Positions 1-64,000 of a stretch of 64,000 nucleotides of DNA are shown piece by piece. A program made the position numbers and the translations under genes. The stretch is from NCBI GenBank assembly GCA_000827205.1, contig KN832563.1, positions 692,863 to 756,862 on the forward strand, given 5' to 3'. Source of the stretch: Plicaturopsis crispa FD-325 SS-3. Lineage: Eukaryota; Basidiomycota; Agaricomycetes; Amylocorticiales; Amylocorticiaceae. The notes beneath the pieces were generated by a model that was not told where the DNA came from, searched no databases, and worked only from the letters and a program-made list of their open reading frames with translations. Every line of letters begins with the position of its first letter. Positions within the stretch are counted from its first letter, which is position 1.

Positions 1-599
1 CACGGTATTCTCCTCAATATTCTTCACTCCGAGACATTACATTTACTTACGACCTTTCTACGATATTTTCACGACGAACGAACGACCGAGGCCGGAAGCC
101 TCATTTCTCTATTACTTAAGCTTTCCACCGACTCATGGTGATGCACGCCCGCCTGCCCGTAGACACATGTTGTAGACTACTTAGCTTAGGACGGACGTAC
201 ATCGAATACATCTACTTTTTACTGCTCAAAACCCCCGCATACTCTCTGCTCAGAAGAAGCCGAGACGTGCGACGAGCGACTCTACCTTCCTATCGAAGGC
301 CTATCTTCTCACACAGAACGTCCGCGGACGTTACTTCTTACTTCGAACCGGAGCGCCGAAGGTCGTCGAGCCAGAGTATCCACGGCGTAGCCTGGATTGT
401 AAGTCCCCGACGTTTCCCTTGAGATCACTCAGGGATCGCACGTCGAGGGGCCTCTGACAGCTCTCGACCCCACGGTAACCTCCGAATTCGAAGGTTTTCA
501 CACCAATCCGCAACCGCGAACGCGTCTCGCCAGGACTCCAGCTTAGGTACGACCCACAGCGACGTAGCCCGAGGTCTCACACGGACCTAGCAGTTACAA
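1..599. other. unassigned left-edge sequence
   Basis: No recognisable coding region. The longest frame (135-422, +) is basic and serine-rich and resembles nothing I know. The composition is balanced, unlike the GC-rich units further right. It may be part of an element that continues beyond the window edge. Confidence 0.3.
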
Positions 600-972
600 C
601 TCTGGGCGCTTTTGAGCGTCGATTCGGCGATTTGACGGGTACCCCCTCGTTTTTGCGTCTCGAAAAAATCAGATTCGAATTCCCCGACCCAAAAAACCCC
701 CGGAACTAATTTACTGTGATGTGCGAGCGAGTGTGCCCACCACAGTGCCCAAAAGTGACCTCAAGTCGAACATCGAGTTCGAGCTGGAATGCTCGACTGG
801 ATGGCTCTGAAGGTCATTTTCAGCGACTGTGATGGGCACACCCACTCGAACATCTCAAGAAAATGTCTCTGGGGGTTTTTCGGGTCGGGGAATTCGAATC
901 TGATTTTCTCGAGACGCAAAAACGAGGGGGTACCCGTCAAATCGCCGAATCGACGCTCAAAAGCGCCCAGAG
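600..972. repeat. 373-bp foldback (near-complete inverted repeat)
   Basis: Two arms meet near position 786. The outer parts (about 600-705 and 868-972) match closely as reverse complements, beginning CTCTGGGCGCTTTTGAGCG and ending with its complement. The inner parts still pair but are more diverged. There is no coding frame across it. I found no convincing flanking target-site duplication, so this could be a foldback/MITE that has lost its duplication or an inverted duplication made in place. A transcript would form one long hairpin. Confidence 0.75.
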
Positions 973-1307
973 TGGCCCAAAATGAGTGTATTTCATTTAT
1001 TCGCTCACCACATCGCGTCGAGAAAATTCGAGCGATTTGATCCTAGGCATTTCAATGTTTGCGAATCTGAATCTGATTTTACCTGATTTTAATTCGCTCA
1101 TTTGAAGTCTCCAAAAGTCGTTTTCGACTTTGTGGCGCTCTGCGCGGCGAAAGCCGGCGGAGTTTGAAATCGAAACCAACGCGTCGTCGCTGTTGGTTTT
1201 CGACTTCCTCGTCGTCGTCGTCTTCCCCCACCACCTCGATCCGCGCAACGGCGCCGGCCCACCCCCTGCAAACTCGCAGGGGGGGGGCTCGTTTTGTTGT
1301 TTTTCTC

Positions 1308-1524
1308 TGTGGGGAAATCGTAGTCGTGATGCACTGGGCTGTTAGGCCACTGGTTGACAAGCACATGGGGCGCTACCGTAGGTACAGGCTGTATTTATAC
1401 TACTGCATAAAATATCCAGAAACCTCTCCAATGTTCCCTGCGCTCCCGCTTACTAAGCACCTTCCTAATGCGGTAATACCGAGCGTACACCAGAATATTC
1501 TGGCTTGCACCAGCATATCCAACA
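1308..1524 (-). repeat. LTR (3' in element sense)
   Basis: Left 217-bp terminal repeat of the TRIM-like element. In element orientation it is preceded by a purine tract and starts TGTTGGATATGCTGG. Confidence 0.88.
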
Positions 1525-2010
1525 CTCCTCCTCAAGCCAGCAATATTCTGCCTTGACGTGCAGAATCTCCAATCCAATATTATCCAAATTCCTGCTCCTC
1601 CTGATCCTTCAATTTCCGGGTAGAATCTGAGCAAGTTCGAGCAAGTCAAACGCTCTCGCGGCTTTACATAAACGATTGAACGCGTTCGGGTTTCGTGCCT
1701 TGTTCTCTCCAAGGACTTGCCTTGTTCACTCCGAGGGCTTCCAGTTCGTCTGCCTCCTTCACTCAGAGGACTTTCTTGCCTGGTTCACTCCCAGGACTTC
1801 CGGTGCCTGCTTCACTCACAGGGCTTTCGGGTACGTGCCTACTTCACTCGCAGGACTTTCGGGTCGGCTTCCGCGATCTGCGGCGTGCCACGGTCTCGGT
1901 GCCTGGTTCGCTTCCAGGACTTCGGTTCGGTTGCGCTCTCGGCGAGGGGCTTCCGAAACTTCGGATCCCGACGACTTTGGGAATCCAAAGTGCAAACGAC
2001 TATGCGCTTG

Positions 2011-2227
2011 TGTGGGGAAATCTTAGTCGTGATGCACTGGGCTGTTAGGCCACTGGTTGACAAGCGCATGGGGCGCTACCGTAGGTACAGGCTGTATTTA
2101 TACTACTGCATAAAATATCCAGAAACCTCTCCAATGTTCCCTGCGCTCCCGCTTACTAAGCACCTTCCTAATGCGGTAATACCGAGCGTACACCAGAATA
2201 TTCTGGCTTGCACCAGCATATCCAACA
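2011..2227 (-). repeat. LTR (5' in element sense)
   Basis: Right 217-bp terminal repeat, nearly identical to the left copy and followed by the TTCTC target-site duplication. Confidence 0.88.
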
Positions 2228-3299
2228 TTCTCTGAATTGTAAGTTCTGATATTTTGAACCGTTAGAACTCAGACTAACGAGCCACTTGCGTTGCAGACCC
2301 GATTGCTTGAACATCCATCCCCATCCCCATCCCCATCCCCATCACCTCTACCTTGCACGCGATACACCCACGCGCCCCTACCAGACGCCTGCGCTTTCCA
2401 GCTGCCGGCGTTTGATTACGCCAGCGCAGCACCAGACGGCGCGCACGCGCACGCGATGTCCCCATCTCAAAACGGCGCCGGCAGCCGTGGTCCCAACAAT
2501 GAACCACGGACGCTCACTCCATGTCCATTCCCGATGACGCCAGCGTGCACGCGCACACCATCCCACTCGCAAAACCGTGCTGGTACGCTGTTGTCCCAAC
2601 AGCAAACAACGGACGCCCACGGCGGATAACGCCAGCGCGACGCCATCCCACTCGCAAAGCCGCACCGGTATGCCGTCGTTCCAGCAACAAACGATGGACG
2701 TCCACGGCCGATGACGCCAGCGCGGCACCAGAGGCGGCGCGCACGCGCACGCCATCCCAATCGCAAACCCGCGCCGGTACACCTTCGTTCCAGCAGCAAA
2801 CAACGGACCCACGCCCGATGACGCCAGCGCGGCACCATGCGCAAACGCCTGACCGGGAGGTGGGGGCAGTGAGGTCGCAAGGGAGGCAGGGGTGGCAAGG
2901 GCAACGACGAAGGAGCGGCGACGAGGAGAGCGGCGACGAGGAGAGCGGCGGCGAGGAGAGCGGCGGCGACGAGGGGGCGGCGACGAGCGCAACAGCGGCG
3001 ACGGGCCCACCAGCCGGAAAGGTTGCGACATGGAACGGCGCAACGGCAATTCCGGATGCGTCGTCCATGTCGCGCTCCACGTCGTCGCCCCACCTGCAGC
3101 GTCGCCCACCACCACCGCACCTCGCGCCGCCGGCGCTGTCACCCTCAAATGCATCCCCGCGCGCTGCCAACCGGCGCATCACGCGTGCCACACCCCGCCC
3201 AATCTTGTGCACTCCCATATAAGACCGGCATATATATATATATGTTTTCTTTTTTACTCTTTCTTTCAATATGGAATCGTGTAGTCCTGTAGATTAAAA

Positions 3300-3850
3300 C
3301 TGAATGCCATTAAATGTTTGAGGTACAGAAATTCGAGCCCGGGGAAGAGTGAAAACCGACAATTCACGAAGGTTTGAGGAAGGCGGTCAAAAATAAATCT
3401 TGCGAGCCTCGAGGCACGACGACGGCGACGCAAAATTGACGCCGGGCAACGTCGGAGCCGTACGAGGCCGCGCGGAAGCTAACGGAAAAGCTCCGAATGC
3501 TTGGAATGATACTGAACGCCCGGATGATGTATCCGAGCATTGCAAGAAGCTCGTGGAAAGCCCTGCAGCCACGCGGAAACCAAGGGTAATAGCCCCGAGA
3601 TATTTTGAACGCTCAAACATTGGGTCCGAGGCCTGGACCCTAGCGCACCACCGGTGCAGCAAGCCAGAAGGCCCGATATTTGCCCGAAAAGCTTTCAGGG
3701 AAATGATTTGTCAGCATTGCAGTGAACCCGAAATCCTGCCAAACCTGCAGGCATATAGGATTGCAGCAGTGCATTATGATACAGACAGTAACTTACTGGA
3801 CAGTAATTTGCTGGTAAAATTGCAATTCGCATTTACAGTAAGTACTGTAC
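3300..3850. other. spacer between units A and B
   Basis: A frame on + (3400 onward) starts in this stretch, but its translation resembles no family I know and it runs on into the GC-rich sequence of unit B, so I do not call a gene. The right end has a short duplicated phrase (ACAGTAA...GGTAAAATTG) before ACATTACAAAACG, which resembles sequence near 9057-9080. Confidence 0.3.
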
Positions 3851-4640
3851 TACATTACAAAACGATTACAAGGACGCCTGGCCTGCCGCCGCCTTCCTTC
3901 CCGCCGCGCTCCTGCACCTACGCAGCCACCATCGGCGTACGACCTCGGGCCCGCCGTCTCGCGCTCGCACACGAGACGACACACCACCGCCGGCTTCCGT
4001 CCCGCCGCGCGCTCGCACAAACCCGCCACACTCAGTGCGCGACCATCTCGCGTGCGCACGCGAGACGACAACGACAGAACGAGACGCCATTAGGTGTTTC
4101 GTTGTCGTCGTTTTACATGCCACGGACCACCCCTCCTCCCGCCGCGCTCCAGCGCAAATCCCCCGGACTCTCACTCTTACTACGGGCCTGCCGTCCTGCG
4201 CTCTGAGCCCGCGCTCGTGCTCGCAAGACGGTGACGGCGGAGCGAGACGCCAGATCACCCACACGTAAATTGACATTGCCCACAGGCACATCGTAAATCC
4301 ACACACCCGCACGCATGTCAGCACCGCCCACACCGGTCCGCGCATGGGCTACGACTACAACATGGTCAGTGGCCACGCCTGAAGCCCATCCGTGCATCCT
4401 ATGTGCCACGGCCCTGTTTCCCTGTGCCCAAAGTTTGCGTGTCAGTCATGCCCACAACCACATGCGCATCAGCGGTGGCGACATCCACAGGTGCATGTTC
4501 AACAAATATGTCCATGTTTACAACGTCAGCACTTATGTCCACCCTGCACATCCATGTATGCTGCTGTTGAATAAATTTACTTTCTCTTTCCTATCTGCTG
4601 TCTTCCATCTAAGCTTCAGTGCATTTGTGGTGAATTAGAA
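3851..4640 (+). other. GC-rich unit B (no intron seen)
   Basis: GC-rich, CpG-rich sequence with repeated CGCGC/GAGACGAC phrases. A stem-loop at about 4079-4103 pairs ACGAGACGCC with GGTGTTTCGT around an ATTA loop. It needs two G.U pairs that work only in a plus-strand RNA. The stem is the same type as the array in unit F. The unit ends in a milder region and AATAAA at 4570-4575. I could not find the donor and branch-site module seen in units A, C, D, F and H, so B may be 5'-truncated. Confidence 0.45.
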
Positions 4641-4689
4641 TGAGCCAACACACTGACCAGTAAAGCTGCATAGAACTATGGAATGTGCG

Positions 4690-4889
4690 TTTAATTGTTA
4701 TACCATCTCAGCTATAAGAGCTATTAGACCACTCATATAGATATAAGTAAATCTTGGATATTTACAATAACATTGACAGAAAAATCACAGTAGCTATATG
4801 TGCTATGTGGTGCTATAAGAGTACCATCCCAGCTATATGTGCTATTACAAATTTTACACTTCTATATAGCCAAAGGGGTTTTCCTGATG
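4690..4889. repeat. orphan right end of a CATCAGGAAAA-family element
   Basis: Ends GGGGTTTTCCTGATG followed by TA, matching the right end of the element at 26922-28869 and, without the G run, that at 20804-24703. Subterminal CTATAAGAGCTATT-type motifs precede it, as in the 3.9-kb copy. No matching left end was found upstream in the window, so unit B may be the interior of a left-truncated copy. Confidence 0.55.
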
Positions 4890-5244
4890 TACACATTACA
4901 ATGCGGAAATTGCAGCGTCGAGCCAGCCCCTTCAGCCACTTGGGCAATCCTAGTGAATCCCCCACCTGGCACAACCCTTGGTAGCCTCGGATGCTCGAAA
5001 AACTTCGGAATCACTAGCCACTACATATCATTCCTTTCTCGGCTGCTTCTCTGGTGTTTCGGATACTCAACGGTGCCTCGCAACTTTGTCGCGTCCATAT
5101 TTGGAAATTTTGTAGGAGGAGCCGGCTATCTGTGTGCTTCTTCAAACCTTCGTACTGTACGATTGCCTCCTCCTCGCATTCCACTTTTCATCATATGTAC
5201 TTCTCTGTACTTCTTGATGTTATTTACTAGTCACGAAAGTATGG
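4890..5244. other. spacer before unit C
   Basis: Begins ACATTACAATGCGGAAAT, which recurs in near-identical form at 8987-9003 and suggests a shared repeat end. No gene is recognised. Confidence 0.3.
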
Positions 5245-6810
5245 AATGAAAAAACAATTTTATTTTCTACTAAATACATGCGAGCAATAATAAATATGCC
5301 GCACGCCCACGGCGCGTGCGAGGAGGACGAGGGCAGGTGCAGGGAGGGCGCGGGGGTTTGCGCGGCGTGCGCATGTACGCAGTGTGAGCGAGCGGGGAAG
5401 GGGAGCGTGTGCACGGAAAGGTCGTGGGCAGGTGCGGAGGCCGTAGGCGTGCACGAACGCGGGGGACGTGCGCGAACGCGAACGCGGATGACTTGGGCAT
5501 GCGCGGACGCGGAGGGCGTAGGCATGCGCGGACGCAGGGGGTGTGGGCATGCGCGAACGCGAACGAGAGGGCTTGGGTGTGCGGGGACGCGAATGCGGAC
5601 AGCTTGGGTGTGGGTGGACGTGAACGTGGACGGCTTGGGCATGCGCGGACACGGAGGGCGTGGGCATGCGCGAACGCGAACGTGGAGGGCTTGGGTGTGC
5701 GGGGACGCGGATGCGGATGGCTTGGGTGTGCGTGGACGCGAACGCGGACGACTTGGGTGTGCGTGGACGCAAATGCGGAGGGCGTAGGCATACGCGAACA
5801 CGAGCGCGCGTGCGCGTGCGCGGAAAGGGTGTGGGTTGCAGGTGGAGCCCTACGCAGAGGGCGTAGGCGACGGCGCAAGCGCGCGGGGCGCAGACGTAAG
5901 CGGGGAGGGAAAGGGCGTGGGTGTTGGCGTTGGCGTGGGCAGGCGAGGGTAGATGCGGGGCGGGCGTCTGCGTGCGCGTTTGTGCGGCCTCAGCGCAAAG
6001 GGCGCGGATGTGCGGGCGGCGTGAGCCCGAGGGCAGATGGGCGGGGACGGAGTGGGAGTGCGCGCGGCGTAACGTGCACGCGGAGGGTGTGGGGGCGTAT
6101 GCGAATGGCGCGCTGGGTGCGGAGGGGTAGGGCGTGCACGCCTGGGTCAGCGTGAACGCGTGAGGGTGCGTAGACGGCGTGGGCGCGGACGGCGTGGGCG
6201 CGAACGGCGCGGGCGCGAATGGCGTGGGTGGGCGCGGAGGACGTGACGTGGGTGGGCGTGGATGGCGTGGGTGGCGCGGATGGCGTGGGTGGGCGCGGAA
6301 AGTGCTTGCGTGCACGGACGGTGAGGGTTGCGTGGACGGCGAGGGCGAGGGCGTGGCGCATGGGGGTGAGCGCGGACGGCGTGGGCTTGGTCGTCATGAG
6401 AGCACGCCGCTGGCCCTGACGTGCTGGCGACGTCGATGGTGGAGGTGATGCGAGAGGCGGCGATGTGCGTGAACGTCGTGGTGGTGGTGGTGGTGGTAGA
6501 GTCCGTGAACGCGTAGATGAGCGTCGTCATGGCCGTGCCGGGGCTGCAAAATCGTTGTTAGCTGTGAATGAACGGATAGAAAGCAGGAAAAAGACTTACA
6601 GTATCAAAAAGAGAACAAAATGAAACCCCCCGCGAGGACGCAGGGGGCGTGCTGTTCGCTGTAGCGTACAACGACGCTGAGGAGACTGACGACGAGGAAG
6701 AGGAAAATGAACATCGACGACGCGCGTCGGTCGATTCCGATTTCCGATGGCCCGTGCGCGCAGTAGCCACACGGGCTTTCGACGACGTCTACCCGCTTCA
6801 AAAAAATCGG
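5245..6810 (-). other. spliced GC-rich minisatellite unit C
   Basis: Read on the minus strand, a short exon carries a stem-loop at 6647-6626: a 9-bp stem with a UCCU loop that needs one U.G pair, valid only in the minus-strand RNA. The donor GTAAGT follows 26 bases later at 6599. The intron is 6599-6544 (56 bases) with CAGCTAACAACG as branch region and TTGCAG as acceptor; this intron resembles that of unit H. The GC-rich minisatellite covers about 6520-5290 with repeats of roughly 24-48 bases. AATAAA (minus) lies at 5265-5260. Several overlapping frames stay open, as expected from repeat length rather than coding. Confidence 0.6.
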
Positions 6811-7249
6811 TTTAAATGTAAGAAAATCAGGAGGGTCGCCGATGTACCTGTAGAGTATACACAAGTAGTCATAAGTATTCCAAATCACTGTGTGCAAAGG
6901 AGCAAAGCAAAGCACCCATATCCGAGTGTTCCGGACATTTCGGCCGTTCCGCGTTACTCGAATACGGTACATTCTGCCCATTTGCGCAGGCTCTACTAGC
7001 GGGCACATCGACGGGATCCTCTCCGGAATCTCGGAGTATGCTAGCATGCATACATTGACAATGACTATTATTTTTTTGGAGTAAAAAGTGGCCCAGTGCT
7101 GCATAAGTCAGTATGCCTAAGTGTCGCAATCTGTCGCAAACTTTTAGGCTGGTGTTTCTTTCACTCACTCATTTCTGTCCGTTAAAAAAATATGAAACTT
7201 TGTATTCCTCATTCAAATGCATATAATAGTACACTGTATTTTTTTCAGG
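6811..7249. other. head-to-head spacer between units C and D
   Basis: AT-richer sequence of about 440 bp between the inferred 5' ends of two divergent units, so a candidate bidirectional promoter. It includes a short TATTTTTTTCAG acceptor-like site near 7240-7250, which suggests unit D may have an additional upstream exon. No gene is seen. Confidence 0.35.
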
Positions 7250-8860
7250 CTCCAAAACGTGTATACTACACGCAGGAAAAAGATTTGGCATCGTCGGAGG
7301 CAACGCGCGCAGCGTTCGGGCGTCTCCGGCGGAGTTTGAAATCTACGAACGCGTCGACAATGTTGGTTTTCTTTCCATCCTCGCTGTTCACCTCCTCCAC
7401 GTCGCTGCGCACCACGACGCCGGCCACCCCTCGCAGTATGCGAGGGGTGGCTATCGTTTATTCTTTATATCAAGTAAGTCCCCTTTCCCTTCCCCACCAT
7501 TAAAACTGAGTGCTAACAACTTTTCAGTGGCAGCCACGTCACACACCCCATACCCCCGCGACGTCGCAACGTTGCGCACACCCCACACGCACGGCACGCC
7601 CTACCCCATCCAACTAAACGGCCACCACCACCACATCCTTGTTCTCCGCGTCAGCCACGCACACCCGCCGCCTCCCCACCATTTTTCTGCGCCGCCGCCG
7701 CCCGCGTTGTCCAGATCTATCCGCGCGCGGTGGGCCTTCCGCATTCATTCAGGGCGTCTATTAAGGCTTCACACCGCCTCGTAAGTACTTTATTTTTTTT
7801 TTCACCGTTGCGCTGCGATGCTTACCGCAAGTTTCATAGGTACCTCTCAGTTCTGAGGACCGTGCCAAGCGCTGAGGCGAGTGCGATGGAGTGCGAGGGG
7901 GGGAGGGTATGGGAAGCAAGGGAGGGCAAGGGCAAGCGACGAACACCCCCGCGAGCTCACTACTCCGCATTCGACGCGCCGGCTGTGCCAGACCCAGGCA
8001 CTACGGGCGCGAACGATGCGGCAGAGCAGGCGGCAGGTGCCGCCGCAGCTATACCCTCAACGGTGCTGCGTGTGTCAGCGTAGCCCCCATCGGCGTCATG
8101 CACGTCCGTGTAACCCGTCCGTCCGTGCCCTCCCCCCGCTCGCGCTCTTCCCGTCGGCGCCGTGCACGCCTGTGCCCTCCCCATCAGTGCAGCCCCTTCA
8201 GCTCCCATCCGCGCCGTGGTGGTCTGCGCGGCCCGCATTAGCGTGCAGCCCCCTCCGCGCAGTCCATCAGCGCGGTACCCCTCTGGCCCTCTCCATGCAG
8301 GTTCCCAACACTGCCCACATTTGCGCGGTCCCGTCCGCGCAGTCCCTGTCCGCGTTGTTCCTGTTGGCGCAGCCCCCATCCACACCTCCCCCCTCTGCAT
8401 GGTGTGTTCTGGCGCCGTCCGCATCGCCGTCGCCTGCTCCGCGAATGCCAGCACTGTACCCCCCCACGCACGTTAGCACCGCACCCGTCAGCGCTGTACC
8501 CGCTTGGTTCGTCGGCACCGTACCCGCCGCGCACGTCTGCGCTAGGCCCATCAGCAGTGACCGTGCCGCGCGCTTCCGTGCGGTCTGCGCTGTGTAGCCC
8601 GCGTCTGTGCCGTGCACGCCGCCTGCATTTGCATGGCCTGTGCAGTGCCCGGCTGCACAATTCGCGCCATCCGGGTGGACACCCCCATTTTTTATGTCCA
8701 TTGAGTAGTATGCCTAGCCCCGACAGTGATCCAACTGGGTCCACCCAGTCTTCGAGATCACGACTGCGGGCATATGGCTCCTGCACACCCCGCGTGTGCT
8801 TTTTGTAGCACAGTATGATTGTATGGTAAAAATAGAATAAATTATTTTTGGCCCCAGTAC
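7250..8860 (+). other. spliced GC-rich minisatellite unit D
   Basis: The exon contains CGGCGGAGTTTGAAATC, shared with unit A, and the longest stem of the family: 11 perfect base pairs (7424-7434 with 7440-7450) around AGTAT. The donor GTAAGT is at 7474, 23 bases after the stem. The intron is 7474-7527 (54 bases) with GTGCTAACAAC as branch region. The GC-rich domain runs about 7530-8780, with a second donor-like GTAAGT near 7780. AATAAA lies at 8836-8841. A short frame (7372 onward) crosses the exon, but its protein is not conserved with unit A in the same frame, so I treat the unit as probably non-coding. Confidence 0.6.
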
Positions 8861-9640
8861 ATCCGAATGAGGGCCAGCCCTAATTTACAATCTGAGGCTG
8901 GATCTTGTAGGCTATTATTAGCATGCGCAGCTGCCCGAAAATCCTAGAGAGTCACATGATCAGACGGAAAAAATCTTTTGAACGACATTACAATGCGAAA
9001 ATGGCTGGCGGGTCTGTAAAGCTTGCCATTGTAATGCGACCTAGCTCTACGAAGGGCCACATTACAATACCTCTACAAGGACGCCTGCCGCGCCGAGTAC
9101 TAACTTGATTGAAACAGGCCTCCATGTACTTCTTTTTAAAAACCACCTTGCCCTTACCACGAACTGATTTACAAAACACCACCCAAATGTGTGCTAGCTT
9201 ACCACCGGTAAGCTACTAGGCTGTTTTCAAAAAAGCACCAGCTAAGATTCCTACCTGATCCCTTAGGATCCCGGGCAGATACTGTGGCTGCCCTCCCTCC
9301 CTATAAATAATTGTAAATAAATCGAATATTTTCTCGAATGTGGCTGAACCTGTGCCACCTCAAACATATGCAAACAACAGCCACTGAGTCTCGAGCCGCC
9401 GGGCTATTCTGCCACAGAATCAATACCCATAAACAAATGCTTTGGCCTGTCCGCGCGCGCATTCGGAATCTTCGGAGCGCAGTGGCTCTACACCTTTGGT
9501 TTCAAACACATACAAACACAGAACTTCCACTCGAAATTTAGGCTGTAAATTTGCCACAGCACTATTATCATACTTCACATTTATATGTTGTGTAGAAGGA
9601 CCTTATTTGACTGACAAGATGGACTGAGAAAAAGTTCATT
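8861..9640. other. spacer between units D and E with small repeats
   Basis: Contains a small hairpin (8988-9034, ends CATTACAATG/CATTGTAATG), the left member of an inverted repeat pair (9130-9215), and otherwise AT-rich sequence with no recognisable gene. Confidence 0.4.
9130..9215 (-). repeat. left member of an inverted repeat pair bracketing units E and F
   Basis: The reverse complement matches 13722-13805. The core GGTGGTGTTTTGTAAATCAG is identical, with looser similarity on both sides (GGTGGTAAG..., GGTTTTTAAAAA). The two copies lie 4.5 kb apart in opposite orientation. Confidence 0.7.
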
Positions 9641-11290
9641 GTTTCTCAAATGGTAGTTACATTTAACAAAACTATTGTAAAAAAATGAAAATGAAAAAAG
9701 GGGGCAGAGGGAGCCACAGACTCATAAGTATGCGAGCGCGCACGGGATGGGCTCGCACACACACCAAAGACGAGGTTCGCGAGTGCGCAGGGGTTGGGGT
9801 GGGCGAACACGCACGGGAGGGGATTCGCAAACACGCAGGGCGCGGCGATCGCGGACGCGCAGGGTCTGGGGATGGCGAGCGGGCAGGGGATAGGAATCAC
9901 AAACGCGCAGGGTATGGGGATGGCGAACGCGCAGGGCACGGCGATCGCGGACGCGCAGGGTACGGGGATGACGAGCGCACGGGGCACGGCGATTGCGGAC
10001 GCGCAGGGTACGGGGATGACGAGCGGGCAGGGGATAGGAATCACAAACGCGCAGGGTATGGGGATGGCGAACGCGCAGGGCACGGCGATCGCGGACGCGC
10101 AGGGTACGGGGATGACGAGCGCACGGGGCACTGCGATCGCGAACGCGCAGGGACGGAGACGGGGATCGCGAGCGTGTGGGGGACGGGGATCGCGAACGCG
10201 CAGGGACGGGGACGGGGATCGCGAGCGTGTGGGGGACGGGGATCGCGAGCGTGTGTGGGACGGGATTCACGGACGCCCAGGGGATGGGCACGGCAAGCGC
10301 GCAGGGACGGGAATGGCGAGCGCACGGGTCACAGGCACGGCGACAGCTCTGGCGCCGCGATGCCCCCATCAACAGACTCCTCACGGCGCAAACGTCCTGC
10401 GACGTCTGCGCTCGTGAGTGCTGCACAGGGTCCCAAACCCGCGTCCTCTATCCTCTCACTTCTTCTGTGTGACGTGGTTGCGTTCGGGGTNNNNNNNNNN
10501 NNNNNNNNNNNNNNNNNNNNNNNNNNNNNNNNNNNNNNNNNNNNNNNNNNNNNNNNNNNNNNNNNNNNNNNNNNNNNNNNNNNNNNNNNNNNNNNNNNNN
10601 NNNNNNNNNNNNNNNNNNNNNNNNNNNNNNNNNNNNNNNNNNNNNNNNNNNNNNNNNNNNNNNNNNNNNNNNNNNNNNNNNNNNNNNNNNNNNNNNNNNN
10701 NNNNNNNNNNNNNNNNNNNNNNGACAGCTCTGGCGCCGCGATGCCCCCATCAACAGACTCCTCACGGCGCAAACGTCTGCGACGTCTGCGCTCGTGAGTG
10801 CTGCACAGGTCCCAAACCCGCTCCTCTATCCTCTCACTTCTTCTGTGTGACGTGGTTGCGTTCGGGGTGTAGCCGCTGCGCGTGCTGACATACGGTGGCC
10901 GGGGGTGTGTGCTCGCATGGGACGTGTGGGTGCAGGGCGTCGAGCACTGTATCTACGAGCAAAAAGAACATTTTGTTCAGTGAGGGAGGAGGAAAAACAA
11001 TGAAAAAATGGGCTTACAGGTCGGGTACGATGTGCCGGGGTAGCAGGGAAGATATGGGCTCTAATAGCCTCGCGGTTACCTCGGCAGGGCCTGGTCAGAC
11101 CCCACTCAGATGCGCGCGGAGCGTTCGAGCCCACAGGCCGTAGACAACGACAACGACGGCAAGAGGAAAGACGCGGCGAAAATTTCGAGCCACAGTGAGT
11201 TCGACGTCACGTGGCCCAGTCGCGTCTCAGTCGCGTCGCGCCACTTCGACGTTCGTTGTCGTGCTGGCGCTTTAATCTCAGTTCTTTCCT
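9640..11290 (-). other. spliced GC-rich minisatellite unit E (contains an assembly gap)
   Basis: Read on the minus strand, an exon near 11290-11018 is followed by donor GTAAGC at 11017 and an intron to about 10953 ending in TAG. The GC-rich domain spans about 10890-9690. On the plus strand it is a clean 24-base repeat (phrases such as GCGATCGCGGACGCGCAGGG) with a higher-order repeat of about 142 bases (9886 and 10028). Because 24 is a multiple of three, frames of 207, 234 and 370 codons stay open on both strands. I see no protein signal. The stem-loop before the donor is not obvious here. Confidence 0.5.
10491..10722. other. assembly gap (232 N) between duplicate flanks
   Basis: The 149 bases before the gap (10342-10490) and the 146 bases after it (10723-10868) are nearly identical. 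The gap therefore joins two copies of one sequence and is more likely an unresolved repeat or allele join than missing unique sequence. Confidence 0.9.
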
Positions 11291-11889
11291 TGATGTAAGT
11301 ACATGTATCTGTAGTATAGCATTGAAAGTACAATGTGTGATTTTTCCCGATTTTAATGCGCCCTGTGAGAGCTGATATATGCGGTTTCGAACATTTTCCC
11401 TGCCAAAAGTTAGGCAGGGACATTCAAGATATTCAAAATGTCTCATAAAATCATAATTCAAGCGGGAGTGTTAACCAGTAAGGTACATCATGATTATCCA
11501 TCGATTAGGTTGTGTTTTTACTACATGGTCAGCTATGTTGAGGTCATTCGAGCACCGGTGGCGCACACAGTGTTACAATGCGTGCAGCGCGCTAGTCTGA
11601 AAAAATCCGAAAATCCGACCGTTTTTCGAGTCTATAGCCTTTGCACTTTGCACAACACATTGATACTCATAAGAGCGTCATGTTTAGGCATCTTTTCATC
11701 TGTCTGAACACTATTCTGATTTTTTTCTATTTTATAGGTGACCTGAATGTACAGAAATGAAGCCACAAGGTTGCCCGAGTGTGTGCCGGAGCCTTACAAT
11801 GCCAATATACTTGTACATACCTCATATTAAATTACAGGGATTTATACGAATGCTCATTAGATATACTAGAGCACATACACAACAAATGA
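11291..11889. other. head-to-head spacer between units E and F
   Basis: About 600 bp of AT-rich sequence between two divergent units. It contains TTACAATGCG (11572) and TTACAATGCC (11793) phrases similar to those at 4892 and 8988. No gene is recognised. By position it is a candidate bidirectional promoter for E and F. Confidence 0.35.
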
Positions 11890-12700
11890 GAATAATCTAC
11901 CGTAGTTTGAGCGAGCGGCGTCGTCGTCGACGCTGAGCAGACCTTCAGCCACAGCGATCGGAAATTGCCGAACTTGCCATTTGCGGCAACTTCGCGCGAC
12001 GATGTTTTCCTCTGCGCCTCCATCATCGACGACGACGACTCGCTCGTCGTCCGTCGTGCGTCCTCCCCAGCTCGTGTCTGGGAAGCCTTTCATAGTTTTC
12101 TATAATGTAAGTTTATTTCTATACTTTTTCACCGTTAAATTCGCGCTAACGAGACCTCTTTGCAGCCACGTCACCGCCTCCCGCGTTGCCCCGCCGCCCT
12201 CTGGACCATCGCATCGCGTCGCACACGCCCAACCACGCACGTCGGCGCCTCGCCGTAAACCGTGCAGTGCCAGCACCGCACTCGCACACGCCCCGCGTCG
12301 GCACTTGCGCCGTAAACCGCGCCGCACCGTCCTCCATTGGAGCAGGGGCCACGGAGCGTCAGACGAGATTCGAGAAGGCGGCGCCCTTCGCGTTCCCCAG
12401 CTCGTGTCTGGGGAACTCTCTCTTTCCTCTCTTCGGTGAGCCCATTCAGTTTTTTTCACCGTGAAATTCGCGCTAACGGTGCCTTTTTGCAGCCACGTCA
12501 CCGCCTCCCCAGTCCCCTGCCGCCCTCTCGACCACCGTGTCGTGTCGCACACGCCTACTCGCACACCACGCACACCACCAGGGTGTAGACGAGAAGGCGA
12601 CGGTGGCGACGGCTCACCGAGCGCCCACGATGACGGCCCACCGCGCGCCCACGGCGACGGCCGTCTCACCGTGCCCCTCCCCCCTTCCTCACCTCACAGA

Positions 12701-13270
12701 ACGAGATGCCGCTTGGCGTCTCGTTTTTTGTTCCTCAGTACCACCACGCGCCCTCGAAGACGGCCGTACCACGCGCGCACGGCGACGGCCCACCGCATGC
12801 CCTCGAAGACGGTCCGCAACGCGCGCACGGCAACGGCCGTACCGCGCGCCCACAACGACGGACCGCCGGCGACAGCCGACTCACCCCGCCCCCCCTTCCA
12901 CACACGACAGAGCGAGACGCCGTTTGGCGTCTTGTTTTGCTCCTCAGCAACGCGCGCCTACGACGACGGCCGCCTCACCCCGCCCCCCTTCCACACCCCG
13001 CTAGACGAGACGCCTCATGGCGTCTCGTCTTCCACACCCCACAGAACGAGACGCCGAACGGCGTCTCGTTCGCTCCTCAGCACCGCCGTCCCGCACCGCG
13101 TGCCCACACCGAACGCCTCCCCTTCCACACCCCGCAAGACGAGACGCATGCGGCGTCTCGTCTTGCTTCTCGGCACCGCCGTTTGAGGCCGTACCGCGCG
13201 CGCACCCCGACGGTCAAGCACTCCCCCTCCTTACCCCACAAAACGAGACGCCCGCTTGGCGTCTCGTTTT
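12701..13270 (+). repeat. array of six CGAGACGCC...GGCGTCTCG stem-loops
   Basis: Stem-loops at 12701-12724, 12912-12935, 13003-13030, 13045-13070, 13136-13164 and 13240-13270. The inner stem GAGACGCC/GGCGTCTC is almost constant. The loop and the outer stem vary, and where the outer stem differs (AGACGAG/CTCGTCT against AACGAG/CTCGTT) both sides change together. A related hairpin is in unit B at 4079-4103. The conserved pairing points to RNA structure or palindrome-driven amplification. Confidence 0.8.
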
Positions 13271-13365
13271 GATCCTCAGCCACGCCACACCATTCATGGC
13301 CGTACCGCGCGCCGACGGCAACAGCCCACCCGCTCCGCCCCTCCCATGAGCCACCGCGTACGGCC

Positions 13366-13476
13366 GCGCACGCCTATAGGCGTGCGCTGCGCATATATGC
13401 ATATTTTGTCATGCGACGTGCTTCGCACGTCGCATGTTCTTATGTTTCTCGCTACGTGTCGCGAAAGCGACGCGTA
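13366..13476 (+). other. three tandem hairpins at the 3' end of unit F
   Basis: Three structures lie just upstream of AATAAA: a perfect 22-base palindrome at 13366-13387; an 11-bp stem with TTC loop at 13411-13435; and a 10-bp stem closed by a GAAA (GNRA) tetraloop at 13453-13476, which needs one U.G pair in the plus-strand RNA. The GNRA loop and the wobble pair favour an RNA role. Confidence 0.7.
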
Positions 13477-13721
13477 TGTTTTTTTTGTGCTTAATGTAGA
13501 ATTATATGAATAAAATACATAAAATTATTGACCTTTTTTTGGGCAATTCCGAGACAGTCCGAGAGCCATCCGAAATGAACCGGCGAGCGCATACTGCAAG
13601 CTGCCGAGTTGCCGCGCTTGTCGCTGGTGCCGAAAAGCCGAAGTGAGTATCTAGAATCCGAACAGCCACAGAGGAATCTCCTACTGTGGCTGGTCCAAAG
13701 ATGTTTTAAAAATGACCTGGT

Positions 13722-13805
13722 CAACGACCAGTGGTAAGGCCACCATGAATTTGGGTGGTGTTTTGTAAATCAGTTCGTGGTGTTTGGCAGTGGGTTTTTA
13801 AAAAC
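13722..13805 (+). repeat. right member of the inverted repeat pair bracketing units E and F
   Basis: Matches the reverse complement of 9130-9215, including the core GGTGGTGTTTTGTAAATCAG and the trailing GGGTTTTTAAAAA. Confidence 0.7.
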
Positions 13806-14149
13806 CCCTGCAGAGACTGGTGATTGAAACTCCTACAGGAACCCCCTTATACATTTCGTTAAACCCTTTCCGCGGCGCCGCCCGACCCGCGGAGCCTCCA
13901 CCTATTCCGCCCGGAGTCTCGCGCCGCCTCGTATCACCTTCCGCGGCCCCGCGCAGCCTCCCGCGGCCTTCCGCAGCCTCTAACAATCATTTACCGCGAT
14001 CGTCCTAGCGAGTCCGCAGAATTCGCTCCGCCGCCGTCGCCTATCGGTTCAGACCCCCTCCGGTTCTGCTCCTTACACCTACCTAAGTCGCTATCACGCT
14101 CTTTTCAACCGCGCTTCGATCCCTCGAGTATCCCGGACCCTTAACGCTT

Positions 14150-14780
14150 CGTTCACCTACGTGTTTCGGCCCATTTTGTGTCGTTCAACCTCCGGGACCG
14201 TTTCGCCGCTTCCGCAGCTCAAGCGCGACTTGGGCGCACTGCAGGACATCCCCGCGCGACCTCTAGTTCGATCCCTGAGGCTGCGCTCGGCTCCCTGTAG
14301 CGTCCTCGGCCTCTAAACCCCTTGTCCGCCTGCGCGTTCTGGCCCAGCTTGCGTCGTTCAGCCTCCAGGCTTGTTTCGCCACCTCCGCAGCTAAAGCGCG
14401 AATGAGGCACACTACGGGACATCACTGCGCGACCCCTACTTCGCTCCCCGAAGCTGCGCTTGGGTCCTTATAGCGCCCTCGGCCTTTAAATGCCTCGTTC
14501 ACCTGCGCGTTCTGGCCCATCCTGCGTCGTTTAGCCTTCAGGCCGGTTTCGCCACCTCTGCAGCTGAAGCGCGACTTAGGCGCACTACGGGACATCACTG
14601 TGCGACCTCTAGTTCGCTTCCCGAAGCTGCACTCCGGTCCCTATAGCATCCTCGGCCTTCAAACGCTCTGTTCACCTGTGCGTTTGGGCCCTCTTGTCCA
14701 TTTCGGCCTTTGCGACTGTTCTACCACCTCCGCAGCTGCGGCGCGACTTCCTGGCATGACCTAATATCATTGCACGACCC
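14150..14780. repeat. tandem repeat, period about 173 bp
   Basis: The anchor GCAGCT followed by (N)AAGCGCGA or a variant recurs at 14214, 14387, 14560 and 14732, spaced 172-173 bases. Each unit also carries CACTACGGGACATCAC and a CTATAGC...CCTCGGCCT block. Copies decay to the right, with a further remnant near 14843. There is no conserved reading frame. Confidence 0.75.
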
Positions 14781-15850
14781 CCCAGTCCATCACACGTCGC
14801 CCCACATTGACCCCTCGTGTCCCTGCACCACAATTCCGCTTCTGCAGCTGTCGCATCGCCACCTGGACTCGGGGCCACATGGGACCCTCGGCACCGGTCC
14901 GCGGCTTCGGAGCATCACGTGACTTCGTCGCGCGACTCCCCCCTTGGTCGCGCATCACCTCGTGCTGGCTGTATCGCCTCATTCCTCCTGCATGGACTCC
15001 TTCATCACTTTATTCCCTTTTTTCGCATTTACCCTTGATTTCCTCCACATGTACCCTCGTTCCTCTGCCCCATTTCGCATTCTCCACCTTAGAAACTCTA
15101 CACTTGACCTTCTCACCATCATCCCATCCATTTTTCGTATATAAGTCAGCTGGCATGTACATAGTTCGACAGACTTAATATTGTTGTGATCTCTCCTCTT
15201 GCTTCGCGTCCTCGTCTCAATGCTTGCTTGACTTTCGCCGGTTCCATCCCGGTTTTTCTCGCACTCCGTCGCGACCAGGTTCCACCCTGACCCCTCTCTG
15301 CGCTCCGCCGCTTCCAGGTTCCGCCCTGGCCTCTTTGCGCTCCGTCGCGACCTCTGCGTTCCATCGCCACTTCTCTGCCTCTCTGCATTCCATCGCCACT
15401 GTCCTGCGCTCCGGTGCCACTTCCACGTCCCGTCGTGACCCCTTTCCCACGCTCTAGAACACCCTTGCGTCCTACCGCGACTTTTTCCCGCGCTCCGCCG
15501 CTTCCCTGTATTATTTTCGCCACTCTCCTGCCTTTGCTGCATCCCTCCTGCGCTTCACCGCCACTCTCGCGTCTCACCGCAACTTTTTCCCACGCTCCGC
15601 AACTTCTACCGCGTCCCGTTGCATCACTCCGCCACGGTCCCTGCACCGTCTGCCCTTGTATTGGGTCGCCCGGCGAGTTTTTCCACTTTTACCTCTCTTA
15701 CTCCTTTTACTTTAGAGGTTTAAAGGCCTCGACCTTTCCTTTGGCCGGGTCCTTACACACGTCCACCTCGCGATCCACCGCGGCCTCTTCCATCTTCATC
15801 CGTACCCGAGGAACAAAGGTGCGAGCACCTGCATCCCAATCGTGCTGATT
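14781..15850. repeat. decayed GC-rich repeat tract
   Basis: From about 15230 to 15640 it is built from degenerate short repeats of the phrase CTCCGTCGCGACC / CCATCGCCACT. A TATATAAG box occurs at about 15139. The composition resembles the GC-rich domains of the named units, but I found no clear stem plus intron module, so I do not count it as a member. The upstream stretch 13830-14150 is also GC-rich without a gene. Confidence 0.4.
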
Positions 15851-17688
15851 TCCGGTGTGCTGAAATCGAATGCACGGTGTAGTAGGGAGCGGGAGCGGGG
15901 GCTTGATCAGCGGGGACGCGACTTGGTGTCAAAATACCGTATCTGAACAGTCGTGAAACGCGATGGGTCTAAGAGCTACGGACAACGAGATGTACTATGA
16001 CGCTCTCCCAGCTTGAGAGAGCGCTGACACTTGCTCTAATATTGAGTGACCGTGTCCTGTCGTCCACTGATCCGGGTCCGAGGTTGTTGCAGCAGGATCA
16101 GACAAATTTTGATACTGTTTGACTCAGAAACTGCTGTAAGACATTCGGCTAGGTCTCGAGACAGCTCATAGTATGCAGCTAGAGGAATAGGATAAAATGA
16201 GTGTAGAATGACGGCGAACAGTCGTCGACAGAGGCAGACAGGGGGGGGGGCGGAACGAAAAATCGCAACAACAGGCCCATAAGCGGGCGAAGGCTGCGAA
16301 GCGCGGACCCCAAAACGCACTACACATATGGATGACATCAGATTATAGCCACTTCAGTCTGCACATCAGCAAAACGGCCATTTTGTCATAGTATCATAGT
16401 AGCTCATAGTACACAAACCTTTTCTCATAATCCACATAGTAATTTCCTAGCACCATAGAATGAGCTAGTACCGGACAGCTGCACCACTTTTCTGTCCAAT
16501 GGAGACGGGTCCTTGACAGTACTTGACACTAGTATGCAAACCTTCAATCGCGTACTTAATCAGCGCTCGAGATTGTGATCAAGGCCCATCGCTGACTTTC
16601 AAGCACCGCAGACAGTGGTACAGACCTTACATGAATTATAGAACACAAGATCATGTGCATTGCTGTTGCTATTCTAGAACGGCATTGATATTGTACCAGC
16701 TCTACTTGTCTGACCACATAGAAGGCTCGCGCACGGGAGCATGACAGCGGGTGCAACATGTTTTCGTAGACATGATGCATGCGCGCAGCCCGGGGCAGCC
16801 GCCGCATATGGCCGTATACCTACTCACGCGAGAATGGCATGAGTCTTAGCATGTCTCGAGCACTGCTATAATTCGTACCTGCGATTGCCGTCAATGCCAG
16901 CGCCGCATAACGCTCCGCTCCGTGGCTTGAAGGAGAGGGGAGGAGTGCTGTTGCCGGTGAGTAACGAGAAATAGATGCAAATGTGATAGAACTCACATTG
17001 GGCCTGATCACCCGAGCTTGGAGCAACCGTCGTGCATGTGATACTATGAGGAGTGTGCGAGATAGGACCATAATTCGCGCGAAGGAGGTGTGTGCGGGTA
17101 GAGAAGATGCGGGCACGGACAGCACGGGGAATCTAACGGCGCCTGGCGCAATTGGCCGTGGGTTGCTGCGCGCCGACTGCTTGCTTTGCCTGCGATTCCC
17201 CGGCGTCGCTGTCGCTGTAGCGGGACCGCCAGCTTGACCGCACTCCGCCATCCTGTTCCTGTTCTCCTCTCGTGCGTCTGCGGCACCGGTCTCCGGTGTG
17301 TGTCGTAGCGGCCTAGTGCCCCGGGCCTGCGAGCCGTTCCATGAAGCCCGAGGCTGTGGATTGGCTGCGCTATGGCCGCAGTTTTTGCCGGCGTTCGTCG
17401 CAGCGCGTGGTGACGGGAACTGCGCGGTGGTGTGGTAGCGCGAGCGGTGGGGGCAAGAGCAGGTGGGCGACGAGGGAGTGCATGGGAGATTTGAGTCTTG
17501 AGACGACTTGACAAGAAAGCTGGTTTGCGGGCGTGGCGTGAGAATCTATTTTCAACTCCGCACTCTTCAACTCGACCGTGGCGCGACAAGTCACTTTCTT
17601 TCGTTCCTCACCACTGCTTGCTTGTGTTCCTTCCTGCTGCTGCTGCTGTTTCTATCTTACTCTCAGCACAAGAGCCGCTGGTCGCAAC
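15851..17688. other. mixed intergenic sequence, no recognised gene
   Basis: Frames on the minus strand (16036-16338, 16820-17251, 17044-17589) give serine/arginine-rich translations without a family I recognise. The tract 16380-16470 contains repeated CATAGT phrases like those near 18240-18360. A pyrimidine-rich stretch just before 17689 could be a leader for the small spliced gene that follows. Confidence 0.35.
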
Positions 17689-18096
17689 ATGTCTCCTCAA
17701 GCTCAACACCTCGTGTCATGCCGCGTCAGCGCAGCACATTCTGACCCAGAGTTCAGGTACGTAGATACGTGCTGAGCGTCGTAGGCATTAACTAAGCCTA
17801 CTGTTTATCAGGATGGCCCACACAAGACCTTTGTCATTGGCCGGGATCAGTTATTGTGAGCATCTCGTGTCCAATTCGTGTTGTGTTTTATACTCAACGC
17901 CCTGCACATGTGTAGGTGCAGTCTTGTGGTTCGTGTCGTGGTCCGGTGGTGAGTCAATTTTATCTTGTGTATCTATTTCAGTTCATTAACGGTTGTGTGA
18001 ACGTTCATAGATCCTGTCGCCGCCTGCCCCTGCCGGCTACTCGAAGTGTGCATGGCCCTCTCTTTGTACTATAGTGGCCCGAGTTTAGTATCATAA
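17689..18096 (+). CDS. candidate small spliced gene, 76 aa, unknown
   Basis: A model with four exons (17689-17756, 17812-17855, 17916-17948, 18011-18096) and three GT-AG introns of 55, 60 and 62 bases keeps one frame open from ATG to TAA and predicts 76 residues. Intron 1 has a good branch region (ATTAACTAAG). The predicted protein has a hydrophobic, cysteine-containing second half (...CAVLWFVSWSGDP...CPCRLL). I recognise no family. The support is the joint behaviour of three introns, which can arise by chance in a short model. The first two exons and first intron have a size pattern like the small gene at 24038 (intron 55, exon 2 of 44 bases in both). Confidence 0.3.
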
Positions 18097-19257
18097 ACAT
18101 GATGCAGTTCTTTCGTTGGAATATATTCCGTATTACCTCCTAGTCAACTGTGAAAGTAAGGCTATCTGAACAAACAAAAGCTACTATAATTATGGGGAGG
18201 TATAAGCATCGAGCTGGTTATATGACAGGGCTGTATAATGTGATCGCGCTACTGTCCAGTACTATGACTCTATGAGTATACTATGGGGCTACTGTACAAT
18301 CCTGGCAAAACCCCCACCTTCCTATGAGAACTATGACACTATGAGGGCTATGCAGTGCTGTCCAGTGCTGGCAAGTGCATGGCTGTTTTGCTGATGCAGC
18401 TCGTATAGTCTTGTGTTCATTGTCCTTATAACAACTTCAAATCGTCGAAAACTCGAAAGAACGAGCTCAGGTGCGACTGCCAGAGTTGATGCCACATAAT
18501 TTTCCGTTGCATTTTTCATTTTTTTTGTCGGTGCAACGGCCACTTCATAATGAATTAAGCCTTGGAGGGATGTGAACCAGGCGGGGACAGTGACGGCACG
18601 CAGAGAACGAAAAAAATCTGCAAAGATTGTACGGACACTCCCCACCTGTAGTAGATGAGATAACGGAGGCGCACTTTTGCCTCGCAAACACGTCAACTGC
18701 GAGCCACCGAGTTCCATACGGCCTATGCTCCGTGTGTCTTTACTGGGCAGCGTTAGTTTCCGCCCGCTCGTTGCCGCAATATTCAGTATCAGTCTTGTTC
18801 ATGCTTGCGAGCAAGTGCTTCGAGCGTTTAGCTTGCATTTAGGTGTACACAACCCGATCCTTCGAGTTCTGATATGTTTTGGCTTAAATTTGCTTTGCCG
18901 TTGTCCCGAAAATCTTCAAAGCATATATGATCTTTCTAGTGTCAATAATGCTGCCTATATCTCAAGCTGACTGCGAGTACGCAGTGTTTTCGACGCCAAT
19001 TGCACGCCGCCACTGGCAGGACGCGACTGCCATTGACGCCGACTGCCGTTAAGCGCTCACGTGAAACACCTCATGTTTACACTTGGACCCTAAAAACCAG
19101 TGCTTCGTGATTTACACCAGGGGGATGATGTCGGGATTTTGACTCCGGGCCCCCCTCGGAGGCAGAGACATATTCTCTCCAAAATCCCAATGCGGTCGGA
19201 ATTTCCCCATTGGGACGTCCGGCAAACACCGAGCGCGCAGGCAAGTGTTTTAAACCC
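18097..19257. other. intergenic, no recognised gene
   Basis: A minus-strand frame (18331-18717, 128 codons) is the longest, but its protein resembles nothing I know. The tract 18240-18360 is rich in CTATGA/ACTATG phrases. Nothing else stands out. Confidence 0.35.
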
Positions 19258-19265
19258 AGCTTTAA

Positions 19266-20101
19266 CTAGGTTCGGAACAAGCCCTCTTGCTCCGCGCTAG
19301 GTTCGGAACAAGCCCCTGCTCCGCGCCGGCCCGCCGGCGAACCTTCGCAGAAGGGGCTTGCTCCAAAGTACGCCCAAATGCCAGGTTTTCAAACTTTTTG
19401 GAATCCGAATTCTCTGACCGAGTGAGTGCTACTGCTAGAACCCTCCGTGAGCATGGTAAGCGTAGTGTATATGTATTAGTAAGTGTAGCAGAGTAAGAAG
19501 CATGAGTAAATAGAGGTAGGAGGTGATAAGTGCACCGCGTCGCGACGCGCTTTTGACGCGCCAGATATGCCATTTTTTCGTTGCGGAGTTTCCTCAGAGC
19601 TCGTTTCTCCCTCAAACATCTCACTCAAAGTGTACGAAATCATAATAGCATGCTTATCTGTGACATCGCGTTCTCCGTCAGTTTTTAAGCGAGCTACTTG
19701 TTGCGCTGCGGACACAGCAACATGGGCTCAATTTAAGAGGTACGAAGCCGACCTTGACAGCATCCTGCAGTCGCACAAACACGTCAGAATAGAATTCTGA
19801 AGAGACAGAAAGCTCAGAAAAACCGTTAAGAAGATATCTTGCAGCAAGTCCAAGATATTTTGAGTGGCCGTGCAACCGCTGCAGGTCTCAGAAAAACCTA
19901 CGATTTCGACGGACCTTGGTTCAAGCCCCTTCTCCTCGGATGTTGCGGAGCTTGCGGAGCACGAAATATCCATCCGAAAAGGGAGACGGGGCTTGAACCG
20001 AACCTAGCTCCGCGCCGGCAAGCCGGCGAACGATGGGAGTGCGGAGCTTGCGGAGCACCAACTTTAATCCCAAAAAGGAGGCGGGGCTTGAACCGAACCT
20101 A
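19266..20101. mobile_element. hAT-like non-autonomous element (MITE), 836 bp
   Basis: Flanked by a perfect 8-bp duplication AGCTTTAA (19258-19265 and 20102-20109), the hAT hallmark. Ends are inverted: CTAGGTTCGGAACAAGCCC on the left and GGGCTTGAACCGAACCTA on the right. The left end is duplicated in tandem about 35 bases inside, and blocks containing GCTCCGCGCCGGC recur near both ends. There is no transposase. The right duplication ends only 7 bases from the pogo terminal repeat. Confidence 0.82.
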
Positions 20102-20148
20102 AGCTTTAAGTTTTAACAGTCTGTCTATCGACAGGTTTACTATCATGA

Positions 20149-20180
20149 GTCCAGTGTTCGATAATTATCGAACACTGGAC
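20149..20180. repeat. 32-bp perfect palindrome in the left pogo end
   Basis: GTCCAGTGTTCGATAA followed directly by its reverse complement. Each half is also the motif present twice at the right end. It is probably a transposase-binding site in duplicate, with a cruciform-forming geometry. Confidence 0.85.
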
Positions 20181-21889
20181 CCCCCCTCGATGCACGCTCA
20201 ATTCCTCGTCTTTTCCCTCGATTCTTTTTTGTAGTAAGGGCTTTCAATAGCCCTGAATGCGACTGTGAAGTCCGCTTTTTAAAATGTTGAGTGTGTCAAC
20301 CAGGAAAAATCGAAAGGTGCTCAAAATGCACCATTTTCACACCAACTGGCTCCGGCAAGTTTCAATTGCAATTATTTTGCTACAAAAAATTGGGAATACG
20401 ATGAGAGACCCTATATCCATGTACTACCAGTTTTCCGAGAGACAGCACGATGTTCTGCTCCCTGGTAGAGGCAGATCTACTCAAAAGCGTTACTTGCGGT
20501 GCCACAGCGTGATGATTTTGAAAGTCCGTTCTTCGGCAGAGCGACGGCACTGCCAGCGGAGGTGTGCGGACATTGAAATTTCACCTGGAAGCCAAGCGCG
20601 TCGCGACGCGTCGAAAAACTCGTCCATTTCTCCTCCAGTGCGCCTGCTGCTTCGTTTCTGTCGGTCGTCTCTATGCATGCCCAGGGCCAAGGCCTATAGA
20701 AAGCTACGCCGACGTCAGTACACCGAGAAAGATGTCCAGGACGCGATCGATTCCGTCCGTTCCGGTGCTTCCAAGAGCATCTCCGCAGCAGCAAAGGAGT
20801 TTACATCAGGAAAATCACTTTGTCTATATAGACAAAGTCAAGATAAGATCATCTATAAGAGCTACTATAGGCAATTTTGTCGCTATAAGAGCTATAAGAG
20901 CAACTATAGCTACACCGCAAAGCCAAAGACTTGTGGAAAAGACGCGAAAAGCTTTTGTGTGATTTCAACCAAATTTCCGCGCGGGTACCGTAAGAAGTGC
21001 GGGCGCGTGAATTCCACATTTCAACCTGTGGAATTCACCCAAAGCCCATGTGGAATACATTCGGTAGATCGGACCAGGATCTACTGCAACGTAGCCCCAG
21101 GCTGCAGCAGCAGCGCTTGCCGGGCTCACAAAATTTGACTGACAGAATTAAGGCAGCATTGATTATAAAAAAAGTGTATTGGTGTAGATTGTAAGTACAG
21201 CAACTGTATGGTTAGCGGGTAGTCGTTGGAGAACGTGGCAGTAGCGGGAAGGGTATGTATGCAGAAGTGAATGACTGCGGAGCTAGGCTTGGGCAGTGGG
21301 CAGTGGGGTGATTGCGTCGTCCGTGGCAAGACAACATTGAAACTACTTCAGACAATCCTTTGGTGGATTGCTGACTCCGGGCAACTTCATCCAGTGTCAA
21401 TTAGGGCCAGGGAGGAGCAAGGGAGGACTAGAGCAAGGCTGAGTTGTACGAAAGAGGTGAAGCTGAGCGCTGAGCGGCGCTGCCAGTGAGCGCGGCCTGA
21501 CAGTTACAAGTGGACTCGAGAGAGTCAAAGTCCCACTTCACGCTTCAGTCGCTTAGCGGCTCGGACCGGGTCCCCTGGCTTCGTTTACCTGCTGCTTAAC
21601 CCGCCGCCGACTAGCCGAAACGCAAACTGTGGTGTTCGCACAGCGGGGCTATGGAAATCGCGCGTACGCTTTTCTTACGGTTTCCACGCTGTTTTGCTTG
21701 CGGATTCCATTATTTATCAAGTGGAAAACGGGCGGTCAATAATCCGTGAGGGATTCATAATCTTTCGGCTTTGCGGTGTACTGTAAGCAAAAGTGCATTG
21801 AAACTAATAAAAGGCTAAGTTACTATTATAGCTTCCATAGCTCCCATAGATTGTATAGTCATAATAGGTGCAAAATCAAAGTACAATCC

Positions 21890-23950
21890 AAAATAAATAT
21901 ATTTGAGCAATGCTTTACATGATATGTTTCTACTGAAATGATAATTATCCACGCGTACGCCCCTCTGGAGACTGGCACTGCACTGGTGTTACGGGCATGG
22001 GCGTGGGTGGTTTGGTTAGTGCTGGGACCTGGTGTGCCACCCCCGTTTTTGCGCGCGTGTGCTGGCTCTGGCTCGCCGTCGCCGCTTCGTGTTTCGCGAG
22101 TGCGCGCCGCCTCTGGCGCAGCGCTAGCGTGGGCGTCGAGAACGCGCATGAACACCATTTGTACGCGTTATCGAGAACGCGGAGGGGGCGTGGGCGTTCT
22201 CGAAAATGCGAGGGCGTGAGTGCTGTCGAAAACGCGCACGGTGTTGGTGCGCGTTGTCGAAAACGCGAGGGCGTGCGCATTGTCGAGAACGCGAGGGCGT
22301 GCGCGTTGTCGACAATGCGCAGGGCGGGGGCGTTGTCGAGAGCGCGCAAGAACGGGGGCGTTGTCGAAAACGCGGAGTGCGGGGGCGTTGTCGCAAACAC
22401 GCACGGCGCGCCGGGTGTCGTTATGAGCGTGCAAGGGCACGGGCGCCGTCGAGTGCGCAAGGGCGCGGGGCGCCGTTGAGGACGGTGAGGGCGCGGGCGT
22501 TGTCGAAAACGCGCAACGCGTGGGCGCTGTCGGAAACGCGCAGGGGCGTCGGCGGTGTCGAGAACGCGTGAGGGCGTCGGCGTTGTCGACAGTGCGCGGG
22601 GGTGTCAGTGTGGTCGAGAACGCGCGAGGGCGCCGCGTTATCGAAAACGCGTGGGGGCGGGGGCACGGTTGACAGTGCGCGGGAGCGTCGGCGTTGTCGA
22701 GAACGCGCAAGGCGTGCGCGCTGTCGGAAACGCGAGGGTGTGGAGGGCGTGGGCGCTATCGAAAATGCGCCCGTGCGCGTTGTCGAAAATGCGCGGGGGC
22801 GTCGAGAACGCGCAAGGGCGCGGGCGTTATCGGAAACGCGCAGGGCGCGGGGGTCGTCGAGAGCGCGCAAGGGCGCGGGCGTCGTCGAGGGTGTGGAGGG
22901 CGTGGGCGCTATCGAAAACGCGCCCGTGCGCGTTGTCGAAAACGCGCAGGGCGCGGGCGTTATCGGAAACGCGCAGAGCGCGGGCGTTGTTGAGAGCGCG
23001 CAAGGGCGCGGGCGTTGTTGAGAGCGCGCAAGGGCGCGGGCGTTATCGAGAGCGCGCAGGGCGCGGGTGTTGTCGAAAACGCGCAGGGCGCGGGTGTCGT
23101 CGAGAACGCCCAAGGGCGTGGGTGCCGTTGAGAACGGCGGGCGCGGGCGTCGTCGAATGGGACAGTGGCGTGCCGTCGCTGTTTCGCATGTGTGCGGGCG
23201 CCGCCGTCTTCCGTGTGCGCGTCGCTGTTTTGCGTGTCGGTGTCAGTGGCGTATTGCTGGGACGCCCTCGCCGGTTGGTGTGTGCGAGCCGCCGTTTTGC
23301 GGGTGGGTGTGGGTGGGGACTGGCGCGCCGCCGCCGTTTTTTCGCGTGGGCGTCCGTGGTTTGGTGCTGGGACCGTGGCGCCGTTTTGCGCGTGCACGCC
23401 GCCTCTGGCGTGAGCGGGCGTGGGCGTCGGTCGGATGTTGCTGCGTGCTGCCGTTTTGCCCGTGCGCGCCGCTTCTGGCGCTGCGCTGCCGTTTTGCGCG
23501 TGGGTGCTGGTGATTTGGTGCGGAGATCGTGGCGCCGTCGTCGCCGTTTTGCGCGTGTGCGCTGGCGTCGTTTTGTGAGTGCGGCGGGGCACGGTGTGGT
23601 GTGGGCGTGCGCGTTGTGCACACTACGGGCTGTACATGTGTTAACAAGGACATTTATGAAAATTAAACTTATTACTTACCTATTTGAGACCTCGTCACAA
23701 ACTCCCGCTACCCTGCAGTCGACGGCCGGATGGTGGTGGAAAAAGCCTGGAGGGAAGATACAAGATAAGATGAGAGAATGGACTTTGAGAAAATTGACAG
23801 AGTCGACGCGCGGCAAATGAGCGTGGGAATGATTGCAGGACACTGCAATCTCCGATCCTTGCCACGTCAATTTTGTCTTTGTTCTTGCTCTCTACCGTCA
23901 CCTCCCCTCTGCAAACGACTGGCCGCAGCACTGACACATCATTGCTGTAC
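21890..23950 (-). other. spliced GC-rich minisatellite unit G
   Basis: Minus-strand reading: an exon ends in CTCAAATAG followed by donor GTAAGT at about 23680, with an intron to about 23631 ending ACATGTACAG. The GC-rich domain (23630-21960) is a roughly 30-base repeat around GTCGAGAACGCG / GGGCGTTGTCG, with a second type (GCCGTTTTGCGCGTG) at 23160-23600. An AT-rich tail lies to the left. A perfect 7-bp stem (ATTGCAG/CTGCAAT) sits at about 23835-23852, further from the donor than in other units. Open frames of up to 421 codons exist on several frames because the repeat length is a multiple of three. Confidence 0.5.
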
Positions 23951-24037
23951 GCACCCTCTCCCCCTTCTCATTTACACTCATTTATACACTTATAATTGCT
24001 AATTCAGCTCCAGCGTCGCGCTGCGCAAGACAGGCAC

Positions 24038-24269
24038 ATGGCGGGAAACCCAAAAAATTTCAAGTCACAGCGCGGTAAGCCTTCTCTTCACTACTTACTC
24101 ACGCTGTCTGACGTGTGCCCCGCATACAGAGGCACCACCAACATGTCCTGCACGCTCTCATCCCAACATCAAAGTGAGTTTTTTCTTGTTCTGGCATGTG
24201 CTTAAGACTGATTTAATAATGGTGTTTTTGCAGGGTATCCATATCATAGGCCAGTGCATCTGCATATAG
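24038..24269 (+). CDS. candidate small spliced gene, 38 aa, unknown
   Basis: Exons 24038-24074, 24130-24173 and 24234-24269 with GT-AG introns of 55 and 60 bases keep one frame from ATG (MAGNPKNFKSQR...) to TAG. A further donor-like GTAAGT follows at about 24270. The protein is too short to recognise. It lies inside the 3.9-kb CATCAGGAAAA element, divergent from unit G, so it may be element-encoded or a captured gene fragment. Low confidence. Confidence 0.2.
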
Positions 24270-26921
24270 GGTAAGTTTTATATCTCCCCTAATGTTGTAC
24301 TATGCCTGACTTTATTATATTCTAGATTGAAGGACTTTTTATAGAGTGCCAGACTGACAAATGGTCAGTTTCTGGCAGTAGCATGTACTTTGTAGCTAGA
24401 AGCTAGATTAGTGCTTGTATCTAGTTAGTGAAATGCATTGATTTGAACGTCTTTTCATTTGTTCTTTAAGAGTCTATAAGAGCTCCTATAGCTATCATAG
24501 CCCAAGATATTATGCTAAAAACCATGCCTGCTATTGTAGCTATATAAGCTATAATAGTAGAGTCAGCCAAAATGGCCAAATATAGTGTCTATATAGACAG
24601 GGGTAATCTCTTGTAGCTAGTGGAACTATAAGAACTATATGGTGCTCTATAGCGTCTTATAGCTCTGTATAGCAACCTTGGAACATTTTTGATTTTCCTG
24701 ATGTAATGTGCCTTATAGTACTCTGCACAATCGTTTTCAGGGTCTGCATAACTCCTCTCGGGCTGCTCATGCTAAAGAACAGCGCCTTACCACAGAACAG
24801 GAGAAGTGCCTCGTTGATTGGGCGACCCATCTCAGTGACCAGGGTCGGCCTCTCACGAAGCATTCCCTCATCCGGATGGTTCAGCACCTATCCGACTCAT
24901 ACGAGCCAGTTCCCAAGAAGTGGTATCGACGATTTCTGGCGCGGAACCCGTCACTCAAATTCGGAAAGGCCACTGGCCTTGACCCGAAGCGCGCGCAGGC
25001 TTTCAACCGAGCCACCGTCGACGACCACTTCACGAAGCTCGGAGACGTGTTGGACAGGGAGCATATTTCGTGGAGGAATGTGTATAACATGGACGAGAAG
25101 GGATGCCAGAGAGGCGGGGGGCGAAAGGCAAACTCCATTAAATATCTTGTCCCTCGCAACAGACGCCCGAAATGCAAGCTTCGTAGTGCGAATCTCAAGC
25201 TTGTCACAATTATTGAGTGTGTCTGCGCAGACGGCTCAAGTCTTCTCCCCGGTTTCATATTCTCTGGCAAGGAACTATTGCCCGAATGGTTCCAAGTGGA
25301 CGACGGCATTTGGTATGATTTCTGCTCGCAAATTCTCAGCATGTATAAATACTCACGGTGACCATTTACAGTATCGGCACATCTGAAAATGGGTGGACAG
25401 ATGATTTTCTGTGCATGGAATGGTTCAGGCAGTCGTTCATCCCTCAGACGAAGGCACGGAATGATTCAGGAGAGAAAATCCTTCTCATTATTGACGGACA
25501 CGGCTCGCACGTCACGGGTGAAATGCGGGAGCTCGCGGTGGAAAATAATATACATCTCTTCTGTCTCCCACCGCATACGACGCACCGGCTGCAGCCATTG
25601 GACGTTGGGGTCTTCGGGCCATTCCAGAACAAATGGGCGCAGCGGTGTGACGCCGTGCTTCACGAGACCGGAGAGGAGATTCGACGAGCAGACTTCGTTA
25701 AGGAATATATGTCGGTGCGCGCCCAAACGTTCTCGGAGACGACCATCAAGAGTGCGTGGGCGAAGACCGGTATCAACCCGCGCAACCCCAACATATTCAC
25801 TGACGCCGACTTTGCACCAAGTTTCATCGCTTCTACCATTGGCCATGTCCCCGAGAGCTACCCAACCGGTCCTCTCGATTTCGACGTCGGCGGCGGCGAA
25901 GACGCCGAGCAACAAGCCAGCAGCGACGAGGATGAGGACGAGTCCGAATCAGACTCGACCAGTGACTCGGATTCCTCGAGCGACTCGGGCTCGGAGTCTG
26001 GCAAATCGGACGAGTCGAGTGAATCGGACGAGGACGAGGCGTCGAGTGAATCGGACGAGCGTAGCGAAGCGGGTGCAATGGAGAGTGGTGTGCCGGCTGG
26101 AGACGACGAGGAAATGCGCGAGAAGGATGTTGGCGGTGGTACGGCCGACGGACAGCGTGACGAGGGCATCGTCCGGCCATCTGGTGGCACCCGTCAGTTG
26201 CGTGACAGCAACGTTGAGCAAGGAACGTACCTACGCGGCTCAATGCCATCGTCGCCAGCGCCGCCAGATCCGAGCACGTCTGCTGCAGGCCTGACGGCAG
26301 CTTCAAGTTCAGCTCGCTCGCGCCGCTGTCAGCGATACACCACCGACCACGGTACCGTTCCACCCTCCCGCTCTCATCGTTCCCTCTCTCAGCAGCTGGA
26401 TGCTGCAAACGAGGAGAATCGGCGTCTCCGCGCAGAGCTCGAGACGGCCTTATTGAGTCTACGCGAGGCCGAGTCTCACTGCAAGATGGCAAAGCTGGAA
26501 ATCGACGAGCTGCAGAAGAAAATCAATGCAAAGCAGCAGCGACGGGCGAAGAAGCGTAACCTTGTTACGACGTCACGGCTACTCACGTCCGCCGACGCTC
26601 TCGCGGATTATCGTCGACAGGAGGACGCCCGGAACGCCGAAGCACAGAAGAAGCGGGATGCGCAGCAGCAGCGAGAGGAGGAAGAAGCGAGCAGGCAGGC
26701 CAGGAGAGAGCAGCATTCGTCGACGGCTATCTTCAGCGGAGCGCTTGCGTCGAAGAAGAAAGCCGATCTTCAAGATATCGCGTACGCGTTAGGCTTAGCA
26801 CTGACAGGCAAGAAAAACGACCTCTCACATCGCATTTTGGCGCATCTTGACGACCATCCCGAGCGCCGGAATGACCCTAGGTTCGAAGGGTTGTACATCG
26901 CACTTGCGCGCGGCCAGAAAC

Positions 26922-28869
26922 CATCAGGAAAAAGGGGGATTCTTAATGCTATGAATATGTCTTAATTATCGGAAATTAAGGCTAATTAGCGAAAATTCGC
27001 AGTAAATAAAATTAGAGGTTTTAGCTACCCCCCCCTCTAATTTAGCATCACATTAAGAGCATTAGTACACTTTGGCATGAACTTCATGCTATTATCGTCT
27101 AGTTAGAGCGAAGTTGATAGTCAATTGATGCAGCTTAATGCCCAAGAACATGCACTATACAAATAGACACTTAGTGAGATATACGGATATCATAACGCTC
27201 GGACTAGCAGATGCAAGGGGAAAACCACATCATATTCGCATTCTACACTAAGGACTCGAACTAGTATCCTACAATACATGATATACTGAATGTATCCTAT
27301 CCTGCTATAATATCGGAGGCATCTAGGTTAGGTTGAGGTTAGATCATACGTACTTCTGTAAGTGAACAAGCGACTTACCTCTGTAGTAAATGCGCGCAAC
27401 AACCAGTGAGATACACTGTTGTTGGCGCGATGTCGGGTGGACGCCACCGCGGGCATGTGGGAACGCAACTGCATAGTGCGTGGCCTGCAAAATAAGTCAT
27501 TAGCTGCTAGCGGTCTACGAACCAGAAGAGGGGGTTTACCACGTACCTTTCGTGATACTACCCCAGTCCGACGAGCCCTACAACGCAGCGTGCATGCGAG
27601 TCACGGACCAGTGCGGGAGTGTGGAGGTTAGCACAGAATTGGTGTGCTACCCAACCTGCGCGCAATCGCAAATGAGGACAGAATAAAGAGAAGAGAACGA
27701 GCTCACCTTAATACTTGACGGGCATAAGCCAACAGTAGGACACCAACGGCAATGGCATAGGAAAGGAGGGGTGATGGAGGAAAGACATGAATAAAAGAAA
27801 GTGGAAAGACGAACAAGTCAAATTTCGCCGGCGACGCGCGGAATTTCTGCCACGTCGACGCTCAACGTTCAACATCCATCCACTCTCGACTTCTTCAGCT
27901 GCCGTTGTCGCTGTCGCCATGTCCAGCGCAGGGCACGTTGAACGTGAATCTTCGAAGGCCAGTGGACTCTACACTTGGGGTGAGTTTCTGACATATTACC
28001 ATATACTTTCATGACTTATACTGTTTGTACGACAGTCTCGCCCTCGACTTCAAGGTACCCACATCGACGGTCGTGACAGCAGCCCATGTCACTCTTCCCC
28101 ACTCTCGCATGGTGCCGCGTGCCAGCGCTAGCGGATTCGCAGCAGGCCCTTGCAAATCCGCATCACCTCTGGTGCGTTAACATTACCTATCAACTTGGTT
28201 GACTCAGGCTAACGCGTTGACACTGGCACCTGCATATCCAATATCGACAGCACGCACCCACCATCCATCTACCGGCCACCCTGTGTCTTCTTCCCCACCT
28301 CTACCCCTTCCGCACACGCGCCCGCTCCCGCCTGTGCCCATGTACTCGCACTACGGTGTCGCACCACACCGGCCGCGTGGCTGCTTTACTGTGGGTGCCT
28401 GTCAGGGTCCTGCCGCACCTCCCTGTCAATTGCGCGGATATGCTACGCTGCGGTGTGGACCATTTATGCACCACGCAGGTGGACATCCCATGTCAACGGT
28501 AGGCGCACAACGTTGCAAACACGCTTGTTGTAGTAGTGTCGTTCAGAGTACTAGTATATCTTGATTTATGCTGTCTCGTACTTTGCTACTTAGCAATGCA
28601 ATATACTTTTCTTGAGAAACATTGCAATTGAAGATCATAGATCCATTTGGAGTTCGGCTTCGCAAATCATCACAATGAGCTCCAATGCACATACACTGAT
28701 ACCAATTACAATCATACTTGTACAACAGTGAGACTACTTAGCATGGAGCTCTCTAAATTATAAGAACTTAGAGACTTAGAGACATTGGAGCTCTTTACCG
28801 CCATTATGCAAAATTGATGCGAAATTAGCGAGCCTTAAAGCTTTTTAAGAATCCGGGGTTTTCCTGATG
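26922..28869. mobile_element. CATCAGGAAAA-end DNA element, 1.95 kb, inserted in the pogo transposase
   Basis: Inverted ends CATCAGGAAAAAGGGGGATT / GGGGTTTTCCTGATG with a 2-bp AC duplication (26920-26921 and 28870-28871). Removing the element plus one AC restores the transposase frame (...ARGQK R QAPEADVND...). Subterminal regions carry TTAGAG/TTAAGA motifs. The interior holds unit I and no transposase. A TATGTCTTAA stop just inside the left end now terminates the transposase frame. Confidence 0.82.
27780..28560 (+). other. unit I, spliced cargo of the 1.95-kb element
   Basis: Begins with a GCCGGCGACGCGCGGAATTT phrase reminiscent of unit A/D exons, then ATGTCCAGCGCAGGG, donor GTGAGT at about 27980 and an intron of about 56 bases ending ACGACAG. 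A second intron-like stretch (about 28173-28207) has donor GTGCGT. The 3' domain (28210-28540) is GC-moderate and open for 121 codons (28199-28564), including a His/Pro-rich segment. It resembles no family I know. It lacks a long minisatellite. Confidence 0.35.
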
Positions 28870-29305
28870 ACGACAAGCGCCAGAAGCCGATGTGAACGAC
28901 GACGCCCCCGCGGGTAGACCTTCCAATCGACGCCGTCTAAACGACTCACGCACGCCCGGTGCTGTCGCTCAGCCTCTCGCGCCGACGACAGTCAACAACA
29001 TCCCAGGACCACCACCGAATATCTCCTCGAACGCGCCGCCCCTCACAAACAATAATTCGCATTTGCACATGCGCGACGAGAACGCCCCGCCGCTACCTCT
29101 GGATCCGTCTTATCCGCACCCCAACCCACACGAGCCTGCCTGTAAGGGATCGGTCCCTTACAGGTAACCTAGCGCGGCCGGCCAGGCCTTGTCCACCTCG
29201 GTAGCGGGCGTTAGGCGCTGTAACAGACTAGGAATAGGGGCATGATAGATCAGTGGCTAAGGCTGGTGCAATTCCGGCGTGCTTCATTTTCCCACGGTCG
29301 TTACA
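28390..29305. repeat. first copy of a 916-bp segment duplicated across the assembly gap
   Basis: Identical or nearly identical to 29541-30456 (offset 1151). It includes the end of unit I, the right end of the 1.95-kb element, the transposase segment 28872-29140 and an LTR. It ends where the two copies diverge after the LTR. Confidence 0.9.
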
Positions 29306-29413
29306 TTTGGTGAAGCATGGAGTTCAATTCCTGCTTAAGGCCACTTTTCGAAAGTAGAAAAGTTACCCCATACTGGCAGTCATTGAACTGGAGGGGGTAT
29401 GTAAGGGATCGGT
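29141..29413 (+). mobile_element. TRIM-like LTR element, 165-bp LTRs, right end in the gap
   Basis: A 165-bp LTR (29141-29305, TGTAAGGG...GTTACA) is followed by a 94-bp interior and then the start of a second LTR at 29400, cut by the gap. A purine tract GGAGGGGG precedes the second LTR. CTGCC lies directly upstream, the same 5-mer that flanks the solo LTR at 30292. There is no coding region. The family is non-autonomous TRIM-like; the element looks structurally whole as far as it can be seen. Confidence 0.8.
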
Positions 29414-29540
29414 NNNNNNNNNNNNNNNNNNNNNNNNNNNNNNNNNNNNNNNNNNNNNNNNNNNNNNNNNNNNNNNNNNNNNNNNNNNNNNNNNNNNNNN
29501 NNNNNNNNNNNNNNNNNNNNNNNNNNNNNNNNNNNNNNNN
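29414..29540. other. assembly gap (127 N)
   Basis: Separates two copies of the same 916-bp segment. The left copy carries a TRIM with interior, the right copy a solo LTR at the same site, so the join probably places two alleles end to end. Confidence 0.9.
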
Positions 29541-30456
29541 TGTGGGTGCCTGTCAGGGTCCTGCCGCACCTCCCTGTCAATTGCGCGGATATGCTACGCT
29601 GCGGTGTGGACCATTTATGCACCACGCAGGTGGACATCCCATGTCAACGGTAGGCGCACAACGTTGCAAACACGCTTGTTGTAGTAGTGTCGTTCAGAGT
29701 ACTAGTATATCTTGATTTATGCTGTCTCGTACTTTGCTACTTAGCAATGCAATATACTTTTCTTGAGAAACATTGCAATTGAAGATCATAGATCCATTTG
29801 GAGTTCGGCTTCGCAAATCATCACAATGAGCTCCAATGCACATACACTGATACCAATTACAATCATACTTGTACAACAGTGAGACTACTTAGCATGGAGC
29901 TCTCTAAATTATAAGAACTTAGAGACTTAGAGACATTGGAGCTCTTTACCGCCATTATGCAAAATTGATGCGAAATTAGCGAGCCTTAAAGCTTTTTAAG
30001 AATCCGGGGTTTTCCTGATGACGACAAGCGCCAGAAGCCGATGTGAACGACGACGCCCCCGCGGGTAGACCTTCCAATCGACGCCGTCTAAACGACTCAC
30101 GCACGCCCGGTGCTGTCGCTCAGCCTCTCGCGCCGACGACAGTCAACAACATCCCAGGACCACCACCGAATATCTCCTCGAACGCGCCGCCCCTCACAAA
30201 CAATAATTCGCATTTGCACATGCGCGACGAGAACGCCCCGCCGCTACCTCTGGATCCGTCTTATCCGCACCCCAACCCACACGAGCCTGCCTGTAAGGGA
30301 TCGGTCCCTTACAGGTAACCTAGCGCGGCCGGCCAGGCCTTGTCCACCTCGGTAGCGGGCGTTAGGCGCTGTAACAGACTAGGAATAGGGGCATGATAGA
30401 TCAGTGGCTAAGGCTGGTGCAATTCCGGCGTGCTTCATTTTCCCACGGTCGTTACA
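29541..30456. repeat. second copy of the 916-bp duplicated segment
   Basis: Matches 28390-29305 base for base over the stretches I compared. After it the sequence continues in the transposase frame. Confidence 0.9.
30292..30456 (+). mobile_element. solo LTR of the TRIM-like element
   Basis: A 165-bp LTR with a perfect 5-bp duplication CTGCC (30287-30291, 30457-30461), inserted in the transposase tail. Same LTR and same site as 29141. This is the product expected from recombination between the two LTRs. Confidence 0.88.
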
Positions 30457-31169
30457 CTGCCTCGTCTCGACATCCTTTCAGCACACACCAACCGCCGGCT
30501 AGTACATATACCGGCAATAATACACACAATCCAAGTTCACCCCCATCTAATCATTATCTGTATACTTATCCTGCACCATATACTTATCCTCATTCCTGGT
30601 CCCCTCCAGGATTACTCTCATATGTTCATAGTTCACCGGATGGCCATCCTAATCTTCGTTCTAGCATACCTCCCTCCCAATTTTACGGTACATAGTCCAC
30701 TTAACACCCTCCGACTACTTATAATCTTTCTGTAGATGCCCGACTGCATAATTTCGATAGCTAATCTTTCATCTTTCAACATGCAAACGTTCGAACTTCG
30801 TTTCGTTAGACACTGCGCGCTGCGTCGCTGCTCAAACGCGAGCGGCGCCTGCCGAGACTGCGGCAAGGTGTCGGAGCTGAAATCCTATGCATGCCGATGA
30901 AGCCGACACTGTGACTGCCCGTGACAAACCGCCAAGAGATTATCGAACACTGGACCCCTTTTCATTGCGCATCCGTAGACACAGTACTCGACATTTTCGT
31001 TTCAAAAAAAATGGAATCATGAAGTATAAGAGCTATATATGCGTGTACAGAAGGACCGGCAGCAAAAGAAATCGTTGTTGAAGAGCAAAAAAAAGTTTCG
31101 TCGAGATTATCGAACACTGGACTCATGATAGTACCTTCTCATAGACAGACTCTCTACAGTCTAGGACGA

Positions 31170-32575
31170 TAGCGGACCTTGCCGCAGGCTCAGTACCGCC
31201 ACGGCCTTCCCACGCGCCCCATCCGCGTCGCCTCCGTGTCAGCGCACCCACCGGCAACCCCAGCGACAGCGCCGGCTTGCAAAAACCGCACACCGCACGA
31301 GCACGCCGCGAGCGTCAGCCCCGCTCCCCACAACGAACCACAGCAGCGGACTGCCGCCGTTCAGTCCCTGTCAGGGCGCATGTCTGCGTGGACACGGCGC
31401 CGGCGCGCGACGACACCAACCACGACCCATTACTTATGCGTCTCTGCGTGCTGCGAGGACGACTGCCCTCTGCATTATTGCGGAGCTCTCACCTTGCTGA
31501 AGTTGCTGGTAAGCCCTTGTCTTCGTTCTTTCATCCGCTTATCGCAGCTAACAACCCTTTTTCGCGCAGTTATAACTATACTTTGCGCAAGCGGGCGTCG
31601 CGCGACTCCGTTCCTGATCGACCGCAGCACCCGCGATATCCTCGATGATGTCCTTATGACCGTAATTCAGCACACGGCAGCCCGAAGGTCCGCACTCTCG
31701 CGCCCTCGCGCCCTTTGACTGCTCCCACACGCCGGCAACTTGTTCGCCTACCCCGCGCGTAGACAGGCAGGACAACAAGGAGAGGTTAGTGACTGCAGGG
31801 AAGGCTCAGGAAAGCATCAGGGAGTCGGAGGGAGCGGGAGATTTGCGCGAGACATGGTGTCGCCCACCCATCTCCCCACTGCGCACACCGACACCGCGCT
31901 TTCTGTCGCTCCCAATGGCACCACACTACCACGATCAGGCCGACAGCGCTTTCGCTATCCCCACGTACGACCTCTGTCACGGTGCCGCTGCCTTCTCCGT
32001 GCCCATCCCACCTCACCAACGCTGGAGCTGGGCTGCATCGCCTCCTTATCACGCGCAGCACGACGACAACACCCCACTTCGCGTACACCCTATCGCGTCG
32101 TATGGCGTATGTACGCGCACCATCCCGCCCTCAACATCTACTCCCGCGCTGGCTCCCTACAGCTAGTATACTCACCGCTACGACCTATCCTGTGTACACC
32201 AGCAGTCCTGTGCTGTCATCGCGCCCGGCGGCACCAGCCCCCCTTGTCGTCGCGACACCAGCGCCACCCAAACCAGCAGGTGGTAGACGGCACAAGCATC
32301 GTGAGGCAGGTGATCCACAACGGTCGGTCAACGGCACGGTAAAAATATGACAGGTACGTCCGGCAAAGCGAACCTTGCGCACAGCTAGATTAACCTTATC
32401 ATTCAGCTGTTTTATGCGAACGCCCGCCCCGCCCGGTGGGACGATGCCGGTGTAGTCTCTACATATATTCCATTCCCGCGGTAAAGCGGGCAGAGGCGAT
32501 GCTTCCGTGGGCGGGAAATGAAGCGGGAGTGCGGTGCGCGATACAGGCTCGTGGATAGAATAGCCGAAATAAAAT
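31170..32575 (+). other. spliced GC-rich minisatellite unit H
   Basis: A stem-loop at 31468-31485 (6 bp including a U.G pair, ATTATT loop) is followed after exactly 23 bases by donor GTAAGC at 31509. The intron runs to about 31569 with CAGCTAACAACCC as branch region and CGCGCAG as acceptor; it is clearly similar to the intron of unit C. The GC-rich sequence to about 32400 is less regular than in other units. AATAAA lies at 32568-32573. It starts just outside the right pogo end. Confidence 0.55.
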
Positions 32576-33201
32576 GGTGCGTGTCACCAAAAAACTATGA
32601 ATGTACCGTCGTATTCATGTTGCGCACCAGGACCCGCCGTTATGCGCACAAACAAGAGCGACGTGTGTCCCATCGGTACCACTCAGATGACTCGCTGCGC
32701 GCACGCTACATGCAAGCGATATTGCGCCACGGTCTTGAACCCCGTGCCCGCGTATGCGCTTGGCTCTCCATCGACATTGAGCGCGCTGATCTCGGTGGTC
32801 ATTGCCGTGTCTATGTGTGCGCTCGCACTCAAGCCGTTGTCGCATTGCGTCTTCCTACGTGGGAGAACTTGCTGAAGCTACAAAATGTGTTATTTGCTCG
32901 GTGGCCTCTCGAAAAGCGACTTGTCGTTACGGGATTTTGTCTGGTTACGCTATGCATGTTGACCCCCGCTATGCTTGTAGACTCCTCTAGCGATACCATG
33001 GGCTTGACTGCCAGTATCAGATGACGATGTTTCTGAATATCTCATAATTCCGTGTGAAGATGCGCTGTGGCTGAGGGTCAACGCGAGGTAGCCATGCAAC
33101 ATCACGGGCGCTTACCTTCTTGACACGAACCGCAACGTCGTCTCGCTCGTGGCACCGTCATCAACTGCTATCCAGCTCATCGACCTCAATCCAGCCACAC
33201 T
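32576..33201. other. spacer between unit H and the NACHT gene
   Basis: A plus-strand frame (32518-33024, 168 codons) has a hydrophobic C-terminal end but no family I recognise. Around 33110-33190 the minus strand reads like the end of an exon with a GTAAGC donor, perhaps a fragment of another gene. Confidence 0.3.
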
Positions 33202-35853
33202 ATGCAACCCAAGTCCTCAAAAATACGTGCTTTGCTTGATAAATATCGGGATCGCTTCAAGGCCGCTCGCCGATCGGGCTCCGCACAGACTTCGAGTGTT
33301 ACGGCACAAGCATCCGTGGCTACAAGTACCCCACCTCCAGGGAATGCTATGGCCTTGGGCCAGCGCACAGATACCTCTCAGCCCCATGCTAATGATGTGA
33401 CCCAGAATGTTATTGCTCTTGGAGAAGCATCTAACCTTGATCCTACTTTGCATCCCGGTACAGTGTAACAAGTACATGTTTATGAAAAGCTAGCTCATAT
33501 AACTGTTTCAATAGGGCGCCATGTGATCCCAAAAGGCATTGCAGAGAGTGTCATATTCCGGGGTGCAAAAACAGTCCTGTCTGTGATGAAGGATTCTGTA
33601 GATGACATACATGCACCGGGTGTGAAGGCTGTTTTATCTGGGGTGTATGGATGCATCCAGGTTCTTCAAGTGAGTCCAGCACTGATTCTTGTGGATCACC
33701 TTCCTGATCAGGACTATAGAAAGCAGACCAAAATTCAGAGGATCTTGACATGCTTGGCCAGTCTACCTCTACACTCATCTCCTTGCTTAGTTCCTTTGGG
33801 GACAACCTGCCTGAACCATTGTGTTCACAGGTCAATGTTTTAACCAAGTGAGCATGATTTGCACCAGGGTCATCATCAATTGTTCACATCCTTACATATT
33901 TTTAATCAGTCAGATGAAGACTATACAAGACAAATTACGGAATAAATTTGGCAGAAAAGGTTGGCGGAAGATAATTGATGGTTCTGATGATGCCACAGAG
34001 GTCATACAAATGTTCCGGGACTTTTCTATCAAGGTCCAAACCTTCTCAGTATGAGCTGCTTCCTTGAGATTTCAGTTATGTTACTCACCTCCATTTCAAT
34101 AGCTATATTGTGAGATGCAAGTAGCTGAAGTGAGTATTGACCAATACTGAGATCATGTATCTGCTAACCATATTCTAAGGGCATCAACACACTCATTTTG
34201 AATAGTGGGTTGACTTCTTACAAGGTACTCTACAATGTATACTAATCATATATAGATACACTGGACAACTTACCCAGGGTTCGAGATGCTAGCTTTCAGT
34301 CTGGGGACCGAGATGGTTGTCTGGACAAGACTAGGGAAGACATCCTCAAGAAGATCACCAAGTGGGCTATGGAAAGCCATGGTCCACAGATATTTTGGCT
34401 CAATGGTATGGCTGGTGTGGGCAAGACTACAATTGCCCAGACAGTTGCAGAGATTTTGCAAGTGGAAGGAAAGCTTGGAGCTAGCTTCTTTTGCAGCCGC
34501 TCTCATGCAGGAAGGAATTATGTTAAAGGCATATTTCCAACCATTGCATATAGTCTTGCCAGAGCACATCCTGCTTTTACTATAGGCATCATGAAAGCAA
34601 TCAATCAAAACCCAGATGTTGGGTATTATTCTATAGACAAACAATTTGCCAAGCTCATCAGAGAGCCTTGTGGCCTTAAAGAGTCAGAGAAAGTAACATT
34701 TACCATTGTTATTGATGCTCTTGATGAATGCATGAACTCCAAAGAAATTGCAAATGTCCTGAGGATGCTATGTGAGAATGCTCCATCATGTCTTCGGTTC
34801 TTTGTAGCTAGCCGTCCAGAGCCTTACATTGAAGTCTATGGAATGAATACACAAACTGCATACTTGCATGATGTTGCAAGTAATGTTGTAACCCATGATA
34901 TTCAACTCTATCTAAGTACCAAATTGAAAGGTATAACCTCTCTTGGTCAGCCTGACTGGCCTCCAGAAGATGCTGTTGGCACATTGGTACAAAAGGCTGG
35001 GAAGTTGTTCTTTTATGCATCCACAATGTATCAATTTATTGAAGCACATAGCCCTGTATCACGTCTCATCAAGGTCACTGTCACTACAGATTATGACATA
35101 TGGGATCACCCAATTGATGCATTTTATGATCAAATATTGCAAGTTATATTTACAAATTCCATGACATCAGAGGAAACAAAAGATTTACGGGATATATTGT
35201 CAATTGTTCTTCTAGCTTGTGATGCACAAACAATCAGAGGCCTCTCAGGTCTACTTAATATTGATTATGAAGTTGTTGTCACAAGACTCAAGAGAATGTA
35301 TTCTGTATTGCATGTCTCTCAAATCTCAGGGCATGTGAGCATATTCCATGTATCCTTCTTTGACTACATGACACATCCTGGGAGATCAAAGAAGTTTTAC
35401 ATAAATCCCGGCATTGACCACCACAACATAGCACTGAAATGCTTATACTACATGGATCAACATCTTCTTGAGGGTGTCTGTGGTATTGAAGGAAGTCACC
35501 TGTCATCTGAGAGTACATTACCTATGATCTCAGATGCACTATTATATGCATGCATGCACTGGACAAGGCATTACACTGATAGCCTGAACAAAACATCTGA
35601 AGAGATGTCTCTTGCTTTGCAATGTTTTGCAGAAAATAATTTTATGCATTGGATCAAATGTCTTACCCTGCTTGATAGATTAGATTTAGCTATTTCGTCA
35701 CTTCAGAATGTTCTAAACTGTATAGAGGTAAGGAACTTTGCTTGATTTAAATACTACTCTTAAACTTATGATGATGTCCACTAGGAGGTTGAGGGAGATT
35801 TGAAAACAACATGCATTATGATGTCACAAGAGTTGGAAAAGCTACATGTGTAG
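33202..35853 (+). pseudogene. truncated NACHT-domain NLR-like gene
   Basis: The N-terminal exons (from ATG 33202, MQPKSSKIRALLDKYRDRFK...) lead through several short introns to a NACHT domain: P-loop GMAGVGKTT at about 34405, Walker B TIVIDALDEC at about 34705, and a FVASRPEP sensor segment. The main exon runs to 35728, then an intron of about 56 bases and a last exon ending TAG at 35851-35853. Basidiomycete NLRs of this type act in nucleotide-dependent non-self recognition and usually continue into WD40 or other repeats, which are absent. The joint near 34225-34260 could not be placed in a consistent frame with a standard splice site, so the gene may be degenerate. It is clearly more AT-rich than its right-hand neighbours and sits at the border with the repeat-rich half. 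Confidence 0.65.
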
Positions 35854-36295
35854 CAATAGTCAAATTGATGCCATACATACATAGTAGCAGAGTGGCAGCC
35901 ATCCTTCAATTTCCTTTACCACTGATTGTCTACTGTTATTTGCCAGTATGCTGTCAAAATTCCAAGCTCAAACTGTTTAATCATGTAATTCTTGTACTAG
36001 GCCTCTTTAGACCTCGTTTGTAAATGTTCTTGATGACTTTTCAATTGTCCTGCATGAATTTTAAAACTTCTTCAATTGATAGGTAAGTGTCTAGTCTCGG
36101 AGTGATGTGGAATGAGCTGAGTCATGAGGTGCTCCCCTTCGGGATCATTGAAAGGATAACTTCATCTGTTTCAGATAAAGTTGGCCTCACCAAAAACATG
36201 ACAGCATGGAAACAGACATCATTCCTGTACTGTACATCAATTACATTCTTTTCATTTTGCAGTGACCCCACATAATGCATGATGCATATAGCCTT
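35854..36295. other. 3' flank of the NACHT gene and of phosphoglucomutase
   Basis: AT-rich tail with no recognised domain. It may contain decayed NLR sequence. The phosphoglucomutase last exon starts at its right edge. Confidence 0.4.
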
Positions 36296-38223
<1,928 letters not shown>

Positions 38224-38677
38224 GGTAGATGCAGAAAGAGAAACACGCTTCCGCGAACGAGACCGCGCTGTTAACAGGTTGCGTGCAGTCTAGAGTTATG
38301 TCATAGATCCAACGTAGAGATCCATAAACGTGCCTTCCTATACTTACAGGACACCTACTTGAAGGATACCCGCGCGAGCCCGTATAGCTACAGAATGGAG
38401 GTACGAGGAGGATGAAAGAGAGACGACAATCCTAGTAAGAGCCATTGACATACGTAGGGGCACAAACGCATGCATAATTTTTCTCAGAACATCGAGCACT
38501 CCTCATGCTGTACAAAAGTGAGAAATAGAAACATAGACCACCATTGGTCCATTATGAATAAGCGAATGTACTTCATTAGAACATACAATTATAATCCAGA
38601 CGTCTATCAGAGGTCCTGCCAGCACAACACCCCACCCAACGTGCACCCTTTTACGTGCACGCAGACCAAGAGGCCCC

Positions 38678-40900
38678 TCAGCAGACATAAACGAAGTTGG
38701 GGTTCTGAAGATAAGATGATGGTCAGTACACCGCACGCGCCTCGGGATATGCAAACGCACCTCAAAGTCAGTCTGGTCCAGCCACTCGTCCAACAGGTTC
38801 TCCTTGTTGTCCACGGCGGTCGCAGCAAGCTCGCTCCGGTGCGCCCGCTTGAGCGCGTTGAGGTGGCGGCAGTACAGGCCGTAGACGCCGATGAGGACGA
38901 TCGCGGCGCAGTAGCACGTCAACATGGCGATCACGCCGCCTTGGTACTCGGGTGCCTGCTCTGCCTTGAACGTCTGCGGGCCAATGAGATTCTGAAGGAC
39001 ACGACATCACGGTCAGGCTTTGTTATCTGGAGGAAGAGTATATGGACGCACCCCTGTAGCATAGCCGAGGTACCCAACGGCGTATGTGACCGTCTTCTTC
39101 GTGTAGCCTATGAAGCGTATATGAGTCTATGAGCTAGGTGGGTAAGCAGATGCCGCATACCTCCAGTGTTTGCGAAAACGATGGCAGATACGACGATGTA
39201 CGGGCCCCAGTATGTGAATACGAGGAACAGAGCGCCCAGTGACCCGGAGACTGTTCACAAAAGGTAAGTCGAGGCTCTTCGGCATTCCGACGAGAGACAC
39301 ATACTGTTTGAGCGGGGAATAACATGGAGAAGGATCGTGGCCAGGAGGGGGATCACGCATGAGAGCATGGCGGTCAAGCATCGCTGTCCAGCTAGACAAA
39401 CCTCCGTTAACGTGCGTCCAACATGGAGGGCAGCGAATAGTGAACGTACTCTTGACGGCCATCCAGGAGAAGATTATGGACGATACCCACGAGATGACAC
39501 CTGTGGGGATAGCAAGCAACAGAGTCTGCTTCGTGGTGTAGCCAAGAGATGAGACAATGATCGAGTTGAAGCTATACACACAGGCATGCATCAGTTGAGT
39601 GTAAATAGGCCGTTTTGGGGACTGGCACTTACGTGAGGACACCGCCGTTGGGAATGTTGAGGGCGATGTTGATGAAGAAAACGAGGTACATCTTCGGGTC
39701 CATGAAAGCCTCGAGGAGCTGGTACATCTTGAACGCTAGAAAGGAAAGGATCGCAACGAACGAAAGTAAGTCGACAGCTCGGCGGAAAGGCATAGGGATC
39801 CGACGTACTCTTATTTTCCATACCGGTGTGGTTGTCCTTGGTCCGTCGGACGGCGATGACCTTCTGGCGATCCGTGAGCCACCGCGCCGTTGTGGGCGAG
39901 TCAGGGAGGAAGAAGTAGCAGAGGATGGACCAGCAGAACGTGATACCGCCGACCAAGAGGAAGAGAAGCTGCCACGATTTGATCTTCATGCTGCCGGTCG
40001 GAATGCTGGCACATCCGTACGAAAGCAGCCCATTCACAACACTGGATAGAGTGGAGAAGATCACGGCCGTGCGCCACGGTTGCTCGGAACGAGTAAACCA
40101 CATCGACAACTGGCGAGCTTGCGGTCAGAAAAATCCGAGGTATCGAACTATGATCCAAGAGGTGACTTACAATGAGTCCAAATCCGGCGCTTATGATAGA
40201 CTCAAAGAGCCCCAGGATAAAGCGGATGGCGATGAGAGAGCCGAAGTTCTTCGCGGCAGCCATGCACATCATGAGGATGCCCCATACACCCACGTTGAAG
40301 GTGATCCACTTCGCAGCTGGGAGAGATTGCATAACCCAAAGAGACGGGAAGACAGCTGCGATGCAGCCAAAGTAGATCTGCGGCGTAGCCCATGTTCAGA
40401 TACGGGCAGCTGTTTCGTTCAAGATCAAGACGTACGATGGAGGAAACCCAAGAATATTCCTGGCCGACAAGGTGCGTGTCTGTCCGGAAGCCAAAGACAG
40501 CTGCGGTACCGATGCAAACTACGTACAAGGATTGCGGTGAGCACAAAGTACGATCGAACGCTTCCCAAATCTGACGCACCTTTGTCTACTGCGCCCATCA
40601 TGATAGCCACCTGGCATAGGGGCAGAATAATCCAGTCTGTCTTGCGACGCATAGCGAGCTCTTCCTTGCGCGTGTACGGCGCAAGAAGGGCAGCTGCATC
40701 CGGACGACGCGCAATCTCTGCCAGGAAACCTCCAGCAACGTCAACCTTTACAGACTGGGTCAGCGGCGCGCTGAGATGTAGCACAACGAGATACACACCT
40801 CGGTCGCGTCAATGTTGACGGGGATGCCGACCTCACCATCCTCGACACGGAGGATGTTTATGTCATGGGCAGAGTGCTTGTCGGCGCTGGTGATGGACAT
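38678..40900 (-). CDS. MFS transporter, allantoate permease (Dal5/anion:cation symporter) type
   Basis: A plasma-membrane proton symporter family for organic anions and amides (allantoate, ureidosuccinate, nicotinate, dipeptides). Start ATG at 40900 (MSITSADKHSAHDINILRVE), stop at 38680-38678 after a final intron (ending ...DFENPNFVYVC). At least seven short introns. Recognisable segments: an N-terminal cytosolic part, KTDWIILPLCQVAIMMGAVDK at the first helix (about 40,590-40,660), RFILGLFESIISAGFGLIVS, a central loop with LPDSPTTARWLTDRQKVIA, and SLGYTTKQTLLLAIPTGV in the second half. These match the Dal5-like ACS family. It is divergent from 5-oxoprolinase across 722 bases. The substrate cannot be read from the sequence. 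Confidence 0.85.
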
Positions 40901-41622
40901 GTTGAGCTCTTGGTACGAAGACGGGGCAGCACAACAGAACGAACCTTGGCACAAGAAAACGTCGATGTAGTTATACCCTGCAGGTATCGTGGACTCCAAG
41001 ACCTCGAATCAGCTACGAAGATAGGGAACCGTACTGTTGGTAAAACGATAACCCCTTATCGCAAACGAATTCAGCCCGATAAGTGCAAGGAAAATCAGTT
41101 TACTGCGACAAAGTCCCTGGCAGATTGCGGGGCGGATGCAAATTACTACTGGAATTTGAATAGATAGGGCGTGGTTGGTGGACGAGTTTTGATTTTCGAG
41201 TTCCTGAGACGCAACCGACCGGACGGTTTATGCGGCTTTCGTGCCTTTCTCCTGCCTTTTTCTCTCCAAGTCAGCAGTCGTCTCCGCATCAGCAGGCGTT
41301 CAATATGTCAAAATTAGCAGTGCCCCCGTTATCCCGGAAACAACTTGGAAATGTCTGCTGAACTTTTCAGCCGGCGGTAGGCTCAACTGACTTCAAGTTT
41401 CAAGTGCTTTCCCGCCGGCGCAGGGCCAGTACAGCGGAATGAAACGCTATCGTGCCCAACATGGCGAACGAACTTCTCGGAATCTCATCGGTCTCGTTGG
41501 ACGAGTAAATCACCATATAACTTATCGTGTGTCCTCGATGAGCAGATATACGACCTCTCGACGTTGTACTACCCCACCCCTCAACTTTCTCAGGTCTCAT
41601 CCCTGAGTTGATTTCTCTTACT
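40901..41622. promoter_or_regulatory. shared divergent promoter region, transporter / 5-oxoprolinase
   Basis: 722 bases between two start codons facing away from each other. Contains TATAACTTATCG and several GATAA/TTATC elements (GATAA at about 41048 and 41077, TTATC at about 41057), the core of GATA-type nitrogen regulators in fungi. No functional proof can be drawn from sequence alone. Confidence 0.4.
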
Positions 41623-44600
41623 ATGCCTTCCGTAGCAAACAAGGAGAGCATGAAGATCAAGATCGCCATAGGTAAGGAAAATTCGTTTCTCGAAGTATCT
41701 CCGTACTCATCATCCCTATGTAGATCGAGGAGGAACGTTCACTGTATGTTGTACCCTGCGCATGGTAGTCAGGCTCCAAATGACACGGTCAATTCTAGGA
41801 CTGTATTGGGATAACGCCGAAAGGGAACATCCTTGTGAAGCTCCTCTCAGTAGACCCCGGGCAGTGCGTAGCTTTGCCTCGTTTATCTGCCTCTAGTTCT
41901 CACATTCGGAATTCCCAGCTACAAGGATGCACCGACAGAAGGCATCCGGCGGATCCTTGAGTTTGCGACTGGCAAGAAACTGCCTCGCGAAGACTTGATT
42001 GACACGTCCGATATTGGTTTGTGGTAGCCGCCTCCGATCTTTCCCTGTTTTCTTACGCGTTCATCTTTAGAATGGATTCGCATGGGCACAACGGTTGCGT
42101 GAGTCCATGCACCCCTTGCGATTTCTCATTGATTGACCATCTGACTGGACTTGTTTAGAACGAATGCACTACTTGAAAGGAAAGGCGAAAGATGTGCACT
42201 TGTCATCGTGAGTCTCGCATGTCGTTCTTGTTTAAAACACGCGTCTCAAACCTCCCATGCAGACCAAAGGCTTCCGGGATCTCATCGACATTGGAAATCA
42301 GACCCGACCGTTCCTCTTCCAACTCGCAATCAAAAAGGTGAGATTTCTTTTACACGTTTTTTTTCCTGGAGCTAATCGGGTTTTCTCTCTAGCCCGACGT
42401 GCTATACTCGAAGGTTGTTGAAGTAGACGAGCGAGTTGCCATTGAGTACGAAGGCTCCAGTGCACCAGGAGCCACTGTGTCTGAAGACGGCGAGAAGCTT
42501 GTGAAGGGCCTCAGCGGTGATGTCGTGCGCATCGTGAAGCCTCTCGGTCAGTCAATTTCCCTTACTCAATCGAGACCCTCCATACTCACTGCAATATGTG
42601 GACAGACACCGTACAGGTGACGAAAGACCTCCAAGAATTGTACGACGACGGTTTCCGGTCTATCGCAGTCTGCTTCGTGCATTCGTACACATTCCAGGAC
42701 CATGAACGCCAAGTTGCTGCCATTGCGACAAAGATGGGCTTCACCCACGTCTCCGTCTCCTCCGACCTGCAAGCCATGATCCGCATCGTGCCCCGCGGTA
42801 CCGTACGTACCTTTCCCCTCTCCAACTTCGCATCACACTAACGTACTCGAATGGACAGTCTGCCACCGCCGATGCCTACCTTACGCCAGAGATCAAGCGG
42901 TATATCGCGGGCTTCGCGCAAGGATTCGTCGGCGGCTTCCAGGACGACAAGGGCACGCGCGTCGCGTTCATGCAGTCCGACGGCTCGCTCGTTGACTTCC
43001 GTCACTTCTCGGGTCTGAAGGCGATTCTTTCGGGTCCCGCTGGTGGTGTGGTTGGATATGCGAGGACCTGTTACGAGGAGGCGGATGGTGCTCCTACTAT
43101 CGGATTCGACATGGGTGGAACGAGTGCGTGTGATTGGCCATCTCTCTGTTGCGGCTTTCCCTAATGACGCATCGCAGGCACGGACGTATCGCGTTACGGA
43201 GGCATGCTCGAACACGTGAGTTTTAGCTTGTGTCGACTCTGTCCAGTGATCTCACCTCTGTTGCTATAGGTGTTCGAGACGACGACCGCAGGTGTCACTA
43301 TCCAGAGCCCCCAGCTGGACATCAATACCGTCGCCGCCGGTGGCGGATCCATGCTCTTCTGGCGTACGTTTCATCTTCCGTCCTACACCTACGCTGATAC
43401 TAATCCATCGACTCACAGGGAATGGCTTGTTCGTCGTTGGCCCCGAGTCCGCCGGCGCTCACCCTGGACCCGCTTGCTACCGGAAAGGTGGCCCGCTGAC
43501 GGTCACGGACGCGAACCTGTTCCTCGGTCGGCTGCACGTCGACTCGTTCCCGAAGATCTTCGGACCGAGCGAGGACATGCCGCTTGACTATGAAGCCGCC
43601 GCCAGCAAGTTCAGGGAGCTCGCCCTGCAAATCAATGCAGAGATTGAGGGCCACCTCACTGCGGAAGAAATTGCATGCGGGTACGAAGGCATTGCCTCTC
43701 CTAGTATGAACGTGTCGCTCACAAATTCGGTATCAGATTCATCAACGTCGCCAACGAGGCAATGGCGCGACCTATTCGTGCTTTGGTTAGCACTGCAGTC
43801 GAAACTATGAGACGTTCCTGCTAACTCAGTATTCATAGACGGAGAACCGCGGCTTCTCAACATCTGCTCACAACCTGAGCTGTTTCGGTGGCGCTGGCGG
43901 TCAGCACGCTTGTGCGATTGCAGCTGCTCTCAGCATCCACTCCGTCATTGTTCATAAGTGTGTAACTTCTTGCTCTCGACGATATTTGTAGACACTGATA
44001 TATTCCCTACCATCAGATACTCCTCAATCCTGTCGGCGTATGGCATGGCCCTTGCTGACATTGCCGTCGAGGCCATGGAGCCGAGTGTAGAGGTTTATAC
44101 CGATGCCACTCGCCCTGCCATCCTGGCGCGCATAGCAGCGCTCAAGGAGAAGGCGACCCTCGATCTTGCCGCCCAGGGTGTCCCCAAAGAAATCGTCGTG
44201 TTCGAGTCGTACCTCAACATGCGCTACCAGGGCTCGGACACCGCCCTCATGATCCTCGCCCCCGACGACCTCGACTTCGGCAAGGCCTTCGTCGCGCAGC
44301 ACCAGCGCGAGTTCACTTTCATCCTCCCGAACCGCAAGATCCTCGTCGACGACATCCGTGTACGCGGCATCGGAAAGGGGAACACCGTCGGCGGCGTCGA
44401 GGCGCCTAGCTTCCACCACGAGCTCGAGACCGTCACGAAGGCCGTGGTGGACTCCGGCAAGAGTGTGGCGACTGCGAGGGTGTACTTCGAGGAGATCGGC
44501 GCGTGGAGCGATGCCGCTGTCTACAAGCTAGGCAGCCTCGTTCCGGGCACTCAGGTCCATGGCCCCGCTATCATCCTGGACGAGACTCAAACTCTGGTCA

Positions 44601-47023
44601 TTCACCCTGCCAACACTGCCACCATTCTCACTGACCACGTCTTCATTGACGTTGGTCTTGGTGTTAGGAAGAAGATCGACACCATGGTCGTCGATCCCAT
44701 CCAGCTTAGCATTTTCGGTCATCGGTGAGTACTTTCTGAACGTTCACCGTCTCCGCATGTTTATGCCTATCTACGCAGCTTCATGGCTATTGCTGAACAG
44801 ATGGGCCGGACTCTGCAGAAGACTAGCGTTTCGCTGCAGATGAAAGAGCGTCTCGAGTAAGTTGCATTTTCGTTTGATTGAGGCAATGAAACTGACCCTT
44901 TTTTGCAATAGCTTTTCGTGCGCTGTCTTTGGTCCCGATGCTGGACTTGTTGCCAATGCACCCCACGGTATGTGTCTATAGCCAACGCCAGCATCAAGTA
45001 ACAATGCTTATCATCTACCTCACAGTCCCGGTGCATCTCGGCTCCATGCAGTATGCGGTCGAATTCCAGGCCAAGCTACACGAGGGCAAGCTTCGTCCGG
45101 GAGACATTCTCGTCTCCAACCACCCCAAAGCCGGCGGAACGCATTTGCCCGATATTACTGTCATCTGCCCCGTGTTCGAGGAGGGCACGAACACTATTGT
45201 ATTCTACGTCGCCGCCCGGGGACATCACGGAGAGTGAGTATATCTCTATCATACTGTTTTCTTTAAGCTGACCAAGTGAATGATATAGCATCGGAGGACT
45301 TGGTGGAAACAGCATGCCGCCTATGTCGACTGAGTTGTGGCAGGAGGGTGCAGCAATCATGTCGACGATGCTGGTCTCTCAAGGCAAGTTCAACGAGAAA
45401 GACATGGTGGAGTTCCTCACTGGTACGTTTTCACGCTACACCTTCGTCGACGCGGAGCTGACTCGACCATAGCCCCCGGCCAATACCCTGGCTGTGAGCC
45501 TAGTCGACGAATTGCGGACAACCTGAGCGATCTCAAAGCCCAGTGCGCTGCGTGCGCCATCGGAAGCCAGCAGATCCTCACGCTGTTCCAAGAATATGGC
45601 AGGGAGGTTGTCCAGTTCTACATGGCCTCCATCCGCAAAAATGCGGAAGTGGCAGTGCGGAATTGGCTCAAGGAGACGGCAGCTGCGACCGGTGGCAAAG
45701 TCCTCCACGCTATCGACCATATGGACGACGGAACTCCCATAGAGCTGACGGTCACGATCGATGCCAAGTCTGGTGCTGCTAAGTTCGACTTCGAGGGCAC
45801 TGGCTGCGAGGGCTACTCAAATCTTGTAAGCATAGCTCATCCTATCTCTACATTTAGAGAGGCTCACTGTCATCTAGAATGCGCCTGACTCTGTCGCTCG
45901 TTCTGGTGAGTTTTCTGTTCTTTAGTATGTCGCGCCCGCACAATACTCATCGCGCCTAAACCTCAGCTATCATCTACTGTCTTCGGACACTCATCGGCGT
46001 CGAGATGCCCTTGAACAGTGGAGTGCTCGGTGAGCACCTTCTATCTTTATGTGGAGAAAATTACTCAATGTGCACCTCACAGTCCCCATCGACATCGTCA
46101 TACCGGAGGGCACACTCCTCCGTCCCTCTGCTGGTGCCGCTGTCTGCTCCGGCAACACCGAAACATCTCAGCGGACGTGTGATGTCATCTTCAAGGCCTT
46201 CGAGGCTTGCGCTGCGTCGCAAGGATGTACGTCTTCGCGTTCTGCTATGAAAGACGAGATATTGATTGTGTTTTTACAGGCATGAACGTCATTCATCTTG
46301 TTTACGGAGATCAGTCTTACGGCGAGACAAGTAAGCTTTCACTTCTTTGCCGACGCTTGTTTATGGCATCTAATTCGACTTCATTCAGTCTGTGGCGGTG
46401 CAGGAGCTGGTCCCACCTGGGTCGGACAATCAGGTGTTCACATCAAGTCAGTACATTCCGCCGCGTTTCCTAGATAGCTCTGTCTAAGTATGCCCCCCTC
46501 CCACAGCATGACCAACACGCGGATTACCGACGTCGAGATTATCGAAAAGAGGAACCCTGTGTTCCTCAATGAATTCTCGATAAGAAAAGGCACCGGAGGA
46601 GTTGGTCGGAATATGGGCGGAAACGGTGTACACCGAGAGTTCCAGTTCCGCGAACCGATGGAGGCACGTATTTCATTCAGGATAACGAAGGACATCTGCT
46701 TATCGCCATCCCTTTAGGTTGCAATCATTGGAGAGCGTCGCGTGACGCAGCCGTATGGTATGCACGGCGGAGGCCCAGGCGAGCGTGGGGCAAGTTACTG
46801 GGTTCGCGCGCAGCCCGACGGCAGCGTGCGCAAGATCCGCCTCAGGCCTTCTGGAACGGTCCATGCTACACGGGGTGACAAGATCATCATGCACACCCCC
46901 GGAGGCGGCGGTTACGGTACTCCAGGAGAGTTCAACGGCAGCGTTCTTACTACCGAGAAGACGTTCGTCCCGAGGGCAAACGGCAGCGTGAACGCTTGGA
47001 GTTCGATGCAGGAAACAAACTAG
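41623..47023 (+). CDS. OXP1: 5-oxoprolinase (ATP-hydrolysing)
   Basis: Cleaves 5-oxo-L-proline to glutamate with ATP (EC 3.5.2.9), closing the gamma-glutamyl cycle of glutathione in the cytosol. Start ATG 41623 ([24 protein letters not shown]), stop TAG 47021-47023 after about 1,300 residues in roughly 18 exons. The N-terminal hydantoinase A half has [25 protein letters not shown], the [12 protein letters not shown] block and DMGGTSTDVSRY; the C-terminal hydantoinase B half has [10 protein letters not shown]..., [33 protein letters not shown] and the terminal [11 protein letters not shown]. Both halves are in one gene as is usual for the eukaryotic enzyme. No breaks seen. It may be co-regulated with the divergent transporter. 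Confidence 0.95.
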
Positions 47024-47298
47024 GGTTTATTTGAGGATTATCGCGTATATAATGTACATATAGAGTTTAGGGCCTGTACCGTATACTGTACACTGTGATA
47101 TAGATTTTTTCAAGCAGTCCCTGAGGCCTTCGTGCTTAAGCTTCTGAACTTGTTCGAATTTGAAGTTCGAGGCAGGGCAAAGGCAGGGCGTCTGTCTCGT
47201 GGTCCGGTCGCGTCTCGGTTGCATTAGTACATCCGTTTCCGATCCGGTACTGAAAAATCGCGTCGTACGAGAAAAGACAGCATCACTTTCCCGCCGCC

Positions 47299-49259
47299 AT
47301 GTCTACCAACGGTACCGCCACGGAGACCGCCAACGGTCTACGCCAGCGCGTAATTGTAAAAGGCAATGGCGACAAAATCAAAATAACGGACGAGGGAAGG
47401 AAGACAGACGAGCTACTCGACAAGCACGGTGACCGGTTAGTGTTGATCTTCGCATTTTGCCCCCTGTCTCATCTGCTCTCAAGGTATGAGTTCGGAGGAC
47501 CCATTGGTGTCACCGCCATGATGATTGGGTTCCCAATGCTCATGTACTACTTGTGGATATGCTTGTGGTTCTATGACGGGCAGCTCGTGGTTCCCACATC
47601 CGTGGACGACTTCAAACCGTTCGTCCTCCGTATGTGGGAGCATGTGCGGGTCGTAAGTGAGTTCCTCCCTCAAGCATGCGTTGTCTGACGTGCCATTCAA
47701 GGACGCAAGCCCGAACCTGTACGCATGGAAAGTCTACACCGGTCTCGTGGTATACCAGCTATTCCTTGCGTGGATAGTGCCCGGGTACCAGCAGGAGGGC
47801 CTTCCGGTCCCCTCTTTGGGCTACAAGACCCTTATGTACAACTGCAACGCCCTTGGTTGTCTCTACATCACCATGATTACCGCCTTCGTCCTCCACTACA
47901 CACAGATATTCCGCCTCACGGAGATTATCGACAACTACGGACACATCATGAGTGTTGCCATGATCTATGGCTTTGGGGTCTCATTCGGGATCCACTTTAT
48001 TGCGCTTGCCACGGGGAACCATATCCGGATGTCGGGCAATTTCATCTACGACGTGTTTATGGGTGCCATGTTGAACCCACGCATTGGCAATATTGACCTG
48101 AAGATGTGGGCCGAGGTCAGGATTCCTTGGGTCATCGTGTTCTTCCTATCCGTGTCAGGCGGATGCAAGCAGTATGAGCAATATGGTTACGTGACTCCCG
48201 TAAGTCTACTTAATGCGTCTTTTATGCAGACACTAACAAACCACAGAATATGGCCTTCATGATCCTTGCTACATGGTTATATCTCAACGCATGGTATGTG
48301 CGCTTTGTCCTCTACCACTGCATATTATCTCATATTTTTCTTAGTGGGAAGGGCGAGGAATGTATTCCCCAGACTTGGGACATGTACCACGAGAAGTAAG
48401 GATATCCGATTCGCCCTTCGTGTCCAAGCTTACATCATTCAAGGTGGGGCTTCATGGTTATCTTCTGGAACTTTGCTGGTGTACCCTTCGTGCGTATGTC
48501 ATCCTCGGTTTTCTGCCTTCGCTCATTTATTTCCTCCCAGACATATGTCTACTCGGTCGTGTATATGGCCTCGCACGATCCATCCAAGTACCAGTTCTCG
48601 ACACCGGTATACATTGCTCTTTTCACGACCCTCTTAAGTGCATATTACATGTAAATGCCTCCTTTACTCAACGTCTTGCGCGGGCTCATCTTCTATCGCC
48701 AGATGGGACACGTCTATGTCACAGAAGAGTCGCTTCAAGATGCAGACGATGGGCATTACGACTTTCCGCAAGACATTCCCTCAGTTACCTGGCGGCACTA
48801 TCAAGAACCCCACCTTCATCCAAACCGCGCATGGGTATGTGAACTTTAAACCGTCGTGCTAACTTTTGTTTTGCTTACGACTTCGCGTCGCAGAAACCGT
48901 CTCCTAACCAGTGGCTGGTGGGCATGGTCGCGTAAACCTGTGAGTTTCCTGTATAATACTGCATTTCGATGTACTAATCGCTCACTGGCCAGAATTATGT
49001 CGCGGACTGGACCATGAGCTTCACGTGGGGCCTGGTCGTCGGCACCGCTACCCCAATTCCTTACTTCTACTCGGTGTTCTTCATCACCGTCCTAATCCAC
49101 CGCTGCGGGCGCGACTTCGAGCGGTGCGTTCCGCCTTTGTGCGCCTGCCTGACGTACACTGATTCAAGTTGTTCCTTAGGTGCTCTATCAAGTACGGAAA
49201 AGACTGGGAGCGCTACTGCTCTATCGTCAAATACAAGTTTATCCCCGGAGTATATTAGA
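47299..49259 (+). CDS. ERG4: C-24(28) sterol reductase
   Basis: Last step of ergosterol synthesis: NADPH reduction of the C24(28) double bond of ergosta-5,7,22,24(28)-tetraenol (EC 1.3.1.71), in the ER membrane. Start ATG 47299 (MSTNGTATETANGL), stop TAG 49257-49259, at least nine exons. The protein reads YEFGGPIGVTAMMIGFPMLMYYLWI..., then several membrane helices, GNHIRMSGNFIYDVFMGAMLNPRIG (the DxxMGxxLNPRxG hallmark), QTWDMYHEK, and the NADPH-binding C-terminus with NRLLTSGWWAWSRKPNYVADW and CSIKYGKDWERYC...KFIPGVY. The ending matches ERG4/ERG24/LBR family proteins. Tandem to 5-oxoprolinase with 275 bases between. Confidence 0.94.
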
Positions 49260-49552
49260 TGTCTTATTAATGCGCTTGTGGAGAGGTGTCCTAGATACCC
49301 GAGCAGCAATTACACAAAGGATTCCTAGCACTCGTCGTTCGCGTGCGTCCAACGCTGAAAGTTGTGGGAAATGGTCGAACATTTGAGCGTCAAGCTTCAA
49401 GGCGTGCTTCAGTCTTACACTTAGCCATTCCTCCGTGTTATAGCAGTGACGATTTGGCAGTGACGAAGGTAGTTATATCAATACAGATGTACATTCCAGT
49501 ATTTGTCAAAGTACAATTTACGGCACCGTTCTAGCATCTCTCCATCCACCTC

Positions 49553-50926
49553 TTACAGTTTCCCTTTATCGCCTCCCTGAGCGCCTTCCCCAAACACCTC
49601 CGCAAATGCTTTACCGATCTCGCCGAGCATGTCCTGGGTCACAACACCCCTTCCCTCTTTCGAGAATGCCCGACGGCTTGTTGTACGCGTCACCACGCTC
49701 GCGCCAGTAGCCGCTAGAATTGGCATGCGCGATGGCGGGATGCTCTTGTCCCTAAACATCCAGTCAGAACTCAAGCAAGTCTCCCCCGAAAATCAGAGAT
49801 GACAAACCCATATGCGCCGCTGTCATAACATTTCCCCCATGCAAGCATGGTGCCGACACAACCACTCAATATGTCCCCCTGCCCACCACAGCGTTTCGCT
49901 CCGCCTGGTACGTCCACCTCCACCTGCTCTTTCGTCGTTTCACCCTTCTCGACCTTGCTGGCCTCCTCATCCGCTGCCTCCCCTGTCGTATCTGTCGCGA
50001 TGATATCCGTAGCGCCCTTCTGCAACACTGTCACTCCGCCTAATGCCTTCGACAGCAGCCCCGCGCGCTCCTTCGGAGGCGCATCTTTGGGGATCCCGAG
50101 AGCTTCGCTGAGACGCGCGAACTCGGCGACGTTCGGCGTGACGACGGCGCGGCGGTAGCCTTTTATGATGGAGACATCCTGGCCGACTAGCCAGAGCGCG
50201 TCGGCATCGATGACGACGAACATGCCGTTGGAGCGTGCGATGGACAGTGCTAGGCGTGCGTGCGCCTGCATGTATGGCTCGCGCCCCAGGCCGGGGCCTA
50301 TGACCAGGACGTGCAATCGAGAGAGTATAGATGAGAGCTCGGGGCGGACTTCATCGGACGTCCTGCAGAGAAATGAGACGACTATACGTAGTACGAACAG
50401 CGATGGGATGCTCACGATTCTTCTCGGAGTATCGGGTGCACGATGAGGTCGGGCGAGTAGGACTTTATAGCGCCGGCCGCTGTGGGCGAACAAATGACAT
50501 GGGATAGATCCGCACCCTGTAAAGCCGCTGTTCAGCAGGCTCCTCTATACGCTATCTGGCTCGAATGCGCACCAGACGTAGGGCCGATATGGCCGCGAAA
50601 AACGGTGCGCCTGTGTAACTTTATCTGCTTGTTCAGCGACACCAATCTATTGCGACGCGTAGTATATCATGTACGCACTCTTGCGCACCTCCTAGGACAC
50701 CGACACGGCCTGATACCACTCAGTCAATCAAGGCCCGGGTAGAACCTGGCTGATACTGACCAGACTGGCCCTTGTGCAAGGTGCCGTCGAGCGGAGGAAT
50801 GACCTGCTTCAGTTGGTCGAGTATCTGGCCCGACATAGTACCACGAGATTGTGCCAACTTGAGAGGAGTGGGTCTGACAGAGCGAAATAGCAATCGTGTC
50901 CAGTGTGAACGAAAGAAAAGAGGCAT
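49553..50926 (-). CDS. ATP-dependent (S)-NAD(P)H-hydrate dehydratase
   Basis: Repairs hydrated NADH/NADPH at the cost of ATP (EC 4.2.1.93); the eukaryotic CARKD/NAXD enzyme, a ribokinase-like fold. Minus strand, stop TAA 49555-49553. Recognisable: [16 protein letters not shown] at the N-terminus, [49 protein letters not shown], and the catalytic glycine loop [11 protein letters not shown]. Two in-frame starts precede the conserved part: 50926 (with a 30-residue Arg/Ser-rich, acid-free leader, [20 protein letters not shown]) and 50836 ([11 protein letters not shown]). The stretch between VGVLGG and APFFAAIS was not fully resolved into exons. Convergent with ERG4. Confidence 0.9.
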
Positions 50927-51230
50927 TCGTCAATCGTACATTCGATCCTTGTTCCAGTCGGTCAACATTTGGTGACGAATTTCTCCATGTCATTCTTGAA
51001 CTCGGAGGAGCGCGGACTTCCGACGAGAGCAAGTTCAATTCGCACAGAAATATGTACCCAGCTTTTTACTTGATACTGGAATGACGGGCGGGTGGAAGAA
51101 GGGAAAACATGAAGCTATATATGTAACCTATTTGATTTGAAATGTGCATGTCAAGTGCATGTCGTAGAAAAAAAAAACGATGGAGGGGAAAGCCGAGGTT
51201 ATCGTACACTTGTACATACAAAATCACCCC
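50927..51230. other. intergenic, dehydratase 5' flank / methyltransferase 3' flank
   Basis: 304 bases; nothing recognised beyond likely promoter sequence for the dehydratase and an untranslated tail of the methyltransferase. Confidence 0.4.
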
Positions 51231-53150
51231 TTACGCAGAATCCGCGACAGGAACTGCGACGACATGGGAATGCATAGACACCACCTGGCGTACCCTCTGT
51301 AACTTCCAGCCCGAAGCAGACAAGATAGCGTCCAGCTGGGCAAGCGTCCGCTCTTGACCGTTCAACAGCACCATCATCTATATCCGAGCGGTGCGGTCAG
51401 CATACCTCGAAAAGCTGGCAGTAAGAAGCTAGTGCTCACATGTAAATCGGCCATATATTTGTGCAAATTGACATGGCCGCCATTAGCTAGCAAGGGCTTG
51501 GGCGGGAGTGGTTTCGCGGCCCCCGGGATGTCTTTGGCGACAGTCGTGTCCGGGCAAGCGTAGTCGATCAACATGTCGATGATGAGCAGCTGGGTATCCG
51601 GAGCCGCCGCCGCACGAAGCTTGCGCAGGATTTTGATGCAATATGAGTCGGCCCAGTCGTGAAGGATCATGCGCATGAAAAAGACGGCGGCGTTCTTCAC
51701 TGGCTGGTCTTCGAAGAATGAATGCTCTGCAAGTGTGCATACGTTATCAGAGGGTGGACTTCACGGTGAAAGGGTTTCATAAATACCTTGGAAGACAATT
51801 TTTCCTGACTGCAAAGCACCCGGAAGCTCGGTATTCCAGAACTTGAGGAATTGATTAGTAAAATGTAGAGTTTTCGTGTTACATGCCCTGATATTCTTCT
51901 TACCTGCTCTCCGTTGGGGATGACCGAGGCGCGGTCCTGGACAACGAGGTTGACATGCGGGAAAGCCTTGGCTATAGTCAAAGACTGCGAACCAACGCCA
52001 CCTCCGACGTCGACCACAGTGCTACCAGCCGGTAGATCCTTCCAATCAAAGCCTTGACGAGGTGAGACTGTGTGGATGATAAAAATATGCTACGCTCACC
52101 CTGGATGATTGCGTCGGGAGAATCAAACTTAGTAGCACCGTCCATTGCGATTCCAAAACGGTGTAATCGTTGACTGTTGCCCGGTTGCTCTAGCCACGAG
52201 AAGAAGTTCCCGTCTATCTTGAAAGCTAAATTAGCCGCCGTTTGAGAGGCCGAGTCTGAATGCACGAAATTGGGATTGTGAAAGACGTCGTCCAGATAGG
52301 ACGAGGTTTTGAGTCCTTCGTCAGAGCTAGGCAAAAAGATGAGGGAACAGCGGACGAGAGAACGGTATAAACTAACAAATGACCAACGAAGGCAGCGACA
52401 CCAGAAGTATCTACATGCTTTTCCTCTGGTCTTTAGGCAGGCTATCTCAATATGTGTGTGAAGCAGCATTTCTGAGGTACTTACTTAGACAGCAAGTCGG
52501 ATACAGATTTTCCCGTATCTATGACAGAGGAGATGCGGTTATTGGCAAAGACGTCGGGTGAGACCTCCTTGAAGATAGACTCAGTCGCTAAAAGCCTCAG
52601 GACACGGCCTGGAGTCGTCCTTAATAAATAGCCTTGATATGCCTCCGTTAATTTCACCTACTCAATTTCTTTGGATCAGTGTGGTTCTTGGCCGCAATAT
52701 CCTTGACATGCAGGCCCTACTAACAGTGTTAGCTGACAATTGCTTTGAGATAGAGGTGGGAGAAGAAAGTACCTGAGGCCCGGCATCTCTTAGGATCTCG
52801 ACAGTATTAGTCGACGTCGCTACACCGAGAGCGGTGGAAACTTGGTACTGTCCATAGATTTGTCATCTCGGTCAACTGATCAACAAGTAGATTGAACGGC
52901 GAACCTGCATGACGGTCTTCACGATTGTGGCAGGTGCCGGCCTCACGAGTGCAATCAGCTGTGCAGCCGCCGTTACGATTAGAGATGTTGCCTCCAGGAC
53001 ATCGGGGTCCAAGCGGGGTAGCTCGCTCTCTGGGGTGAAGGGATCATCGAGAGTAGGCAGATCCACGCCACGCTGAGCACAGTTCCGCTCGATCTTATTC
53101 GCCGATTCAGAAATGAGGTTCACCAGCGAAAGCATAGTAGCGCAAGCCAT
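51231..53150 (-). CDS. O-methyltransferase, COMT-like (class I SAM-dependent)
   Basis: Transfers methyl from S-adenosylmethionine to a hydroxyl group of a small, probably aromatic, metabolite. Start ATG 53150 (MACATMLSLVNLISESANKIE), stop TAA 51233-51231, about nine exons. After an N-terminal dimerisation and winged-helix region (YQVSTALGVATSTNTVEILRDAG..., GLHVKDIAAKNHTDPKKLS) come the SAM motif VVDVGGGVGSQSLTIAKAFP, LVVQDRASVI, and the catalytic-histidine motif MILHDWADSYCIKILRKL. The C-terminal part has LIIDMLIDYACPD and a cap ending SHVVAVPVADSA. Such genes are numerous in basidiomycetes and often belong to secondary metabolism, but no cluster partners are next to it. The substrate is unknown. 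Confidence 0.9.
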
Positions 53151-53685
53151 CTTTGTCGTTGGGTATCGATTGGGGGGAAATCAAGAACGCGTGAGATGGA
53201 ATACGCCTGCATATATATATGCATTGCGCCTTGGTGCTCACTGTCATATCACAACACACATATCATGATAAGTGTGTTGATAGATTACTTATGGAGCACC
53301 TTGAATAATAACGGCTTCCGCGAAGCACTTGCGTTTGGCTGGTGCATGCATTTACGGGCCCCGGGGGCCTTGTAAGGTCGGTGTCCATTGCGGCTCCCGT
53401 TTTCACGGTGAGTATTCGGGTTTGAGCTGCTACGTTCCAAGGATAGTTTTTGTGATTCAGAAGGGCGTTCGAGCAGGCGAGCAGTTCGCAATAGTCGTGG
53501 TAAGTGAGTAGAACTTGAAGGGAAAAGCTGGGGAAGACACGATAAACACAAGATCCAGATCCGGAGAAGCCCCTGACGCATACAGTGACTGCAACGTTTC
53601 CGAGTCTCAATTTACGGTCAGGACATACGGTCACTCTGCTTTCGTTTTCTGCTCGCTCTTCCAGTTTATTGGCCTGCTGAGGCTT
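53151..53685. promoter_or_regulatory. divergent intergenic region, methyltransferase / ZW10
   Basis: 535 bases between two start codons facing apart. No open frame of note and no motif I can name with confidence. A short TATATATA tract lies at 53212-53219, upstream of the methyltransferase. Confidence 0.4.
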
Positions 53686-56600
53686 ATGGCGTTTGAAGTA
53701 CCGTCGCATCTACCGCGGTCAGGGAACCCACTCGATATCTCCTCGAACATCCTTTCTAAAGTCGACGAGGCAACCGCTGGAACGCTTACAGCCTCGCATG
53801 CATCGTCATGGCTCGCAGACCTCGACGAAACTATTTCCTTAACGAAGGTGATTGCTGCTGTAACCTTTGGCGTAAGAGTCACTTACCGGAGAATTTGATA
53901 GAAACGCATCCACGAACGCATTCATGATGATTTACCGAACTTCGAACGTCAGCTTTCGTCGGCCAAGTCTGTGCGGTTGCGTCTCGAGTCCCTGGCAGAG
54001 AACGTTGGCGTTTTGGATGAGAAGTTGACAAATTCTGAGGTGAATGTTTCTCGTAAACTGTAGACATTTGTATTCTCATACATCGTAGTCAGGTCTAATA
54101 CCGACGCTGGTCCGTTCCCTGTCTTCCCATGCCACGCTCAAGCAGGCCTCGTCGAATGCTACAATCACTCGTAATGCCTTGGAGCACCTGCACAAGTGCC
54201 GCAGTGACTTCCGACTCCTTTCCCAGTCTATCGAAGAGGGGAAACTGCCAGACGCTGTCAACATTTGTACCCATTTGGAAGCTGCATTACACGACGCGCC
54301 AGCTCCCCTAAATCGTGCACAGGTCATGACAGATTTAAAGGTGCGTATGCTTTCTTGGATAATATATGAATGCTTATATTTTCGCAGCGTCAATTGCGTA
54401 TAGCTAAGGACCGCACGGAAGAACAACTGAGTGACGCGTATTCGCGTAGCGTCGTTGCGTCACCCTCAGAGCTCTTCATCCGACCCTCCGCTCAAAGTAA
54501 GTCCTCCTGAACATAGTTAGATGTGTTTTTAACGCTTCATTTTCCTAGTTCGAAATTCAGACGCTGTTCTTCCACTTCCTGCCATTCTATCATCATTATC
54601 AACCTCCTCACTCACAGCCCACTTATCAAGCCTTCGACGCGCACTTACTACTCATTATATTGATCACGTCCTCTCCCAACCGACGTCTATCATAGGTGCA
54701 GTCGAGAAGCTCACCCTGTTTCCATCACCTCCGAGTGACGAAAACCGCCTCTCGGCACTCCATAATATCTCCGTTGTCCTGGACTTCCTGTCCGCTAATC
54801 TCTTCCCTTCGCTACCTGACTCCCAGAAACACGCTTTCCCAAGATCGCTCTGCACACCTGTGACGACTGCGGTTCTGCACCACCTCCTCATCCCGTCGCT
54901 ACCGTCCTCGCTCGCCGACTTACCGCCATATCTTGAGCTAGTCAAGCAGGCTGTCGAGTTTGAGGATCGGTATATTGTGCACCTGCTTGGTAGCGCTGAA
55001 GCAGACCGCGAGATAAAGGCGTGGGCAGACGGTGTCGGTGGACATTACGAGCGGAAGCGACGCGTCGACATCCTCGAGAACGCGCGGACAGTTATAACCA
55101 GCCGCTCGGACGACTCCAAAACATTCCGTGCTGAAGTCGAGTCGGAGGCGAAGGTTATACCTGTCCAGGCGAATGGTGGCGGTGAGGAGGATTCTGCCTG
55201 GGGGCTCGAAACTGAGGACCAGGGTACCGAAGAAGACGGCTGGGGACTTGACGAGGACATTGATGTCGAGCCTGAGCCGCCCGCGGAGGATTCTGCCGAC
55301 TCGTGGGGCTGGAACGAGGAGGCGGAGACACCGGTCGCCGAGGCTGCTCCAGTTGATGATGAAGACAGTCAAGAAACGGCCTGGGATGATCCATGGGATG
55401 ACGAACCTGCTCCAGATGACCCACCGCCTCCACCGCCCCCGATAACGTCTCCCAAACCCGCTACGCGCCTCGAGAAGTTCTCTGCAAAAGGCAAGTCGCC
55501 TCAGCTGCCCCCAGACCCCCCTTCCGCGACGTCTAAGCTCGCCGAAAAGCGGCCCGCAAAGCTGTCGGTCCAGTCACCTCCTTCCGAAACCTACACAGTG
55601 TCCTTGCGCATGAAGAATATTGCCAAGGCCGTCGAAGACGCTTTACGAGAAGGCAAAGAATACTCGTCCGCGAAACTTTTTCCAGCGAGCACCACTAGCG
55701 GCTCTGCTCCTGGGACCCTGCTGCTCCAAGCCGCATCGTCCATTCCTGACTTGTACCGGGCGCTACATCCAGTGATTTTCAATTCGGACTTGGCATCTTC
55801 GCCTTCCCGGTCGATGCGTTTTTCAAATGATTGCTTGTATCTCAGCGCAGAGTTGGCAAAAACCGAGGCAGCCGGTCATTTTGACGAGTGCAGAGACAAA
55901 TTGAAAATCCTCGGGGATAGCTGGTTTGAGGACACCATTGTGAGTATTCTCCGGGATCTCTCTGTTTACCTGCGTTGCTGAACCAGCATGTTTTTCAGGA
56001 ACAGCAACGCCAGCTTGTTAACGCCACTTTGGACGGCGCAGAAAATTTCGTCGACACTGCCGACCAGGATCGGTACGATGAATGCGAGAGCGTCGTCAGC
56101 AAGGTTTTGCGGGATGTGCGTGCATTGGCGCAGCAGTGGAAGGTAGGTTACATGTCTTTGCTGAGTGGCGCCGAGCTGAAGGTCACGATTCTATCCAGGG
56201 TGTACTCGCGAAGGGCAAATACTTCACCGCAATAGGTCAGGTTGTGGACAGTGCATTATCCCGCATATTAGATGATGTGCTCGCACTGCCCGATATCCCT
56301 GAGGCGGAGTCGCATAGGCTGAGCGAGTTGTCGAAAATCCTCAATGCTCTCGAAGGCCTCTTTGTGGGCGATGATCCTGCACAGGTTGGGCACATTTGTA
56401 CTCTATGTCCTCCTCTGACTAACGTTTCCTGAATCAGCCCTCGTTCGTCGTCGCGTATGTGCCCTCCTGGCTGAAATACTCGTATCTCTCTGAGCTGTTG
56501 GTGCGTCCATCTCCACCGACCTGTGCACGGCAACGGCGAACTAACCCCGGACGCTGTCATGCAGGAGGCATCCATAGCCGACATTTCGTATCTCTTCGAT

Positions 56601-56726
56601 GAAGGCGCCCTGGTGGATTTCGAGCTCGACGAGCTCGTCAAACTCATCCGTGCGCTGTTTGCGGACACGCCGTTACGGGCCACCACGATCAACAAGATAC
56701 TGTCAGGACATCCAGATCGCTCGTAA
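53686..56726 (+). CDS. ZW10/Dsl1-type vesicle tethering and kinetochore subunit
   Basis: Member of the ZW10/Dsl1 family, subunits of the NRZ/Dsl1 complex that tethers Golgi-derived COPI vesicles to the ER (and in animals of the RZZ kinetochore complex). Start ATG 53686 (MAFEVPSHLPRSGNPLDISSN), stop TAA 56724-56726, about nine exons. The N-terminal third is helical (RLRLESLAENVGVLDEKL, NALEHLHKCRSDFRLLSQSI); the C-terminus (EASIADISYLFDEGALVDFE...ADTPLRATTINKIL) is typical of ZW10. Between them, at 55190-55410, is an acidic tract with repeated Trp motifs (DSAWGL, DGWGL, DSWGWNEE, ETAWDDPWDDE) followed by a proline run. This middle segment resembles the COPI-binding lasso of yeast Dsl1 rather than animal ZW10. 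Confidence 0.88.
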
Positions 56727-57336
56727 CTCTGTATGTAGTGTGTGCACCGTAATATGATGCTTTCTCTGCGACGTCGACGGCCAAACTTCAGAGCAACTAG
56801 AAGAAGTGCCAGCGAGTCCGCTTCCCATGGCTTGCGCGGTCTTAGCACGATGTAATGGAGAATAAATATGTTACAGAACCCATTTATTTCATTACTTCTT
56901 CCAAAGACTCAAGCTCCCCAGATAACTACATTGTCTTTGTCTTCTACTGTTCTTCTTTTTCGATCAGGTAGGGGCGGGGCGGGCGCAGGGAAACGTGTAC
57001 GGACGAACAGGAAAGGGTGGGGCGGTGGGAGTGTGGTATAGCGGGGCGGATATGAACGGAGGGAAGGGAGGAGACGGCAGGTAATGTACCGAGAAAGAGC
57101 AAATGAGAGGAGAGAGGAAGAATTGTCCGTCTTTCTGTCTTCCCGTTCACGATCCCGTCAGTGTGCTGCCCCGGCCGGGGGACAGGAGGGGTGGTGCAGG
57201 CAAAGTCAAGGAGGGTGCGGCTGGGGATGGGGATGGAGAAGGGGATGGTAGAATCGCAAAGAGGTGAGTGGGTGCGGGAGGTGTAAGCGTCACGATCGTG
57301 AAATGCATCAATGAACGTCGGGGACCATCGTCAAGG
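56727..57336. other. convergent 3' region, ZW10 / PP2A-B55
   Basis: 610 bases between two stop codons. A GGGGATGG run (57,220-57,250) is simple sequence. No gene is seen; likely overlapping 3' untranslated regions. Confidence 0.45.
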
Positions 57337-59119
57337 TCATGCTGCGCTATACAAGAATAAATTGTTCGTTGCCGCGATCTGAGGAGGTGGTTGAAAACAT
57401 GCATAAGTGGCTGACCAAAATGCGTGAAAGGAAAGGACACTCACGGCAATGGTGCTCTCTCGCGGATGCCAGCTGGCGTGCAATATCTTCTTATTGAAGT
57501 CGAGCGTCTCCAGCTGCATAGCGTCCCGAAGTCCACCCGGCCGCTGAGCGCCTGTCTTGACGCCAGGCTTCCCAGGAAGGGGTCCTCCGATCTTCTTTGC
57601 CTTGAACGCTGACTTGTCGGCTTGGAGCACAACATCGTTGAGGGTATCAGCATCGTATATCCGGAAGTAGTTGTGATAAGATCCAGTTAGGACATGCCTG
57701 TGCCACAGTGTGCGTCAGTACAAGGGCCTGATACGTAAAAAGGCAAAATTACGCACTTGTCGTCACCACCCCACACACACTCAAACTTGTCGAAGATACA
57801 ATCGTTTTCGTACAGGTCACAGAGTTTGCCGCGGAGGTGGTCGTGAATGGGAATCGTCTTTACTGGGCGCGTCTCCATGTTGACGTCCCAGATCTTGAGG
57901 GAAAGATAGTCGCGTGCCAGGATGTACCGGCCATCGTGGCTGAATTTGACGTCCGAGATGGATGAGATGATCTCGGAGAAGAAAGACCGCGTCGATGGGT
58001 CCTCTTCTTCCTCGAAGCCTGCACACACATTATTTTGTTAGCTGGAGAGAAGGCTGGCGCGGCGAGGTCAATTCACATTTCGCATGCCTGTCGCACAGAG
58101 CCGACTCGCGCATGTCTGCCAGCTTGATGTTGCTCTTCGAGCTCGAGTACATGAACTGGTTACATTGCGTTGGGTGAAATTCGGTCGCGGTGATCACTTC
58201 CGTGAGCTCCTCCATGTTGACGGGCTTGATGTCCACGATGTCTGCGGCGGCGTCAACATAAACACAAATAGCACAGCAGAGACGCCTGTGAACATACTGA
58301 AACTCTGATCGCTGATGTTGAGATTCCACAGGTTAATCCGGAGGTCATCTGCGGAGATATACGTCTCCTGGTCGGAGTTGACGGAGATCGAGTGGATGTG
58401 GTAAGCGTGCGCGTTCGAGTACACTTTCCGCGGGACAGCAGCGATGATGTTGTCTTGCTGCGCCATCCGCGGCAGTCGCAGATGCGATGGCGCGGTCGGC
58501 GTCGGTAGCGGCCGCGCACCGTCAAAGTGGTTGGACTCGGACACGACCCGCAACGACTTCTCGAACACCTTCCAGAGCTTGATCGTTTTGTCTGTGTGCG
58601 GTGAGCGGCGGGCGCGGAAAGTCGGGCGACGGACGGATACGCACCATTCGTGGAGAGCAGGAAATGCGCAGAGTTCTGCCGTCTGCACCACTTGATCTTG
58701 TTAATCTTCTCCTCGATCTCCAGCGACTTGAGATAGTCGAACTCGGGCTCGTGGCTCTGGAACTCGGTGTAGAACTTGTACTCGCATCCTTTTTTCTGGA
58801 GATCGATGCGCATGTCGTCATTCACGGTCCCGATCAGCATAATGCGGCGTAATCAACGCACCGACTCGTTGCGTTCGAAGAGCACGACACGACCACCCTT
58901 GTCGCCGGTGGCGAGATAGCTGCCTGTTGAGTCGAACTCGACGGTGGATATGATGTCGGCTGCGGCGTGGCGGTTGGTAAGTGCGCTACGATAAGGGCGC
59001 GAGGCGTCCCGAGACGATGGATGGATCGACCTACCTTCTGTTATATCCTCGACTTCACCCTTGTCACCAAAACACTGCGCAAAGCGCCAACCGCCTGAGC
59101 CTGAAGGGTCACTGTCCAT
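57337..59119 (-). CDS. CDC55: PP2A regulatory B subunit (B55/Cdc55)
   Basis: WD40-repeat subunit that directs protein phosphatase 2A to its substrates in mitotic exit, morphogenesis and stress signalling. Start ATG 59119 ([28 protein letters not shown]), stop TGA 57339-57337, about nine exons. Diagnostic strings: [66 protein letters not shown], the [19 protein letters not shown] block, [41 protein letters not shown] and [15 protein letters not shown], ending [12 protein letters not shown]. These are near-invariant in B55 proteins. A roughly 30-residue insertion ([19 protein letters not shown] region) follows the KLWKV repeat. Divergent from COX9. Confidence 0.94.
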
Positions 59120-59438
59120 GCTGTGTGTGTCGTTGGAGTGCAGCTATGCGCTGAGAGATGCTGACTGGCGAAATGGTGACCGTACGATATGAAACGGATC
59201 GAGGCAAGACTGTAGAGAAATACAGAGATCAGACAGGATGTGGCGCGTTTAAGAGGCAGAGTTGTAATTATAAAAGGGCACGAGTAGAACACAAGGACGG
59301 ACGGTCAGAACAAGGATATCCGAGCGCACCAAGAGCTGTGCGCCACACGACGAGCTTGACCTTGTTTGGCTCTCGCTCATTTCCCGCAACCGCCCGCCAG
59401 TCTCTCTCTTGCTCTCAAACCACATCCTCCAAATAATT
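59120..59438. promoter_or_regulatory. divergent promoter, PP2A-B55 / COX9
   Basis: 319 bases between the two start codons. Pyrimidine-rich stretch (CTCTCTCTTGCTCTC) just before the COX9 start, typical of fungal leaders. Confidence 0.45.
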
Positions 59439-59732
59439 ATGGCCATCGCTCCCATCACCGGAAAACTTAGAAAGCGTCTCTGGCTTGACCTTTCCTTTGG
59501 CATTGGTCTCGGTGTCACCTCTGCATATGCTTTCTGGTGAGCACAACACGCTCTTTATCTTGCAAACGCGGACACTAATTTCTGTCTCCAGGTATGGCTA
59601 CCACTTGAAGGCCGGTACGCTAAATGTTTCAGCACACTCTCGCTCAATCATTCGTTCTGACTCTGCCTCGCAGTACAACGGCAGGAGGAGTTTTATCTTA
59701 AACTCGAGAAGCAGAGGCAGCTGCAAGAGTAG
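59439..59732 (+). CDS. COX9: cytochrome c oxidase subunit VIIa (Cox9-like)
   Basis: Small nuclear-encoded subunit of respiratory complex IV in the mitochondrial inner membrane. Three exons (59439-59536, 59592-59614, 59674-59732) with GT-AG introns of 55 and 59 bases give exactly 59 residues, the length of yeast Cox9. The sequence begins MAIAPITGKLRKRLWLDLSF, has one membrane helix (FGIGLGVTSAYAFWYGYHL) and a charged tail (QRQEEFYLKLEKQRQLQE). The arginine/lysine-rich start before the helix suits import without a cleaved leader. It is too short and too interrupted to appear as a single open frame, but the model is clean. Confidence 0.92.
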
Positions 59733-60568
59733 ACGGCGGATATGGGGCCATTGTGTTTGTGTCGTAAATTCAATCAACACGCTGAAACCTGCACACTCCA
59801 CTGCCGTGCGATGGACCATGAGCCTACGGGTCGCTGCGACCAGAAACTCGTTCAGAGGCGATGCTGATTCTCGACCGCCAGTCTGGACCCTCCAGCAGTC
59901 TGGCTCTCCCCAGTCAACGCGCTTGCAAGACGATACACAATTGCATGGTCGATGTCTCTCCGCCATCATCGTATCAGGGAGAAAACTTGAAAGCCGGAAG
60001 GGCGCCTCAGCTCAATGGCGCTTTGCAATGCCCGAAGCATGCGCGCCGAGCTGGAAGCTGTGGTCGTATCCCGCATATGCAAAGGTGAGGATACGCTGGT
60101 CCCATGCCCACTAAACAAATCGCCTGCATGTGTGGCGGACCCGAGGTCGCGCTATACCTTTAGGAATCGGGGACGTCAGCGCAAGCCCGTTTCTGATTGA
60201 TATGCCAGGGAGAGACGCCGGCGCAATTTCCTCTCGTTACGAAGACCAGGGCCGTGCTATACTGGTCTATTCTGCGCTAGTCGACAATCCGTCGATATGC
60301 GGAGGAAAGTACAACCGTGTTAGAGGGAAATGGCCAAGCGTAAGAGGGCAGAGCAGTGTTGAACGTTGAGAAGTAGCACATGCACTCCTGTTTGACCTTT
60401 TCCTTCCCTTCCCCTGTATATCTCTCTTTCATTGGTCTGGTCGATGACAGTCCATACTTATTTTGCATAAGAAACGGTATATTATTGACGCTAGGCAGAC
60501 TATCAGTACAGCGCCCCATCCACGATTCAGCATAAAATTAAGTAGGTCATTGACAAGGAGCATGTCGT
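59733..60568. other. convergent 3' region, COX9 / J-protein
   Basis: 836 bases between two stop codons. Some frames remain open (for example part of 59,485-60,114), but translations are not recognisable. I see no gene. Confidence 0.4.
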
Positions 60569-62078
60569 TCACTTTATCAACCCTCTCCGCCTCAGCTCGT
60601 CGCAGCTCTCCACAGGCTCCTTCTCGATCGCCCTGACCTTCTCCCAGTCCGTCCCGAAGCCCAAAAACCCAATCTCCGCCTCCTTGCGCCGCTCCCTCCG
60701 CTCAATCCCCCGCTGGCACTGCGCATACATGTCCTGCGTCCACGCGCGCTCCACGTTGCCCTCAAACCGCCCCAGCGCGCCCTTCACGCCCCCCGCCGCC
60801 AGCGCCGCCGCGATTCCCGGATGGCTCGCGAACTCCCGCTCATCGACGTGGTACCGGATGCCCATGTTCGCGGTCGTGCGCGCCGCGGTGTACCGGCCCC
60901 CGGGCGCGAACGCGAAGCGCGGCTCCGGCGTCGGCGTCGGCGCAAAGAGGTTCGGCAGCGCGGAGAGCAGCGAGAACGCGAAGAGGAGGATGAGCGGCAT
61001 GAGCTGCACGAGCATCGACCGCGGCGTCGCGTCGCGCTCGGCGGCGCGCTGTGTGGGGCGCACCCGCGTTGTGCGGAAGCCGCCGGGCCCAAACGATGCG
61101 GTGAAGACTGCGTGAGCGAAGGGTCAGTGGAAGGGTCAGTGCTGCCACACACTATATACAAAAATTGACATACCAGGTCCGCCGCCACCAAATCCGCCAT
61201 TCATGCCACCACCACCGAAGAACATGTTGAACAGGTCTTCGGGGCTGACTTCGCCGTCGAATCCGCCGCCGCCGCCGCCGAATGACGTGGTGGCGAACCC
61301 GGGTGAACGAGACGGCATCCCACTCGACCGAGATTCCGGGTCAGACCCATGTTGGTCAAAGGCGGCTCGTTTTTGCGGGTCTGTGCAACGATTAGAGGTG
61401 GTCGATAATACAAAATTGTTTGCATACCTGATAAGACTTGGAAGGCTTTCGAAACCACTAGCAATGTGCAGCACCGTAAGCGCCGTCGTCAAGATGAGAA
61501 GAACGCATGACGCACTTTTGAAAGCCTCGTCTGCGCCGGGCGCTCCATTCTTATCTGGGTGTAGCGCCAGTGCCAACTGCCAGGCGGTCAATCTTCATGG
61601 CTTTCAATGAGAAATAAGGGGTGCACACCTTCCGATAGGCCTTCTTCACCTCGACCTCCTCGCAGTCCCGCTTTACGGACAGAATCTCGTAGTATTCCGT
61701 GACCTTGCACGCACGCACGCGCTTCACAACCGCATGCTGCTCCGGCGTATATTCCCTCTTCTCCCCGCCGATCCCGCCCGCCGTCCCATTCGCACTCGAC
61801 TTTGCCTTTTCCCGCGCAGCCCCCGTGCTCGTGCTGCTCGTATGCCGGTGTGATGTGCCGGCCGCAGATGGGTGTGCCTCCGTCGACGACGTGGATGCCT
61901 CCGCTGGCGCAGACGAGCCCGCCTCTGACAAGGAGGCGAGGAGTTTGTGCGCCTCGGGGGTGGAATAGAGGTTTATGGACTTCTGGGCGAAGCGTATGGC
62001 AGAGGGGATGTTGCCTGCATCGCGATGTCGCTGGGCGATGGCGAGGCTTCGCAGGGCCTCGTCCTTGTTTCCGTCCAT
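60569..62078 (-). CDS. HLJ1: ER membrane J-protein (Hlj1/DNAJB12 type)
   Basis: Tail-anchored Hsp40 that recruits cytosolic Hsp70 to the ER membrane for quality control and ERAD. Start ATG 62078 (MDGNKDEALRSLAIAQRHRD), stop TGA 60571-60569, about six exons. Order: N-terminal helical MDxNKDEAxR segment shared with DNAJB12/14; Ser/Thr/Ala-rich linker; J domain (VTEYYEILSVKRDCEEVEVKKAYRK, LALALHPDKNGAPGADEAFK with the HPD motif, DPQKRAAFDQHGSDPE); Gly/Phe region (GGGGGGFDGEVSPEDLFNMFFGGG); one membrane helix (LVQLMPLILLFAFSLLSALP); and a C-terminal DUF1977 segment with ARTTANMGIRYHVD. Divergent from the F-box gene by 218 bases. Confidence 0.92.
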
Positions 62079-62296
62079 CGCAGACAGAAGCGAACCTGGT
62101 TATCAGAGTAAGTACGCAAGCGTAGACGGTGGCGGTAACACGTCGCCTGCAGAAGTTAGAAATCGAAATTGTGATCGAGTTTCTAAGTTAGCAGATTGGA
62201 GTCCTAAGTTAACAATTATCAAATATCTATTTATTAAATAATTCACGCTTAAGAGTCATGACCAATTGAACGCTTCTGTACTTAGTTTCTGCATTC

Positions 62297-64000
62297 ATGC
62301 ACCTGACAGACCGGCCAGAGCAAGAACCAGACGAGGTGCGCGTCGAGCGTCTGGAAATGAACTGGATTCGCGTGTTAATGCTGAATGCATGTAGCTCGTC
62401 AGGTTTAGGGAAGCATGGAAAGCCGAGGTACAGCGGAAACGCGCGGCAGCCTCTGGAGATGCCCCTCTCCAGGCGTCGGCGTCAACGTCGACCTCGGATA
62501 ATGCACCCTCAAGCTCGCAGGGTCCTGCGGGAGATGCGCCCGTGGTGTCTCCACAGATCCCCAAATTAGCCGCGTCCTCGAGCCAAGTAGCGTGGTCAGA
62601 ACCCGCGACGGTACACACCTCGCACGGGGTCTCATCTGTGCCCGTGAAATTCCGCCCTGCCGTCGAGCTATACCGCCGCGCTGTTCTTCACGAGCAAAGG
62701 GGCGAAGTCGACGACGCCCTCCAACTGTACCAGAAGGCTTTCCGTTTATACGACCAGGTCGACGTAGCTTATCGCCAGCAGGAGCAAGAACAGCATAGGG
62801 CCCTCCTTGCTTCGGGACAGATTGTCGATCCGCCCAAAGCACGGCCCCGCCCGGTTTCTGGACCTCCGGTTATCGACGAAATTGCTCAAGATCTCTCCAA
62901 GATCTCTCTAAAGCGTGCGACGGGCCCCAGCGTGCTGACCACCGGTACATTTGAGAACGTCCTCGCGAGTTTCCCCGATAGACTGTCCTTCGAGCCCGAG
63001 GAAGAGGGCGAGAAAACACCCATTTCCATTCTACCAGATGAAATTCTCGTATCTATTCTCCGCACTCTCGACCACGGGACAATCGAGCGCTTTGCTACTG
63101 TGAACCGCAAAGCGCGCGTCGTCAGTTTGGACTCAGTCATTTGGAAGTATGTATAATATAGCTTGCAGTGTAAATATCTTGCTGATTTTTGAGCTCTAGG
63201 GATTTCGTAGAAGCGGTGTATAAGCCGCCGCAAGTTCCGGATGAGGAGACCGCCGCAGCTGTCATAAACCGTCATTCCCTGGATTATCGGCGCGTGTATA
63301 TCGAGCAGCCGCGGGTACGGTATGACGGGGTATATATTGCGGTATGTCACTACCTGTGCGTGTGTTCAGATCCATCCCACATATGCAACGCGTGGCTCAT
63401 GATATGTTTCTTCAGACGGCAAGGTATGAGTGAGAACGCTTGGGTCAATGTACGTGCCGTTCAGCAGAGGCGTGCAGAGGCGTACATTTATACGAGTCGC
63501 CGTAGATATCCCACTTCATCACCTATCACCGTTACCTGTAGGTTTTACATGTTCATGTCAACGCCGACGAGGCGTTTGTTTGACTCTATCTTGCAGGAGA
63601 TTCCTCCCCGACGGTCAAGTCCTGTCTCTGCTCGCGAACGATGAGGCAGACCCGCAGGAAGTCGTTCCCCAGCTGAAGCCCGCCCTGCGCATGAAGGTAC
63701 GCAGTGCCCACTCCAACTTACTGTAAGGTCGGTTCGCTCATGTCTCACATCTAGGGCCTGCTCATCGGTACATGGCAGCTTCTCGGCACCACCGTTCATG
63801 TCACCAATCTCGTCGACGCGTCCGGGAGATATCCATACCCACCACACCCGGATTCCGACTCCAACAACGCATCCCGCTACACGTTCCAAATGACGCTCGC
63901 ACTGCGGTCTCGGCCATTGGGTCGCTGGAATAAGCTAGATTTCATCGGGTACGACTCCGTCGATAGGCTGAATGGCGATGTCGTTCCATTGGCCCTGAAG
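62297..64000 (+). CDS. F-box protein, FBXO9/Pof7/Hrt3 type (3' end outside window)
   Basis: Substrate receptor of an SCF ubiquitin ligase. Start ATG 62297 (MHLTDRPEQEPDE), first intron 62336-62394, then ELVRFREAWKAEVQRKR. A TPR-like segment (AVELYRRAVLHEQRGEVDDALQLYQKAFRLY) precedes the F-box (PISILPDEILVSILRTLDHGTIERFATVNRKARVV...WK). After it: VYIEQPRVRYDGVYIAVCHY, LRQGMSENAWVN, ISHFITYHRYLRFLPDGQVLSLL, and the beta-rich GLLIGTWQLLGTTVHVTNLVD...YTFQMTLALRSRPLGRWNKLDF. Splicing between 63340 and 63600 uses four short introns that I could place. The sequence runs off the right edge in frame; about 60-100 residues are probably missing. N-terminal residues 20-60 are low-complexity Ala/Ser. Confidence 0.9.

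Follow-up and report, generated by a model that had tools for sequence, protein, structure and literature searches.

The window analysed here, a stretch of 64,000 nt from Plicaturopsis crispa FD-325 SS-3 (contig KN832563.1), raises the question what kind of locus is formed by a set of units, lettered A to H, in which a short hairpin-bearing exon precedes a predicted intron and a C-rich second exon. Sequence comparison suggests, at about an even chance, that they are transcription units which arose by local duplication and are specific to this lineage, lncRNA loci being the likeliest kind.

Homology, layout and splice signals of the units

The units have one order in common: leader exon, GTAAGT...CTAAC...CAG intron of 54-61 nt, C-rich minisatellite exon and AATAAA/ATTAAA-type end. 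The features are as follows.

1120-1307 (approximate start), + strand: unit A leader exon, from homology, profile and palindrome scan
1173-1199, + strand: upstream hairpin in the A leader exon
1257-1288, + strand: donor-side hairpin in the A leader exon
1308-2227, no strand: short LTR element (920 nt) inside the A leader exon, splitting A and outside the family
2239-2296, + strand: unit A predicted intron, 58 nt
2297-3293, + strand: unit A C-rich second exon, to ATTAAA
6600-6790 (approximate start), - strand: unit C leader exon, donor-side hairpin 6626-6647
6544-6599, - strand: unit C predicted intron, 56 nt
5264-6543, - strand: unit C C-rich minisatellite exon, to AATAAA
7290-7473 (approximate start), + strand: unit D leader exon, donor-side hairpin 7423-7451
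7474-7527, + strand: unit D predicted intron, 54 nt; alternative acceptor possible at 7533
7528-8836, + strand: unit D C-rich second exon, to AATAAA
11930-12106 (approximate start), + strand: unit F leader exon, upstream hairpin 11961-11993, donor-side hairpin 12063-12085
12107-12165, + strand: unit F predicted intron 1, 59 nt
12392-12416, + strand: hairpin of the second F module (F2), stem sequence identical to that of F1
12436-12492, + strand: unit F predicted intron 2, 57 nt
12698-13271, + strand: array of six palindromes, CGAGACGCC-loop-GGCGTCTCG, inside the F minisatellite exon
13509, + strand: AATAAA, end of the F minisatellite exon
31468-31485, + strand: unit H donor-side hairpin, marginal versus shuffles
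31509-31569, + strand: unit H predicted intron, 61 nt
31570-32568, + strand: unit H C-rich second exon, to AATAAA
21903-23866, - strand: possible unit G, C-rich minisatellite, no donor-side hairpin; palindrome upstream at 23831-23850, donor near 23680

The leader exons are homologous. A search of the unjoined window aligned D with A at 70.8% over 154 nt (E 2e-17) and C with A at 64% over 235 nt (E 3e-15), and C matched F at E 9e-8. A profile built from the leaders of A, C, D and F1 matched these four and also F2 (E 4e-9). Its matches to H (E 0.19) and G (E 0.54) were weak, the gene-rich half giving a comparable match at E 0.93. A, C, D and F are diverged copies of one unit, H is a probable distant copy and G a possible one. 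Of the units named in the earlier note, A, C, D and F are retained as homologous and H is probable. The common order, with its conserved splice signals and recurrent donor-side hairpins, was recovered as described there. 'Clustered' fits the family better than 'dispersed', since all accepted profile matches fall within 1.0-12.6 kb and those at 31.4 kb (H) and 23.8 kb (G) are the weak ones. For unit A an empty-site sequence was used that had been joined at 2235/2236 instead of 2233, 2-3 nt too far downstream. This error falls just before the donor and touches the joined-A homology search, leader folds, profile, donor ranking and hairpin shuffles; the donor-accessibility analysis used the correct junction (2233). 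The orientation of E and G rests on weaker introns.

Intron lengths of 54-61 nt with CTAAC, as previously described, were found in A, C, D, F1, F2 and H. The left 33 kb contain 7 such introns, 6 of them within units, versus a shuffle mean of 0.18 (maximum 2). Across the unit introns, identity was 1.00 at the donor, 0.92 at the branch site and 0.42 in the interior. Near-invariant donor and branch sites beside interiors that are about 42% identical favour genuine splicing under selection, although GTAAGT and CTAAC partly guided the original picking of units, an ascertainment effect that explains some of their conservation. The first donor is followed 1.05-1.40 kb on by AATAAA in C, D, F and H and by ATTAAA in A.

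It is very improbable that GC-rich sequence has simply yielded hairpins and GTAAGT...CTAAC pairs without any family. The F1 and H hairpins do not exceed shuffles at 0.05 and the H and G profile scores lie near that of the gene-rich half, as such coincidence would predict, but leader homology down to E 2e-17 and the intron excess speak against it. Coincidence is unlikely for A, C, D and F and possible for G, less so for H. Exact-pattern searches of viral and genome contig collections found no relative; both contain very little fungal DNA, so that the outcome does not speak for absence. A single viral-contig match (L001) was taken as chance.

The units may be read as follows. RNA polymerase II would transcribe them from a promoter just upstream of the palindrome-rich leader exon, and the transcript would be spliced once per unit (twice in F), run through the C-rich, mostly tandem-repeated exon and be cleaved near the AATAAA-type signal. 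The part copied and retained would be the leader-plus-intron module, the repeat body having been re-expanded privately in each copy. If expressed, the units show how a promoter-leader-intron module multiplies by local duplication while the remainder of the transcript turns into a private minisatellite.

Donor-side hairpins and the origin of their pairing

Stems lie where the earlier note had placed them, and its spacing between stem and donor was reproduced (C 26, D 23, F1 24, F2 19, H 23, and A 30, the last valid only for the empty site of the 920-nt LTR element). The best hairpin within ~60 nt of the donor exceeded dinucleotide shuffles in A (P 0.021), C (0.001), D (<0.001) and F2 (0.001); F1 (0.075) and H (0.065) were marginal, and G showed no donor-side hairpin beyond shuffles (0.91). 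The six unit donors had higher hairpin scores than 21 other predicted donors (Mann-Whitney p 5e-4, base composition unmatched, A being scored as 23 for the exon minus the inserted element and not as its present-day 13). The donor-side hairpin is real in most units.

A short exon with a hairpin near the donor is also found in spliced-leader RNA. Unlike that RNA, the units have a branch site and acceptor within 61 nt, like an ordinary cis intron.

The earlier note had inferred selection on RNA structure from pairing kept despite sequence change. Such a new family of spliced, structured RNAs, with the variable hairpin 19-30 nt before the donor and the upstream hairpin selected as RNA (e.g. for protein binding or an influence on splicing) and possibly tandem RNA hairpins in the C-rich exon of F, is considered unlikely. 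It would account for the hairpin excess in A, C, D and F2, for leader fold z values of -3.0 to -4.4 in A, C and D and for a second hairpin whose arms differ between the A/D and F/G groups. In simulation, furthermore, the chance that all 8 pairs survive at 30% divergence was ~0.016. However, the stem sequence does not differ in each copy as claimed: F1 and F2 have one stem in common, and 7-8 of 8 positions still pair when the arms of A, C and D are exchanged among these units. For A, C and D, 2 of 6 permutations that re-paired arms across copies did as well as the true pairing; with F2 added it was 2 of 24. Adding H (2/120) and then G (2/720) gives some signal, which depends on a hand-set register and weak homologues, the G stem pairing at only 5 of 8 positions. 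RNAalifold on A, C and D gave an unfavourable covariation term of +2.67, with two-sided change in 1 of 28 pairs, in a MAFFT alignment that misplaces the right arm of D; in the hand register A versus D shows two pairs with two-sided change. A further covariation term, +1.53, likewise counts against RNA selection. The sample comprised four secure sequences and two or three of doubtful membership.

Over the whole set, wobble pairs were not restricted to the RNA strand. U.G pairs valid only in the strand predicted by the intron were confirmed for C and H. The reverse pattern, with A.C in the sense and G.U in the antisense strand, occurs in F hairpin 2 and F1 hairpin 3 and, judged by eye, in the second hairpin of A. 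Taken over every palindrome of the unit intervals, wobbles showed no strand bias, with GU:AC ratios of 15:10 (score >=24), 30:42 (>=20) and 38:57 (>=18), counts that include some cells apparently in loops, since loop size was not fixed. For the F palindrome array together with 4074, G.T in sense accounts for all seven wobble-type exceptions at positions 1-12, and only 192 of 5040 permutations equal or surpass the outer stem, in favour of RNA selection. Antisense folds were stronger than sense folds in 5 of 8 leaders and weaker in 3, and predicted donor accessibility showed no consistent hairpin effect (unit mean 0.37 versus 0.30, p 0.29), arm scrambling changing it in C only. Rfam covariance models gave 0 matches at gathering over the whole window and 0 up to E 1 in 1000-13900, a range with H and G outside it; a tRNA scan with bacterial settings found nothing. 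Taken together, arm permutations, RNAalifold and wobble strands lend no clear support to selection on RNA structure.

Palindromes occur throughout the units, which makes DNA template switching a live alternative to RNA selection; their density is 1.72 per kb in the unit intervals, 0.50 elsewhere in the left half and 0.16 in the right one. PMC8794818 describes template-switch mutation as making or repairing stems in rRNA, microRNA and other RNA genes; stems without mismatch and compensatory changes of several bases, comparable to those of the units, are there explained at the DNA level. The hairpins would most likely be kept by such palindrome-repairing mutation, perhaps with some RNA-level constraint. 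Covariation alone cannot separate the two, and the units form a compact test case for RNA-structure selection versus DNA-level palindrome repair.

Mobile elements and flanks

The LTR element in A has LTRs of 217 nt with 2 differences and the target-site duplication TTCTC. Elsewhere, the left, repeat-rich half also holds a pogo-like transposase and palindromic repeats. This setting is what would be expected if the units were non-autonomous transposable elements, or parts thereof, carrying promoter, leader and intron, a reading judged somewhat less probable still than RNA-structure selection. Inverted 101-nt repeats of 75% identity (9133-9232 and 13704-13804) flank the E/F block, but visual inspection of their surroundings revealed no target-site duplication. 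A self-search, with matches between minisatellites filtered out and covering few copies in one window, found no terminal repeats or 3' parts common to A, C, D and F outside the leader-intron module. Three of 28 flank comparisons exceeded z 3 under lenient scoring (E/F 5.9, D/F 4.5, A/C 3.4) and would fit transposition; common 3' flanks or terminal inverted repeats were not relied on from this comparison. Helitron ends, too, pair a short motif with a GC-rich hairpin, the two being set a short and constant distance apart. The A, C and D hairpins differ in leading to GTAAGT, a branch site and an acceptor, and by eye no CTRR end was seen 10-12 nt past them.

C-rich second exons, coding potential and known lncRNAs

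All 7 second exons examined are C-rich in sense. Strong C-skew is also seen in two 1.3-kb stretches of the left half that belong to no unit, which counts against the lncRNA reading. The minisatellite that the earlier note saw after each unit holds as C-rich DNA in every unit; TRF detected tandem arrays for A, C, D (a single short one) and F but none for H exon 2, to which the term 'minisatellite' applies poorly.

Codon-phase, stop and codon-similarity tests found no protein frame clearly conserved among the copies. That the units are short protein-coding genes of one rapidly evolving family, some of them broken by now, with hairpin and T-rich spacer incidental, is rather improbable, below even the transposon reading. 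In phase 0 the junction is crossed by an open frame of 112 codons (C), 103 or 101 (D) and 97 (F), with PRH in each where exon 2 begins or close by, D and F have an in-frame ATG, and stops in H are fewer than in shuffles (P 0.012). Against this, exon 1 shows no codon-phase signal, mismatches being even (p 0.33-0.83), and none is evident in the minisatellites; the A and D frames agree in 73 of 146 columns; and codon similarity reached z <=1.74 in nine tests. Codon-phase and codon-similarity tests gave no sign of purifying selection on one frame. Stop counts are unexceptional in A, C, D and F, C lacks an ATG ORF in the phase-0 frame, and the A frame, read from the sequence, meets a TGA just before the donor. 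The units probably make spliced, mostly non-coding RNAs, and the transposon and coding readings are less supported than an lncRNA-like family.

A literature search, mostly outside subscription papers, returned nothing with this architecture. According to PMC6525899, intergenic lncRNAs of Coniophora puteana and Serpula lacrymans are mostly monoexonic, mostly <500 nt and GC-poorer than genes, and come mainly from transposon-sparse regions. Their size and composition weigh against lncRNA loci, the units being ~1.2-1.6 kb long, GC-rich and minisatellite-bearing, located in a repeat-rich block and with a leader module common to paralogues. The units resemble these lncRNAs in being apparently intergenic, with few exons, no clear coding frame and weak sequence conservation.

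Homology and predicted introns of the units

The left 33 kb of the window, its repeat-rich part, most likely harbours a family of predicted transcription units that multiplied by local duplication and are spliced and probably non-coding; in it a leader-intron module would be common to the copies and the C-rich bodies private to each. Units A, C (minus strand), D and F are diverged copies consisting of a leader exon, a short intron and a C-rich minisatellite exon. That such units form one family, as claimed in the earlier note, was borne out by searches of the window: A is matched by D (70.8% over 154 nt, E 2e-17) and by C (64% over 235 nt, E 3e-15), and an exon end plus intron is common to C and F (E 9e-8). 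The leader-intron module of F is present twice (F1 and F2), the copies being 75% identical over 197 nt. A profile built from A, C, D and F1 and run on the window recovered these four, the split second part of A, and F2 (E 4e-9). Weaker matches were H (E 0.19), G (0.54), a stretch within D (0.72) and one in the gene-rich half (0.93); the top match in a reversed-window control had E 2.3. H is a probable member because it matches C over 104 nt (E 4e-5) with stem, donor and branch in common order; G is only a possible one. Within the 64 kb to which this study was confined the earlier note's observation is confirmed in part: the family is real, and it deserves a genome-wide look.

The strict pattern GTRAGY...CTAAC...YAG occurs seven times in the left 33 kb (shuffle mean 0.18, maximum 2), six times in these units and once at 27378 on the minus strand. 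Unlike the units, the gene-rich right half (33000-64000) has zero introns with the strict CTAAC pattern. The predicted unit introns are beyond chance. The donor hexamer does not vary among A, C, D and F1, and their branch regions are 92% identical, against 42% in the intron interior, 38% in the upstream region and 37% at the exon 2 start. Such conservation amid divergence is the pattern that would be expected with selected splicing and drift of the rest; a caveat is that the same motifs helped to find the units. AATAAA (C, D, F, H) or ATTAAA (A) lies 1.05-1.40 kb past the first donor. All second exons of A, C, D, F, G, H and E (a further stretch beside F, oriented by a weaker intron) are C-rich in the sense strand (skew -0.14 to -0.41), as are two non-unit left-half stretches.

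The leader exon of A carries an insertion:
1308-2227, short LTR element between hairpin and donor, with 217-nt LTRs and TSD TTCTC (5 nt)
Its LTRs differ at 2 of 217 positions, and by its sequence the element is young. Since it splits unit A, the present-day unit is probably not spliced as drawn. Upstream of A, 599-973 form an almost perfect inverted repeat some 375 nt long (self-complementary alignment 85%), foldback or MITE-like.

Hairpins before the donor

The earlier note had placed a stem-loop 19-30 nt before the donors of A, C, D, F (two modules) and H. Against dinucleotide shuffles this hairpin was supported in C, D and F2 (P <= 0.001) and A (0.021), marginal in H (0.065) and F1 (0.075) and absent in G (0.91), so the hairpin observation is good for most units, not all. 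Hairpins were stronger at six unit donors than at the other 21 of 27 intron-like candidates (p 5e-4), with A scored on its exon minus the inserted element and base composition unmatched. A second, upstream hairpin was found at:
1173-1199, unit A
11961-11993, unit F
23831-23850, unit G
Its own pairing at six closing positions is 6 in A, F1 and G, 5 in D and 4 in C; its arms swap between A and D, and nearly so between F and G, but not across these groups. Predictions gave no consistent hairpin effect on donor access, so no part in splicing is claimed for it here.

For the covariation proposed earlier for the donor-side stem the results were mixed. With stems registered by hand from the loop outward, the arms of A, C and D pair with one another's partners at 7-8 of 8 positions. 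Permutations equalled the true pairing in 2/6 cases for A, C and D, 2/24 with F2 added, 2/120 with H and 2/720 with G. The last two results are nominally significant and favour covariation, but they depend on weak homologues and the chosen register; the G stem pairs at only 5 of 8 positions. RNAalifold gave a positive (unfavourable) covariation term both on A, C and D (two-sided change in 1 of 28 pairs) and on an alignment of six rows (in 4 of 12 pairs); both runs used MAFFT alignments with some arms misplaced. In simulation the chance of all 8 pairs surviving 30% divergence was ~0.016, so some constraint or repair, acting on RNA or DNA, is likely. RNA selection on the hairpin is a hypothesis.

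Strand preference of the pairing

Selection on the RNA predicts that mismatches left in the stems are of G.U type on the strand that is transcribed. The earlier statement that the U.G pairs of C and H are valid only in the intron-predicted strand did not extend to all palindromes of eight unit intervals, which showed no sense-strand wobble preference: GU:AC counts were 15:10, 30:42 and 38:57 at scores of at least 24, 20 and 18. By z, leader folds were stronger in antisense for five units or modules (A, D, F1, F2, G) and stronger in sense for C, H and E. Unit intervals, second exons included, hold 22 of the 37 palindromes in the window scoring at least 24; 10 lie elsewhere in the left half and 5 in the right half. 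One group has the form CGAGACGCC-loop-GGCGTCTCG:
12698-13271, six tandem palindromes in the exon of F
4074-4110, one palindrome
The window contains 15 occurrences of GAGACGCC, versus 2.3 expected. At positions 1-12 of this group all 7 of 7 wobble-type exceptions read G.T on the plus strand; outer-stem pairing was matched or exceeded in 192 of 5040 permutations. This subset leans towards RNA, but it is a small set, picked post hoc, whose members in part share ancestry, with the strand at 4074 assumed. A C-to-T mutation bias on one strand would give the same G.T pattern.

Coding potential and surroundings

The earlier note had set a protein frame conserved across copies against its own reading. 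Mismatches in A, C and D were even over codon phases (p 0.54, 0.33, 0.83), frames of A and D were concordant in 73 of 146 aligned columns, codon similarity over column shuffles reached z <= 1.74 across nine tests, and no clear phase effect was found in the minisatellite copies. In C, D and F, however, one frame runs open from exon 1 into exon 2, with PRH at or near the exon 2 start and an ATG in D and F, so the units could, though less probably, encode a short, fast-evolving peptide.

A Pfam scan of 10 stretches of the window (7 matched at E <= 0.01) identified an NPHP3_N/NACHT-type ATPase, a pogo-like DDE_1 transposase and a phosphoglucomutase; with its short introns and this gene content the window is eukaryotic and fungal-looking. 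The transposase (24673-26965) has a weak SAP match and lies between inverted 48-nt repeats (20118-20165 and 31106-31151, 87.5% identity). A perfect 32-nt palindrome occupies 20149-20180. Two repeats around runs of N may be assembly duplications: a 916-nt direct repeat, 100% identical (28390-29305 and 29541-30456), and in unit E a 149-nt repeat, 98% identical (10342-10490 and 10723-10868). The E/F block is flanked by 101-nt inverted repeats of 75% identity (9133-9232 and 13704-13804), possible element ends, and downstream of F a 173-nt tandem repeat spans 3.2 copies (14149-14696).
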